Assembly: GCA_948144175.1 (NCBI GenBank)
Contig: CANXME010000298.1
Span: 72,001 to 136,000, forward strand
DNA length: 64,000 bases
Direction: 5' to 3'
Source of the DNA: Closterium sp. NIES-65
Lineage: Eukaryota > Streptophyta > Zygnematophyceae > Desmidiales > Closteriaceae
The notes beneath the pieces are model-generated. The model did no database searches, was not told where the DNA came from, and saw only the letters and a list, made by a program, of their open reading frames with translations. Every line of letters starts with the position of its first letter. Within the stretch, counting starts at the first letter, position 1. Positions 1 to 64,000 of the stretch are shown here, in pieces. A program made the translations under genes and the position numbers.

Positions 1-7
1 CCTTGGT

Positions 8-560
8 TCAGGGTTAGGGTTTAGGGTACTGATAAATAAGGCACGTGCAGCGCCTGCAGCATCTGTGGCCAGACGGGTCATCTGCAGCGCAACCGCCGCA
101 ACGTCTCCTGCCACAAGTACATGCAGAATCCCCTGGGTCATGCCGCAACGTCTCATGCCACAGGTACGTGCAGCAGTATCCCCTCGGTCGAGGGTCAGGG
201 TTTAGGGTACTGATAATAAAGGCACGTGCAGCATCTGCAGCACTTGCAGCATCTGTGGCCAGAGGGTCATCTCTAGCACAACTTGCCGCAACGGCTCATG
301 CCACAAGTCGGTGCAGTATTCCCTGGGTTCAGGGTTAGGGTTTAGGTTTTAAGCTGGTAAATGAAGCACCTGCAGCATCTGCGGCCGTACGGGTCATGCC
401 GCAACGTCTCATGCCACAAGTACGTGCAGCAGTATGCCCTCAGTTTAGGGTTAGGGTTTAGGTTTAGCTGGTAAGTAAGGCATGTGCAGCGTCTGCAGCA
501 CTTGCAGCATCTGTGGCCAGACGGGTCATCTGCAACGCAACTGGTAGCGCAATGTCCAGA
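8..560 (+). repeat. Four degenerate tandem units with zinc-knuckle exon echoes and telomere-like motif
   Basis: Four related units begin near 8, 189, 325 and 442. Each has a TTAGGGTTTAGG-like intronic stretch, then a GC-rich segment that in one frame reads C-S-I-C-G-Q-T-G-H, the first half of a CX2CX4HX4C zinc knuckle, and often an ACAAGTACGTGCAG-like end. They look like decayed copies of one exon plus flanking intron from the gene whose better exon lies at 814-865. The telomere-like motif occurs once per unit and is not an array, so this is not a chromosome end. Confidence 0.6.
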
Positions 561-571
561 CATGTGCCGCA

Positions 572-684
572 AGTACGTCTCCCCCGCCCTTCTTGACTCA
601 GATGGCACGTGCAGCATTTGTCGCAAGGGCCATATCTCCAGATTCTGCAACGAACCCATTTGCCAGAATGGTCCGATCATGCAC
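572..684 (+). repeat. Echo of the zinc-knuckle exon
   Basis: This segment encodes C-S-I-C-R-K-G-H-I-S-R-F-C after an AG and closely matches the exon at 814-865, including the following CATTTGCCAGAATGG versus CATTTGCCAGGGTAAG. The donor has been lost (GAATGG in place of GGTAAG), so it is probably a non-functional copy inside the upstream intron. Confidence 0.55.
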
Positions 685-813
685 CAAACAATTATCCCCC
701 GCCCCCACCCCTGCTGCCGCCCCTATTCCCCTTTGTCCACCTCCCCTACATCCCTTTGTCCACCTCCCCTACACCCCTTTGTCCACCTCCCCTTGTCACT
801 ACCATGATGACAG

Positions 814-968
814 GTGCGGTCGCAAGGGCCATATTTCCAAATTCTGCAATGATCCATTTGCCAGGGTAAGACAGAGAAATCCAGGTAAGGGTAAGGCATA
901 GAGTGAGGCTGAACAGTTAATGAAGGCAGGGTGCATGCCCTTTTTGCATGGCCAAAGGTGCATCCATG

Positions 969-1000
<32 letters not shown>

Positions 1001-3565
1001 GGGTGTTTGCATCTGGTATACATGCCGTCATTTTCATATGGCAGTACTTGCATGGGTTACGTTTTTTCTTCGCAAACACACGGGCAAGCACACTGAACAG
1101 CAGACAGAATCAGCAGCATGGCCGTCTTTGCCCCCCTCCTCTTTGCGATGCCCGCTCTGCAAGTGGGACATCTTGAAATTCAATCGTGAGATGTGTCAGA
1201 ACTTGATGCCGAGATGTCTCGATTTGAAAACTAATCCTTAAGTTATGCGGTGCTCTCTTATCTCTACCCTCTCATTCACACAGGCAGCAGAGTCCTAGCG
1301 TATGGATGGAGAGGCAGCAGGCGCTGTTGATAGCAAAAAGGGCAATGAAGAGGAAGCAGTGGCAAATTGCAATGAAGTTGACTCACGGGTCGCCTCTATC
1401 CGTGACCGTGTGTATCACGAGTCGCCTCAATCATGTCTGCAAGCAAGGCGGCTCAGACTCAGTTCGGTTGATTTGTGTTGGTGTCCTCTCATCTCTACCC
1501 TCTCGTTCACACAGGCAGCTGAGGCTGAGCGCATGGAGAGGCAGCAGGCAATCATGTCTGCGAGAGATGCTCAGGCTCAGTTGTAGATGGCAATGGGTTT
1601 GTCTCATGCCTTGCGTCGCCTGCTTCTGTGACTCTACTTGTCTACTCTCATTCACACAGGCAGCTGAGGCTGAGCGCATGGAGAGGCAGCAGGCAATCAT
1701 GTCTGCAAGGGCGGCACAGACTCAGAGACATGTGGCCCGGCGATCAGTCATCCATGCCACGCCTCACGCGCCTGGTAAGTTGCCTTTGAGTTGGGTGGTT
1801 ACCACTTGACCACACTCGCTGTCAACTGTAAGGCAGCAGGCATCCATGTCTGCAAAGGCGGCTCTGACTCAAAGGCACGATCCCGACGATCGGTCATCCA
1901 TGCCACGCCTCACGCGCCCGGTAAGTCACTGGCCTATTGGTTGGGTGATTGCTGTTTCCGTGGTCAACAGTAAGGCAAGCAGGCATCCATGTCCGCGAGG
2001 GCGGCTTAGACTCAAGGCATGTGGCCCGGCGATCGGTCATGCGTGCCATGCCCCATGCACCTGGTAAGCTGCATGCCCTTTGGTTGGGTATTCTTTATAT
2101 TTCTGGTCAATTGTTAGGCGAGCAGGCAGTGAGGCCCGTAAGGGCGGCTCAGACTCAGTGAGATATGTGGCCCGGCGGTCAATCGTCCATGCCACGCCCC
2201 ATGCACCTGGTAAGTTTTGAGTCGACTCAAAAGTCAAATCGTCCATGCCACGCCCCCATGCGCCTGGTAAGCTATTTTTGAGGCGCCTAAAAAATCCCCG
2301 GCGATTAATCGTCCATGCTACACCCCATGCGCCTGGTAAGCTATTTTTGAGGCGCCTCGAAAATCCCCGGCGATTAATCGTCCATGCGACGCCCCATGCG
2401 CCTGGTAAGCTGCGCGCACTTTTGTTGGGTAATTGCTGTTTTCGTGGTTAAGTGTAAAGCAATCAACTAAACGAATGATCTCGTGGTCTTCCTTTTCTCT
2501 CTCTTTCCTTTCAAGTTAAACCATCCACCAGGCAAGGGCATGACCACAGCGTGGGACGCGCTAGGCCGTGCTGTGATTATCTTATGTTCTTCTTTTCACT
2601 CTCAATTTTGTCCTTTCAACCATCCACCAGGCAAGGGCATGACCACAGCGTGGGATGGGCTAGGCCGATCCGTACCGCATACCCCTCCTGTCTTGATTCT
2701 CAAGTCCCCCCCTGCTGCTAAAGCTGCAACCAAGGAAGCTACTGCTGCTCCTTCAGGTCTTAGCTCCATTCATGCTCTTCCTGCTTCTGGTGCTGCTAGT
2801 TCTGCCGGTGGTGCTGGTTCTGCCAGTGGTGGTGGTGGTGTGGGTGCGGCTGCAGTTGGAGACAAGAGGAAGGTGGAGGAGTTGGAGGATGGGGCGGGCG
2901 GTGGGCTGAGAGGGTTGCTGGCGTATGGTTCTGATGACAGTGATGAGGAGGATGCAAGGGAGGTGGAGGAATCAAGGGAGGAAAATGCAAGGGATGAGAG
3001 GTTAAGAAATGCTGATACTGCTGCTGGTGCAACTGATGCTGATGCTGGTGCTGGTGCTGGTGCGGATGCTCCTGGTGGTGCTGCTGATGCTGATGCCGCT
3101 GGTAGTGCTGGTGGTGCTGCTGCTGGCGCTGCTGCTGCTAACGGTGATACTGCTGGTACTAGTTCTGTTGGTGGTGGGGATTGTGTAGGTGCTGCTACTG
3201 GTGCTGATTCTGCTACTGGTGTTGCTGCTGCGGCTGGTACTAGTAGTGTCACTGCTGGTGCTGCCATTACTGGTGATTGTCACTCTGGTAGTGCTTCTGC
3301 TGCACAGAGGAGAGCTGCTGATGTTGCAGCTCCTGTCGCTGCTGCTGCTGATGATGATTCTGCTGCGGCTGGTACTAGTAGTGTCACTGCTGGTGCTGCC
3401 ATTACTGGTGATTGTCACTCTGGTAGTGCTTCTGCTGCACAGAGGAGAGCTGTCGATTTTGCTGCTTCTGCAGCAGCTGGTGGTGCTGGTGATGCTGGTG
3501 ACTCTGCTAATGCTGCTGCTGTTGTTGATGGTTATGCTGATGCTGGTGGCAATAGATTGCAATGA
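814..3565 (+). CDS. Unrecognised zinc-knuckle protein, 3' part (exons 814-865, 1660-1774, 2631-3565)
   Basis: I do not recognise this gene. Three exons join with matching phases. The first, 814-865, ends in a GGTAAG donor and carries C-G-R-K-G-H-I-S-K-F-C, the second part of a CX2CX4HX4C knuckle; the first cysteine pair would come from an upstream exon. The second, 1660-1774, encodes a charged helix-like stretch (AEAERMERQQAIMSARAAQ). The third starts with G-K-G-M-T-T-A-W-D and runs to the stop, through an acidic motif (GLLAYGSDDSDEED) into a long Ala/Gly/Ser/Asp-rich tail with a 45-codon internal duplication. A nuclear RNA-associated role is only a guess from the knuckle and acidic tail. The start is not identified and may lie before the window. 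All three exon edges are copied in the neighbouring introns. Confidence 0.5.
972..1000 (+). repeat. Poly(T) tract of 29 bases
   Basis: An uninterrupted run of T follows CATGAGG and is followed by GGGTG. It lies in the intron after the zinc-knuckle exon. The rest of 866-1281 shows nothing else I can name. Confidence 0.9.
1282..1585 (+). repeat. Acceptor-side echoes of the exon at 1660
   Basis: Two earlier copies of the exon start occur, one degenerate near 1282-1350 and one good near 1515-1585. Both follow CTCATTCACACAGGCAG or a close variant, and they repeat the ATGGAGAGGCAGCAGGC core of the exon at 1660. The second copy reaches a TAG within 75 bases, so the third copy is taken as the working exon. 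Confidence 0.75.
1845..2412 (+). repeat. Six donor-side echoes of the exon ending at 1774
   Basis: The exon end (GTCATCCATGCCACGCC, then CACGCGCCTG and GTAAG) recurs with donors near 1920, 2062, 2209, 2267, 2336 and 2406. Every copy keeps the CCTGGTAAG or CCCGGTAAG splice donor. The first echoes also carry part of the upstream exon (GGCAGCAGGCATCCATGTC) and the following TTGGGT intron bases, so the duplicated unit spans the exon-intron junction. Confidence 0.8.
2215..2232. repeat. Perfect 18-bp intronic palindrome
   Basis: TTTTGAGTCGACTCAAAA is self-complementary. It sits just after one donor echo. The same sequence recurs at 30202-30219 in PIEZO intron 4, and GAGGCGCCTC-centred relatives lie at about 2276-2293 and 2345-2362. 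Confidence 0.85.
2518..2572 (+). repeat. Acceptor-side echo of the exon at 2631
   Basis: ACCATCCACCAG followed by GCAAGGGCATGACCACAGCG is repeated almost exactly at 2619-2666. The first copy diverges after GGACGCGCTAGGCCG. The copy joined to the open tail is the second one. Confidence 0.8.
3231..3455 (+). repeat. In-frame 135-bp tandem duplication in coding sequence
   Basis: About 90 bases starting CGGCTGGTACTAGTAGTGTC are repeated without visible change 135 bp downstream (3231 and 3366). The period is exactly 45 codons, so the Ala/Gly/Ser-rich tail stays open. Confidence 0.85.
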
Positions 3566-3688
3566 TCCTGGCTTGGTGTTCCTGTTCCTTCCGGATTCTG
3601 TATTAATGAAGAGGAAAAGCAGGCTTACCAGTGATTGCAATAATGTCAGTATAATGGAAAATGAGAGAGTGGTGGTTTGGGGAGTAAC

Positions 3689-3709
3689 TACCGTCACCCC
3701 CCGGATATA
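3689..3709 (+). repeat. Left terminal inverted repeat of the pogo-like element, with TA
   Basis: TA followed by CCGTCACCCCCCGGATATA is the exact reverse complement of 10871-10891. The leading TA is read as the target duplication. Just inside lie several ATTATAAGCGC-like subterminal repeats. Confidence 0.9.
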
Positions 3710-4054
3710 AGCGCCACCCTAGGATAAGCGCCTGGCGCTTCTAATTGGCATATGGCGCTTATATCCCCTCCTCGATTATAAGCGCATACCCTAGAGTCGT
3801 ACGGATTATAGCCGCATACCTGTACCTTACACATTATAACCGCCACTTTTTTAAATATATTTTTTCTACAAGCTTCACTAACCACATTAACAACATATAT
3901 TTTCATCTAATTAATTACAAAGTCAGTTTATCTACAGTTTTTTCTAATTACAGTTCTAAATCTACCTACGATTCTCACAGGCTACAACAATTTCTAGATC
4001 TACGTAATCTAGTCATCAGCTGCGGTAGGATCATCCGGGTCGGCCTCACAGTCC

Positions 4055-4185
4055 TGAGAAAATGTGAACGAGAATGAATGACTATGAAATGAAGTGAGTA
4101 CAAATATGAAACCCTAATTGTGTTGTACCCCCTATGGGATACCCCACTATAGCCTACAGAAACAAGTAAGCTATATGTTCTGACA
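4055..4185 (-). repeat. 3' LTR of the young copia element
   Basis: Plus-strand TGAGAAAATG to TTCTGACA. Read on the minus strand it starts TGTCAGAACATATAG and ends TTTTCTCA, with canonical TG..CA ends. Confidence 0.92.
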
Positions 4186-4196
4186 CACCCCCATAG
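4186..4196 (-). other. Polypurine tract of the young copia element
   Basis: On the minus strand CTATGGGGGTG abuts the 3' LTR directly, the expected position for plus-strand DNA priming. Confidence 0.7.
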
Positions 4197-4397
4197 GCAA
4201 AGTGGGGGAGAACAAGGGGTCACAAGACCAGTCAAGCAAAGCAAAGCAAAGCTCAGGGTGGATCACAAAGTCACCACGCATTCCGAGCACAAGTTCAAAG
4301 GCCAGAAGGCCAGTTCACATGCAAGATCATATATGGAGATATACAAGAGTCAAGCAAGCAAGAGCAAGAGTATATATAGGCGAAGGTACAAGCAAGG

Positions 4398-6986
4398 TCA
4401 AGAGGAGAGCAAGTGAGGCAAGACAGGCACAAGACCTAACTGCGTGCAACAACGCTGATGATCACAAGGCGCAAGTGCCTTGGTGAAGACATCAGCAGTG
4501 TTGGCCTCAGAGGCCACGTACGCAAGTCGCAACTGTCCACGCTGCTGTAGCTCACGAGCAAGAAAGTAGCGGAGAGCAATGTGCTTCGTTCTGTGCTCCA
4601 GTCGCTGCTCTCGACACAAGGCCAGCATGGCCTTGTTGTCTACGTACAAGACTGGAGGAGAACGAGGCTGCTCTCCAAGGTCGGTCAGCAGGTAGGTGAG
4701 CCAGCGTAACTCCTGTGCAGCCATAGCCCCAGCGTAGATCTCAGCCTCACAACTGGAGCCGAGAACAGAAGACGAGCGGGTAGCCCGCCACGAGACAGAG
4801 CCGGAACCAAGGCTGAAGGTGTAACCCTGTGACGACCGCTGCGTAGCCTGGTCGTCAGCCCAAGAAGCGTCTGCGTGCCCAGTGAGGACCACTGGACTGC
4901 GCCCTCCAAGCACTAGCCCCATGCCCGACGTACTGCACAAGTAGCGCAACACCCTCTTCGCTGCAGCCATGTGCTCTGGTCGGTGTCTCCTAGGAGCAAC
5001 AAAGCGTGCGAGAATGCTAAGAGGGTATGCGAGGTCAGGTCGTGTGCAACTCATCAGGTACATGAGGCAGCCAACAAGCTCTGCAAACGGGCCACTCGAC
5101 TCTACGGACTCATCCGAAGGCAGAGCTGAGAGCGAGTGGCGAGTAGGCAGAGGAGTGGCCTGAGGCGAGGAGTACGTGAAGCCGAAGCGCTGAAGGACCT
5201 GCTGCACCATGTGTGACTGAGTCAGGGTAATGGTGCGGCGTGCTCTGTCCCGGGTGATCTGCAAGCCAAGGTAGCTGCGCAGTTCACCCAGGTCAGTGCA
5301 CGTGTGTCTCTTCTGCAGCTCAGACTTCACGTAGGCGAGTCCAGCAGTGTCAGCTGTGGCAAAGACCAAGTCGTCGACGTACACGAGGATGTAGAACGGC
5401 GGCAGAGAGGTGTCGGTGCGCAGAAACAGCGACGGGTCGGCAGTAGAAGGAGCAAACCCAAGTGCCGCGAGCGTAGTCCTCAGTGTGTCGTGCCACTCAC
5501 GTGGCGCCTGGCGGAGACCGTAGACTGGACGCCGAAGACTCCACTGGGTGCCAGGAGGGAAAGACCCAGTGAAGCCAGGTGGGCGACGCAGCCAGATCTC
5601 CTCGTGCAGGCTGCCCTGCAAGAAAGCTGTGCTGAAGTCGAGAGAGTGCAGCTCGTAGTCACGGTGAGCAGCAACGTGCAGCAGAACCCAGGCGTCGGTC
5701 AGGCGGCCAAAGCAGCGGCGGGCTGTGTGGGCGCCTCCACACCTCTCCCCTGCACGGTCACCGGTGCGAAGAACGTAGGGGCAGGGACCAAGCGCACCAC
5801 CACGCTGACGCTGCAAGTACCACTCACGGAGCTGCTGAGGGCCGGGGACGGTGCGAGAGCGCTGCTGCTGCTGTGGCTGCTGCTGCGGCTGCTGCTGCTG
5901 CTGCTGCTGGCGCTGACCACCCCCAGAGCTGCTCCGCTGGGACGAGCCACTCCGACCCCCGCCACCACCGCCACCCCCGCCTCCACCGCCACCCCCGTCT
6001 CCACCGCCACCTCCCCCACCAGGACCGTCGCTCCCACCGCTCCCACCGCCTCCTCCGCTACCACCTCCGCCGCCACCTCCGCCTCCACCGCCGCCACCAG
6101 TACCTCCACTCCCGCCACCACCTCCACCGCCACCCCCACTCCCCCCGCCACCCCCACCGCCTCCTCCACCGCCCCCTCTAGCTCCACCCGCTCCCTTGCC
6201 CCCCTTGCCCTTGCCAGAGCGGCGTCTGCCACTGGGGGCAGACGCCGCGCCGACCGACTCAAAACCAGTGAGATCGGCCGCAGCGGCAGAGGCGACAGAG
6301 GGCAGCAAGGGGGAAGGACCACACCCCTCAAAGATGGGGGTGCGAGGGTCACCCCGAGAGGCCCCTACAGCGACAATACTCTTCTCAGCCGCTAGCAGGG
6401 ACTCCTCAAGGAGGTCGACAGTGAGAGTGGTGGGACAGACAGAGAGAAACTGGTCCCTAACGACACGAAGGGACTCAGGGAGACGGGTGACGAGAAAGTA
6501 GAGAGTGATGTACATGGGAGGAGGGTTCGCAGCGCGGAACTCAGCAGGAAGGGCAGCGCGGTAGCGGGTGTCACTAGCACGGAGGTGGGTAACGAGGTCA
6601 GCGACAGTGGGAAAGGAAGCGAGGTCAGGGAAGAGAAACGGTAGCATGAGGCGGCTAAGGGTAGCGGAGGAAGGGGAGGAGTAGCGTGCAACTACAGCGT
6701 CGTACAAGGCCTGAGCGGTCTTGCACTGACTAAAGTGGGCACGCTCAGAGGAAGGGAGGTGGCGACGCACAGCAAGGCGTGCAGCAGCATCGCGGGTCGC
6801 CCACTTGGAGCGAACGGCAGAGTCAGCATCAGCAGGTGGGGCAGGGACAGCGCCAGAGACAAAGTCAAAGAGAGAGACCTCATCTATCGCATCACACAGT
6901 AAGTACAGCTGCAGGTCTTCAATCCAGACGGCAAAGTCAATGGCCCTCCCCTCAGCGTCAAAAGTAAGAACATTGGGGGTGGCCAT
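4398..6986 (-). CDS. Gag-reverse transcriptase-RNase H fusion protein of the copia element
   Basis: An uninterrupted frame of about 862 codons, started at 6986 in a GCCATGG context. Residues 1 to about 230 are a copia-type Gag. A long poly-Gly and Gln-rich linker follows, then a Cys/His stretch (CGGAHTARRCFGRLTDAW). This joins directly to the middle of the copia reverse transcriptase (DYELHSLDFSTAFLQGS, then the catalytic YVDD) and the RNase H domain (CEAEIYAGAMAAQELRW, and DVFTKAL near the end). Protease, integrase and the first part of RT are absent. The related element at 16038-22696 retains them, which shows the junction is an in-frame deletion. No stop or frameshift is present. Confidence 0.9.
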   Translation of the reverse strand: MATPNVLTFDAEGRAIDFAVWIEDLQLYLLCDAIDEVSLFDFVSGAVPAPPADADSAVRSKWATRDAAARLAVRRHLPSSERAHFSQCKTAQALYDAVVARYSSPSSATLSRLMLPFLFPDLASFPTVADLVTHLRASDTRYRAALPAEFRAANPPPMYITLYFLVTRLPESLRVVRDQFLSVCPTTLTVDLLEESLLAAEKSIVAVGASRGDPRTPIFEGCGPSPLLPSVASAAAADLTGFESVGAASAPSGRRRSGKGKGGKGAGGARGGGGGGGGGGGGSGGGGGGGGGSGGTGGGGGGGGGGGGGSGGGGGSGGSDGPGGGGGGGDGGGGGGGGGGGGGGRSGSSQRSSSGGGQRQQQQQQQPQQQPQQQQRSRTVPGPQQLREWYLQRQRGGALGPCPYVLRTGDRAGERCGGAHTARRCFGRLTDAWVLLHVAAHRDYELHSLDFSTAFLQGSLHEEIWLRRPPGFTGSFPPGTQWSLRRPVYGLRQAPREWHDTLRTTLAALGFAPSTADPSLFLRTDTSLPPFYILVYVDDLVFATADTAGLAYVKSELQKRHTCTDLGELRSYLGLQITRDRARRTITLTQSHMVQQVLQRFGFTYSSPQATPLPTRHSLSALPSDESVESSGPFAELVGCLMYLMSCTRPDLAYPLSILARFVAPRRHRPEHMAAAKRVLRYLCSTSGMGLVLGGRSPVVLTGHADASWADDQATQRSSQGYTFSLGSGSVSWRATRSSSVLGSSCEAEIYAGAMAAQELRWLTYLLTDLGEQPRSPPVLYVDNKAMLALCREQRLEHRTKHIALRYFLARELQQRGQLRLAYVASEANTADVFTKALAPCDHQRCCTQLGLVPVLPHLLSS

Positions 6987-7075
6987 GGCAGCAGCTGAAA
7001 GTCTCACCGGGCTGGGAGAGTCGGGTAGGTCAGCAGCAGAGGAACACAGCTCAGGAACAGCAGCATAGCTCCTCA

Positions 7076-7960
7076 GGCGGCTCGGGCGGCTCGGGCGGCT
7101 CGGGCGGCTCGGGCGGCTCGGGCGGCTCGGGCGGCTCGGGCGGCTCCGGCGGCTCGGGCGGCTCGGGCGGCTCGGGCGGCTCGGGCGGCTCGGGCGGCTC
7201 GCGCGGCTCGGGTGGCGTAGGGGCTCACGGGCGGCGCGGGCTGCTGGGGCTGCTCACGTGCAGCACGGTGGGCTGCAGCAGGGGCCGCGGGGAGGGCTGT
7301 AGCGGGGCCGACGGCGGGCCGACGGCGGGCTGTAGCGGGGCCGGGGCGGGCTGTAGCTGGGCCGGCGGCGGGCTGTAGCAGGGGCCGGTGGCGGGCTGTA
7401 GCGGGGCCGGCGGCGGGCTGTAGCAGGGCCGGCGGCGGGCTGTAGCTGGGCCGGCGGCGGGCTGAAGCTGGGCCGGCGGCGGGCTGTAGCAGGGGCCGGC
7501 GCGGGCTGTAGCAGGGGCCGGTGCGGGCTGTAGCGGGGCCAGTGGCGGGGTGTAGCGAGGCCAGTGGCGGGCTGTAGCGGGGCCGACAGCAGCTGAAGCG
7601 GGGCCGGCGTAGGGCCGTGGCGGGGCCGACGAGGTCTGGGCGGGGCCGACGAGGGGCCGAAGTGGGGCCTAGGCGGGCCGGCGGGGCCTAAGCGGGGCCA
7701 ACGCGGGGCCGACGGGGCCTAAGCGGGGCCGACGCGGGGCCAAAGCGGGCCGAAGCGGGGCCGACGGGCCTAAGCGGGGCGACGCGGGGCCGACGCGGGG
7801 CCGAAGCGGGGCCGACGGGCCTAAGCGGGGCGACGAGGGGCCGACGCGGGGCCGAAGCGGGGCCGACGGGCCTAAGCGGGGCTACGCGGGGCCGACGTGG
7901 GGCCTAAGCGGGGCCGACGAGGGGCCTAAGCGGGAGCACGACGAGGAGGGCGACACGGAG
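7076..7960 (-). repeat. GC-rich minisatellites in the copia leader
   Basis: First come about 14 copies of a 9-base GGCTCGGGC-type unit (7076-7213). Then come ~20-base units built on GGCCGGCGGCGGGCTGTAGC (7290-7600), then GGGGCCGACGCGGGGCCTAAGC-like units (7600-7960). They lie between the primer site and gag, so they form most of the 5' leader. No gene is seen here. Confidence 0.85.
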
Positions 7961-8031
7961 GGTCGCTAAGAAAATGCGCGCCTCGGGGCGCGCTTCGGTG
8001 GGCCCTAGGAACAGGCCCTAAGAAGGGACCT

Positions 8032-8043
8032 GCTCTGATTCCA
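8032..8043 (-). other. Primer-binding site of the young copia element
   Basis: On the minus strand TGGAATCAGAGC follows the 5' LTR directly. It differs by one base from TGGTATCAGAGC, the initiator-Met tRNA site common in plant copia elements. Confidence 0.85.
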
Positions 8044-8174
8044 TGAGAAAATGTGAACGAGAATGAATGACTATGAAATGAAGTGAGTACAAATATGAAA
8101 CCCTAATTGTGTTGTACCCCCTATGGGATACCCCACTATAGCCTACAGAAACAAGTAAGCTATATGTTCTGATA
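8044..8174 (-). repeat. 5' LTR of the young copia element
   Basis: Matches 4055-4185 except for the second-last plus-strand base (TTCTGATA versus TTCTGACA). The right target copy AGTCC follows at 8175-8179. Confidence 0.92.
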
Positions 8175-10870
8175 AGTCCGACTCTGGTTCTTCTACGTTG
8201 TTGCAGAAAAAGCCATCTGCTGCAATGTCGTCGTCGATGTCTATTTCGTCGCCCTCAAGCTCGTCGCGCCTGTGTTGCAGGCAGATCTTGTCCTGGGACC
8301 CATCCAGGGCATTACTAATGCCACAGGTGAGGAAAGCCCGTTGAATCAAGTCCCTGGGCACGGCCTTCCAAGCCGCTGATATCCACTTGAGCGTTAGCTC
8401 GGGTGGTGGCTTCTTGATGTTGCCTGCCATAAAATTTAAACAATCAAAAGTCAGCCACCGCTACAAACTGATGAAGCAGCACACGCATGGCCTGCCTCTC
8501 TCACCTTTCTTTGTCAAGGTGTCGACCCCCTCGCTCTCGAACCACTCCTGGTAGAGCTGGCGAACGGATGCCTTGAAGGAGCGATTCACCGCGACGTCCA
8601 GAGGTTGAATCTCCGAGGTGCAGCCAGCTGGGATAACGGCAGGGACGATGTTCAGCTCCTCGAACTTCTTCTTCACCTCCGCAGTCAGGTGCCCGCGGTA
8701 CGAATCCAAGACGAGCATCGCTTTGCGGGGCCTCACTCCGAACTTGGGGTGGACGAACGGCTTCACTGCCCCGTCGAGCCACTCGATGACTCCGTCCGCG
8801 TCCATCCAACCGTTGGGATGGACGGACACCGTAACATCTGCACAGCCATAAACGCACATACAACATCAGTAGACATTGAAAAAAAAAACATGCAGCAGTG
8901 GGTGTTAATGCTCACCTGAAGGGAAATCCCCTTTAGGCAGGGTCTTCCGTTTGAAGAAGACCCACGGCTTCAGCTTCTCACCGCTGGCAGTGCAGGCGAG
9001 CATCACCGTAACTCGCTCCTTCTGATAGCCGCCGCTGCGGATAGGCACAGAGCGCATACCGACCTCCTCGACTGTGCGTTCGGCAGGCATCTCGAGCCAC
9101 AGTGGTGTCTGGTCCGCGTTTATTATCCACTGTGGGTCAATCTTGTATTGGCGGCGGGTGTGACGCACGAACTTCCAGAAATTCCTGACGTCAGTCTCGC
9201 AGTCTGGGAGTACGGGTGGGAGGGAAAGAGAGAAGACAGTATTAATGACGCGTTAAAATTCAACCGTGAAACATAAAGAGACAAACAACACAAAGCAGTA
9301 CACATTAAACTGCAACCATTTCCCACAAAACTCACTGGCAGCAAGCTTCTGGCCGACCCTGGTCTTCGCTCGGGTTGTCAGATTCCAACGGCGGCGAAAC
9401 CGCTCAGTCCACCGCTGCGAGCCGGACCACTTTACCTGTGGGTGCAATTCTTTCATCACCTCATGCGACCACTTCTGTAGGCGAGCGATCGAGACCGCGA
9501 GACATTTTTTACGGTGGGCAAGAAACCTCCTGTAGACTTCAGCTTCCATGTCGCGATACCACGAGCTCCTTCCGTGCCCATGAAGACGCTTGCGAGCAGC
9601 ATGCGCGCCCTCCAGGTCAGCCTTCCGGGTCTTCCATTCTGCGAGTGACCTTCGGGAGATGCCGGTTTGGCGAGACATCTGCCGCACGCTCATGTGCCCG
9701 GACTCAAGCTTGAGAATCCACTGCAGTTTCTCCTGCGATGTGTAAGAGTGCCGCTTGTGACTTGAAGGCTTGTGCCTGGGGGAGGGAGGACGGGCATCGC
9801 GATTCTCGCGAGAAGGGTGGGGCCGTTTCTTATTGGGGGGGGGGAAGGTGGGAATAGGCAGGTGCTCTGGAAGACCGTCGGCAGCCCAAAACTCCACGTC
9901 ATCCTCCGCACCAGTCGCGGATTCGTCCAACGGGCAATCAGCCGGGGCTCCCCAGCGTGGCGACGGTGCGGAGGAAGACGATGCGCCACCGGCGCGGTCG
10001 GGCTCGGACAGGTACGCGTCAAACGCCGAGTAGCCAGGAGGGAGGAGAAGCTGCAGGACCCCCTGACGTGGAGCACCAAACACAGGCGGGTCAGGAGGGG
10101 ACGGAGGAGCTGGAGGAACCGGAGGCGCCGGGGGAGCGGGAGGTGCAGGAGGAGTTGGAGGAGTGGGAGGAACGGGAGGAGCTACTGGTTGACACGGAGG
10201 GACGGGCGCAGGGCGCGACTGCCATTGAGAGTAGTCACAGGTGTCTCGGCGGGTGTTTTCTCTGGCAGCAGGATGGCGGCGGAACAAGAAATGCGTGCCT
10301 GGAAGGCCCGCCATGGCCACGGCAGGCCAAACGAACAAAGAAACTGAAGGCAAAAGGCGAGAATGAGGGCTGTATGAAGCCCTCGCCCGAGACCCCTTCA
10401 TTTTCGCGGCCCGGCCTCCTCTGCGGGAAAAGGGTGGCCCCAGTCAAGATTCCCCGCAGAGGAGCTGAGCTGGGCAGCTCCTTGCCTCGGTGGCAGGGAA
10501 TTTTGCTGTTGATGGGCACACCGTGGCTGTACCACGACGTGCCCACGATCGCATGCAACCCTGATTGGGCCGCTGTGATGCGAGGTACGTGTGCACTGGC
10601 ATGGGCCAGGTTCACGTTCGATGAACCTGGCCTGGCCAACAAGGCGTGGAAGGCGTGAAGCCACGCCTTGTTGGCCGTTTCACGCGCAATGCATGCACAG
10701 TTTCGAACGTTCTCGACCCAGGTGAATCCGCCTTTGAGAATGCTTCGATTTGGTATATTTAAAAACAAATTTCAAATTTGACAAATTATAAACGCCGGCG
10801 CTTATAAATTTACTATATTATAAGCCCACCCCCTCAAAAAAACATGTTATATTATAGCCCCCCATGGGGG

Positions 10871-10891
10871 TATATCCGGGGGGTGACGGTA
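10871..10891 (-). repeat. Right terminal inverted repeat of the pogo-like element, with TA
   Basis: TATATCCGGGGGGTGACGG followed by TA is the exact inverse of 3689-3709. The 200 bases that follow, to 11092, show nothing recognisable. Confidence 0.9.
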
Positions 10892-11092
10892 TTACGAATT
10901 TATGGTCAAAGTGAGCCGAGATTGGGCAGGGTCTTGCAATAAAGGTTGAGTTGAGACAAACATCCGATTCTAGCCTATTGTCAGAATCTCAAGTAACTTC
11001 TTAAAGACTTCCTTAGGAGCCATACCGAGAGTGGTAACGAGAGTAGCGAGGGAAAAGTGAGAGAAGAGAGGGTTCCATTGTTGGAAGAGATA

Positions 11093-11593
11093 CCGTATGG
11101 CCCCGGATATAGGCGCCGGCCTATTACAGGCGCCGGCGCTTCTATCTGGAGCATGGCGCTTATGGCCGATCCTCGATTATAAGCGCCCCCCCTGTAAAAC
11201 CATTACTTATTATAAGCGCCCCCCCTTTTTAATTTAAATATCAATTAAAATCGGTAACAAATTTCAGTTTTGCAGCGAGTCAATTTTCATTTTCGCTTCG
11301 TTTGACTCGCGAAGACCTGACTGGCTGCGCGTCCAGTCAGGATGTGCTGGCATCCCTGCAAAGTGACGCGAATTTGACATTGTGCAGGAAGCAGAATCGC
11401 TTGCGCGCGATTCTGCTTTGTGGTACTCTATATGATTTCGACTCGTTTCAATTTTGTACCTTTAACGTATAAATTTTGTATGTGTCATTATATAAGCGCC
11501 GGCGCTTATGGCCGTTACTCAATTACAAGCGCCACCCCTAAAATTTTTGAACTTATTATAAGCGCATATGCGCTTATATCCGGGGCCATACGG
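11093..11593. mobile_element. 501-bp MITE with TA target and 19-bp perfect inverted repeats
   Basis: The ends CCGTATGGCCCCGGATATA and its exact inverse are flanked by TA at 11091-11092 and 11594-11595. CCGT and CCCCGGATATA are shared with the pogo-like element end, and the inside has the same ATTATAAGCGC subterminal repeats. There is no plausible coding frame. I read it as a non-autonomous relative moved by a pogo-like transposase. The 190 bases after it, to 11782, hold nothing I recognise. Confidence 0.88.
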
Positions 11594-11963
11594 TATGTTA
11601 CAAAATATAGAGCAAGGGGAAGGTGGCAAGAGGGGTACACCACCAACAGGGATAAACCTAAATGATACTGCACTAAGTCTTATATTTCAATGTAAATTCA
11701 ACATCTATGAAGGTGTGTCAAATTATACGTACAGGTGCTAGTTTTAGGCGAAACTGAGAGGCTCTTTAGAGAGTACAACAATTGTCAAAATGTTATATTC
11801 ACTAGCCTGTAGTGGGGTGCTCTATAGCGAGTACAACCCTGTTAGGGTTTGCTATATGTATCCTTGCTGCTGCTAGTGAAATCTCCTCTCCTTTCTTCAA
11901 TTCTCGCTTGCCTAGCTAGGGTTCTCCTAGCTATGGCGCCTAACTATCGCTACTATTCTCAAC

Positions 11964-14900
11964 CAGGCCCTCAGAAGTCAGCGAAAAAAGGCTGATTAGG
12001 GGTAAAAAGCCTGTGATTTCAGCCGGTCGGGGAGACGTTGGGCTGCTGTGGCAGCTTTTTTTTTGGTGTGTATGCTGTAATTTCAGTTTTTTTTAACCAG
12101 TCTGTGCTGAAATATCAGCTTTTTTGGAGGCGTGTGCGCTGTCTCATCAGACTTGTATCGAAGAGTTGGGCTGAAATCCTTGTAATGGAGATTCGGGTAT
12201 AGGCCCCGAATACCGGATGTCTAGATACAGCTGTTCGAACGTTCCTCCGTGAATCACGCCGCGTTGGCAAGATTCCTTCGGGAATGACATCATTCATTCC
12301 CGCACTTTCACACTACTGCTGTCAAGTCGCGGAGATAACTTCGCACGTGATTGGATGTTAGTGCAACCACATCAATTAGTGGCGAATGAACACAAAGCAG
12401 TGCAGCACCACGCACGCACGCTACAGCAGTACAGCACCACAAAATGGTTGCCGCGCGTCTAGGAAACCCCCCCACCTCACCAACCCCGGGGCTGCAGCCA
12501 GGTACGTGCATGATTCCATGGGTCGAGCCGCCTTGCAGGTAGGATTGCCAACCAATCCCGTTTCACCATCTCTAGCTCAATCTTGCATACCCCCAGGTAG
12601 CTCCTGGAGACCCCTGTCCCTCACCCATTCACGCTAGGGTTTCAGGTCTTTCGCCTCTAGCACCAGATTGTTCTCGCCCAGCGCTCTCAGTGCTCGGCAC
12701 GCTCTCTCCGTGCTCAGCTCGCTCTCGTGTCTGTTCCGCCATGGCTGGCCATGGCGCCGCCCTTTCAGACGACGAGGGTGACGCCGACTCAGACGACGCC
12801 GACAGCGTCGCCATCGAAGAAGCCCGTACTGGCCTAGATCTACTGCTACGATCTTTAGGCCGCCAACTACCACCTCCAGCGCCAACTGCACACGGTCCGG
12901 TTCCTTTAGTGGCGGACAACCCGAACGTGCCGTGCAGCCCGGATTCTATCCGGTCCGTCCCTCCCGAGCCTCCTGGTGTTTCTGGTGCCGTTGACATCGG
13001 CACGTCGGCGTCGAAATCGTCAGCACCGCGCACAAGCAAGCTCAAGCAACAGAAGCTGAATTTCTGGAAGCCATCGTCGAGCGTCCCAGTCTCGGAAGCC
13101 GTTGTGAACGAAACCACCGTGCGCCCGTCTCTGGAAATCAACGTTAAGGATGTTATTGATGCGATTTACGCCGAGGCCTTGGATAAGTACAAAACTAAGT
13201 GGCATGAGCGTTTCCCTTGGCTTGTACTTACAAAAACTGTTCGTGGTCTTCCTGCTTTCAAATGCAGTCTCTGCACAAAGCACGCCGGTGTCAGGGGACG
13301 TTGTGGCAGGACAGGAAAGGGTGCTACCGACGTCCAGACGCAGGCTTTTCACAAGCACGCCGGGACGAGAAAACACAAGCTGGCACTGGAGAAGCAAGAG
13401 GCCCTGCTTGCTGCCGCGTCTAAACAGCCCCGCATCGACGAGCATCGTGCAGCGATCGATGCAGAGAAGATCCGGGTCACGTCACTGCTTGATGCGCTCC
13501 TGTTCGTCAGCGACTGCGACGCACCCATGGGGACATGGGTGAAGCTGGTGCAGTATCTTGCCCGCAAAGGGGTGCAAGGGTTCCCTAAGAAGGGCTATGG
13601 CACGTACTATACCACGTGAGTAAACATAACCCGTTGCTGTTTTACTTGTTTTACTAGCTTCTAATGATGTTTGCCTTGAATACTGGCAGGTACGGCTACG
13701 ACGAATTGACGCAGTCAATGGCAACCTGGCTACAGACGACCCAGCTGGAGCATGTCCTCACAAGCCCCTTCATCGGCATTGCCATCGACGAAAGCACGGA
13801 CCGCGTCCGAGGAAAGCATCTTATACTATACGCGACTTTCGTTCGGGATTCTGCCGTGGTTACTGAGTTCATGCAGTTGATAACCGTTGAGAAAGCTGAC
13901 GCCGTGAACCTCTTGAGCCTTCTGCTGTCCCACCTGCAGGCCGTCGGTGTTGACTTGCAGAGAATTTCGGGCATCAGCACCGACGGTGCGTCGGTGATGA
14001 TGGGAAGTAATGCCGGACTGGTGGTTTGCCTGCGAGAGCGGATTCCACACCTCGTCTCGTGTCACTGCATCGCCCACAGGTTAGTGCCGTGTTGAAATGA
14101 CATAGTTAATTCGTTTCTGTTTAATTGCGGTGGCCTTATTCCTCTTATTACGTTTATTGCAGGGAAGCCCTAGCCGCCAAGGATGCGGCCGAAGAGCTAC
14201 CCGTCTTCAACATGGTCGACGACCTAATCCGCGTGGTGTCGGACCTGCTGGGGCGTTCCGGGCCAAAACACCAGCGCTTCATGGACATCCAGGAGCTCTT
14301 CACCGAGACAAGCCTGGAAGTGCAGGGAATTCATCACGTCCGGTGGCTCTCTCGGGGGGATGCGTTGCTTCGCATCCTGGCTGTGTGGCCTGCTGTCATT
14401 GTGTTCCTGAAGGAGTTTCATTCCGCCATGTTTCAGCTCGCCACTTCCTACCGTTTCCACTTCTTCATGTACTTTCTTGCTGATGTGCTTGAGCAGTTGA
14501 ACATCCTGAACAGGACATTCCAGCAGCGCCAGGTAAATGTTGATGTGTGTATTTCTATGCTTCCGCATGTTATTCATTGTTGCCACTAGCGGCTGACATT
14601 CCTCCTTTCTTTATCAATGCATGCAGCTGGACCTTGTCTCGTTGCACGGACAGATCAAGCGCACGACGACACATATCGAGAGCCGATATGTGGACTGTGG
14701 GGACGATTTCGGCGGAGGCTTCAGCCGCTGGTTGTCGCCCTTCATCGAGCGTCACGGGCCCGGAAAGGAGCGCGAAGTGACTGTGGAGGGGCCCGATTCC
14801 GATGGGCGGCCGACAACATTCGAGTTTACGCTCCATGAAGTCGTGGTCAAAGGGTACGAAGGCCCCTGTGATCACGACGCCTGTGTTGAGGCCTGCACCG

Positions 14901-15958
14901 CCTTCGCCGAACTCATCGTGGCGAACCTGGAGAGTCGGCTGAGTGATTTGGACTCTTTGTCGGGTGTGCGACTGTTCCTGCCGGATGAGTGGCCGAAGAG
15001 CAAGTTGGAGCGTCACGCACGATGCGTTGAGTGGCTGCATTCGCTGGTGAAGCTGTTCAAGGCCGAAGCGGCAGAGGACATTCTGCCAGGTGGAGTTAAT
15101 TTTTTTTATAATGACTCAAAGCTGTTGTACTGTTTCTCTTTGCTGCTTGTAGACGTCCTTCCTGTTTGTTAAGTCAGCTCTAATCCCCGTCTTGAATTCT
15201 TTCCACCACTTGCCTTGTTTTGTTGCACTGGCAGGAATCAAGAAGCGGCAGGCCCACAAGGAGTTGCGACTGTTCTGCTCCGTCCGTGCCTCTGCAACGA
15301 AGGGGGAGAGGTCTTTCCACGATGGCCTCACCGCGATGTTGAAGACTCCTGACTGGCAGGAGAGCTACCCCAACCTCGTGCAGTTGTGGGTAGCCGTGGC
15401 GGTGATTCCCCTTAGCACTGTGGAGTGCGAAAGGGGTTTCTCGCGCCAGAACGTGATCAAGACCTGGCAGAGGAGCAGCCTCAAAGATGCAAGGCTGGGC
15501 GACTTGATGTGCATGTCCCTGATGCCGTACGAGCCACGGTACGACGAGGTGGTCGAGATCTGGAGAAGCTACAAGAAGCGGAAGCCATTTTGTAATGCCC
15601 CTATTACCACCCCAGGTGAAACTTGCAAGAAGGGGAGAGCGGCACCTATGGAAGTAGATGAACCACATGCTGCAGAAGCTGTAGGCTCTAGTGATAGTGA
15701 GGATGAAGAGGATGATGACGATGATGATGATATGTAGACGTTTGCTATATGAAAACAAAATTTGTTGATTGATTTTCGTGCTTGCTTGCTGTGAGTTGTT
15801 CAGACTTGAGTACGGGATGACACTGATCGATCAGCTTTTTTCCGCTAGGACAGCCTGAAAAATCAGGTTTTTTTTAACCACAACCACTGACAGATCAGCC
15901 ATGCACACATGCCCAAGGTTGACCCGTCAGCCTACGAAAAAACGAATCTGAGGCCCTG
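11964..15958 (+). mobile_element. Complete hAT-superfamily transposon
   Basis: The perfect 8-bp duplication TTCTCAAC (11956-11963 and 15959-15966) and imperfect terminal inverted repeats starting CAGGCCCTCAGA and CAGGGCCTCAGA are diagnostic of hAT. Both subterminal regions carry repeats of TCAG next to runs of T (12000-12130 and 15830-15900), the usual arrangement for transposase binding. The element is about 4.0 kb and carries one five-exon transposase with no visible lesion, so it may be autonomous. Confidence 0.95.
12741..15737 (+). CDS. hAT transposase (ZNF862/KIAA1586-like)
   Basis: Exons 12741-13615, 13690-14079, 14163-14532, 14627-15089 and 15235-15737 have agreeing phases and give 866 codons. 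An acidic N-terminus leads to a zinc finger of C-x2-C ... H-x4-H form (CSLC, then FHKHAGTRKH) near residues 175-215. The RNase H-like core has the first catalytic Asp in IAIDESTD near residue 325, then C-H-C-I-A-H-R and W-L-S-R-G. The C-terminal dimerisation region is LSTVECERGFSRQNVIKT near residue 755, followed by a poly-Asp tail. The start at 12741 is in GCCATGG context; an in-frame ATG at 12690 is a weaker choice. It would cut and join hAT ends in the nucleus. Confidence 0.92.
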
Positions 15959-16037
15959 TTCTCAACAACAATTTTAGGGCTGCCTTGCTGTATCCCATCC
16001 TTGCTAGTTCCTCTCATTCTGCTACGGTACTTTGACA

Positions 16038-16182
16038 TGTCAACAGTCAAACTATATAAATGTGATGGTATAATGGATAGGCTATAGTGGGGTAGCCAAC
16101 ATAGGGTACAACCCTTTTAGGTTTTGTACTTGTACCAACTCTCTCGATAGTTCACACCATTCCTGTTTGTTCATTCTTAACA
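16038..16182 (+). repeat. 5' LTR of the old copia element
   Basis: Runs from TGTCAACAGTCAAAC to TTCTTAACA. It matches 22557-22696 closely over most of its length; the first few bases differ by a small indel, so the left end is approximate. Confidence 0.8.
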
Positions 16183-16194
16183 TGGTTTCACAGC
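16183..16194 (+). other. Primer-binding site of the old copia element
   Basis: TGGTTTCACAGC follows the LTR and differs at two positions from TGGTATCAGAGC, the initiator-Met tRNA site. Confidence 0.65.
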
Positions 16195-16259
16195 AGTAGG
16201 TCCGTAGGACCGTTTTTTTTTTTTTTTGGCCCACCATTACCTAGTGATCGACTACGGTT

Positions 16260-16780
16260 ACCGCGTTTCCCCACGCCCTGCCCTGCGCCAGCGCCCTGCC
16301 CTGTGCTAGTGCCCTGCCCTACCCTGCGCCAGCGCCCTGCCCTGCGCCAGCGCCCTGCCCTGCGCCAGCGCCCTGCCCTGCTCTGCGCCAGCGTCCTGCC
16401 CTGCGTCGTGCTGCAGCCCGCGCCCTGCGGCAGCTGCACGTCGCGCCCTGCTGCCCTGCACGTCGCGCCCTGCTGCCCTGCGCGTCGCACCCTACGGCAG
16501 CCTGCGCGTCGCGCCCTACGGCAGCCTGCGCGTCGCGCTCTACGGCAGCCCGTGCGTTGCGCGCTGCTGCCCCGCGCGTCGTGCTCTGCTGCCCCGCGCG
16601 TCGCGCCCTACGGCAGCCCGCCCGTCGCACGCTGCTGCCCCGCGCGTCGCGCCCTACGGCAGCCCGCGCGTCACGCGCTGCTGCCCCACGCGTCTAGCGC
16701 TGCTGCAGCCCGCGCGTCGCGCCCTGCTGCCCTGTGCGTCGCGCCCTGCTGCAGCCAGCGCGCCGCGCCCTGCTGCCCGC
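16260..16780 (+). repeat. GC-rich tandem repeats in the copia leader
   Basis: Units of CCCTGCGCCAGCG (16260-16400) are followed by units of CGCGTCGCGCCCTACGGCAGC (16430-16780). Both strands are open by chance because of composition. I see no gene. Confidence 0.8.
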
Positions 16781-17112
16781 GCCGCCCAGGCCGAGCCGCG
16801 CCACCCAACACGATCCGCCCTTCTGCTCGTGCTACTGCTGCTGCTGGTGGAGGTGCTGCTAGGAGTGCTGGAGGTGCTGCAGCCTAGCCTCACGAGCTGC
16901 TCTGCTGTTCGTCTTACTGCTGCTGCTACTCGTACTACTGCCTTCACTCCGTACTGCCCTAGAGGTTGCGCTCCTCCTAGCTTGCCCGTCATGACTTCAC
17001 CTTGTCGTCGCGGTGGGAATGGTGACGGCGGTGGTGGCAGCAGTGGGAGTCGTGGCGGCTGTAGTAGCAGTCACTGTGGAGCTGTGTGGTGTGGAGTCTC
17101 TGGCGGTGGCCA

Positions 17113-20100
17113 GATGCAGCTACGGTGGCGTCCGACCCTTAAGCCCCAGCAGCTTCGTGAGTGGCTTTACCAGCGTGGGACGTCTCCGAGTCCTGGTCGC
17201 TGTCCGTACGTCATTCGCATAGGTCGTCGAGCTGGTCAGACCTGTGGGACACCTGGTCACGCACAGTCCCGCTGTTTCGCCTATTTGACTGACGCCTGGC
17301 ACGCAGAGTTTGGCGACGAGGCTGAGACCCCCCACTGGCTTGAGCTGCTTAGGTCGGGCGTTGATGTCTTTGCTTTAGACTATGACGCCATCCTTACTGC
17401 CATGTCTGCTGTGCCTGGTAGTGCTGAGAGTGACTGCCTGTGTGTGCATTACGACCCCGGTATAGAGATTTTTGCTCTAGGTGCTAGTGAGGCTGCTGCC
17501 TTAGGTGGTGGTGAGTCTGCTCTCTCAGGTACTGCGCCTCCTGAGGCCTTGCACACCTTCACGCTTGACTCAGGTGCTTCCCGCTGCTTCTTCCGTAACA
17601 ACACCGCACTCACACTGTCAGAATGTTATTATCTAGCCTGTAGTGGGGTGCTCTATAGCGAGTACAACCCTGTTAGGGTTTGCTATATGTATCCCAACTA
17701 CTGCTAGTGAAACCCCTCCTTTCTTCATTTCTCTCTTGCCTAGCTAGCTAAGCCCTAGCTATGGCTCCTCACTCTCCTCACTCTTGTAACACACACCACT
17801 TCCTGCACCTGTTGCAGTGTCTCTGGCTAACCCCTCAGGGGGCCCAGTTCTTGCACGGTTCACCACTGTGCTTCCGTGCCCGGCGGTTCCGTCTGGCTCA
17901 CTCACAGGCTTCCACCTCCCCTCATTCTCTACGAACTTGGTGAGCAACGCAGTTCTCCAGGACCAGTGGGTTGACACCTTTACCCCTGGAGGACAGCGTG
18001 TGGCGATCTGTACGTGCTCCCGGACCGGCCGCCACCTAGCCACGTTTACCCGTCGCCCAGGGTCGAGTCTTTACACACCGACGACTGCGCCTCCTCATGT
18101 AGCTGCTGCTGGTCAGGTTTCTGCGTCAGGTCAGGTAGCCTCCCCTTGTTCATGTCGCTCCCTATCGCACCAGACTCTTCTCTCGCACCACCGCCTGGGT
18201 CACCCCTCCTTGCCACGTCTCCGTGGCATGCACCGTCGCCTCCTTGTGTCTGGTCTTCCCAGGTCTCTCCCTCCCCTCCCTGCCTCGCCTGCGCCGCCCT
18301 GCCTTCCTTGCGTCGAGGGGCGGCAACGCGCCGCTCCTCACTCCTCCTCGTTTCCGCCGACAGAGGCTCCTCTGCAGACCCTCCACCTGGACGTGTGGGG
18401 CCTAGCCCGCGTTCGTGGACAGGGTGGTGAGCGGTACTTTTTGCTGGTTGTCGACGACTACTCACGTTACACCACAGTCTTCCCCTTGCGCACCAAGGGT
18501 GAGGTCCATGCTAACCTGATCCCTTAGATCCGAGCAGTTCGTCTCCAGCTCCGCCGCATGTTCCGCCAGGACCTTCTTGTCCTGCGTCTGCGCTCTGACT
18601 GAGGTGGCGAGTTCACCTCTGACCTCTTGCGGACCTTCTGTTAGGAGGAGGGCATCGAGCAGTCGTTCACGCTTCCGGCCTCACCGCAGCGAAACGGGGT
18701 TGCTGAGCGCCGCATTGGCTTAGTCATGGAGGTCGCTCTTGGCTTTGTCCCTGACGCGCCTGGCTGGCAGTTTTACCACCCCACCTCGCGCCGTGGCTTC
18801 CCCTCTCAGGACGTCACCTTTGACGAGTGGGTTCCTTTCTACCGTCTCTTCCCCTACCGCACTGCCCCTCTCCCTCCCCCGCCGCTTTTCCTCGCTCCAG
18901 GTCCCCCTCCAGTAGACCCCCTCCCCCCTCAGGGTTCTGCTCCTTTCGGTGTGTCTCAGGTAGACCCGCCCCCCGTGGGTGAGCCTGTAGAGGTCACTAG
19001 CGATCCAGGTGCTGCTGGGGGTGCTGCGTCTGGGGGTGGTGAGCCTGTGCGTGAGGTGCCGTGGAGTGCGGAGCCTGGGGGTGCTGAGCCTGCGGCTGCG
19101 GAGTCGAGGGGTGCTGAGCAGGAGGGTGCCGGGTCGGGGGGTGCTGAGTCTACTGACGTTCCTCTGGGTCTCGTTTCACAACGCGGGCCTGTCTCACCAG
19201 AGCAGGCACGAGAGTGGCTTGCGTCGCGTACTCGCCTGAGGAGTCCTGCTGCTAGAGCTGCTTGTCGTAGAGGCGCTGGGAGTGCTGGTGTCTCTGGTCC
19301 TGGAGGTGCTCGTACTGGAGGTACTGGAGCTACCGGGACTGGTACTACTCCTAGGGGTGCTGAGCCTGCGGCTGTGGAGTCTGACGGTGCTGAGCCCGTC
19401 CGTGAGGTGCTGAGGGGTTTCGTTGCCTGGGGGTGCTAAGTCTGTTGGCGTTCCTTTGGGTCTCGTTTCACGACGCGGGCCTGTCTCACCACAGCAGGCA
19501 CGAGAGTGGCTTGCGTCGCGTATCCGCCTGAGGAGTCATGCTGCTGGAGATGCTTGTCGTGGAGGCGCTAGGAGTGCTGGTGTCTTTGGTCCTGGAGGTG
19601 CTCGTACTGGACGTACTGGAGCTGCCGGGACTAGTACTACTCCTGCAGCTGGAGGTGTCGGCTCTGGGGGTGCTGCTGCTGGAGGTACTGGGGCTGGAGG
19701 CCCTGGAGCTGGTGCTGTCGACCCTGGCGTTGGGGACCCTGGAGCTGGAGGTGCCGGTTCTGGGGGTGCTGTTGCTGGAGGCCCTAGAGCTGGTACTGTC
19801 GACTCTGGAGTTGGGGACCTTGGGGCTGGAGGTGCCGGTTTTAGGGGTGCTGCTACTGGTGGCGCTGGAGCTGGAGGTTCTGGAGCTGCTGGAGGAGCTG
19901 GAGCTGGAGGTGCTGCTGCTGGTGTCACTGGAGCTGGAGGTGCTGCTGCTAGAGGCGCTGGAGCTAGAGGTTCTGGAGCTGCTGGAGGCGCTGGAGCTGG
20001 AGGTGCTGCTGCTGGAGTCACTGGAGCTGGAGGTGCTGCTACTGGAGGCCATGGGGCTGGAGGTTGTGGAGCTGCTGGAGGCGCTCGAGCTATTGGTACT

Positions 20101-22341
20101 GGTGGCACTGCACCGCCGCGACTGTTTTTTGCTCTGCCATCACCGTTGTCTCTGCCAACGTCTGACTCCGTGCTTCGCCAGGTTCTTAGCCTCCCGTCTT
20201 CTACTGGCCTCCCGTTACAGCTCGGCGCACAACTGCTTACTCCTTCTCCTTACACTGAGCAGACATACTCGCTTACAGAGCGTCGTGAGCCCGCGTCTCA
20301 TCCTGCCTCACCTGTTCGCGCGCGTCGCACTGGTAGTCGTGTTCCTCGTGAGCGTCCGCCTCCTGTCCCTGGCACACACGCTATGGCACTTCGTCCTTCC
20401 TCTATTCCACAGCGTGTTCCCTTGCCGTCTCCTCCTTCGTCTTCTGTGCCTGACGTTCAGGACTCTGAGTCTGACCTGGTTCGTGCTGCTCACCCCACTG
20501 TCACGCGTCTGCTAGCCAATGTTGTCACTAATCCGTCGTTTGAGTCTGCTGCTGCGTCTGCCTTAGTCTCTGAGCTTGTTGACTTTGCTACTGCCTGTCG
20601 TCTAGACTTCGCTGCAAGTCTTGTTGCTGAGTCTGAGTATGTCTGTCCTCCGTCCGTCGGGGGTGAGTGTGCTCTTGGCACGGACGTCCTTGAGGATAGG
20701 AAGGAGGACTTTGAGTGTCTTGCAGCCGCTGCACCTCATCTCGTGGCCATGCTGCTTGCCCTTGAGGGAGACCCGGATGCTCCAGACATCCCGACCCTGC
20801 GCTCTTACGCTGAGGCGACCGCGAGTGAGTACTCCTCTCAATGGCAGACAGCCATGGACACAGAGATGGCATCCTGGAAGTCCACATGCACTTACGTCGA
20901 CGCAGTTCCCCCTCCTGGGGCAAACGTAGTCGATGGCATGTGGATTTTCAGGGTGAAGCGGCCGCCAGGTTCTCCGCCTGTCTTCAAGGCTCGTTACGTT
21001 GCACGAGGCTTCAGTCAGCGATAGGGAGTTGACTTCTTCCAGACCTTCTCCCCCACCCCGAAGATGACCACTCTTCGGGTGTTGCTGCATGTTGCCGCTC
21101 AGCGTGACTACGAGCTTCACTCTCTGGACTTCAGCACAGCGTTTTTACAGGGTAGTCTGCACGAGGAGATTCGGCTGCGCTGCCCACCTGGCTTCACTGG
21201 GTCGTTCCCTCCTGTTACCCAGTGAAGCCTCCGCCGGCCAGTCTACGGTCTCCCTCAGGCGCCTCGTGAGTGGCGCGACACACTGAGGACGACACTTGCG
21301 GCTCTTGGGTTTGCACCTTCCACTGCTGACCCGTCGCTTTTTCTGCGCACCGACACTTCGTTGACATCGTTCTACATCCTCCTCTACGTCGACGAATTGG
21401 TCTTTGCCACTGTTGACACTAAGGCTCTCGCCCATGTGAAGTCGGAGCTGCAGAAGAGACACACATGCGCAGACCTTGGAGAGCTGCATAGCTACCTTGG
21501 CCTGCAGATTACCCGGGACAGAGCACGCCGCACCATCACACTGACTCAGTCACACATGGTGCAGCAGGTCCTTCAGCGCTTCGGCTTCACTTGGTCCTCG
21601 CCTCAGTCCACTTCCCTGGGTACAGTTCACTCGCTCTCAGCTCCACCTTCGGACGAGTCCGTAAAGCCGAGTGGTCCATACCCAGAGCTAGTGGGTTGCC
21701 TCATGTACTTGATGACCTGCACTCGTCCTGACCTTGCGTACCCTCTTGGCCTTCTGGCACGCTACGTGGCTCCTAGTAGGCACCGAAAGGCGCACATGGA
21801 TGTTGCGAAGAGGGTACTGCAGTACTTGTGCAGTACATCGGGCATGGGGCTCGTGCTTGGAGGGCGGAGCTCAGTTGTCCTCACTGGCCACTCAGACGCT
21901 TCTTGGGTTGACGACCTGGCTACGCAGCGGTCGTCACAGGGTTACACGTTCAGCCTTGGCTCTGGCTCTTTTTCTTGGCGGTCTACCCGCTCGTCTTCTA
22001 TTCTGAACTCCAGTTGTGAGGCGGAGATCTACGCCACAGCCATGGCTGCACAGGAGTTACGCTGGCTCACCTACCTGCTGACTGACTTGGGAGAGAGGCC
22101 TCGTTCTCCTCCAGTTCTGTACGTCGACAACAAGGCTGCCATTGCCTTGTGTCAGGACCACAGGCTGGAGCACAGAACGAAGCACATCGCTCTGCGTTAC
22201 TTCCTTGCTCGTGAGTTGCAGCAGCGTGGTCAGCTTCGTGTCGCCCTCGTGCCCACCCGGGCAAACACGGCTTATGTGTTCACCAAGGCCCTTCAGGCTG
22301 GTGATCATCAGCGCTTCTGCACGTTTCCTCACTTGCTGTAG
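17113..22341 (+). pseudogene. Copia Pol remnant: protease, integrase, RT, RNase H
   Basis: In order: a Cys/His stretch ending RCFAYLTDAW (about 17300); the protease motif LDSGASRCFF (about 17570); the integrase zinc-binding H-H-R-L-G-H (18190) and first catalytic region with VVDDYSRY (18450); an integrase end with SQDVTFDEW (18810); a long Gly/Ala-rich linker (19000-20100); RT with FSTAFLQGS (21130) and YVDE in place of YVDD (21387); RNase H with CEAEIYATAMAAQELRW (22020). Stops at about 18526, 18599, 18641 and 21022 and a frame change near 21225 disable it. The Asp-to-Glu change at the RT catalytic site would also be disabling. Confidence 0.85.
17616..17791 (+). mobile_element. Solo LTR inserted in the copia protease-integrase region
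   Basis: A 176-bp TG..CA segment flanked by the perfect duplication CACAC (17611-17615 and 17792-17796). Ignoring it and one CACAC, the host reading frame continues without a break (T-A-L-T-P-L-P-A-P-V). It belongs to the same family as the solo LTR at 11783. Confidence 0.92.
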
Positions 22342-22556
22342 ACTTTGGTTGTACTGTGATCTATATATATGTACCAACATGTTTACGCTTGCTAGGTAGT
22401 GATCACTGTACTGTTGTTGTTGCATATATACCTCTGCATGTGAATTGGCCTTGTGGCCCTTTTGCTTGTGCTCGGAGTGTGTGGTGACGTTGTGATCCAC
22501 CCTGAGCTTGCATTGCTTTTCTTGACTGGTCTTGTGATCCACTTTGCTTATGGGGG

Positions 22557-22696
22557 TGCGTCAAACTATATATATGTTATGGTATAATGGGTAGGCTATA
22601 GTGGGGTAGCCAACATGGGGTACAACCCCTTTAGGTTTTGTACTTGTACCAACTCTCTCGATAGTTCACACCATTCTTGCTTGTTCATTCTTAACA
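22557..22696 (+). repeat. 3' LTR of the old copia element
   Basis: It follows a TTATGGGGG polypurine stretch and ends TTCTTAACA, then the target copy TGACT. Confidence 0.8.
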
Positions 22697-23254
22697 TGAC
22701 TGCAAGTGATACAACTCAAACTCTCCGAACTGAAGATCTGGCCCAATTTCCTGAACAACATAGGCTACATCCCGTCAAATCCAGATATTAGATTCCCCGT
22801 CATGCTTTCCAGTTCCTGATTTCTAGGAACAGCCCCATTCATTTGCCTAGATCTTATCCGAGGATGCCATGGTGCTTTCACTTTCTGCTCACTTTATTTT
22901 ATAACTCAGAACATAGGCAGTGAAATGCATGTGGCTGTACGCTACTTTTGGTAGTATCGAGGACCTCCCTCAGCTTGATCTAACACCCTCCTCGACCACG
23001 GCACATGTGCTTAGTTCGAGTTTCCACCACACTGAAACGTGCCGTGTCTCTTTGCATCCTAAAGCGCCGTGTTCAATCCCGTGGTCAACTCACATCTTTG
23101 CGGGTGTGGGCATAACTGAGTGCTTCGACTTGCTCACTGCCTCCCTTGATAAATTAGTGTTCAGTCTCCCCCAGCAGCAAAAGGGGTAACCTTCCCTTCA
23201 CCTCGCTTCACCGCGTCCCGTTTAGAATCGATTAGGCCGCTTCGCTGCTTCGAT
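22697..23254. other. Intergenic stretch upstream of the dienoyl-CoA reductase gene
   Basis: No coding frame, repeat or RNA gene is recognised. It should contain the promoter of the gene at 23255, but I see no clear TATA box placed to support one. Confidence 0.5.
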
Positions 23255-26200
23255 ATGGGTCCTCCCGGTGCTGGCAATAGCGAGTCCCAGGAAAGTCCGT
23301 TCAAACCCAATGTTCTCCAAGGGAAAGTCGTTTTGATCACGGGTGAGCCCTTCAGATTACCCTTCGAATCTACACCACTTTCAGCTTCAGCGGAATTTGT
23401 TAACTGGTTCACTCGCTTAGCCTATTGAAGTCACTCGCCTCCCAATTCCGGTCGTACTCCGTGCCCCAACGCATTTACTGCCTCTATCGCTTCCCCTGTT
23501 GATCCGCTATCGCTTCCGAACGCGTCTCTGTTTATTCTCCTCCTTGCCGTTCAGCTAAGGGATTCACCGTGCTGCTGCTGGTCTCCCTGCTGGCGATTTT
23601 CCGAGATTGCTGCTGCCGTTCATTTCGGCAGCAATAACATTAATAACATATCATTGCGGCTACCTCCTGTTATTGTTGACAATGCGACCGGCGTGTGTGA
23701 CTTTCAGGGGGTGGCTCGGGAATAGGCTTGGAGATCTCGAGGCAGTTCGGCAGGCACGGCGCTAGGCTCGCAATCATGGGTCGTAGGGAGGCGGTGCTAC
23801 GAGCAGCAGCAGACGAGCTAGCGAAGGAAGGGATCGAGGTGGGTTGAGTCTCAGAGTCTTGAGATGTGTCAAAGCTACGGTCGCGATCATGGGTCGGAGG
23901 GGGGCGGTGCTACGAGCAGCAACAGACGAGCTAGCGAAGGAGGGAATCCAGGTAACCACTTGTGGAATTTGCTGGTTGTTATGAATATCGTCTCAGCACC
24001 CCCTTGGTCAAATGTACCATCCATTTCTCACGCCTTGCATATCACTGGGATGTGAAGCGAAAGGAGGACGCTTACAGCGCAGTGGCTGCTGCTATGGAGA
24101 GATACTACTCCAGGCATACGCTGCAGGGTGTTTTGAGAATTCTCAAAAACACCCTACTACTCCAGGCATACGCTATCAGTTTAGTTTTCCCTTGTCTGTC
24201 TATCGACCCACCCTGCAGGCCTTCCCTGTCATGGGTGATGACTCAGACTCTCAAAGCCGCTCACCTGTCTACCGTCCCCTTTTTCTCAGGCCTTGCCTGT
24301 CATGGGCGATGTGAGGCGAAAGGAGGACGCACACAGCGCCGTGGCTGCTACTGTAGAGAGATACGGCCGCCTTAACACACTCCTAACTTCCCCTTGTTGG
24401 TCCGACCGCCCACTTCTCATCTCAGGCCTTGCCTGTCATGGGTGATGTGAGGCGAAAAGAAGACGCACACAGCGCCGTGGCTGCTACTGTGGAGAGATAC
24501 GGCCGCCTAGACGTTCTCATCAATGGCGCCGCTGGAAACTTTCTGGCAGCTGCGGAAGACCTTTCAGTGAATGGCTTTCGAACAGGTAGGCATGCCTCTA
24601 GGCTTAGAGAGGAGAATAGAGGGGCAGAGAGGGCAGAGAGGGCAGAGATGGCAGAGAGGGCAGAGAGGTCAGAGAGGGCAGAGAGGGGAGAGAGGACAGA
24701 GAGGGGAGAGAGGACAGAGGGGGGAGGAGGACAGCGAGGGGAGAGAGGACAGAGAGGGGAGGAGAGAGGGCAGAGATGTGCAGAGAGGTGTAGAAGGGGG
24801 CAGAGAGGCATCGAGAGGTGTAGAGAGTGGCAGGGAGGGTCAGAGAGGTGCAAAGAGGTGTAGAAGGGGGCAGGGAGGTGCAGGGAGGTGCAGAGAGGGC
24901 AGCGAGGCATGAAGAGGCGAAGAGACGCATAGAGCAAGTTGTTTCCGGTTCTCCGTTTCCCTTCCGTTCCTTCTCATCCCTTCCATCCCTTCCCTTCCCT
25001 CTCTCTTCCCGTTTCTCTTCCCTCATTGGGCAGCCCTTCCAGTCCCTGATGTTGATGCCGTTGCCATTCTCAACATGTCCCTTCCCTTCCCTTCCCTTCC
25101 CTTCCCTTCCCTTCCCTTCCCTTCCCTTCCCTTCCCTTCCCTTCCCTTCCCTTCCGCATGCCTTCAATCCAATCTTCATGGTCTATACCCTCCCAGTCCT
25201 TGACATAGATGCTGTGGGCACGTTCAACATGTGCCTGGCTGCCAGGCCGTTCCTGCCACCCAACCATCCACCCTCTTTTCGCGTTCCGCATCCTGCTCTT
25301 CTCATTCCCTTCACCCTTCCAGTCCTTGACATAGATGCAGTGGGTACATTCAACATGTGCCTGGCTGCCAGGCCATTCCTGCAGAGGGGGGCGCGTGGCA
25401 GGGCGGAGGAGGAGGGAGGGGGATCCATTATAAACATCAGCGCTACTCTGCACTACACCGCTGCTTGGTACCAAGTGCACGTCTCGGCTGCTAAGGTGAG
25501 ACAGAGGTATGGCGGGATGGGGTACGGTGGGAGTGGGATAAGGTGGATAGGGGCACGGTGGGAGTGGTGCAAGCTGGGAGTGGGTGTGAGTGGATGAGCT
25601 TTCCCTACTGTAATCTGCACCACACTGCTGCATGGTACCAAGTGCGCGTCATGGCGGCTAAGGTGACAGTGGGGTATGGTGAGCATGGGGTAAGGTGAGA
25701 GTGGGGTAAGGTGAGAGTGGAGTAAGGGGAGAGTGGGGTAAGGGGAGAGTGGGGTAAGGTGAGAGTGGAGTAAGGGGAGAGTGGGGTAAGGAGAGAGTGG
25801 GGTAAGGGGAGAGTGGGGTAAGGTGAGAGTGGGGTAAGGGGAGAGTGGTGCAAGGTGAGAGTGGGTGTGTGAGTGGATGAGCTTTCCCTACAGTAATCTG
25901 CACTACACTGCTGCATGGTACCAAGTGCACGTCATGGCTGATAAGGTGAGTGTTAGTGTGCGTGCACATACGAGGTGCTTTTGAGTTGTGGCAAAATGTG
26001 TGTGTCAGGGCAAAGAAAGGGGGTGTAAGGAGTCCGTGTAGACCTTTTTGAGGCTTCTTTGCACAAACGTTGGCCAGCCATCCCCCACCTTTCCACTCGC
26101 ACACTCTCTCTCCCTCCCCCTCTCCCTCTCCCCTCTCTCCTCCTCACCTCAGGCTGCAGTGGATGTGACTACCTGGTCCTTAGCCCTGGCTGGCGTGGGC

Positions 26201-27307
26201 ATGGGCTACAGGGCATGTCCCAACACATGCATCTGAACCAACACAATTGAACTGAACTGATCCTCCTCCCTCTCTCTCCCACCCTCCCCTTATCCCAGGC
26301 TGCAGTGGATGCCACCACCCGGTCCTTAGCCCTCGAGTGGGCAACGGACTACGGCATCCGAACCAATGCGATAGCTCCGGGGCCGATAGGTTCGACGCCA
26401 GGCATGGCGAAGCTGGCGCCGTCAGAGCTGGGCATCGATGCCGGGGAGCTCAACCCGATGCAGCGCATGGGTGACCCTTGGGACATTGCTATGGCTGCTC
26501 TCTACCTCACAGCAGACACGGGTGAGTGGGTCTGGTGATACACACTGGCAGTCTTGACAGTCATGCAGGTGTGTAAAGCTGGGCATTGATGCCGGGGAGC
26601 TCAACTTGATGCAGCGCATATGGGATGCCTGGGGTATCGCCATGGCTGCGTTTATCTCACTGCTGAGACAGCTAAGTAGTGGTTCTGCTTATATACAGGA
26701 AAGAGGTTTTGTTGACGCAGTGGTTCTTGAGGGGTCTTGTGGATTCGTAAAGCTGGGCTTCGACGCCGATGCATGTGCCCACCTGTACACATCCAGCTGT
26801 ACAGTGGCACATACAGATGTATGTGCCACTATTGCAAATGGGGCGTCGCAGTGTATATCATGGAACGGGGCGACGCTGGTGGTGGACGGGGGGGGCTGGC
26901 TGTACCGGCCGCGTGTGTTTGACAAGGAACGCCAATCCAGACAGGCTGCACCTGGGGCAGGCTTTACCTGCTGCTTCCCTACCTCCACCTCCCAGGGCCC
27001 ATGCAGAATCTAGCTCTTGCCCCTTCGTTTCACTCTCTCCCCCTCCCCTCCAATCCTCTCCTTCCCTCCCCCTCCCCCTATCCCCGTACCCCCCCCCTCT
27101 CTGCTCCACGCCTTGCACCTGCCAGGGAAGTATGTGAACGGGGCAACGCTGGTGGTGGATGGGGGGGGCTGGCTGTACCGGCCGCGTGTGTTTGACAAGG
27201 AGGTCATCCGGGAGGTGTCGCGTGCCGTGGAGCGCCGATCCAGGCAGGTTGTATCTGGGCCAGGCGCATCTGGTTCTTCTCAGGGTCAACACCGGAGCAA
27301 GCTTTGA
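23255..27307 (+). CDS. DECR2: Peroxisomal 2,4-dienoyl-CoA reductase (SDR family)
   Basis: Six exons (23255-23342, 23708-23838, 24426-24585, 25323-25495, 26299-26521, 27126-27307) join in phase to 318 codons. The family uses NADPH to reduce 2,4-dienoyl-CoA intermediates so that unsaturated fatty acids can pass through peroxisomal beta-oxidation. Visible marks are the Rossmann signature TGGGSGIG near residue 30, LDVLINGAAGNF (the N-G-A-A-G form of the SDR NNAG), NISATLHYTA, the catalytic-type lysine in HVSAAKAAVDATTRSLALEW, and NAIAPGPI. The last residues R-S-K-L are a canonical PTS1 import signal. It is slightly longer than usual (about 290-300) owing to a Gly/Ser tail. Most introns contain exon-edge echoes; the exon copy joined to the rest of the reading frame was chosen. 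The gene name follows the animal orthologue; the Arabidopsis counterpart is SDRb. Confidence 0.93.
23862..23955 (+). repeat. Donor-side echo of reductase exon 2
   Basis: CGATCATGGGTCGGAGG through GGGAATCCAG and a GTAACC donor repeats the end of exon 2 (23770-23844) with a few substitutions. It could still splice in principle. Confidence 0.85.
24020..24375 (+). repeat. Two acceptor-side echoes of reductase exon 3
   Basis: A poor copy at about 24030-24110 and a good one at 24288-24370 repeat CTCAGGCCTTGCCTGTCATG and GAGGACGCACACAGCGCCG. The working copy starts at 24426. Confidence 0.85.
24602..24925 (+). repeat. Purine-rich GAGAGGGCAGA minisatellite in an intron
   Basis: About 320 bases are built from short units such as AGAGAGGGCAG and AGAGGGGAGAGGAC. 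The plus strand is almost entirely purine. It lies just after the exon 3 donor. Confidence 0.85.
25034..25260 (+). repeat. Acceptor-side echoes of reductase exon 4 with a (CCCTT)n array
   Basis: Copies of the exon 4 start (CCAGTCCTTGACATAGATGC) occur near 25038 (degenerate) and 25190 (good, to CCAGGCCGTTCCTGCC). Between them, at 25078-25154, is an uninterrupted CCCTT pentanucleotide array. The working copy starts at 25323. Confidence 0.85.
25600..25955 (+). repeat. Two donor-side echoes of reductase exon 4 around a GTGAGAGTGGGGTAAG minisatellite
   Basis: The exon 4 end (CTGCATGGTACCAAGTGC to GCTAAG and GTGA) recurs at 25612-25670 and 25890-25952. Between them, 25672-25870 is a tandem array of about 16-base units that resemble the start of the intron and repeat a GTGAGAG donor-like sequence. 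Confidence 0.85.
26150..26215 (+). repeat. Acceptor-side echo of reductase exon 5
   Basis: CTCAGGCTGCAGTGGATG and TGGTCCTTAGCCCTGGC repeat the start of exon 5 at 26297, then diverge. Confidence 0.8.
26572..26790 (+). repeat. Donor-side echoes of reductase exon 5
   Basis: AGCTGGGCATTGATGCCGGG and CTCAACTTGATGCAGCGCAT at 26576-26640 copy the exon 5 interior, followed by a degenerate copy to 26675. A third, weaker copy starts near 26750 (AAGCTGGGCTTCGACGCCGA). Confidence 0.75.
26845..26990 (+). repeat. Acceptor-side echo of reductase exon 6
   Basis: GAACGGGGCGACGCTGGTGG and the following GGCTGTACCGGCCGCGTGTG nearly match exon 6 (27136-27200). The echo continues GACAAGGAACGCCAATCCAG, so it carries a deletion relative to the working exon. 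Confidence 0.85.
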
Positions 27308-28241
27308 AATCTGAACTTGTCAGTCTCTCCTGAAGGTCATCCGGTCACATAGAAGAAAGATTTGAAGCGGTTGAGATGCTTCTATTTCTTAGGAGGAAAA
27401 AACCTAGATTTTTGTGGCCTGTAAATTAGAGTGGAGTGGTAGCTGGATAGTAAGGCTGCTTCTGGTTCCAGATCACATCTTTATCAAATTGCATTTTATT
27501 GATTAGTCTGTACACTTTGCGCACTTTTTAATGGGTGCCATCGTCATGTTCGGTTCGGAAACGAAACGTAAACCTGGCGCAAGCGGATTGGCTGAATTGT
27601 TGGGCAGTTGTCTTGTCAGAACCTCGGAACTGTCAGCATGTCATCTCGCGCCGCTGGTGGACCGCTCTTTTCGGCATTCTCAAGGACCTCGTTTCATTCA
27701 TGGCTTGGTGTCCGTTGCGTCCATCTCCATGACATTCTCAAGGATGTTTTTGTGCTCGAAACCGCTCTGCACCAGACCAAACTGCAGCTGCTTATGAATT
27801 TATCATGGTTTCATCATTCCCCGTTAGTCAACACAATAAATGCCACGATAGATATTGTGAATTGTTTTGGCACTCTAACGTGTCAGACTGCACATCAAGA
27901 ATGAAATCTCTTTTTTGTGCTTCAGTTGTCGCTGTCGATTCATGAGATGTGCTCTCCATGGAGCCTAAAGACAGTAAAAACTTCTATTCAGACTTGTACT
28001 GTAGCACTCAGGCTGATAGTAGGCCATTAGCAAAACTTCGCGTCGATAGTACAAATGGTGACGCGCTATCGTCACGACTCTAAGGAACGATTCTCCGTTC
28101 TTGCAACCCCTCGCTAAGCCAGATCAACCCCTCATGCCACGTGGCACGAACGGCCCAGATGGATCGAGAAGCTTAAACGTCAATGTCGTCACTCCAGACG
28201 GAATTAATGACGCCAGAACGACGGCGAAACCTTCTGGTGCC
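27308..28241. other. Intergenic stretch between reductase and PIEZO
   Basis: No coding frame, RNA gene or repeat is supported. It should hold the reductase 3' UTR and the PIEZO promoter; an AATAAA near 27834 is the only polyadenylation-like hexamer I noted and is rather far downstream. Confidence 0.5.
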
Positions 28242-28888
28242 ATGGCCGCGATGCTCCAGATCCTCATTCTCGCGTCGCTCGCCCTTCTCAGGCCTTGTTG
28301 GGTCTATTCTCCCTACATTCTCGCCTGCTGCTGGTGGCTCGCGACTAGACCCCGCCTGTTAGACCTACGGCCATTCAGGTGAAATGATTCGCGCATTCGT
28401 TCCTTGGTCTCCTTAGTATTGTTCTCATAAGGTTTTGAGACATCGCACCTGCACGTGATCGTCACACTCGTTCCCTTCTAGCCCCCTCTCTGTCCCACAC
28501 TTTGCCTTTTTCTCTTCCTTTCCCCTTATCTCCCCTTCTCCCTCTTCGTCCTCTTCTCCCCTTCTCTTCTCCCCATCCCCCACTCCCCCTTTCCCCATGT
28601 CCCAGGCGCCGTGCTCTGTTGCGCGCATACATTGCTCTACACATCCTCGCCCTCTTCCTCTTCCAGCTGCCTCTCTCACAGCACTGGCGGCCCTTCGAGC
28701 AGTGGGGCCAGACACTTGGCCTCTTCCGATTGGACGTGAGGGAGATTCTGGATCCGCGGCAGCTGCTGCATGTGCTGGAAACGGCTCTCCTGCTCTCCGC
28801 CTTTGCACTGGTGAGTGGGGTGGTGTTGGGTGTTATTTGTTTTGTTTTGTTTTGTTTTGCTTTCTTTTTCCTTTCTTTCTCAAACATG

Positions 28889-28920
<32 letters not shown>

Positions 28921-31900
28921 TCGTTTTGTATGGCTTGCTCCTCGTATCCCCGTACCTCTCCCTTCAACTCTTCTCTGTTATTCAGCCTCTCAGCCTTCTT
29001 CTTTCCTCTCCCTTCTCCCCTGTTCCCTCTCCGATCTCTCCTTCACACCAGCTGTCTTCCCATCGCTCCCTCGCTACCTCCCATCATTCTTCCCGCACTC
29101 GGTCCTCTTCCCGCCCACCCTCGTCTCAAGCTCCACGCCCACACTTGCACCCAACCCCTGGCCTCTACCCTCAACGTTCCTCCCAAACCTCCGCCTGGCT
29201 CGGGCCGAGCCTGCCTCTTTTAGCTTCGGAAGCATCCCAGATTCTGTATCAGGTGATTGAGGAGGAGGAGGAGGAAGGGGATGATGCGGCTGGGGAGGAG
29301 GAGAGGGAAGAGGAGGAGGGCGGGGAAGGGGAATGGGAGCTGGAGCAGCAGGAGGAGGTAGTTGCAAAAGCACTAGCAGCTAGAGTGAGAGGGGCAGGTG
29401 TGGGAGGCGTGCAGTGGCGAGGGGGGGCACAGGCTAGGAGTGGGTTTGAGAACAGGGAGCAGCAGAGAGGAGAGAAAGGGGGGAATTGGAGGGGAGAGAG
29501 GGATGTGCCACTGAGGCAACTGGGAGCAGGCAGTGCATCGAGAGGAGAGGAGTTGGTGGGGGGAGGTGCAGACGCTGAGGAGGATGACAATGGGAAGGGA
29601 CTCAGACGCCAGTTTACTGCCTTGTCGTGGTGAACCCCCCCTCTGCCTCGTTGTTCTGAGTTATTACTGGCCAGTTTGAGGCCTCAAAACTCCTCTGTCT
29701 CTGCCTTGTTGTGCCCCTCACAACCCATTCCACCACTCTCAACCCCTCTGGCTCCCCCAGGTCGTCCGCATCTCAGCAGCTCTGTGCCACCCTGGTCGTT
29801 TTCGGCCCTGCAATCTGCACGGCATCGCTTGTCTTCTTCTGCCTCTCCTTTCACTGCCTCCTCGCGTGGCCTCTCCTCTCCTCCCTCCTGCTCCTCCTCG
29901 TCTCCTCCCCCTCAACCACCACTCTCCGCAACACCCACCGCTGCCTCCTGTTCTATCTGCTCGCGTGGCTTATAGCAGCGTACCTAGTTAACATCACACC
30001 TGCTCCATTCCTTCCTCTTGTAAGTCAGTTGTAAATACGTGGCTTGCCGCTTTGTTGCTCCGAGAGGCTGCCTCCTGCTCTATCTGCTCGCATGGCTGAC
30101 AGCATCCTACCTCGTTAATATCTCACCCGTGCCGCTCCTCTTGTAAGTCAAAAGTGAATCCTTTGTAAACTTGCAGCAGTGTGTTGCTCTGTGAGCCTGC
30201 CTTTTGAGTCGACTCAAAAGCCTCTCCTCTTGTAAGTCAAAAGTGAATCCCTTGTAAACTTGCAGCAGTTTGTTGCTCTGTGAGCCTGCCTCGTCATCTC
30301 TTCCCTCTTTCCCCTTGTGCTTCTTCCCTCTCCTCCTCGCTCCCTTTTGCCTTACAGGTCACCATCTGCCAAGCTATTGGGCTGCATCGCTTCCCCAATC
30401 CAGCCCTCCTCCTTGCTCTCCACTTCACCACAGCACTCCTCCTCACAGCCTACGTCTTTGCCTGCACCGCCATGCTTGCCTCTTCTCCCTCCTCCTCTGC
30501 CTCTTCTGCCTCCTCTTCCTCCTCCTCTGCCCCTATCACTTCCTCCTCTTCCACCTCTGCTGCAGATGCTTCTGCTGCTTCTGCAGCAGGGAGCATTGAC
30601 AGGGGTGACAATACGGGAGGGATCAGCAGTGGTGGCGAAGCAATGGCTATGCCAGCAGCAACACAGGACAGAGATGCAGTGGCAGCAGAAGTGGCAGCGG
30701 AACTGGCAGCAGCAGGGCATGATGGGTGGCTGTGCTTCCTGCTCTCCTTCTCCCTCTGGGCTGCCCGCCTGCTCGCCTTCTCTGCCTTTGTCCTCCTTGT
30801 GCTTGTCCACGCGGCAGACAAGCTCGCCCTGCTGCGCGCCCCCTATGGTATGTGCAGTTCATAACGTGAATGCACATGCATGTCATGTCACATGAGGGTG
30901 GGGCACAAGCTGTGGCAGGGTCTCTGGGCTGCCCGCCTGTCCGCCTGTGTATGCGTACTGCTGCAGTGCTGCTGCTAGTGTAGCTGCTGCTGCTGGTGTA
31001 GCTGCTGGTCTACCCCATATGGTGTAATTTGAGAGAATGCAGGCCGATTTTCCATCTTTTGAGGCGCCTCGAAATTGTTTCCTCTATCTTTTTCCGCCCC
31101 TGCAAACCCCTTTATGCGCTGCTATCATGATGGGCAGTGCTACTACTGGTGATGCTGCTGGTCTACCCCTCACGAGCCCATGCTGTCTACTCAGCCTGCA
31201 TCGCCTATTCCTCCCTGCATCTTCTACTGCTCTTTGCTGCCACTGACCCTGCATTGGGGCAGCTCCCTCTGCCCGCTTACTGGAAAGCCCTGCTGTCACT
31301 CCTTGGTGAGTTCAGTAACCAACTGGTGAGTCCTCTCTCCTCACTTGTCCTACCCTCCTCCTTGCTGCACCTGCTGCTGCTTTTCGCTGCCACTGAACCT
31401 GCCAACACTTATCTCCCTCTGCCGCCCTACTGGAATGCCCTGCTCTCCCTCCTTGATAAGTGAAGTGGGTGTAAGGACATTCTCAGTAACCAGCTGGTGA
31501 GTCTTCTTTCCTCTCATCCATCTCTCATCCAGTTTCCCTACCCTACTCCTCATTGCACCTGCTGCTGCTCTTCGCTGCCACTGAACCTGCCATCACTTAT
31601 CTCCCTCTGCTCTGCCGCCCTACTGCAAGGCTGTTCGCCCTGCTGTCACTCCTTGGTGAGTTCAGTAGCCAGCTGGTGAGTCCACTCTCTCTTCGCCTGT
31701 CTTACCCTCCTCCTTCCTTCCCACACATGCGTGCTGCACCTTCTGCTGCTCCTTGCTGCGCCTGCTGCTGCTCTTAGCTGCCACCAACCCTGCCTTGGCG
31801 CATCTACCTCGGCCATCTCACCAGTTACCACTGTGCCTTTTCACCCCGTATTTTCCCCTTCCCCACCGCACGTCGCTCCCTCCTCCCTCCCCACAACCTT

Positions 31901-34900
31901 GGTCATCCCTGACGGCCCAGGCCATCATCCCAGCGTGGCATCCACTTTCTCGCCTACTCCATGGCCCGCGCCTGCTCCCCCCTGCAACATTCCCTTGCTA
32001 CCACACACTCCCTCCCTCACCGCCCCTTCCCATGGCCGCTGCTCGAGCTAGCTTCCTCCTGCCTGTGCAAATTTCATATGTCTGCATCTTCACCTCTCTC
32101 CCTGCTCTTCCCTTCCTGCCGTTCTGCCCCGTCCCCCCATTCCCAGGTATTCCCCCTGCCCTGACCCCCCAGGCCATCACCCCTCCAGCCGGCATCCTCC
32201 TGCTTGCCTACGCCATGGCTCGCGCCCGCTCCTCCCTGCAGCAATCCCTTGCTACCACACACTCTCTCCCCCACCACCCCTTCCCATGGCCGCTGCTCGA
32301 GCTAGCTGCCTCCTGCCCGCCTCCCATGGCTGCTGCTCTTCAGTTAAAGCCGCACCCAGACAGTCTCCTCCTGCCTCCCTCCAAGGGCCCTCCCTGTAAG
32401 TCTGGTGGCACTGTGTGTGGGCTGTAATGTTGTATGAATGCATGATATAAAGGTACATTTCATGTGGCCGCTGTTCGAGCTTGCTGCCTGCTGCCCGCCT
32501 CCCATGGCTGCGGCTCTTCAGTTAAAGCCGCACCCGGACAGTCTCCTCCTGCCTCCCTCCAAGGGCCCTCCATGTACGTGTGTGTGGTGGTACTGTGTGG
32601 GGGCTGTGCTGTGCTGTGCGGTGCGGTGCGGTGCGTGCGTCCTGCTTGCAATACGTAGGCTGGCTGGTTCTGGAGGTAGCTTGCGGCCTCCTGCTCGCTT
32701 GCATGTCTGTATCTCTGCTTGGCATACCCTCTGCTTTTGCAACAGACTTAATCGTTTAGCCCTCTAGAAAAAAGACTCCTCCTCCCCGATCTCCCAACCC
32801 CCCTTCCTTCATTCTGCTTGCCTGCAGGGCCGTATCTCTGCTTGGCGTACCCGTCTGCCTTAGCAACAGAGGCCAACACCTACTTCATCCTCACTGCATT
32901 CTTCACCATTCTAACCCATATGCACCCATCTGCTGTCTCCCTCTGCTTCCTCCTCCTCCTCATCATCTGGGTCTGGCTCTTTCTTTGGCCATCCTCCTCC
33001 CGAACCTCCTCCCGCACCTCCTCCCAAACCTCTTCCCAGCTCTCCCACCAGACCTCCTCCCATGCTGGAAGATCCTCCTCTGCGTTGCACTCCTCCTCCC
33101 AAACCTCCGTCTTCCGAGCCTCTGCGCCAGCTCTCCGAGCCTACATGGCGCCACTGACCGCCTTATTTGCAGCTACAGTGCTCTTGCTTCGGTACTGTAG
33201 CTTGTACCCCGAGCTTCGATCCGTCTTAGCCGCCCAATTTGGGATCGATTTGTCTGTTCTGGAGCGGCTTGGGCTCTTTGCTCCTCTGGGCACGCCTGTA
33301 CACGTGGCAACTGCTGATTGCGCCACGTTGCTGATCTGCCTTCGTGCTTATTTCTGCTTTGAGGCATTTCCAAACGTGCAGCAGCAGGAACAGAGTCAGC
33401 AGGGGCAGCATAATACACAAGCACATCAAGCCAGTCAGCAAGGGAGACAGGTCTCAGTTGCACAGGGAGCAGCAGCCACAGTCCCCCTGCTCTCCGCCCC
33501 TCCTTCTCGTGATCTCCATCTCAGCGCAAAGGGCTCCAAATCCTTCCATTTCCCTCCTCCGCCTCCTGCTGCCAGTGCTGCTGCTGGTGGTTCTGCAGTT
33601 GACGCTGCTATTGCAGCAACAGCAGCTGGAGCAGCTCCGGCATCCGAACCAGTTGCCGAACCTGCAGGCTCGGCAGCAGGGGCAACCAGCACTCCACCCC
33701 CAGTCATCTCCTGGTCCCACGAACAATACCCCCTTATAGGCTTCTTCGGCTGGGTGTCTTTTTTCAAGCGCCTGCTCATCCTACACTGTCCCACCGCCCT
33801 CCCCTGCGCGGCGTTTTTCGCTGCTCTGTATCCTGTCAGCGCGATAGGATTTGGGTTTCTGCTGCTGGCGGTGCTGGGGTGTGTGAGGCTGAGGGCTGTG
33901 AGGGGCACGGCGCCGAGATGGATGTTCTTATATGGAGGGGCGGCGCTGGTGGTGGAGTTTGGGTTCCAGGTGGTGGTGGCACAGTGGGGGCTGGCGGCAT
34001 GGGTGGACCAGCACAGCGCGATTCTGCAGGTGAGGGGCCGTGACTTTGGGGTTTATGTTTGTAGAGCTCTCAGGGTTTACGGGCAAGAGGTTGAGGCCTG
34101 GAGTTTGGGTTCCAGGTGGTGGTGGCGCAGTGGGGGCTGGCGGCCTGGGTGGAGCAGCACAGTGCTATTCTGCTGGTGGATGGTTGGGTCGCAAGGATTG
34201 TGGGGTATACGGTGTGTAACAATGTTTTGTGGATGGCAGCACAGTTGGCACTGTATGAATGATTTTGTAGCACCTCAATCTGTTCCTTTCTCTCTCACAC
34301 CTCACTCCCCATCTCCTCTTGTGCAGTGACTAGGCCTTGGCTTGTAAAAAGACAAAACCATTGTTGCTGCAGCAAGTTTGCATACCCTCAGAAATGATTT
34401 TTCCATCCCCCATGCCGCATCTCCTCTTGTGCAGTGGCTGGGCTTATTCCTATACGAAGACACTGCTATTAGTTGCACTGTGGCTCTATTCCGAAGCACC
34501 TTAAACTCGTCGTTTTTCTTGCCTCATGCCTCATCTCCTCTTGTGCAGTGGCTGGGCCTTGTCTTATATGAAGACACCGCTATTAGCACTGTAGCAGGGG
34601 GGCGAATGTGGGCTTTAACATCCGGGTGTACTGCCAAATCGGTGCTCCTAGCTGCTTGCCTGCTCCACCATGCCTCCTGCCACTGGCTCGCCGAGCTTCC
34701 TCCGGAGCTTCGGGCCGACCTTAAGGGCGAGCTGTGCATGCTGTTTGTGCCTGCCGAAGCTGTGGCTGCGGCTCGGCATGCTGCTTCGGTGCATGCAGAG
34801 GAAATGACGGTGAGAGGGGGAGAGGAGGGAGGATTAGGGAGGGGAGTGGGAGGGGGAGGAGGAGAGGTGGGAGGAGGAGGAGGAGGAGGAGGAGGAGGAG

Positions 34901-37900
34901 GAGGAGGAGGAGGAGGAGGAGGAGGAGGAGGAGGAGGAGGAGGAGGAGGAGGAGGAGGAGGAGGAGGAAGGGGAGGAGGGGGAGGAGGAGACAGCTCAGT
35001 GAAGGACGCACAGAAGGATTTTACCCCTCCTCAAAGCCAGATTGGGAGAGGCGAGGGAGGAGGTGGAGGAGGAGGGGGGTCAAACTTAAAGCGAGCATAC
35101 AAGCTGATAAGTTTCCGGTCGTGGAGTGTAGGGGACTTGGAGAAACGAGCACGAGGTGCTGCTGATGCCTCCTCCTCTTCCTCGATCTCCTCCTCCGTTT
35201 TCTCTCTCGGAGGGTCATGGAGGCGAGGGGAGAAGGCAGTGAGTGGTGCTTTGCTGGAACGGCAGGAGGAGGAGGCTCACGTTCAGGCATGTAGCGTGGA
35301 AGAGAGGGAAGAGGAGGGTGAGGGTGAGGGGGAGGGGGAGGGGAAGAGTGGGAAGCGGAAGACAGAGGAAGGGAAAAATGGCAGGGGCACAGGGGGGATT
35401 GATAAGATTGGATCTGCACACGATGATATGATTGCAGATGGGTTCTTTGATGGATATGATGATTATTTTGATGAGGAGGATGAATATGATGAGGAGGATG
35501 AGGAGGAGGACCAATCAGAGGAGGCGCGGCGGTACCGGCAGCAGCTGCGGTCGATGTGGGCAGCGGTGCAAAACACAGTGGCACACTTCTTTTCACTCTA
35601 CGGATTTCATGTAAGCGCCTTGTTCTTATCGCTCCATGACGTTCAGGTGCGTTCTTTGCCTTGATTTGTGTCGATTTCATGTAAGCACCATCACTTTCCT
35701 CTAAGGAGTTCACATAAGCTCCTTTTCTTGCTCTATGGAGTTGAGGTGCGGGAATGTGCCTTGACAGTTTGTTTGTGCCAATTCTTGTGAGTCAACTCAA
35801 CAATCTATGTGAGCATCAGTGCAGAATTGAGCAGCACACTTCTTTTCACTGTATCTGTATGGATTCCATGTAAACTCCTTTGTTCTCACTCTATGGAGTT
35901 CTTCACTTAAGCGCCTTCTTTTCGCTCTAGAACATTGTCTCGCTGCTCTGTACCCCTCTGTTTATCAAAACCCCTCCCACGCCATCCCGTTCCCCTCCCA
36001 TTCCCTGCAGGTGGTCGTGCTGTACCTACTGGTTGCCAGTTTCGCAGTCAAGAACATTGTCTCGCTGCTCTGTACCCCTCTGTTTATCAAAACCCCTCCC
36101 ACGCCATCCCGTTCCCCTCCCATTCCCTGCAGGTGGTCGTGCTGTACCTACTGGTTGCCAGTTTCGCAGTCAAGAACATTGTCTCGCTGCTCTTTACCCC
36201 TCCCGTGCCATTCCTTGCTCTTCCCGCTCCCCTCAGGTGGCGGTGCTCTTCCTGCTGGTCGACTCGCCAGTTGCGCAGTCAAGAACATTGTCTCGCTGCT
36301 CTTTGTGTTCCTCCTGAATGAAAGACCCTCCTATGCCATCCCACCCCCCTCCCCTCAGATGGTGGTTCTCTTCCTGCTGGTCGCCAGTTTCGCAGTCAAG
36401 AACATTGTCTCGCTGCTCTACACATCCATCGTCGGCCTCTGCATCGCTCTCCCTCCCCGCCTCGTCCGTCTGCTCTGGCCGCTCCTTACAGTCACCTTCG
36501 CTGCAATCACCCTCTGGCAGTACTACATGCTCGCCGGCCCCCCTCCCTTCCACCACCCCCCGCTTGCACCCCCTCCCTCACACACCCCTCCTGCATCCCC
36601 TACCTTTCACTACCGGACTGGTCCCCCACCTCCTTTTCATTACCCTTCCGGACTCTCTCCCTCGCACACACCTGGATCGCTACTGAATCCACAGTCGCCT
36701 CAAGACAGGCAGCGTTTTCTTCTGAGCGTGTTCCTCCCACCTCACCCTCATCCTAGCTCGCTCTCGCTCTCCTTCCCTCCGCAAACGCACCCAAGCTCTC
36801 CCTTAAACCCGCCTGCCTATTTCCCTAACGGGCTCAGCGAAAACTCTCTTTGGCATTCAGCGGAGGTTAGCAACGTGAGCGGAGGAGGGCTATTCAGCAA
36901 CATCAACAGGCGGCCGCACCCACCCAAGACGCACAGCCGCAACTGCCAGGACTGCTGGCGCAGCACAGATTCCAAGGACCCCACCTGCTGGGACTGCTGG
37001 CTCGGTGAGTGCGGTTGGGTGAGGTGAGCTGCGATTGGGTTGGTGTTCAATGTCGACAGGCGGCCCCACCCGCCCAAGACACACAGCCGCAACTGTCAGG
37101 ACTGCTGGCTCAGCACGGACTCACAGGACCCCACCTGCTGGGACTGCTGGCTCGGTGAGTTGATCTGCGGTTGGGTTGGGTGTGTATGCTTAAGTGATGG
37201 GTGCTCTTGAATTGCTGGTGAGGTGGTTGGGTGAGTTGATTGAAGCTGCTGGCTCAGCACTGACTCGAAGGAACCACCGACTTGCACCCCTTGCACCCCT
37301 GCACCCCTGGCTCAGCACTGACTCGAAGGAACCTATGCGTGTTCTGAAGGGTCCTGGATAAGAGACGACTTTTGAGGCGCCTCAAAAGTCGAACCTATGT
37401 GTGTTGTGGCTGGCTGAGGTGTTGACCTATGGTCATCATGCCTGCATCCTTTTCACCTCTTGCACCACTTGCACCTCTCTTCATCCCTCCCCTCACCCTT
37501 GCCACATTTTGCACCTTTATCACCTCTTACACCTCGCCTCATCCCTTCTCCCCTACCTCCCTTTGCTGGCAGGTGGCATTGTTGACGACCGTCGGATCCT
37601 CTGCGCCTACTTCATCGTCTTCCTCCTCTCCTGTCTCCTCCTCTCCCCTTCCTCCTCCTCCGCCTCCACCACCTCCGACTCCTCTTCCTCCTCTGCCCAT
37701 CCAAACCCATCATTCCCGCTCGACACCACACAGCACCTCACCCGATGGACCTCCCTCCCTCCGCCACCCCTCCCTCCACTCTCAACCCCCCGCTCCCCCC
37801 ACCATCCCCACCCCTCCTTCCCGCCTCCCCCTTCCCTCCATCCCTCCTCCTCCCCCTCCCCCTCCTCCCCACACCCTCCCGCCTCCCCCTGGCACGATCT

Positions 37901-40900
37901 CTCAGAAGGGCCCTCACCCAGCTGGACCTTTCTGGACCACTGGCGATTCCTCTACTACAAATACCTCCTTTGGATCGTCCTCATACTAGTCTTTGCCACA
38001 GGAACCCTCCAATACGACCTCCTACACTGCGGCTACCTTGCCCTCTCCTTACTCAGCACGCGAAAACACGCGGCGATTCTCCGAGGGCAGACCACTGTCC
38101 TGAACTACCTCCGAGCATACAACTTCCTGCTGATCACCGCTTCCCTGGTCTACCAGTGCCCGTATTTCCCGTACCTGCCCGCGCTGTCATGCAACCCGTT
38201 TAGTATTGTCGGGCTGTATAAGTATGACTACGGGCTGAGGATGGACACGAGGAGTGCGGTGGTGGATCTGACCATGTTTGTGCTCATCACCCTCTTGGCT
38301 CACAGCCTTAAGTCGGAGCTCTTCCAGCAAGTGCTGCTCTTCACCACCAAGCAGGAGGTGAGTCAACCAACCTGCGTGGGTGGACTATACATGGGTAGGC
38401 GCGTAGGTGCACCAGGGGAGTGCAGTGCGTGTTAGAAATAGGCGGTCAACACTTTGTGTACTATATTCTATATCGTGTAGGTTATTTGCGGGTTGGGTGT
38501 AGTTTGTAATCCCAACCCTATCTGGTTGGGATTCCCTCGTAATCCTGCAAATGTGCCAACTCACCAATTGGAGATTTGGTAGGATTCCCTTCCCATCCTT
38601 TCCCTAGCTTTGCCCAACCCAACCTCGTTTGTACTTTTAGGCCTAGTGCCTTCTCTATTGATTAATCAGTTCAGCTCCATTTCTATCATGGTATCAGAGC
38701 TAGTAAATTCCGCTCACGCGGAATTCGATCCTTGGCGTCGTAATGGTTCTCTTCAGTTCTTCTATACAGTGCTCAAAGACCAAACCGCATTCGTTCCCTA
38801 CCAGGCCCCCGCCACACCCGAAGAGCAGATTCTAGTTTCTCCATCCAATGCCATGGGTTAGGGATGAGCAAGTGGCGAACACGAGCGTGTTCGTGTTCGC
38901 CCCTACACGAACACCTTCGTTTGCCGAACCGAACACTGTTCGGTTCGGCGAACACTTTGAGCAAAAAATGGTGTTCGCCGTTCGCCTGTGAAGGCGTGTT
39001 CGGGCGAACCTCGAACACTGTTCGTGTTCGTCGCGGGCAAATTGCAGCAGCGGCCCGAACACGAACGTGTTCGGGCGAACATCGAACACTGTTCGGCGAA
39101 CATTTTAAGCCAAAAAAAAGTTCGAGGCGAACCGAACAGGTGTTCGTGTTTTTGCTCAACCCTACCATGGGTCCTCCACAGTTCCTTGTCTAGCATTCCC
39201 ATCCAGCACAGTCACTGGCATCTGTTCCCCGACCGTCCGCTATAACCTCCTTGCACAGCGTGAAATCCAACACGCATGAGTGATCACCATCCTTTCCAAT
39301 GATGTCGACTACTGTGACCTCTTTGATGCCAAAACCGGCATTCATCTAGCCCGCTTCACCCTCAACTCCAACAATCTCTACACGCTCGTTGTACCTTTCA
39401 TTCAAACGTGCTCACTCACCCACCTTCCACTACCTTCCTCACACTCCTCCACCTGTCACTGCCGTCTCCTTTCCGACAAAACCATGTTCTTCCATCACCG
39501 CCTCGGCCACATCAACTTCCGCGCGCTTTCTGACCTTGCCACAAAACAACTCCTCCACGGACTTCCAACCTCACTTCCCTCTCCTACCTCCAAATTCGGG
39601 CTGCCTTGCCTTGACTGTGCACAGAGCAAGATTCGTGAACAGCCCCGTCCCCCCACTGAGTCCATCTCAACTGCTCGTGATCGCGTGCACATGGATCTTT
39701 GGGGTCCAGCTCCTCTTCGTTCTCGTGGCGGACACTTCTACTTCCTTGTCATTATTGATGACTATTCCCGCTATGTGTCTGTCCACCTCCTCTCCTCCAA
39801 ATCTGAAGCCCAAGCCGTCATCATTGAATGGGCGAATAAGGCTCATAAACACTTCAAAACCACCATCAAGTTTCTTCACTCTGACGGTGGCGGTGAATTC
39901 CGCAACAACACTCTCAAAGCCTTCTGTTCCACTGAGGGTATCCGTCAGACCTTCACTCTCCCGGACAGTCCCCACAGAACGGTCTTGCTGATAGTCAGAA
40001 TCGCATCTTAGTGCAGATTGCTCGCTTCCTCCTCACTCACGCCTTTGCCCCTCCCTCTCTTTGGGGGTACGCCATGCTCCACGCTGCCGCCCTCCACAAT
40101 CTCCATGCTCATCCTCATCACACCCACACTACCCCCGCTGAGCTGTGGACGGTTCAAAAGCCGTCCGTCCGCCCTCTACGTGTATGGGGGTGCACTTCCT
40201 ATGTCATCAAATCCCAAGCCTGTCATGTAGCTGGCGGCAAGCTTGCTCCCAAAACAATCACGTGCGTATACCTCGGGCACAACTCAGATTCGCCAGACTA
40301 TCTCTTCCTCCATCCTTCCACCAACAAACTTTACCGCAGCCGGGACGTGTTTTTTGATGAGTCTCACCCTTTCTATCCCTCCTCCAAGACTTCCCCCTCT
40401 CCTCCACCTCCTTCTCTCACTTGGGCTGACTTTGACAGTCTTCCTCCTCCCGCCACTCCATCTCCTCCTCTTCCTGCTCCCTCCACCGTCTCTGACCCGC
40501 CACCACCCACTTCCCCCTCCAGCACCACGTAGTCTCCTCCGCTCCTTCCCTCCATCCCCCCCCTCCCCCACTCGCTCCCCCACTCGCTCCCCCACTCACT
40601 CCCCCTCCTTCCTCTCCTCCTGCTCTGGCTCCTGATCCTGATTCCACTCCTCCTTCCGAGCCTCCTCGTCTCAAAACCTATCACCGCCGTCCTCCTGCTC
40701 CTGCTCCAGCTCCTGATCCTGCTCTTGCTCCCACTCCCACTTCACCTACCGCTACTCCTCCTCCAGCTCCGCCTCCCTCCCCCATCGCTTCTCGCACCCG
40801 CTCTCATAAACCTACACAACCGCTCTCCCTTTCCGTTCATGTCTCTCTCTATCCTTCTCTTGTCGGGGGTGATTATTCTCTCATGCCCTCCCTCCTTGAA

Positions 40901-43900
40901 GACAGACATGAGGAGTTGATTGATATCGACTCAGCCATCCACGCGCCCTGCTTCCTCTTTCCAGTCATCGCAGACTCTCCCTCCCTCAATTTCTCCGACA
41001 ACCCCTCCATCCCCACACCTCTCACCTATGCTGAAGCAATCTCTGGTCCTCACGCCGCTCAGTGGTTGGGCCATTGTCGCAGAATGTGAGGCCTTCATTC
41101 ACACAGGAACTTTCACAGATGTATCTTCTCCCTCCGGCGTCAACATTGTGAAGGGAAAATAGGTTTTTCAGGTGAAACAACTTCCAGACGAATTTCGTGT
41201 CTTCAAAGCCCGGTACTGTGCCAAGGGATTTACCCAAAAGCATGGACTGGACTTCTTTGAGACATTCTCTCCCACCGCCAAAACCGCCCACACTACGCAC
41301 CCTTCTCGACGTTGCTGCTCGAGATGACATGGAGGTTGACTGCATGGATGTGTCTTCTGCGTTTCTGCAAGGGATCATTTGAGGGGAAATCTATATGGAG
41401 CGGCCCGAAGGATTTCCAGCTTCTTTTCCACCAAGCATTGTATGGAAGCTGAATCGGCCAATGTATGGCCTCAAGCAAGCACCCCGGGAATGGCACAACA
41501 AGCTAAAGAGAACCTTAAGGTCCCTCGACTTTCACCCATCCACCTCTGACCCCAGCCTCTTCATCCGAGCAACACCATCCTGCTTTTTCATCCTGGTTTA
41601 TGTCGATGACATGATCCTTGTCACCAAGGATCAAACTGAGTTGGCATCAGTCAAAACCGCACTTGGTGAGAAGCGGGCGATGAAGGACCTTGGAAATCTG
41701 ATGGATTATCTGGGCATGGAAATTACACGTGATCGCACGGCCCGCACCATCACCCTCTCGCAGAAGTTTTACATCAACAACGTTCTGACGAGGTTCAAGA
41801 TGCAGGAAGCAGCATGAATGCCTACCCCACTCTCTCTGCAGCACCAACTCACTGCACCCTCTGTTCCCTCACCTGAGCCTTGTGATGAGCCTTTCCCCAA
41901 GCTCGTTGGATCCCTCATGTGCGCGATGATGTGCACTCAGTCAGACTTGACCTATCCAGTTAGTGTACTGTCCCGCTACGTTGCACCTGGTCGCTTCACT
42001 CGCCACCACTTGTTTGCCGCCAAGCGGGTTCTTCGCTATCTCAAAGGCACACAGGGTTATGTGCTCACACTTGGCGGATCTTCCCTTGTTCGCCTTGAGG
42101 GGTACAGTGGCGCATCCTATGCTGATGACCAGAGTGATCGGCGTGGTTCCCAAGGGTATTGCTTTACCCTTGGCAGTGGGGTTGTAAGTTGGCACTCCAC
42201 TCGGTCGTCCTCAGTCTCACTGTCAACCTGTGAGGCAGAGCTGTATGCCGGGACCATGGGTGCCCAGGAGGCTCGTTGGCTCTCCTTCCTGCTGACAGAA
42301 TTGGGGTATCCCAAACCAACCCCAACGCTTTGGTGTGACAACCAGAGCACCATTCATCTCACCAAGGACCCCGTTTTCGACGGCCGCACCAAGCACATTG
42401 AAGTCCGTCACTACTTTCTTCGTGAGCTGGTGCAGCGCGAGCAGCTGAAGGCTGAACACATTGCCTCCGACTGCAACCTTGCTGACTTGTTTACCAAGTC
42501 GCTTGTTCGCCAGGACCATTACCGCCTCCTTTCGGCCATGGGTGTTGGGCCTCCTTGTGGCTGATGTGTTGCAGCCTAGGGGGTGTGTTAGAAATAGGCT
42601 GTCAACACTTTGTGTTCTATATTCTATATCGCGTAGGTTATTTGCGGTTTGGGTGTAGTTCGTAATCCCAACCCTATCTGGTTGGGATTCCCTCGTAATC
42701 CTGCAAATCTGCCAACTCACCAATTGGAGATTTGCTAGGATTCCCTTCCCATCCTTTCCCTAGCTTTGCCCAACCCAACCTCATTTGTACTTAAAGCCTA
42801 GTGCCTTCTCTACTAATTAATCAGTTCAGCTCCATTTCTATCAGTGCGGTGGTGCTGGTGGCGGGTGGGTGGATCTGACCATGTTTGTGCTCATCACCCT
42901 CTTGGCTCACAGCCTCCGATCCGAGCTCTTCCAGCAAATTCTGCTCTTCACCTCCAAGCAGGAGGTGAGGCACCAGGGCATGGGAGAGGGAAAGGGGGAG
43001 ATGGATTTGGGAGGGGAGGGATAGAGGAAGGGGTCGACGGGCGAACCAGATGAGCGCAGTGCGGTGGTGGGTGTAATGTAAGCATGTTTGTGCCACAGGA
43101 GTGGGAACGACAGCGGGCAGTGAAGGTGGTGACGTGGCAGAGGGAGCATCCGCGGCAGCTCAACACCCTTGTGTCTCTCTATTCTACTCCCCCCCCCTCC
43201 CCTCCCCTCTAACAGGAGCGGGACAGGCAGTGAGCAGCAGAGATGGCAGCGGCATGGCAGGGGGAGCATCTGCGGCAGCTGCAGAGAGTGTTGCCACCAC
43301 CCTCCCCCCTCTCCTTCCCTAAAAACAGGAGCGGGACAGGCAGAGAGCGTTTGAGATGGTGGCGGCGTGGCAGCGGGAGCATCTGCGGCAGCTACAGCAG
43401 GCGGAGGAGAGGCGGCGGCAGCGCAGCGAGGAGGTGCAGCGCATGAAGGACGGCATGCGCCGCCTCCACTCCCACCTCGCCCTCCTCAACTTCCCTCAGT
43501 CTGATAGCCCTGGGGGAAGAGGTGGGGTAGCTGGGCCTGGGGCGGGTAGGCTGGCGCAGCAGCATCAGCAGCAGCTGCTGCAACTGATGCTTGCACGGGG
43601 GAGGGTAGGAGGAGGGGGAGGAGGGGAGAGGGGAGAGGGAGGAGCAGGAGGAGGGCGGGGGGGGGTGCAGGGGAGTGGATGGCAGGATCTGTCTTGTGAT
43701 TCGTCAGAAGCTGTTAGGAATGAGGTCCAGAGTGGTGCAGATGGTGCTGGTTACGGTGGTGGTGGTGCTGCTGCAGCTGAGTTTGCCACTACCACCACCA
43801 CCACTGCTCGTGCCACATACCACCTCCCCCAGTCAACCCCCTCACGCGCAGCAGGTCAACCCCCTCCCACTGCCCTTCTCCCTCCCCCTGCACTCTCCTC

Positions 43901-44259
43901 TCCTCACCCCATACCATCCAGTACCTTATCCACTCCGTCGCCCTCCCCCACCTATTACCTTCCTCCGCTCTACCCCCCTCCTTCCACCGCCTCCTCACCA
44001 GCTGTACCTCCCCCAGCTGGCCCCTCCCCCGTGGGTCCTGTGCTGTCTGACAGTATAGAATCCCCCATGCTCCCCCCTGCTTGTACTGGTCCTTCTTATA
44101 ACGCGGTTATGGAGAGGGCTAGGGCTGCTGCTGGGAAGGGATTGGTTGGTAGGGAAGGGGAGTTGTGGGGAGGAGGAGAAGCGGGAGGGAGAGTTGAGGG
44201 GGTGGCAACAGCACCCCCTTCATTCTCCCCAGATTCAGGAGCAGCAACAGTCACAGGAG

Positions 44260-44290
<31 letters not shown>

Positions 44291-47200
44291 GCCACCAGGA
44301 ATGTCAGTAGCAGTGGCAATACCATCATCATCATCATCACCCTCAGTAGCAGTACCATCAGCAAGAGAGATAAGGTCACGGGGATCATCCCTCTCCTCCC
44401 CTCCCTCCTCCTCTGCTCCCGGCGCTTCCTCCACCCACCCTCCCAGCGCGGTCGGCACAGGCGCCGCTAGCAGCCGATGGAAGCGGGCGGCAGGGGGCCT
44501 GGTTGGGCGGCGGAGCGGACGGCTGATTCCGGCTGGTATGCAGCAGATGATCGGCCAGGGGGTGGCTCAGGTGCAATCCATGGTGATTGCGGGGTTAGAG
44601 GATCTGCTGGATTTGGATTCGGAAGGAGCGGAGATTGGTGGAGCGGGGTTGAGTGCGGTGAGAAGTGATGGAGGTGGTGGCGGGGCAAGCAGGCTCGGGT
44701 TGAGCGTGGTGGAGAGCGGTGGGATGGGAGTCACAGGTGTGGGGAGTGAAGGGTTGAGCAGCTCTGGTGGTGGTCTTTATGAGGGTAGCCTGGGTAGGCT
44801 AGACGGGGGGAGTGTTGGCGTTTCAAGTGTGGGTGTTGTTTCGAATGCCAGGCCGCGCAGCAGTAGCTGCAATTGGCCCGATCCCTCTTCTAGTGAGGGG
44901 ACTCAAACTCCGGTGGGTGATTCTGACTCACAATCTCAGCAGCTGGAAGGTGAGAGTGCGGGGGTCGTTGCGAGTGCCAGGCCGCGCAGCAGTAGCTGCA
45001 ATTGGCCCGATCCCTCTTCTAGTGAGGGGAAGGAGGGAGGGCTAGACTGTTTGAGTGCAGCACAGAGCTCTGATATCCTCCTTATAAGCAGTGAGGTGGA
45101 TGTGTCAGCAGTGGCTGATGCGCTACCAGCTGTGCTAGAAGAAGGACCAGACACTTCGAGTGCAGTGCAGAGCCCTGATATCTTCCCAGAAACACGCCCT
45201 GCCAGCAGTGAGGTGGATGTGTCAGCTGTTGCCGATGCGCTGCCAGCTGTGCTAGAAGAAGGATCGGGCCAATCAGACGCCAGTGCTGTTCGGAGGGACG
45301 TTTTGGGGAAGGAGATTGTAGAGGAGGGGGCGGTGACGGGTGATGGCGGTGTGGGAGCATCAGGGTTTGCAGGAGAGCGAATGGGAGCAGGAGAGCGAGT
45401 GGAAAAGAGGGGGTTGAGTGCTTCTGAGGCTGCTGCTGCTGCTGCTTCCATAGCAGCAGGAGGAGGGTTTCAGCCAGCAGCAGCACCGTCTGCTTTTGAG
45501 AATTCTGAAAAGCCGTTGAGTGCACCAGAGGCTGCTGCTGCTGCCATAGCAGCAGGAGGAGGCTTCCTGGAAGCTGCAGAAGCAGCTGCAGCTGCTGTGT
45601 TGAGTCGGCACGGGTCGAGCGTAACAGCAGGAGAGGGGAAGGGGCCAAGGGGGAGGGATTGGGGGAGCGGATTTGGAGGAGGGGGAGTTGCAATGGGGGA
45701 AGCGATGGGTCAAGGCATGGGAGGAGAACGGACAGGAGAATGGATGGTCGAAAGGACAGGTGTAACAGCTGCAGCAGCAGAAGGACCAGCGGTTGGTAAC
45801 AATGTAACCACCACCTCCCTTCCCTTCTCCTCCTCCTCCGCCCCCACCACCACTCCCATTGCCGCCACCTTTCCTCCTCCCTCTCCCTCCTCCCCCTCCC
45901 GCCCCCGGGCCTTCTCCCGGCTGCGATGGCTCCTCCACGCCAACAGCGATGTGGTAACCGGCGCGTTCATGGTAACCGCGTTCTGCTGGAACCTCTCTCT
46001 CTCCACCCTCGTGTTCCCGCTCGCGCTCTTCCTGTACGCGCTCGTGTCGAACCCGTCTCCCGGGCCGAGGTTCTGGAGGGGACTGCTGGTTTACTCTGAG
46101 GTGCTGATCGCATTGGAGTATTTGTATCAGATCCCCACGCATGATGGGTGTACGAGCTGGGCCGGGGGGAATGGGGCGGGAGGGAGCGGGAAAAAGGGAG
46201 GGGGCGGCGGAGGGGGTGGTGGAGCAGGAGGAGGAGGAGGAGGGGGAGGGGGAGGGTTTGCTGGGTGGATAGGGGCTGGGTTCGGTATGGAGGGGTGGGA
46301 TCGGTTGTTTGCTCTGTTGGGCGTCCGGCCCTACCCGAGCTGGTTCGTGTGGAACGTACTTCCTCTCTTTGCAGTCTACCTCGCTCTGCTTGTTCAGACC
46401 GCCATCTGCCAGCGAAACAGCCAGTCTAGGAGTGCTAAGGAGTCTATGGTTTCTGCGGAGGCTAGAAGCTCTGTGAGGCTTGCCAGACCAGAGGAGGAGG
46501 AAGAGGATGATGTCAGGTTCGGAAGTGACCGAGGCTCAGATGGTGGCTCGGGCCGAGCTGAACAGGGAGAGGTTGGTGGTTTCTGGGGTTGGTTGAAGGG
46601 AGCTGCGAGGGTGGTTGGTCGGCTGGTTGGGGTCAGCCAGGCTGTTCACGTGCACGCTTGCGTGGACTGCGATGCTGAAGTGGACAATGCTGACAGGGAT
46701 CATGATGCTGACGTGGAGGCAGCTTCGCCTCTGCTGGGACACAGCACGCGTGCATCCACGTTCCCGCAGTCATCCTTCCAAACAGCCTCCCACTCGCCTC
46801 GTCAAGCCCATGCACCAGCCTTCGCTCTCACATCTCGCAACGGCCACGCAGCAGAGGGCAGCAGCTCGAGACACAAATACCGCAGCAGCAGCAGCAGCAG
46901 GAGCAGGAGCAGCAGGAGCAGCGGAAGCAGCTGCAGCAGCAGCAGTAGGAGCAGTGGGAGCAGCAGCAGCAGCAATAGGAGTAGTAGCAGCGGGGAAGGA
47001 ACGTCTACTCCACCGTTTTCGTTTCAGTGGGTGTGGGGGGGACTGTCGTTTAGATGCGTAGGAGTATGGAGGAGTTTAATTAGGTTCTTAAGAGCTACTA
47101 TGGAGGGGTCTGAAGCGCCTCCCTACTTTGTGCAGGTTGTGCTTCGCAGCCCGGACGGGTGGACGGCCAATCAGATGCTTCCAGGTGTCATCGAGGGAGC

Positions 47201-47435
47201 GTTCAACTTTTTGCTAGCGCATGCTGATGGCGTGGCAGCACCTGCTGATGTGGCAGTGCCTGCTGACGTGGCATTGCCTGCTGATGTGGCAGGAGCTAAA
47301 CAGAGAAGAGGAGGCCACGGTGGAGGTGGTTCAAGAAAGCATGTGCGTTTCGAGGAGGACGAAGCAGCAGTGACTGAAACGCAGCAGCACCACCAGCAGC
47401 ATTATCAGCAGCAGCAGCAACAGCCGCATTATCAT

Positions 47436-47476
<41 letters not shown>

Positions 47477-50400
47477 GCATTATCAGCATGAGACTCAACA
47501 GTGGTCTCAACATGAGCAGCTGCAAGAGCAGCATGCACTGGTGTTGCATTCATGCGACTATCCCCTGTGCGTGCGAGTGCACAGCGTGCAATGCGCTGGC
47601 TCTCTCAACACTTCCTCACTCAACAGCACCGCACTCAACACCTCCGCTTCTGTGGCAGCCAACGCACATGCTGCTTCTTCTGCTGCTGGTGCGCCTGAAA
47701 GTGAACCCCACCCTTCCTCCTCTCCTCACGCTCCTCCTCAGTCTCCTACTCACTCGCAACTCCCTGTTACTGACACTCTAGTAGTGGTCCTTGAGGTGGT
47801 TACCACCAGCAACACTGCCACCACCAGCAACACTGCCACCACCAGTGCCACCACCAGTTCCCCTGCTTCTGTCTCTGCCTCCCCTCCTGCCGGATCGGGC
47901 TCCCCCTCCGCCTCCTCGACAACCCAGCACGTCTCCTCTCAGCCGCACATGTGGAATGACACGTGGCAGTCCCTCACGCCATCGGCTGACGTGGCAAAGA
48001 GGCTCGGGAGGTTCATGAGCGGGGGAAGGCCGGGGAGTGGGGGAGAGGGAGGGGAGGAAGGAGGAGGGGAGGGCAGGGGGGAGTTGGTGAGAGGAGTGGG
48101 TGGTGTGGGTGGGCGAGGGAGTAATTTTACAGCTGCTGCTGCTAGTGGCATCCTGGGAAGGGTGTTTGGGTCGCGCCGTGTGCAACTCGCCTCAGTTGTT
48201 GCAGGTACAGTGTGTGCTCTCAATCTCAACTCAATAAGCACGCGATTGTCACTCAGTCAGCATTTAATGAGCCGATTATTCAGGCGCCTGAAAAAGTGCC
48301 ATGTGCAGCAACTCATGCAGTGCTCAATCAGCAATCGTTCAGCACACGATCAGCATTCTCGCCTGCTTCTGCGTGGGCCACTTAACCTTCGCCAGTCTGA
48401 TCCTTCCAAATTAGTTCTGGTCCGGCCCCCAACCTTCCTCCCAGGAGGTCGCAGGGAGATAGACTGCACCCCCACATCTTCTGCATCGACATCCTCGCTT
48501 TCTTCTACGGGGGGCTCTTCTACCAGTCGGCCGTCCATGCAGTGGCCCACTAACAAATGTTACCCTTTCTTCTCCTCTGTTTCCTATTCCCTTCCCATCA
48601 TCCCAGGAGGCAGAAGGGAGATAGACCTATACCCCTACATCTTCTGTATCGACATACTCGCTTTCTTCTATGTCGGGCTCTTCTACCAGTCGGCCGTGCG
48701 AGACAGGTCGCCCTTTGAGGAGGTCATTCACACGGGGGACCAGTTCCCCTCCACCTACGTTGCGGTTCTCATGGTACGTACGATCCGCAGCAGAATGGCC
48801 TAGGGGTTTGGACAACGGTATGCCATGTCATGGTAAGTGCTGTTTTTCATACCAAACCCCAAACCCAAATCCCCATCCCCCCATTCCCCCATTCCCCATC
48901 CCCCCTACAAGCAGACGCAATTCTTCCTCATAGTCACCAACCGCATTCTCTACCTGGTCTTCAGCGCACCCCTGCTTCCCCCCTCCCCCCTCTCCACTCC
49001 CCACCCCCCCCCGTCCCCCATCCCCCCTACAAGCAGACGCAGTTCTTCCTCATAGTCACCAACCGCATCCTCTATCTGGTCTTCTCCGCCCCGCTGCGCA
49101 TCCTCTACCACCTCACCTCGCTCCTCCTGCACCTCGGCTACCCCATGCGCCTCTTCTGGAACGCCAACCTCATCGTCTCCCACAACACCATCCCCTCTCC
49201 TTCCCTCCCTTCCCCTTCCCTTCGCTCCCGTTCTCTCCCATCTCCTGCACTCCCCTCCCTTTCCCACCTTCTCCTCTCCCTCTCCCTGCCTTCCACTCAA
49301 TCCCTGTTCCTTTTCCCCCTCCCGCCTTCCCCATCCCCCATCCCCCCCCCCACTATACCCCATCCCCCCTACAAGCAGACGCAGTTCTTCCTCATAGTCA
49401 CCAACCGCATCCTCTATCTGGTCTTCTCCGCCCCGCTGCGCATCCTCTACCACCTCACCTCACTCCTCCTGCACCTCGGCTACCCCATGCGCCTCTTCTG
49501 GAACGCCAACCTCATCGCCTCCCACAACACCATCCGGGCTTACCTCGCCATCAAGTCCATCTCCCTCGCGCTCTCTGCGCTGCAGCTGAAGCACGGTCCG
49601 CCAGGGCCGGCGAGCAAGGCGACGCCGTTTCTGACAAGGAGGGCCACGTGGCTGAGGTGGCAGCTGTTCCGGGTTTACCGCATGCTGCCGTTTCTCTACG
49701 AGCTGCATCTGATTCTCGACTGGTGGTGCACCAAAACAACTCTGCCTCTCTATGATTGGCTCAAGGTATGATCTTGGACAGATGATAGTGCTGTCAGCGT
49801 CGAGGCAGTTGTTCCGGGTTTACTGTATGCTGCTGTTTCTCTACGAGCTGCATCTGATTCTCGACTGGTGGTGCACCAAAACGACTCTTCCTCTCTACGA
49901 CTGGCTCAAGGTACGCTGCTCGCTAGCAACGTTGTACTGTGACTGGGCATGCTGTTAGCAATGCAATGCTGTGCTTGCGGAGATAGCTAACACAACAAGA
50001 GCTTGACTACAAGAAAGGCATAAGGTGTTGGGTGATCTCTGCGTTCCTTAGTTGTTTGCTCGTGTTCACACTACTTGCGCATTGATGGGGAATTTTGGCA
50101 AGAGTTTCACTAGCAAAGATTGACAACAATGGTCCACAATACAAAGCAACAATGGATTACACCAGATGCTAGCAAGCATGCAGGCCGACTGCCAGCGCAG
50201 CACGGTTGACCGCATTCCAGCAGTGCAAGGTCGATTGCACTCCAGCAGGGCAAAGTCGCGGTCTGCCAACGCTGCAAGTCGACAGCGTGCCAATGCTGTA
50301 GCAAAGCAGCTGAACAGCGTTGCATTTGCATGACAGCAATGCACCTGCTTCGCAGGTGCTCGCAGCTGATTGGCGTGCTGTGCCTCGCAGACGCCAAGTT

Positions 50401-53400
50401 GACCATGTGCCCACGACTGCACCTGATCCTCCATGTCGACCTCGGGATACCACACCGAGGTCGGCTTCGCAAGAATCTTCTGAGCGACTCTCGCGCTCCC
50501 TGCAGTGCCCATCGCCCGGGTAAGTGAGTCGACCGGGCAACCAGGTTGACGCCACCACGTCAGTGTCCAGGCACCCAGGTCGGCGTCCAGGCGCCCAGGT
50601 CAGCGTCAAGGCGCCCAAGTCGGCGTCGAGACGCCCAGGTAGGCGTCCCCATCCTCCCAAGACGACGACTGCTATGTCGACCCTGGTTGAAGTCGGCCAC
50701 CGGCGCCCGGCGTCGTTGGCTTCGCAGTGGCCCTCGTGCAGGTCGATCAAGTCGTCGACCTGCGCGCCCAAGTCGGTGTCTGCAGAAGATCGGCTGCACC
50801 TCCCGTACACTCGACCACGACATCGGCTCCGCCCAAGCAAGGACGGGGCCAACACACAACTCCCGTTGACAGTGCTCTTAGCGCTGCAGCTCAAGCACGG
50901 CCCAGCTGGGGCCTACGAGCAAGGCGACGCCGTTTCTGACCAGGAGGGCCACGTGGCTACGCTGGCAGCTGTTCTGGGTTTACCGCATGCTGCCGTTTCT
51001 CTACAAGCTGCATCTGATTCGCGACTGGTGGTGCACCAAAACGACTTTACCTCTGTACGACTGGCTCGAGGTATGCTACTGCTAGCCTGCTAGGGAGTGA
51101 TGCATGCTATGCTGTTAGCAATGCAACGCTGTGCTCTCAGCTCTGCAGCTCATGCACGGGCTGGCCGGCCAGGCGAGCAAGGCCACGCCGTTTCTTCTAA
51201 GAGCTGCATCTCATTCCCCTGCTTCTTGACTGGTGGTGCACCAAAACCTCTCTGCCTCTTTGCGACTGGCTCAAGGTACGATGCCAACATCAAAAGCCTG
51301 TGCCTTGCCCTGTCTGATTGCTAACTCTCTCCTGTCATCTCGAGGCCTCCACTCCTGACTCTACACCTCTACGCCTGCCCTCATCCTTCTGCTTCTCCCT
51401 CCTCCTTCCTTCCTCCACTCCCCCCCAACAGTTGGGAGCAAATATACGCCAGTCTCTACCTTGTTACCTGCGATGACTCCTCTTGTTGCCCTGCACCTTG
51501 CACTCCCACTCTCCTTTCCCCTCCTCCTTCCATACAGCTGGAAGACATATACGCTGGTTTCTACCTCGTCACTTGCGATCGCAAGATAGCGCGGGCGGGG
51601 CACAGGCGACAACACACCCCTGCGCCTTCTCTCCCCATGTCTCTGCCTGTCTGTCACCACTCTCCTCCCCTCCTCATTCTCACAGCTAGAGGACATATAC
51701 GACAGTCTCTACCTTGTCACCTGCAATCGCAAGATATAAGGCAGCAGGAGCAAGGCTATGCCAGACTGCCTTTTGTGCTCTGCCTACATTGCTCTATCTG
51801 TCTTCAACCATTCCACCCCCCAACAGCTAGAGGACATCTACGCCAGTCTCTACCTCGTCACCTGCGATCGCAAGATAGCGCGTGCCGGGCACAAGCCGGG
51901 GCAGCCGCAGGGGTGGGGGGTGAAGCTCATGGGAGGGGCCTTCTTCTTCCTCGCTTTAGTCACAGTCATCTGGGCGCCCATGCTGGTGAGTCTCGTTATT
52001 GTCACGTCACAACTGGGAGTGATGTTCCCTGCTCCTCCCTCGCCGTAGTCACATCCATCTGGGTGCCAATGCTGGGGCGTCTCGTTATTGTCACCTCTTT
52101 AGTCACTTTTCGTATATCTGTGATGATATTGCTTCTCACTCTATAGGCACAGCCATCTGGGCGCCGATGCTGGTCATTGTTGTTTTAGTCCCATGCTGTT
52201 ACAGTCACACACACGGCGATTTTCTCAAGGCACAGTTGATACGGGAGTCGCCTTCTTCTTCCTCGCTATAGTCACAATCATCTGAGCGCACATGCTGGTG
52301 AGTCATGGTATAGTCACACAGCTATTATCACTAGTTGACAGAGCGATTGTTGCATCACTATAATCACAAGCCATCTGAGTTGACTTTTGAGAGGCAAAGG
52401 CAATTGATGCGTCGCTATAATCACAGGCCATCTGATCACCCATACTGGGGCGTCCGGTTACTGTCCCGTGCTGTTATTGTGACGTCTGGAGTAGTCACAC
52501 TCTGTACCCCCTTTTTGTTGAGGCGCCTCTAAAAGCGCCTTTAAAAGCGCCTCAAAAGTGCCTCATAAGTAGCCTTAAAAGATGTAGCCGCAGTTGACAA
52601 CAATACTGCTTACACACTCTGTACCCCCTCTGTCCTCCCCTCTCCTTCACCCCCTCCGCAGATCTACAGACTACATCAGCGGCAGCCCTGCCAATACCCC
52701 AATCTGGTGACAGAAGTGCGAGTCAGCCTGGTTCTTCAGACCTGCTCCGGCTCCGCCCCTCTCAGATCTGTGAAGGAGGGCAGGAGCGCCCGCTGCTAGA
52801 CCCTCTGCTTCACCTTCCTTCTCGCCTCCCCTTTCCCCCCTCTCTTTCGCCCCCTTTCCTTTTCGCCAACTACCCCAATCCAATCTAGTGACAGATGTGC
52901 GAGTGAACCTGCTCTAGCTCCTTCCATATCTCTTCCACACCCCCCCCTCCTTGTCTGCGCAGATCTACAGCAGCGGCAACCCCGCCAACTACCCCAATCT
53001 GGTGACAGACGTGCGAGTCAACCTGGTCCTGCAGACCTGCTCCGGCTCCTTCCCCATCTTTGAGGGCGGGCAAGAGCGCCTGCTGCTGGACCCGCTTCTC
53101 AACCCAGGGCCCGCAACCCCCTTCCAGCTCACGGGTGTGGATTCACAGCAGCTGCAGGAGATGCGTTTCCTGGAAGGTTCCTTTACGGATGTTGCAGAGG
53201 AAGGTTCCTTTGCTGGCCGTGAGAAGGAAGGTTTGGAGGATGCTAAGGAAGGTTTGCGGGAAGTTGCTAGGGATGCAGTGGAAGGTTCCTGGAACCAGGG
53301 TTCCTACAGGGATGAAAGTCGTCGGACACTCACTGAAACTGAATACTCTGGTAGCGGACCGCCTTATACTGGTAGCGGAACTTCTTATACCCCACAGCCT

Positions 53401-54413
53401 GGGCCTGTGCTTGTACCCTTTACAATCATGCCAGGTGCATTGGACCACGGTTTGGCCGCTGACAGCAGTTCTGATGTTCAGTTACCACCAGCAACCACAC
53501 AGTCTCCCCCTCTTTCCCCCGCCTCTCCGCCCCTCCCTCCGCCCTCTCCTCCCCTCGCTCCTCCCTCTCCCCCACCCCCACCTCGAATCCCCTCCTGGAA
53601 CGTCTCAGACGATCCTGTACTGAATTCCACGGGGTATTTACCCGTCGATATGCGCCTGGTGTGCGTTTACCCAGACTCCCTCTCCCTCTTTCAGCTGACA
53701 CCCCCTGCTGAGAGCCGCCTTAGAGAAGCACTTAGAAGATCGGCCACAGGAGGGGGAGGCGGCAGAAGCACGAGGCGAAGGGTAGGCGGAAAGTATAGAC
53801 TGAGTGGAGGGAGTATAAGAGATCTGTCAGGAGCATCACACCTAGCAGTATCCTTCCCGTATCACCCAATTCAACCCTCACTCTCTTCCATCCAACCAGC
53901 CTCCTCCCGTCGCTCCCTCCAAGCCTCATCCCGAGCTTCCTCCCAAGCCTTCTCCCGAGCCTCTCTCTCTGGTCCGCCGGACCCATGTGCGCCGAGCCTG
54001 ATCGTCCAATGGTGGTTCACGCGCCCCCGCCCCATCCGAAGGGAAGTGGCATCATGGGAGGAGGTCTATTCCGGCCTGCCCCCCGCGCTGCTGGCTGATG
54101 GGCTGCTGGGGATACTGGAGGGGAGGAAGGGACCTGCTGCTGCTGGTGGAGGAGCTATGGGGTTGCTACTTCCGGAGTTATATCCGGTCTACTGGAAGCT
54201 TCCTGGGTTCGGCAAGGCGAGAGAGCTGGAAGCTTCCAAGGTAAGGCTAAGGCTGACTCTAAGCGTGTGTGTCTGGGGGCATTCACTGGTGGTGGGTGCT
54301 GTAATGTGGTATTCTCCCTCCTGACTCCCTCTACCCGTCGTCCTTTTCCCCCCGTGCGCCCTGACTCACAGGTTCGATCCGCCTGCTGCCTACAACTGCA
54401 GGATGACTCCTCT

Positions 54414-54484
<71 letters not shown>

Positions 54485-54660
54485 CGGCGGCGGCGGCAGC
54501 AGTGGCAGTGGTAACAGTCGTTGGTGGGTGCTGCATTGTGCTCCTCTCCCTCCTGACTCCACCGGTACTCTCGGTGTGTGTTCTTACAACACATCGCAAA
54601 GTGCCACCCTTTCCCGTGCCGGCATTGGCTGGGGCAGCAGCAGCAGCAGCGGCGGCGGCG

Positions 54661-54691
<31 letters not shown>

Positions 54692-56326
54692 CGTATGGGA
54701 CAGTGTCCAATGGGGCAGGAGAAGGGGGTTAGATTTAGTGGAGGCACGAGGAGAAGGAAAGGGTGGTGCAGGGAGGGAGAGGAGGCTGGAGGAGAGTGAG
54801 GGTGTGAGGGCGTTGGAGGCATGTGGAGAAGCATCAGGGCCTGCTGCTATCACTGTTTCAGAAGAAGTGCCTGGTAGGTGTCGTGTCTGGTGGGTTAGTG
54901 CTGTGCTGCACGCTTGCTTGGTGGGTGGGTGGTTATTAACCAGATGGGATAGGCGGGCAGTAAAGGGTGTGAGGGCGTTGGAGGCGTGTGGAGAGGCATC
55001 AGGGCCTGCTGCCATTACCATGTCTGAGGAAGTTCCTGGTATGTTCCTGGAGTGTTAGGGGTGGCGATGCAAACCTTCAGCATCACGGGACTGTACGTCA
55101 CGTTTGTGCTCGCGCTCCTTCCTTCTTCCTCTTATTCCATCTCCCCTCACCCATTCAAATGTTTGGGGAAGCAATGCAAACGTTGAGGGAAACCAATCAC
55201 AGGGCTGTGTGTCACGTTCATGCCTTCCTTTGCTTCTTCCCTCTCCACTTCCTCCCTCCGCCCATCTTCCACTCAACTCACATCTACCCTAACATGCAGC
55301 CGGGGTGCTAGGGGAGGCGATGCAGGCCTTGAGCATCACGGTGCCGTACATCACGTTCATGCTGCCCTTGAGCTGACTCATTTGCTTCTTCCCTCTCCCC
55401 TTTCCCCCTCCCGCTGTCTCCCATTCAACCCTCCTCTTATCCCAACACAGCCGGGGTGCTAGGGGAGGCGATGCAGACATTCAGCATCACGGGCCTCTAC
55501 GTCACATTCGTGCTTGCTCTGGGGCGACTCATTCGCTCACAGAGTTCTGATCTTCGCCTCAAGATACCCTACGAGAACCTGCCCTCCTGTGAAAGGCAAG
55601 TACTTCTCTCATGCGCCTTTGAAATAGGCACCTCAGAATTGTCAGGCGCCTTAGGCACCTCAGAGCCTTAAGAATCAGAGCTCTGGACTTCGCCTCAAAA
55701 TACCCTACAAGTATCTTCCCTTCTGCGTAAGGCAAGTCCTTTGTAGGCACCATTGGAATAGGCACTCTAGAACCCTCAGGAACTGAGCTCTGACCTTCGC
55801 CCCAAGATTCCCTATGAGAAACTGCCCTACTGCAGGCAACTCTGATTTAAACCTCTGAAATAGGCAGGCAGAATTTGCAGGCACCCTAGGAACCTCAGAA
55901 AAATAGTTCTGGTTTTTGCCTCAGTAGGTTCCGCTAAACTCTACGGTCGTGGAAATCTAGTGGACATCTCTAGTCACAGGTAGAGGAAGCGAGTGAACAT
56001 CATTTGGACAAGCCACATCTTTGGCTCACCGTTTCTCATTCCAGATGGGCCTTTCTTCCCTTATATGTTTCTTTCCCTTTTCTGTTGCTCTGATTGTTTC
56101 TTTTTTAACAACATTTTTTCTTTCCATATCCCCATCCATGTCTATGCCGATACGTGTGTCTATACTCCCAACAACGAACAGGCTCATGGCTATATGTGAA
56201 GATTTATATGCAGCACGAGCAGAGGGGGACCTGGAGCTGGAAGAAGGGCTTTATTGGACTTTAATTAAAATATATCGCTCACCGCATGTGCTTCTTGAAT
56301 ACACCAAGGGTGACAAAGCTGATTGA
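28242..56326 (+). CDS. PIEZO: PIEZO mechanosensitive cation channel, 19 exons, about 4,478 aa
   Basis: Exons: 28242-28378, 28606-28810, 29052-29629, 29761-30019, 30358-30847, 31138-31325, 32173-32395, 32828-34029, 34549-35610, 36359-37004, 37573-38357, 43329-48204, 48607-48773, 49376-49765, 51827-51985, 52963-54240, 54372-54873, 55451-55595, 56182-56326. All phases agree. PIEZO is a trimeric stretch-gated cation channel; plant forms act at plasma or vacuolar membranes. Family marks are many hydrophobic blade segments, PPYFVQV (exon 12), SLTPSADVAKRLGR, LEDIYASLYLVTCDRK, the cap start IYSSGNPAN (exon 16), the inner helix LYVTFVLALGRLIRS (exon 18), and the C-terminus AICEDLYAARAEGDLELEE. Plant homologues are near 2,500 aa; the excess is low-complexity Ser, Gly, Ala and Gln, mostly in the 4.9-kb exon 12. 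The N-terminus is less certain: homologues have roughly 130 more residues before the first matched helix. Confidence 0.93.
28888..28921. repeat. (TA)n microsatellite in PIEZO intron 2
   Basis: A TA run of about 30 bases follows GTATATACATATA and ends at TCG. An imperfect TTTTG run precedes it at 28836-28858. Confidence 0.9.
29941..30292 (+). repeat. Donor-side echoes of PIEZO exon 4
   Basis: The exon 4 end (TGCCTCCTGTTCTATCTGCT to CCTCTTGTAAGTCA) is copied at about 30069-30150. The intron after that copy (GTAAGTCAAAAGTGAATCC to GTGAGCCTGCC) is copied again at 30228-30292. Confidence 0.85.
30202..30219. repeat. Perfect 18-bp intronic palindrome
   Basis: TTTTGAGTCGACTCAAAA, identical to 2215-2232 in a different gene 28 kb away, lies between two intron 4 echoes. 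Confidence 0.85.
31057..31074. repeat. Intronic palindrome, GAGGCGCCTC type
   Basis: TTTTGAGGCGCCTCGAAA is an 18-base palindrome with one mismatch pair, in PIEZO intron 5. Confidence 0.75.
31345..31800 (+). repeat. Three donor-side echoes of PIEZO exon 6
   Basis: The exon 6 interior and end (CTGCTCTTTGCTGCCACTGA to CAACTGGTGAGTCC) recur at about 31360-31505, 31550-31685 and, degenerate, 31735-31800. Two copies keep the CAGCTGGTGAGTC donor. The exon 6 donor at 31326 was preferred over CTTGGTGAG at 31306 because only it is in phase with exon 7. Confidence 0.8.
31905..32580 (+). repeat. Echoes flanking PIEZO exon 7 on both sides
   Basis: An upstream copy (CCCAGGCCATCATCCCAGC to CCCTTCCCATGGCCGCTGCT) spans 31918-32050. 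A downstream copy (ATGGCCGCTGTTCGAGCTTG to AAGGGCCCTCCATGT) spans 32463-32575. Exon 7 itself is the copy at 32173-32395, chosen because both phases fit. Confidence 0.75.
32700..32750 (+). repeat. Acceptor-side echo of PIEZO exon 8
   Basis: GTATCTCTGCTTGGCATACC and CTGCTTTTGCAACAGA match the exon 8 start at 32830-32870. Confidence 0.8.
34095..34185 (+). repeat. Donor-side echo of PIEZO exon 8
   Basis: TTTGGGTTCCAGGTGGTGGT to CACAGTGCTATTCTGC repeats 33957-34030. The donor position reads CTGCTGGTGGATGG instead of CTGCAGGTGAGG. Confidence 0.85.
34308..34500 (+). repeat. Two acceptor-side echoes of PIEZO exon 9
   Basis: CATCTCCTCTTGTGCAGTG followed by a CTRGGCYTTR-like start recurs at 34311 and 34421 before the working exon at 34549. 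Both echoes keep the CTTGTGCAG acceptor and part of TACGAAGACACTGCTATTAG. Confidence 0.88.
34857..34975 (+). repeat. (GGA)n tract coding for poly-Gly in PIEZO exon 9
   Basis: An almost pure GGA run, in frame, gives about 40 consecutive glycines in a cytoplasmic-type loop. It is the longest homopolymer in the protein. Confidence 0.9.
35620..35930 (+). repeat. Donor-side echoes of PIEZO exon 9
   Basis: GATTTCATGTAAGC-like donors recur at 35672-35690 and 35860-35880. Each comes with the following CTCTATGGAGTT-type intron bases, and the second with the preceding CACACTTCTTTTCACT. Confidence 0.8.
35931..36358 (+). repeat. Four tandem acceptor-side echoes of PIEZO exon 10
   Basis: Units start at 35931, 36053, 36175 and 36284 and end at the working exon. 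The first two are 122 bp each with no difference I can see; the next are about 109 and 117 bp and diverged. Each holds AACATTGTCTCGCTGCTC, a pyrimidine stretch, an AG, and GTGGTCGTGCTGTACCTACT or a variant, so each repeats the intron end plus the first ~60 bases of the exon. Confidence 0.92.
37050..37345 (+). repeat. Donor-side echoes of PIEZO exon 10
   Basis: AGGCGGCCCCACCCGCCCAAGA to GACTGCTGGCTCGGTGAGTT at 37059-37160 repeats the exon 10 end, which encodes a CxxCW...CxxCW motif. Shorter copies of CAGCACTGACTCGAAGGAACC follow at 37255-37285 and 37311-37333. Confidence 0.88.
37366..37391. repeat. Perfect 26-bp intronic palindrome
   Basis: CGACTTTTGAGGC followed by its exact reverse complement, in PIEZO intron 10. 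It is the best member of a family with a GAGGCGCCTC or GAGTCGACTC centre and TTTT/AAAA arms. Confidence 0.9.
38430..38688 (+). repeat. 5' LTR of the intron 11 copia element
   Basis: TGTTAGAAATAGG to TTTCTATCA, with a TATATC stretch near its start. Confidence 0.93.
38689..38700 (+). other. Primer-binding site, exact initiator-Met tRNA match
   Basis: TGGTATCAGAGC follows the 5' LTR immediately. Confidence 0.93.
38859..39164. mobile_element. 306-bp hAT-type MITE, highly palindromic
   Basis: The ends TAGGGATGAGCAA and TTGCTCAACCCTA are near-perfect inverted repeats, flanked by the perfect 8-bp duplication CCATGGGT (38851-38858 and 39165-39172). The interior is full of CGAACACG and CGTGTTCG in both orientations, so the whole element could fold on itself. 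There is no coding frame. It is not closely similar to the hAT element at 11964, so the source transposase is elsewhere. Confidence 0.93.
39280..42564 (+). pseudogene. Copia Pol remnant: integrase, RT, RNase H
   Basis: The integrase zinc motif H-H-R-L-G-H with C-L-D-C (39495-39620), core motifs VIIDDYSRY (39754) and SDGGGEF (39880), then a frameshift near 39970. RT follows with FKARYCAKGFTQKHG (41205), a frameshift near 41275, PMYGLKQAPREWH (41458) and the catalytic YVDD (41599). RNase H has CEAELYAGTMGAQEARW (42229) and ADLFTKSL (42481). There is a stop near 41815. It is inactive. Confidence 0.9.
42576..42585 (+). other. Polypurine tract of the intron 11 copia element
   Basis: CTAGGGGGTG immediately before the 3' LTR. 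Confidence 0.75.
42586..42843 (+). repeat. 3' LTR of the intron 11 copia element
   Basis: Matches 38430-38688 with scattered substitutions and one small indel, then the target copy GTGCG. Confidence 0.93.
42855..42975 (+). repeat. Donor-side echo of PIEZO exon 11
   Basis: GTGGATCTGACCATGTTTGT to TCCAAGCAGGAG and GTGAGG repeats the exon 11 end at 38259-38362 with few changes. It encodes L-F-Q-Q-I-L-L-F-T-S-K-Q-E in place of L-F-Q-Q-V-L-L-F-T-T-K-Q-E. It has a donor but no obvious acceptor after the copia insertion, so use as an alternative exon is unproven. Confidence 0.88.
43091..43300 (+). repeat. Two acceptor-side echoes of PIEZO exon 12
   Basis: CACAGGAGTGGGAACGACAG (43097) and ACAGGAGCGGGACAGGCAG (43213) precede the working ACAGGAGCGGGACAGGCAGA at 43325. 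Each continues with a GTGGCAG..GAGCATC.GCGGCAGCT stretch. The second has an in-frame TGA. Confidence 0.88.
48279..48292. repeat. Intronic palindrome, GGCGCC centre
   Basis: TTCAGGCGCCTGAA, a 14-base perfect palindrome followed by AAA, in PIEZO intron 12. Confidence 0.65.
48440..48545 (+). repeat. Acceptor-side echo of PIEZO exon 13
   Basis: CCCAGGAGGTCGCAGGGAGA to CTTCTACCAGTCGGCCGTCC matches 48602-48700 with a frame-neutral set of changes. It then diverges and has no donor. Confidence 0.88.
48896..49200 (+). repeat. Two acceptor-side echoes of PIEZO exon 14
   Basis: CCCCTACAAGCAGACGCA opens copies at 48903 (about 80 bases of exon) and 49025 (about 165 bases, to CCCACAACACCATC), before the working copy at 49376. 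The second echo is almost identical to the working exon but lacks its 3' half. Confidence 0.92.
49800..51300 (+). repeat. Three donor-side echoes of PIEZO exon 14
   Basis: Copies end at donors near 49911 (CTCAAGGTACGC), 51070 (CTCGAGGTATGC) and 51274 (CTCAAGGTACGA). Each carries GACTGGTGGTGCACCAAAAC, and the last two include more of the exon interior (CTGCAGCTCAAGCACGG). They alternate with the intron start (GCTGTTAGCAATGCAA), so the unit spans the junction. The 896-bp insertion at 49976 splits the array. Confidence 0.9.
49976..50871. mobile_element. 896-bp LTR-like insertion (solo LTR or short non-autonomous LTR element)
   Basis: A TG..CA segment (TGCGGAGATAGC to CCCGTTGACA) is flanked by GTGCT on both sides (49971-49975 and 50872-50876). 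The next exon 14 echo shows the empty site, GCTGTGCTCTCAGC, at 51130. There is no coding frame I can support. At about 50565-50660 it holds four or five imperfect 20-base units of GGCGCCCAGGTCGGCGTCCA. Confidence 0.8.
51425..51760 (+). repeat. Three acceptor-side echoes of PIEZO exon 15
   Basis: Copies of CAGCTAGAGGACATCTACGC and CTCTACCTCGTCACCTGCGA occur at about 51428, 51536 and 51685 before the working exon at 51827. The 51536 copy keeps the frame for some 25 codons; the 51685 copy reaches TAA. Confidence 0.9.
52025..52460 (+). repeat. Donor-side echoes of PIEZO exon 15
   Basis: The exon 15 end (CTTTAGTCACAGTCATCTGGGCGCCCATGCTG) recurs in decaying form at about 52045, 52143, 52255, 52360 and 52420. 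Only the 52255 copy keeps CATGCTGGTGAGTC. Confidence 0.78.
52659..52930 (+). repeat. Two acceptor-side echoes of PIEZO exon 16
   Basis: GCAGATCTACAG to GGCAGGAGCGCCCGCTGCTA (52660-52800) and CAACTACCCCAATCC to GTGAACCTG (52867-52913) repeat the exon 16 start at 52963. Palindrome-like GAGGCGCCTC repeats lie just upstream at 52519-52560. Confidence 0.88.
54414..54482 (+). repeat. (AGC)n tract coding for poly-Ser in PIEZO exon 17
   Basis: About 22 pure AGC triplets in the reading frame, followed by a GGC stretch and a second AGC run at 54643-54690. The flanking motif TGGTGGGTGCTG at 54523 is also echoed in intron 16 at 54291. Confidence 0.9.
54960..55045 (+). repeat. Donor-side echo of PIEZO exon 17
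   Basis: GGTGTGAGGGCGTTGGAGGC to GAGGAAGTTCCTG and GTATGT repeats 54801-54879. The frame is open and the donor is present. Confidence 0.9.
55046..55375 (+). repeat. Three acceptor-side echoes of PIEZO exon 18
   Basis: Copies of GGGGTGCTAGGGGAGGCGAT and CAGCATCACGGGCCTCTACG start near 55056, 55159 and 55303, ahead of the working exon at 55451. The third keeps a GCAGCCGGGGTG acceptor. Confidence 0.9.
55596..55601 (+). promoter_or_regulatory. GC-AG splice donor of PIEZO intron 18
   Basis: Exon 18 ends GAAAG and the intron starts GCAAGT, the consensus of GC-AG introns. Only this donor gives phase 2 into the last exon, restoring E-N-L-P-S-C-E-R-L-M-A-I-C-E-D across the junction. Confidence 0.85.
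55672..55845 (+). repeat. Two donor-side echoes of PIEZO exon 18
   Basis: CTTCGCCTCAAAATACCCTAC to GTAAGGCAAGTCC (55688-55740) and CTTCGCCCCAAGATTCCCTA to CTGCAGGCAACTC (55795-55843) repeat the exon end. The first echo also keeps the GC-type donor. Confidence 0.85.
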
Positions 56327-57772
56327 CCAAATATGAAAATTTCCAAGTGAGCGTTTTTCTACACATGCATTCTTTCCATTTCCATGGTATTCATTCAGTG
56401 TGAGTAGCTCTGGACTTCCGTTATTCAGCACCACATGCATGAAATGAGTAATGACAGTGTCATGCTACTAAAACATGCATAAACCTAAATCTACACAATA
56501 TGACATGAGAACAAGCAGTAAGAAATGCAAGCCACCTAGAATCAGGACGAAGCTGTATGTTGCTGACAACTGGTGACATTCTGGCCATTTTTGAGGTGGG
56601 TGAGCTGGTCGGTTTCGGTGGTGAAGACTCTTGAAGGTTGGGGGTAGTTTTGAGTTTGCGTACAGTTCCAACGGGTATGCTCGATACAATGTACACTGAA
56701 GTGTGTATTGTGAAGTCCTTCTCTTGTACTCCATTTTCTAGCCGAGTTTGTAAGCTGTATTGACCTTGGCTTGTTTTTGTTGTTGTCCCCTTTCTCTCTT
56801 GGGCTGCTGAATCTGCTTTTCCTCCCTGCTTTTGACCTTTGATGCATTTCGTTACAGTTCTGCACAGATCATATGCCACACGGCCATCCCGCGTTGTTGA
56901 GGTGTGACTTCTGGTGGGCTTGTTCAGTGGTCTCTGGTCACCATCCCAGTTGCTGTATAGACAGACAGCTAGACACCTCTGTTTGATACATTCCCGAGTT
57001 TCTTTTAGATTGTTGGGCTACATAATATTTAATTTCCTATGAATTGTCTTCTGCGAAGTTGAGACCGCGTATCCTTCTACAACTACTCCAAAGCCCGATG
57101 TTTAGAAAATCCTAACTTCGTTCCAGCATGATTGGTGCATCGATTCCGGCGTGTTGCAATTCGCGGTGCACTGCATCGGCTCGGCTCGTGGTACGGATTA
57201 AAACTTACAAGAAGGCTCCAGGAATGCAATATAGGCGTAAAACTTTTACAGAAACTCGCAGAAAAAAGTATTACTTAACAAAACTTAGGTAAATAGCTAT
57301 TTGAATCACTATCTTGAAACTTTCCTTTCCCGAATCAGTGCCCGTGTTTGGCCTCCCGCCTGCCTGGAGCCTTCCAAACGTCCCAAGCCTATGCAGTGCA
57401 CCGGCAATTGCAACACGCCTCTGATGCTTCGAAACAGTTGAGATGCCCCTGAATTTACCAGGTATACGTGCACTCATTCGAAGGAAGTCACCCAACCGAA
57501 CAGACAGCAATAAGTTTCGCCCGAAAAACGCAAGACGACAAACGATGTGACTGCCAGCTGACCTGACGAATCTTGCGAGCCACCACCACCACACACCACC
57601 ACCACCATCACCACCACCAAAGTTCAAGTTCTGATGAGCTCGGAGCTGCTGCCAGTTCTGAGTTTTGCAATTACTACTCCGATTTCGCAGTCTACAGATA
57701 TTTCTAGTACTAGTACTAGTACTGCGACTAGCAATAATTTCGTTGAACGCCCAACTGCCACTCATCGCCGAA
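56327..57772. other. PIEZO 3' flank and intergenic stretch
   Basis: No gene is supported. Open frames on the minus strand here lack any recognisable domain. A CCA-rich run lies at 57580-57622 and a CTAGTA microsatellite at 57704-57722, just before the next gene. Confidence 0.5.
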
Positions 57773-60700
57773 ATGGCTAATACATCCCTCCGCGGCACAG
57801 GGGGCGCCGCCGTTGACCAGAAGCGGGAAATTGTGAAGTCCGAAGCATTGACGGCGAGTTCGGAGGTTACTGGAGTGTGCGAGAAAACGTCCACGAAATG
57901 CGTCAAGATTAGACCGCTTCGGGACGTCCTTCGAGACGCAAGCATATTCGCCGCTGTTACAACTACGAGTAGCACGAAAACCAGTTCAGCCGCGCAGAAA
58001 CGACCGCCGCCCAGGCGACTCCGAGTCGCCGGCCGCGGAAGAAATGTATCTTCGCCACCGCATCGCTTATCCGCCGCTGCTAAACAGCCGGCGCACGGCG
58101 GCGGAGGCGCGAAATGGCGGCAGCACCCAACGGAGGCAAAGGGCAACTTTAACGATCCTGGAAATGGGCGGAGACCTAGATCGTCAGTGGCTGAAGTAGG
58201 GCAATCCAACTGCAGAAATGTAGCGGGATCTCAGGGCCTTCAACCTGAAGCAGATGACAAGGATTCCGACTTGAAGCCCATGCAAGTCATTGATGCATCT
58301 TCGGACGACGACCTGATTGACCTGGTTGACTCCGACGAGATCTCGTTGCAAGGCAGTGATTATCCGATGATGAGTCATGGTCAGCATGGTCAGCCGTGTC
58401 AACGACGTCAACGGAAGGGCAATCTGAAGGCCTTACTAGCAACCAAACCGCCGCCTGTGAAGCAGCAGGTAATATTTGAGAGCTGATTCTTTTCTGGTGC
58501 CAGAATCATGTTTGCCACAGCTTGTTCTTTGCTTCCGCCTAACGCAACACACCAGTAGTACTATCCACTAGTAGACTCAAGCGGCCTAGGGCACCGCACT
58601 AGTGATACTGTTATTACTTGTCCGTTCCCATGGAAATACTACTATTTTTCTGCACCTTCCTCCTTTCTTTTTCCCCCTCGCCCCTTTCCTTTGTCCGCTT
58701 TTCTTCCTCGCCCAACCCTGTTCACTCTTCTTCCCTATCGCGGCTTCCTAGATTTATTTCATGATCTATTTCTAGAAAGTTAGGTCTTTGTTTTGCGCGC
58801 CTGATTCCAGCATGGCACTCTTTGCATCGCCACCTACTTATCCATCTTGAACCAGCTCAATCATCCTACACTGGTGTTCATACCTTCTCCCCTTTGTCCC
58901 CTGCTTCCTGAAGGATCATCCATTCCTTCTTCTTCTTCTTCTTCTTCTTCTTCTTCTTCTTCTTCTTCTTCTTCTTCTTCTTCTTCTTCTTCTTCTTCTT
59001 CTTCTTCTTCTTCTTCTTCTTCTTCTTCTTCTTCTTCTTCTTCTTCTTCTTCTTCTTCTTCTTCTTCTTCTTCTTCTTCTTCTTCTTCTTCTTCTTCTTC
59101 TTCTTCTTCTTCTTCTTCTTCTTCTTCTTCTTCTTCTTCTTCTTCTTCTTCTTCTTCTTCTTCTTCTTCTTCTTCTTCTTTCTTCTTCTTCTTCTTCTTC
59201 TTCTTCTTCTTCTTCTTCTTCTTCTTCTTCTTCTTCTTCTTCTTCTTCTTCTTCTTCTTCTTCTTCTTCTTCTTCTTCTTCTTCTTCTTCTTCTTCTTCT
59301 TCTTCTTCTTCTTCTTCTTCTTCTTCTTCTTCTTCTTCTTCTTCTTCTTCTTCTTCTTCTTCTTCTTCTTCTTCTTCTTCTTCTTCTTCTTCTTCTTCTT
59401 CTTCTTCTTCTTCTTCTTCTTCTTCTTCTTCTTCTTCTTCTTCTTCTTCTTCTTCTTCTTCTTCTTCTTCTTCTTTCTTCTTCTTCTTCTTCTTCTTCTT
59501 CTTCTTCTTCTTCTTCTTCTTCTTCTTCTTCTTCCTTCTTTCTTCTCTTCTTCTTCTTCTTCTTCTTCTTCTTCTTCTTGCTTCTTCTTCTTCTTCTTCT
59601 TCTTCTTCTTCTTCTTCTTCTTCTTCTTCTTCTTCTTCTTCTTCTTCTTCTTCTTCTCTTCTTCTTCTTCTTCTTCTTCTTCTTCTTCTTCTTCTTCTTC
59701 TTCTTCTTCTTCTTCTTCTTCTTCTTCTTCTTCTTCTTCTTCTTCTTCTTCTTCTTCTTCTTTCTTCTCTTCTTCTTCTTCTTCTTCTTCTTCTTTCTTC
59801 TTCTTCTTCTTCTTCTTCTTCTTCTTCTTCTCTTCTTCCTTCTTCTTCTTCTTCTTCTTCTTCTTCTTCTTCTTCTTCTTCTTCTTCTTCTTCTTCTTCT
59901 TCTTCTTCTTCTTCTTCTTCTTCTTCTTCTTCTTCTTCTTCTTCTTCTTCTTCTTCTTCTTCTTCTTCTTCTTCTTCTTCTTCTTCTTCTTCTTCTTCTT
60001 CTTCTTCTTCTTCTTCTTCTTCTTCTTCTTCTTCTTCTTCTTCTTCCTTCTTCTTCTTCTTCTTCTTCTTCTTCTTCTTCTTCTTCTTCTTCTTCTTCTT
60101 CTTCTTCTTCTTCTTCTTCTTCTTCTTCTTCTTCTTCTTCTTCTTCTTCTTCTTCTTCTTCTTCTTCTTCTTCTTCTTCTTCTTCTTCTTCTTCTTCTTC
60201 TTCTTCTTCTTCTTCTTCTTCTTCTTCTTCTTCTTCTTCTTCTTCTTCTTCTTCTTCTTCTTCTTCTTCTTCTTCTTCTTCTTCTTCTTCTTCTTCTTCT
60301 TCTTCTTCTTCTTCTTCTTCTTCTTCTTCTTCTTCTTCTTCTTCTTCTTCTTCTTCTTCTTCTTCTTCTTCTTCTTCTTCTTCTTCTTCTTCTTCTTCTT
60401 CTTCTTCTTCTTCTTCTTCTTCTTCTTCTTCTTCTTCTTCTTCTTCTCTTCTTCTTCTTCTTCTTCTTCTTCTTCTTCTTCTTCTTCTTCTTCTTCTTCT
60501 TCTTCTTCTTCTTCTTCTTCTTCTTCTTCTTCTTCTTCTTCTTCTTCTTCTTCTTCTTCTTCTTCTTCTTCTTCTTCTTCTTCTTCTTCTTCTTCTTCTT
60601 CTTCTTCTTCTTCTTCTTCTTCTTCTTCTTCTTCTTCTTCTGCTTCTTCTTCTTCTTCTTCTTCTTCTCCTGCTTCTTCTTCTTCTTCTTCTTCTTCTTC

Positions 60701-63700
60701 TTCTTCTTCTTCTTCTTCTTCTTCTTCTTCTTCTTCTTCTTCTCTTCTTTCTTCTTCTTCTTCTTCTTCTTCTTCTTCTTCTTCTTCTTTCTTCTTTTCT
60801 TCTTCTTCATTCTTCTTCTTCTTCTTCTTCTTCTTCTTCTTCTTCTCTTCTTCTTCTTCTCTTCTTCTTCTTCTTCTTCTTCTTCTTCTTCTTCTTCTTC
60901 TTCTTCTTCTTCTTCTTCTTCTTCTTCTTCTTCTTCTTCTTCTTCTTCTTCTTCTTCTTCTTCTTCTTCTTCTTCTTCTTCTTCTTCTTCTTCTTCTTCT
61001 TCTTCTTCTTCTTCTTCTTCTTCTTCTTCTTCTTCTGTCTTCTTCTTCTTCTTCTTCTTCTTCTTCTCTTCTTCTTCTTCTTCTTCTTCTTCTTCTTCTT
61101 CTTCTTCTTCTTCTTCTTCTTCTTCTTCTTCTTCTTCTTCTTCTTCTTCTTCTTCTTCTTCTTCTTCTTCTTCTTCTTCTTCTTCTTCTTCTTCTTCTTC
61201 TTCTTCTTCTTCTTCTTCTTCTTCTTCTTCTTCTTCTTCTTCTTCTTCTTCTTCTTCTTCTTCTTCTTCTTCTTCTTCTTCTTCTTCTTCTTCTTCTTCT
61301 TCTTCTTCTTCTTCTTCTTCTTCTTCTTCTTCTTCTTCTTCTTCTTCTTCTTCTTCTTCTTCTTCTTCTTCTTCTTCTTCTTCTTCTTCTTCTTCTTCTT
61401 CTTCTTCTTCTTCTTCTTCTTCTTCTTCTTCTTCTTCTTCTTCTTCTTCTTCTTCTTCTCTTCTTCTTCTTCTTCTTCTTCTTCTTCTTCTTCTTCTTCT
61501 TCTTCTTTTCTTCTTCTTCTTCTTCTTCTTCTTCTTCTTCTTCTTCTTCTTCTTCTTCTTCTTCTTCTTCTTCTTCTTCTTCTTCTTCTTCTTCTTCTTC
61601 TTCTTCTTCTTCTTCTTCTTCTTCTTCTTCTTCTTCTTCTTCTTCTTCTTCTTCTTCTTCTTCTTCTTCTTCTTCTTCTTCTTCTTCTTCTTCTTCTTCT
61701 TCTTCTTCTTCTTCTTCTTCTTCTTCTTCTTCTTCTTCTTCTTCTTCTTCTTCTTCTTCTTCTTCTTCTTCTTCTTCTTCTTCTTCTTCTTCTTCTTCTT
61801 CTTCTTCTTCTTCTTCTTCTTCTTCTTCTTCTTCTTCTTCTTCTTCTTCTTCTTCTTCTTCTTCTTCTTCTTCTTCTTCTTCTTCTTCTTCTTCTTCTTC
61901 TTCTTCTTCTTCTTCTTCTTCTTCTTCTTCTTCTTCTTCTTCTTCTTCTTCTTCTTCTTCTTCTTCTTCTTCTTCTTCTTCTTCTTCTTCTTCTTCTTCT
62001 TCTTCTTCTTCTTCTTCTTCTTCTTCTTCTTCTTCTTCTTCTTCTTCTTCTTCTTCTTCTTCTTCTTCTTCTTCTTCTTCTTCTTCTTCTTCTTCTTCTT
62101 CTTCTTCTTCTTCTTCTTCTTCTTCTTCTTCTTCTTCTTCTTCTTCTTCTTCTTCTTCTTCTTCTTCTTCTTCTTCTTCTTCTTCTTCTTCTTCTTCTTC
62201 TTCTTCTTCTTCTTCTTCTTCTTCTTCTTCTTCTTCTTCTTCTTCTTCTTCTTCTTCTTCTTCTTCTTCTTCTTCTTCTTCTTCTTCTTCTTCTTCTTCT
62301 TCTTCTTCTTCTTCTTCTTCTTCTTCTTCTTCTTCTCTTCTTCTTCTTCTTCTTCTTCTTCTTCTTCTTCTTCTTCTTCTTCTTCTTCTTCTTCTTCTTC
62401 TTCTTCTTCTTCTTCTTCTTCTTCTTCTTCTTCTTCTTCTTCTTCTTCTTCTTCTTCTTCTTCTTCTTCTTCTTCTTCTTCTTCTTCTTCTTCTTCTTCT
62501 TCTTCTTCTTGTGACGACTTCATCTCTGTCCCCTGTACCGTTACCTGGCAGGTGGAGCAAATAATATATCATAGTCAGCTCAAATACCTTATTTTTTCAG
62601 AGACATCTTGATCTCTGTTCCCTTGGCCAATTCTTGCTGTTTCTAGTCAGCTCAAGAAAGTGTTTTTTCTTTCCTGCCATCTTGATCCCTGTCCCCTGTG
62701 CCAGACTGGCAGGTGAAGCTGAGAGTATTTCGAGACAGCTCAAAAACCGTTTTTTCTTCTTTCCTGACCTCCTGATTTCTGTCGCAAGTGCCATTACCCG
62801 GCAGGTGAAACAGAGTAATTTTCAGTCATCTCAAAAAACTGTTTCTCTTTCCTAAAATACTGTTTCCTGTCCCCTGTGCCGTTACCTGGCAGTTGAAGCG
62901 GAAAGGGAGCCAGGGCGAAGTTCAGATACGGCCGCAAGAATTCGCAAAGGCAAAGGAGCAACGAGTCAGCAAAGATTGGGACAATGAGTGGAGCAACCGC
63001 AATGGCATGCGCGCTCAGAATGGCACGGAAACTGACAGAAAGAAGGTGCAAGCACTCTTCAAGACTGGTGCAGACAGCAACAAAAGGCAGCGGTTAGGTC
63101 AGGCCAGGTGTGGAAAGGAGGAGGAGAGGGGGGAGGAGGAGGAGGAGTGCAAGTCACAGCAGCAAGACATCATGGTTGTAGAGCTGAAGGGCGAGGACGT
63201 TCAGAGGGCGGAAAGCAGCGAAGAATCTCTTTCAGAGCTGGAGAGGAGGAGAGATGTGGAGTTGGGCGAGCCCAAAGTGTGGTCCAGCTATCAAAATGAC
63301 TTGGTGCCGTCTCCATGTGGGTTGAAACCCTCTGCAAGCAACTTGAGTGGTGAATTGAAGGGCAGTGGTGGGCCTATAGAGTGTGTGGGGAGGACGAGCA
63401 GCAGCGGTGGCAGTGCCAGTGGTGGTGACAGTGGCATTGGCGGTAGCAGTGGCAGTGGTGGTGGCAGTGATGGTGGTGGTGGCAGTGGTAGTGGTGGTGG
63501 CAGTGGCAGCGGTGGTGGCAGTGGTAGTGGTGGTGGCAGTGGCAGTGGTGGTGGCAGTGGCAGTGGTGGTGGCAGTGACGGTGGTGGTGGTAGTGGTGGC
63601 ACTGGTAGCGATGGCACTGGCGGTGTTGGTGGCAACTGCACCAGGATCACAGTGAGTTTCCCAGACACTATGCCAAGCGAATTTCATGCAGCCTTGGATA

Positions 63701-63984
63701 TGGACCAACCCTGCGACACAGACCAAGGGGCTGTTGGGAAGACGGGAGAAGCAGATGGAGCAATGAAGAATGTGGATCAGGAAGGAGACGATGGGGCCAG
63801 AGAGAGGGAAACGGATGGAGCAGGGGAGAGTAGAGGGGATGGGGCAGGAGAGGCAGAAGGGGATGGTGCAGGTGAGAGTGGAGGGGATCTGGAAGGAGAG
63901 GCGAAAGAGGGTGGCGCAGAGGGGAGCGGGGGCTGTAAGCAGGCTGCAGGTGCGACCAGTGCTGTCAATCAGAATGCGAATCAG
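57773..63984 (+). CDS. Unrecognised nuclear-type protein, 5' part (exons 57773-58468 and 62893-63984)
   Basis: I do not recognise this gene. Exon 1 (232 codons) starts at ATG 57773 and ends AAGCAGCAG before GTAATA; exon 2 (364 codons) follows a TGGCAG acceptor and ends AATCAG before GTAAAA. Both junctions are phase 0. The product is hydrophilic: a basic Arg/Pro segment (RPPPRRLRVAGRGRN as read in frame), then an acidic hydrophobic stretch (VIDASSDDDLIDLVDSDE) that resembles SUMO-interacting motifs, then in exon 2 a Glu-rich part, a Gly-Ser repeat of about 70 residues (63400-63640) and Gly-Asp-Gly-Ala-Gly-Glu repeats. A nuclear role is inference only. A longer frame begins at 57665 but its extra residues come from low-complexity sequence. 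The gene continues beyond the window. Its intron contains the giant TTC tract. Confidence 0.6.
58925..62510. repeat. Giant TTC/GAA triplet array, about 3.6 kb
   Basis: About 1,195 triplets of TTC on the plus strand, with roughly two dozen interruptions of one or two bases (for example CTTTCTT near 59179 and 59475, CTTCATTC near 60807, TGTCTTC near 61035, CTTGCTTC near 59578). All plus-strand bases are pyrimidine apart from a handful, so the tract can form triplex DNA. It lies in intron 1 of the gene starting at 57773. The open frames across it are artefacts of the repeat. Confidence 0.97.
62520..62892 (+). repeat. Four acceptor-side echoes of the exon at 62893
   Basis: Units of about 80-90 bases repeat TCAGCTCAAAAA, a pyrimidine run ending CTGTCCCCTGTGCC, GTTACCTGGCAG and GTGAAGC. 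The AG-GTGRAGC junctions lie near 62551, 62712 and 62803, with a decayed copy near 62625. The working copy, TGGCAG then TTGAAGCGG, is last. Confidence 0.85.
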
Positions 63985-64000
63985 GTAAAAATGGATGGAT

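Follow-up and report, generated by a model that had tools for sequence, protein, structure and literature searches.

Exon edges of two neighbouring genes of Closterium sp. NIES-65 recur as copies within their own introns, and this observation at the junction edges, initially made in a preliminary description of the same DNA, is confirmed here. The copies, further referred to as echoes, probably go back to local tandem duplications of approximately 90-165 bp that occurred repeatedly inside Closterium genes, while the wider interpretation given in that description is supported in part.

Echoes at the exon edges of the reductase and PIEZO genes

The window, by which we mean the whole analysed stretch of 64,000 nucleotides, contains on its forward strand an SDR gene similar to peroxisomal 2,4-dienoyl-CoA reductase (23255..27307, six exons) and a PIEZO gene (28242..56326, 19 exons, the last intron having a GC donor), both modelled by hand. 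The hand-built frame of SDR gives 318 aa with no internal stop and matches Pfam adh_short_C2 (1.8e-48), and that of PIEZO runs over 4,479 aa without stops and matches Piezo_THU9_anchor (5.6e-62) and Piezo_cap (1e-42). P0002, a protein deposited for Closterium sp. NIES-65, coincides with the SDR model at 100% identity across 87% of its length, up to the start of exon 6, so that an independent annotation picked the same exons and left the copies out: the echoes of SDR introns 2-5 are omitted from it, intron 1 being echo-free. Past this point P0002 runs on with residues encoded by PIEZO exons 2 and 3. A tblastn search with Marchantia PIEZO matched exons 8-16, 18 and 19 in the proper order; among the matches listed, the sole one at the end of exon 17 overlaps an echo and not the exon, and four more fall within PIEZO introns 14 and 17. 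Those of the 120 listed relatives that have readable names are land plants, and one Closterium fragment appears in a separate listing. The names copia, hAT and zinc-knuckle are applied to other elements of the window by eye or as in the preliminary description; the copia-like stretch had no match when searched against plasmids, and a CTT array occupies 59201-62299.

For the edge test, 80 nt of each exon edge were compared with its own intron, and a score above all 100 dinucleotide shuffles was taken as positive. Copies were found for 14/23 donors and 15/23 acceptors of SDR and PIEZO together, which agrees with the approximately 14 edges of each kind claimed before; the 29 positive edges, scoring 44-160, account for 50 copies (24 donor-side and 26 acceptor-side), and a repeat run with another type of shuffle gave 15/23 and 15/23. 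Chance similarity was ruled out as a source (0/457 intron windows with a shuffled target). The proposed polarity, with acceptor copies lying before the exon and donor copies after it, also holds, the controls being nearly empty: 3/12 and 0/12 on the wrong side (the three scores of 26, 30 and 32 barely exceed their own shuffles) and 3/24 for templates from the exon middle (scores 125, 43 and 38). With the template shifted into the exon by 0, 40 and 80 nt, positives amount to 27/46, 20/46 and 5/45, followed by 3/37 at 120 nt, 1/28 at 160 nt and 0/64 at 200 nt or deeper, and copies reaching beyond 120 nt into the exon are rare. Retention of the splice dinucleotide, ascribed earlier to many copies, applies to about half of the 45 (of 50) checked: GT or GC immediately follows 14/22 donor copies, one of which (SDR intron 5) is doubtful, and AG immediately precedes 12/23 acceptor copies. 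Growth of divergence with distance proved not to be general: at edges with several copies, 13 pairs show the farther copy as the more diverged one and 11 as the less diverged. Frame-breaking indels are present in 18/47 copies.

All the echoes lie on the forward strand. SDR intron 2 has a donor echo (23874..23951), with a decayed palindrome in the spacer before it (23857-23874, 3 mismatches), and acceptor echoes at 24032, 24219 and 24290 (24030..24372), found by the edge test, the most distant of which retains two residues of the NIES-68 ortholog. The same test gave the acceptor echoes of intron 3 (25197..25256) and intron 4 (26153..26230) and, together with local matches, the donor echo of intron 5 (26577..26677). 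Two donor echoes of intron 4, at 25611 and 25894 (25611..25945), both encode Met versus Ser181 of the present exon, and intron 5 also has an acceptor echo (26860..26928). In PIEZO, the edge test assigned echoes to intron 5 (one acceptor echo, 30985..31016), intron 6 (three donor and one acceptor, 31377..31972), intron 7 (donor and acceptor, 32465..32746, supported by local matches as well), intron 8 (donor and acceptor, 34099..34484), intron 10 (donor echoes, 37053..37278), intron 11 (a donor echo and acceptor echoes, 42864..43284), intron 12 (one acceptor echo, 48445..48523), intron 15 (four donor and two acceptor, 52028..52914) and intron 17 (one donor and two acceptor, 54964..55379). The donor echoes of intron 4 (30067..30291) include 72-bp direct repeats flanking a palindrome at 30201-30220. 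Intron 9 contains one donor and four acceptor matches (35804..36302), including a 122-bp array at 35929-36202 (99%). The second of the acceptor echoes of intron 13 (48915..49190) is 99% identical over 162 nt across the junction, intron 14 carries three donor and three acceptor echoes (49804..51736), and the first donor echo of intron 18 (55676..55832) retains the GC donor. A copia-like element (38430-42843), bounded by gtgcg at both ends, sits between PIEZO exon 11 and its donor echo.

The arrangement of copies is head-to-tail, local matches within the window being 107 direct versus 5 inverted, with 0 in three shuffles. Flanks were aligned for 48 copies, 16 of which aligned only to themselves and are uninformative; in 25 of the 32 used, 12-138 nt of intron flank were copied together with the exon edge at 62-87% identity, and in the remaining 7 the flank is absent, very short or too blurred. 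Over the whole window the period between neighbouring copies (39 pairs) has a median of 123 bp with the middle half at 103-146, and neighbouring copies range from overlapping to separated by spacers of 66 nt, bearing in mind that pairs were preselected for a spacer of at most 70 and that decay blurs the unit ends. Subtraction of the echoes shortens the median intron from 586 to 142 bp and leaves 8-343 bp, both for 17 of the 18 echo-bearing introns; five echo-free introns are 131-365 bp long. The claim that introns are lengthened, and seeded with decoy splice sites, by short tandem duplications surviving mostly across splice junctions is supported. As to the further idea of echoes as raw material for exons, the deposited model P0241 of Closterium Naga37s-1 starts within the third donor echo of PIEZO intron 14, though as a predicted model it does not prove splicing.

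A duplicated unit lying across a donor or acceptor would not disturb the reading frame or the outermost splice site and would therefore survive, its extra copy becoming intron, and a unit within an exon would survive only when in frame. Further copies could be added via unequal exchange between the repeats. The most likely origin would be fill-in repair of staggered double-strand breaks, and some of the duplications are likely to stem from insertion or capture of an 18-bp palindrome at these breaks, because elsewhere in the genome this palindrome lies between direct repeats. Five exon-internal duplications picked from the list of local matches, two of which overlap and one of which (period 135) belongs to a gene without modelled exons, have periods of 129, 105, 117, 96 and 135, each of which is a multiple of three and thus consistent with the same survival filter; the first four are in-frame tandem duplications within PIEZO coding exon 12 (44826..45589, forward strand), the period-96 one with a near-palindrome at its seam (45492-45513).

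Closterium cells are haploid. A search of the genome (874 Mb, 2,400 contigs) revealed the region a second time, on contig C1541, with a divergence of about 1%. The two loci differ over approximately 36 kb by 12 indels of at least 9 bp, all of which are repeat changes: at the acceptor echo of SDR intron 5 the second locus is longer by 186 bp, which we read as a further copy of this echo, in PIEZO intron 9 its 122-bp array is extended by 1,062 bp, and the others affect short repeats, which in exons change by multiples of three, and a 20-bp array. Gain and loss are indistinguishable between the loci, but turnover of the arrays continues.

A palindrome associated with the duplications

A palindrome of 18 bp with the pattern TTTTGAG-NNNN-CTCAAAA was noticed at seams between copies and is absent from the preliminary description. 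In the form TTTTGAGNNNNCTCAAAA it has 30,327 exact sites in the genome versus 4 for the reversed control, and the window contains 19 palindrome-like sites with at most 3 mismatches versus 2.66 expected. Seven of these 19, and one of the four exact ones, fall in a mapped seam, the figure for random intron positions being 13%, so the association is suggestive only. Palindromes 2215, 2276 and, by reading, 2345 (2215..2362, forward strand) lie between tandem copies in the zinc-knuckle gene, while TTTTGAGAATTCTCAAAA (24127..24155, forward strand) has a flanking 20-bp direct repeat, measured at the equivalent position of the second locus (L009:3950).

At 15 loci picked by the presence of the palindrome, 15/16 palindromes are located between direct repeats versus 112/400 random positions there (P 1e-7); for random positions in six unselected stretches the count is 47/300. 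When the listed loci and one unselected stretch are pooled with the window and the second locus, 20/22 are so placed; identical contexts entered the count a single time, and window sites 24131 and 37370 are therefore represented by the second locus. The 22 cases are not independent of one another, since the picked loci were taken from the head of the site list and share one contig, with several palindromes in the same array. The test quoted uses the nearest repeat; its first version, based on the best repeat, gave 7/20 versus 57/560 random positions. The direct repeats hugging the palindromes are 17-146 bp long, and in the unselected stretch L028 repeats of 47 bp (89%) surround a palindrome of 30 bp. 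Cores are self-complementary in 20/22 cases of a slightly different deduplicated set, and arms extend by at least 3 bp beyond the 18 bp in only 5/22. An anchored score did not separate palindromes within introns from random intron positions and is uninformative, because introns are repetitive throughout.

The simplest reading of the palindrome is an insertion or filler accompanying a target duplication of 17-146 bp, which makes it a candidate cause of duplications and, by extension, perhaps of the echoes. The strongest alternative takes a palindromic mobile element as the main driver, its body being a perfect palindrome of 18-30 bp, its target-site duplications approximately 17-146 bp in length, and the echoes old duplications with decayed palindrome. 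The abundance of sites in the genome, the close flanking of 20/22 by direct repeats, as befits a mobile element, and the self-complementarity of 20/22 cores point in this direction, as do the decayed palindromes directly before the echoes at 23857 and 35785 and the palindrome-like sites at seams within coding exon 12. Against it, a recognisable palindrome occupies the spacer in only 3 of the 39 adjacent duplication pairs of the window, the 122-bp array is devoid of it, and none of the 12 inter-locus indels over approximately 36 kb is a palindrome insertion. We regard an element of this kind as possible but somewhat doubtful in the role of main driver. From the 3/39 seams and the 122-bp array it follows that palindromes are not needed for every duplication, and the same 3/39 imply that the palindrome either decays or is one of several routes. 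It may tentatively be proposed that the hyperabundant 18-bp palindrome is a minimal, possibly protein-templated insertion, which enters staggered breaks, duplicates 17-150 bp of the target and drives intron growth. If so, junction duplications would be kept in genes, exon edges would preserve their earlier sequence in layers, like a fossil record, and the insertion element would be of a kind undescribed in the literature searched.

Divergence, age and genomic placement of the copies

Mismatches between exons and copies (best copy per edge, 29 edges) are distributed over the three codon positions as 52, 42 and 152, giving a ratio of 0.31 (bootstrap 0.23-0.40), where approximately 0.61 is expected if the copy evolves neutrally and the exon tolerates silent changes alone. 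This concentration in third positions exceeds what neutral decay allows and is not explained by the duplication model. Much faster mutation of silent exon sites than of echoes was ruled out as its source: between the two loci third exon positions diverge by 1.11% versus 0.83% for echoes, whereas an approximately fourfold difference would be needed. The copies may either have come from a diverged allele at birth or have passed through an early constrained phase. According to the first option, echoes arose from diverged alleles or lost paralogs via unequal recombination and differed from the exon, mostly silently, from the very beginning. Besides the third-position excess, this accords with their present intron-like drift (0.83% versus 1.09% for introns), unlike that of first and second exon positions (0.36 and 0.43%), and with the residues they have in common with NIES-68. 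Comparison of SDR copies with the NIES-68 ortholog gave six copy-site comparisons, representing five codons in four copies, two of them 96% alike and not independent, in which the copy retains a NIES-68 residue lost from the NIES-65 exon; eleven comparisons match the NIES-65 exon and two match neither. Since acceptor copy 24030 is mixed in this respect and its neighbour 24287 agrees with the exon in 6/6, copies at one edge were made at different times. The only two full-length copies returned by a genome search with PIEZO exon 14 are 100% identical to it, so that this search yielded no diverged donor, and tandem adjacency together with common intron flanks is better accommodated by local copying. 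Origin from diverged alleles thus appears rather unlikely, and local tandem duplication remains the preferred reading.

The null model envisaged earlier was uniform local duplication, seen only where coding sequence reveals it; in its genome-wide form, such events are spread uniformly and coding edges simply make them easier to detect. Two considerations favour this: short introns (approximately 140 bp) and units of approximately 125 bp force most viable events onto junctions, and the profile of positives by depth into the exon is, in our reading, what evenly placed units of such length would give. In 60-base windows scored for a copy at most 500 bp away, local copies occur in 218/457 windows of gene-body introns, 100/482 of exons and 85/127 of the zinc-knuckle gene, compared with 24/782 in the transposon block and 0/205 in copia, 0/147 in intergenic DNA, 0/27 in introns near 5' ends and 0/51 in the remaining stretch. 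Accordingly, uniform local duplication fails within the window. Exon edges tell the same, echoes being present at 0/8 edges of 5' introns versus 29/38 elsewhere (P 9e-5), and approximately 25 near matches were expected in intergenic DNA with 0 direct seen, although this sample covers 3.25 kb only and may include constrained UTRs and promoters; intergenic DNA also diverges faster between the two loci (2.24% versus 1.09% for introns). As to the other genes for which the preliminary description made statements, the zinc-knuckle gene does contain dense local copies, counted by windows, and the gene at 57773 has an 88-bp array at 62640-62902. Where a lack of echoes was reported for the transposase genes, copia has no positive windows and the transposon block few. 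In six unselected 6-kb stretches elsewhere in the genome local repeats are found at 27% (L028), 51% (L029), 0, 0, 4 and 0%, and ten open frames tested in L028 and L029 had no Pfam match; sequence without a recognised gene can thus also hold local repeats. Under uniform placement, 10.7 of 51 events are expected to be intron-only in a simulation with displacement per intron entered by hand from the local-match list and SDR intron 3 omitted, and 5.9 of 28 in a second calculation, while 1-2 were seen in our own reading of that list (P 0.01-0.05 versus the expected 5.9). With units of about 125 bp in ancestral introns of about 140 bp, few viable events could avoid a junction anyway, and there is only a weak indication that junctions are preferred over and above geometry. 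An even background is on the whole improbable.

Still less probable is that selection retains the echoes for use as decoys or alternative exon ends, which would fit the low divergence of copies at first and second positions and the GT or AG at the exact edge of about half of them, but disagrees with the frequency of frame-breaking indels, with inter-locus divergence of echoes near the intron rate (0.53, 0.98 and 0.99% at codon positions 1, 2 and 3) and with their exclusion from P0002. Finally, tandem arrays are prone to assembly error, yet each of the 47 copies tested is present on a second contig as well, diverged by about 1%, and one echo is visible also in the Naga37s-1 protein model, which makes an assembly artefact extremely unlikely.

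Relation to known systems

The consulted text of one Closterium genome paper (PMC10407611) deals with gene copy number and genome size, and a literature search at record level, covering few subscription papers, found neither exon-edge copies nor the palindrome TTTTGAGNNNNCTCAAAA named earlier. Intron growth and the appearance of new splice sites are mostly deduced from isolated, rare instances. In the present genes the process is open to counting, since 29/46 exon edges of two genes hold copies of different ages, and direct tests of exon history become possible because some copies preserve former exon sequence. Decoy edges may also account for broken or fused deposited Closterium gene models, one NIES-65 model being a fusion of the reductase with PIEZO.

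Among the systems for comparison, the potato RdRp gene has, in the part of the report available, a duplicated intron-exon boundary that makes an intron and an 83-bp duplication within an intron (PMC4974935), so that both cases involve genes in which an intron-exon boundary has been copied in tandem. Intron gain by tandem duplication differs from our observations in that existing introns grow here by copies turning intronic, and no new intron was seen in the two genes. Introners likewise remodel introns on a large scale in particular lineages, but as far as the consulted portions of PMC9860276 and PMC7789003 describe them, they represent one sequence family spread over many genes, and Closterium echoes derive from their own neighbouring exon. 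A sequence family of this type was rejected for the echoes, as one echo array and one exon with echoes, used as two DNA queries in a search that gives a lower bound, matched only the two PIEZO loci. Very many short palindromes, regarded as selfish, are known from introns and intergenic regions of the organelles of another green alga, Volvox carteri; in the portion of that paper seen they average 50 nt with a loop of 3-5 nt, are organellar and are called inert in the nucleus (PMC2670323). The Closterium palindrome is instead loopless, 18-30 bp long, present at 30,327 sites of the assembly and flanked by direct repeats, and does not correspond to the Volvox hairpin. A further comparison is offered by small tandem duplications from staggered-break repair, which the available text of PMC5730883 and PMC8355091 treats as established in plants and mammals, with second and third rounds described at one site and, in PMC5730883, reference to earlier work on rice and Arabidopsis. 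They too are short head-to-tail copies; the Closterium case differs in that more than half of the exon edges of two genes are marked, in that copies are confined, within the window, to gene bodies, and in that some of them have a recurring palindrome at the seam.

Codon positions and distribution of the echoes

Over the 29 edges bearing echoes (23874-55832), that is, copies of an exon edge within the adjoining intron of the reductase (SDR) or PIEZO gene, both transcribed from the forward strand, exon and echo mismatch at 52, 42 and 152 sites for codon positions 1, 2 and 3, respectively, and this concentration at the third position exceeds what neutral decay permits. Echoes accompany 29 of 38 edges elsewhere in the two genes versus none of the eight edges of introns near their 5′ ends (23343-23707 and 28379-29760). 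PIEZO intron 18 (55596-56181) has a GC donor, which is retained in one of its echoes. As for deposited proteins, NIES-65 model P0002 represents the reductase fused to PIEZO exons 2-3, and the start of P0241, a model from Closterium Naga37s-1, is located inside an echo.

Second locus and intronic elements

Another genomic copy of 23010-58929, about 1% diverged, is found on contig C1541 (stretches L009-L012); its long matches begin at 23010 in a comparison covering the window from 20000 up. Between-locus divergence comprises 2.24% for intergenic DNA of the window versus 1.09% for introns, i.e., differs twofold. In PIEZO intron 11, a copia-like element recognized by eye (38430-42843) carries gtgcg at each end, and alignment to the second locus runs across it. 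The gene at 57773 contains a CTT repeat of ~3.6 kb (58926-62510), which, as judged by eye, is located in one of its introns.

Palindromic sequences

The 18-bp palindrome TTTTGAGNNNNCTCAAAA occurs in the window as the exact pattern at 2215, 24131, 30202 and 37370, and whole-genome counting gave 30,327 exact sites versus 4 for the same pattern turned round (reversed control). A near-palindrome of 28 bp, unrelated to TTTTGAGNNNNCTCAAAA in sequence, occupies 26803-26830, just upstream of the point at which the second locus is longer by 186 bp. Direct repeats flank TTTTGAGNNNNCTCAAAA in 20 of the 22 sites examined.
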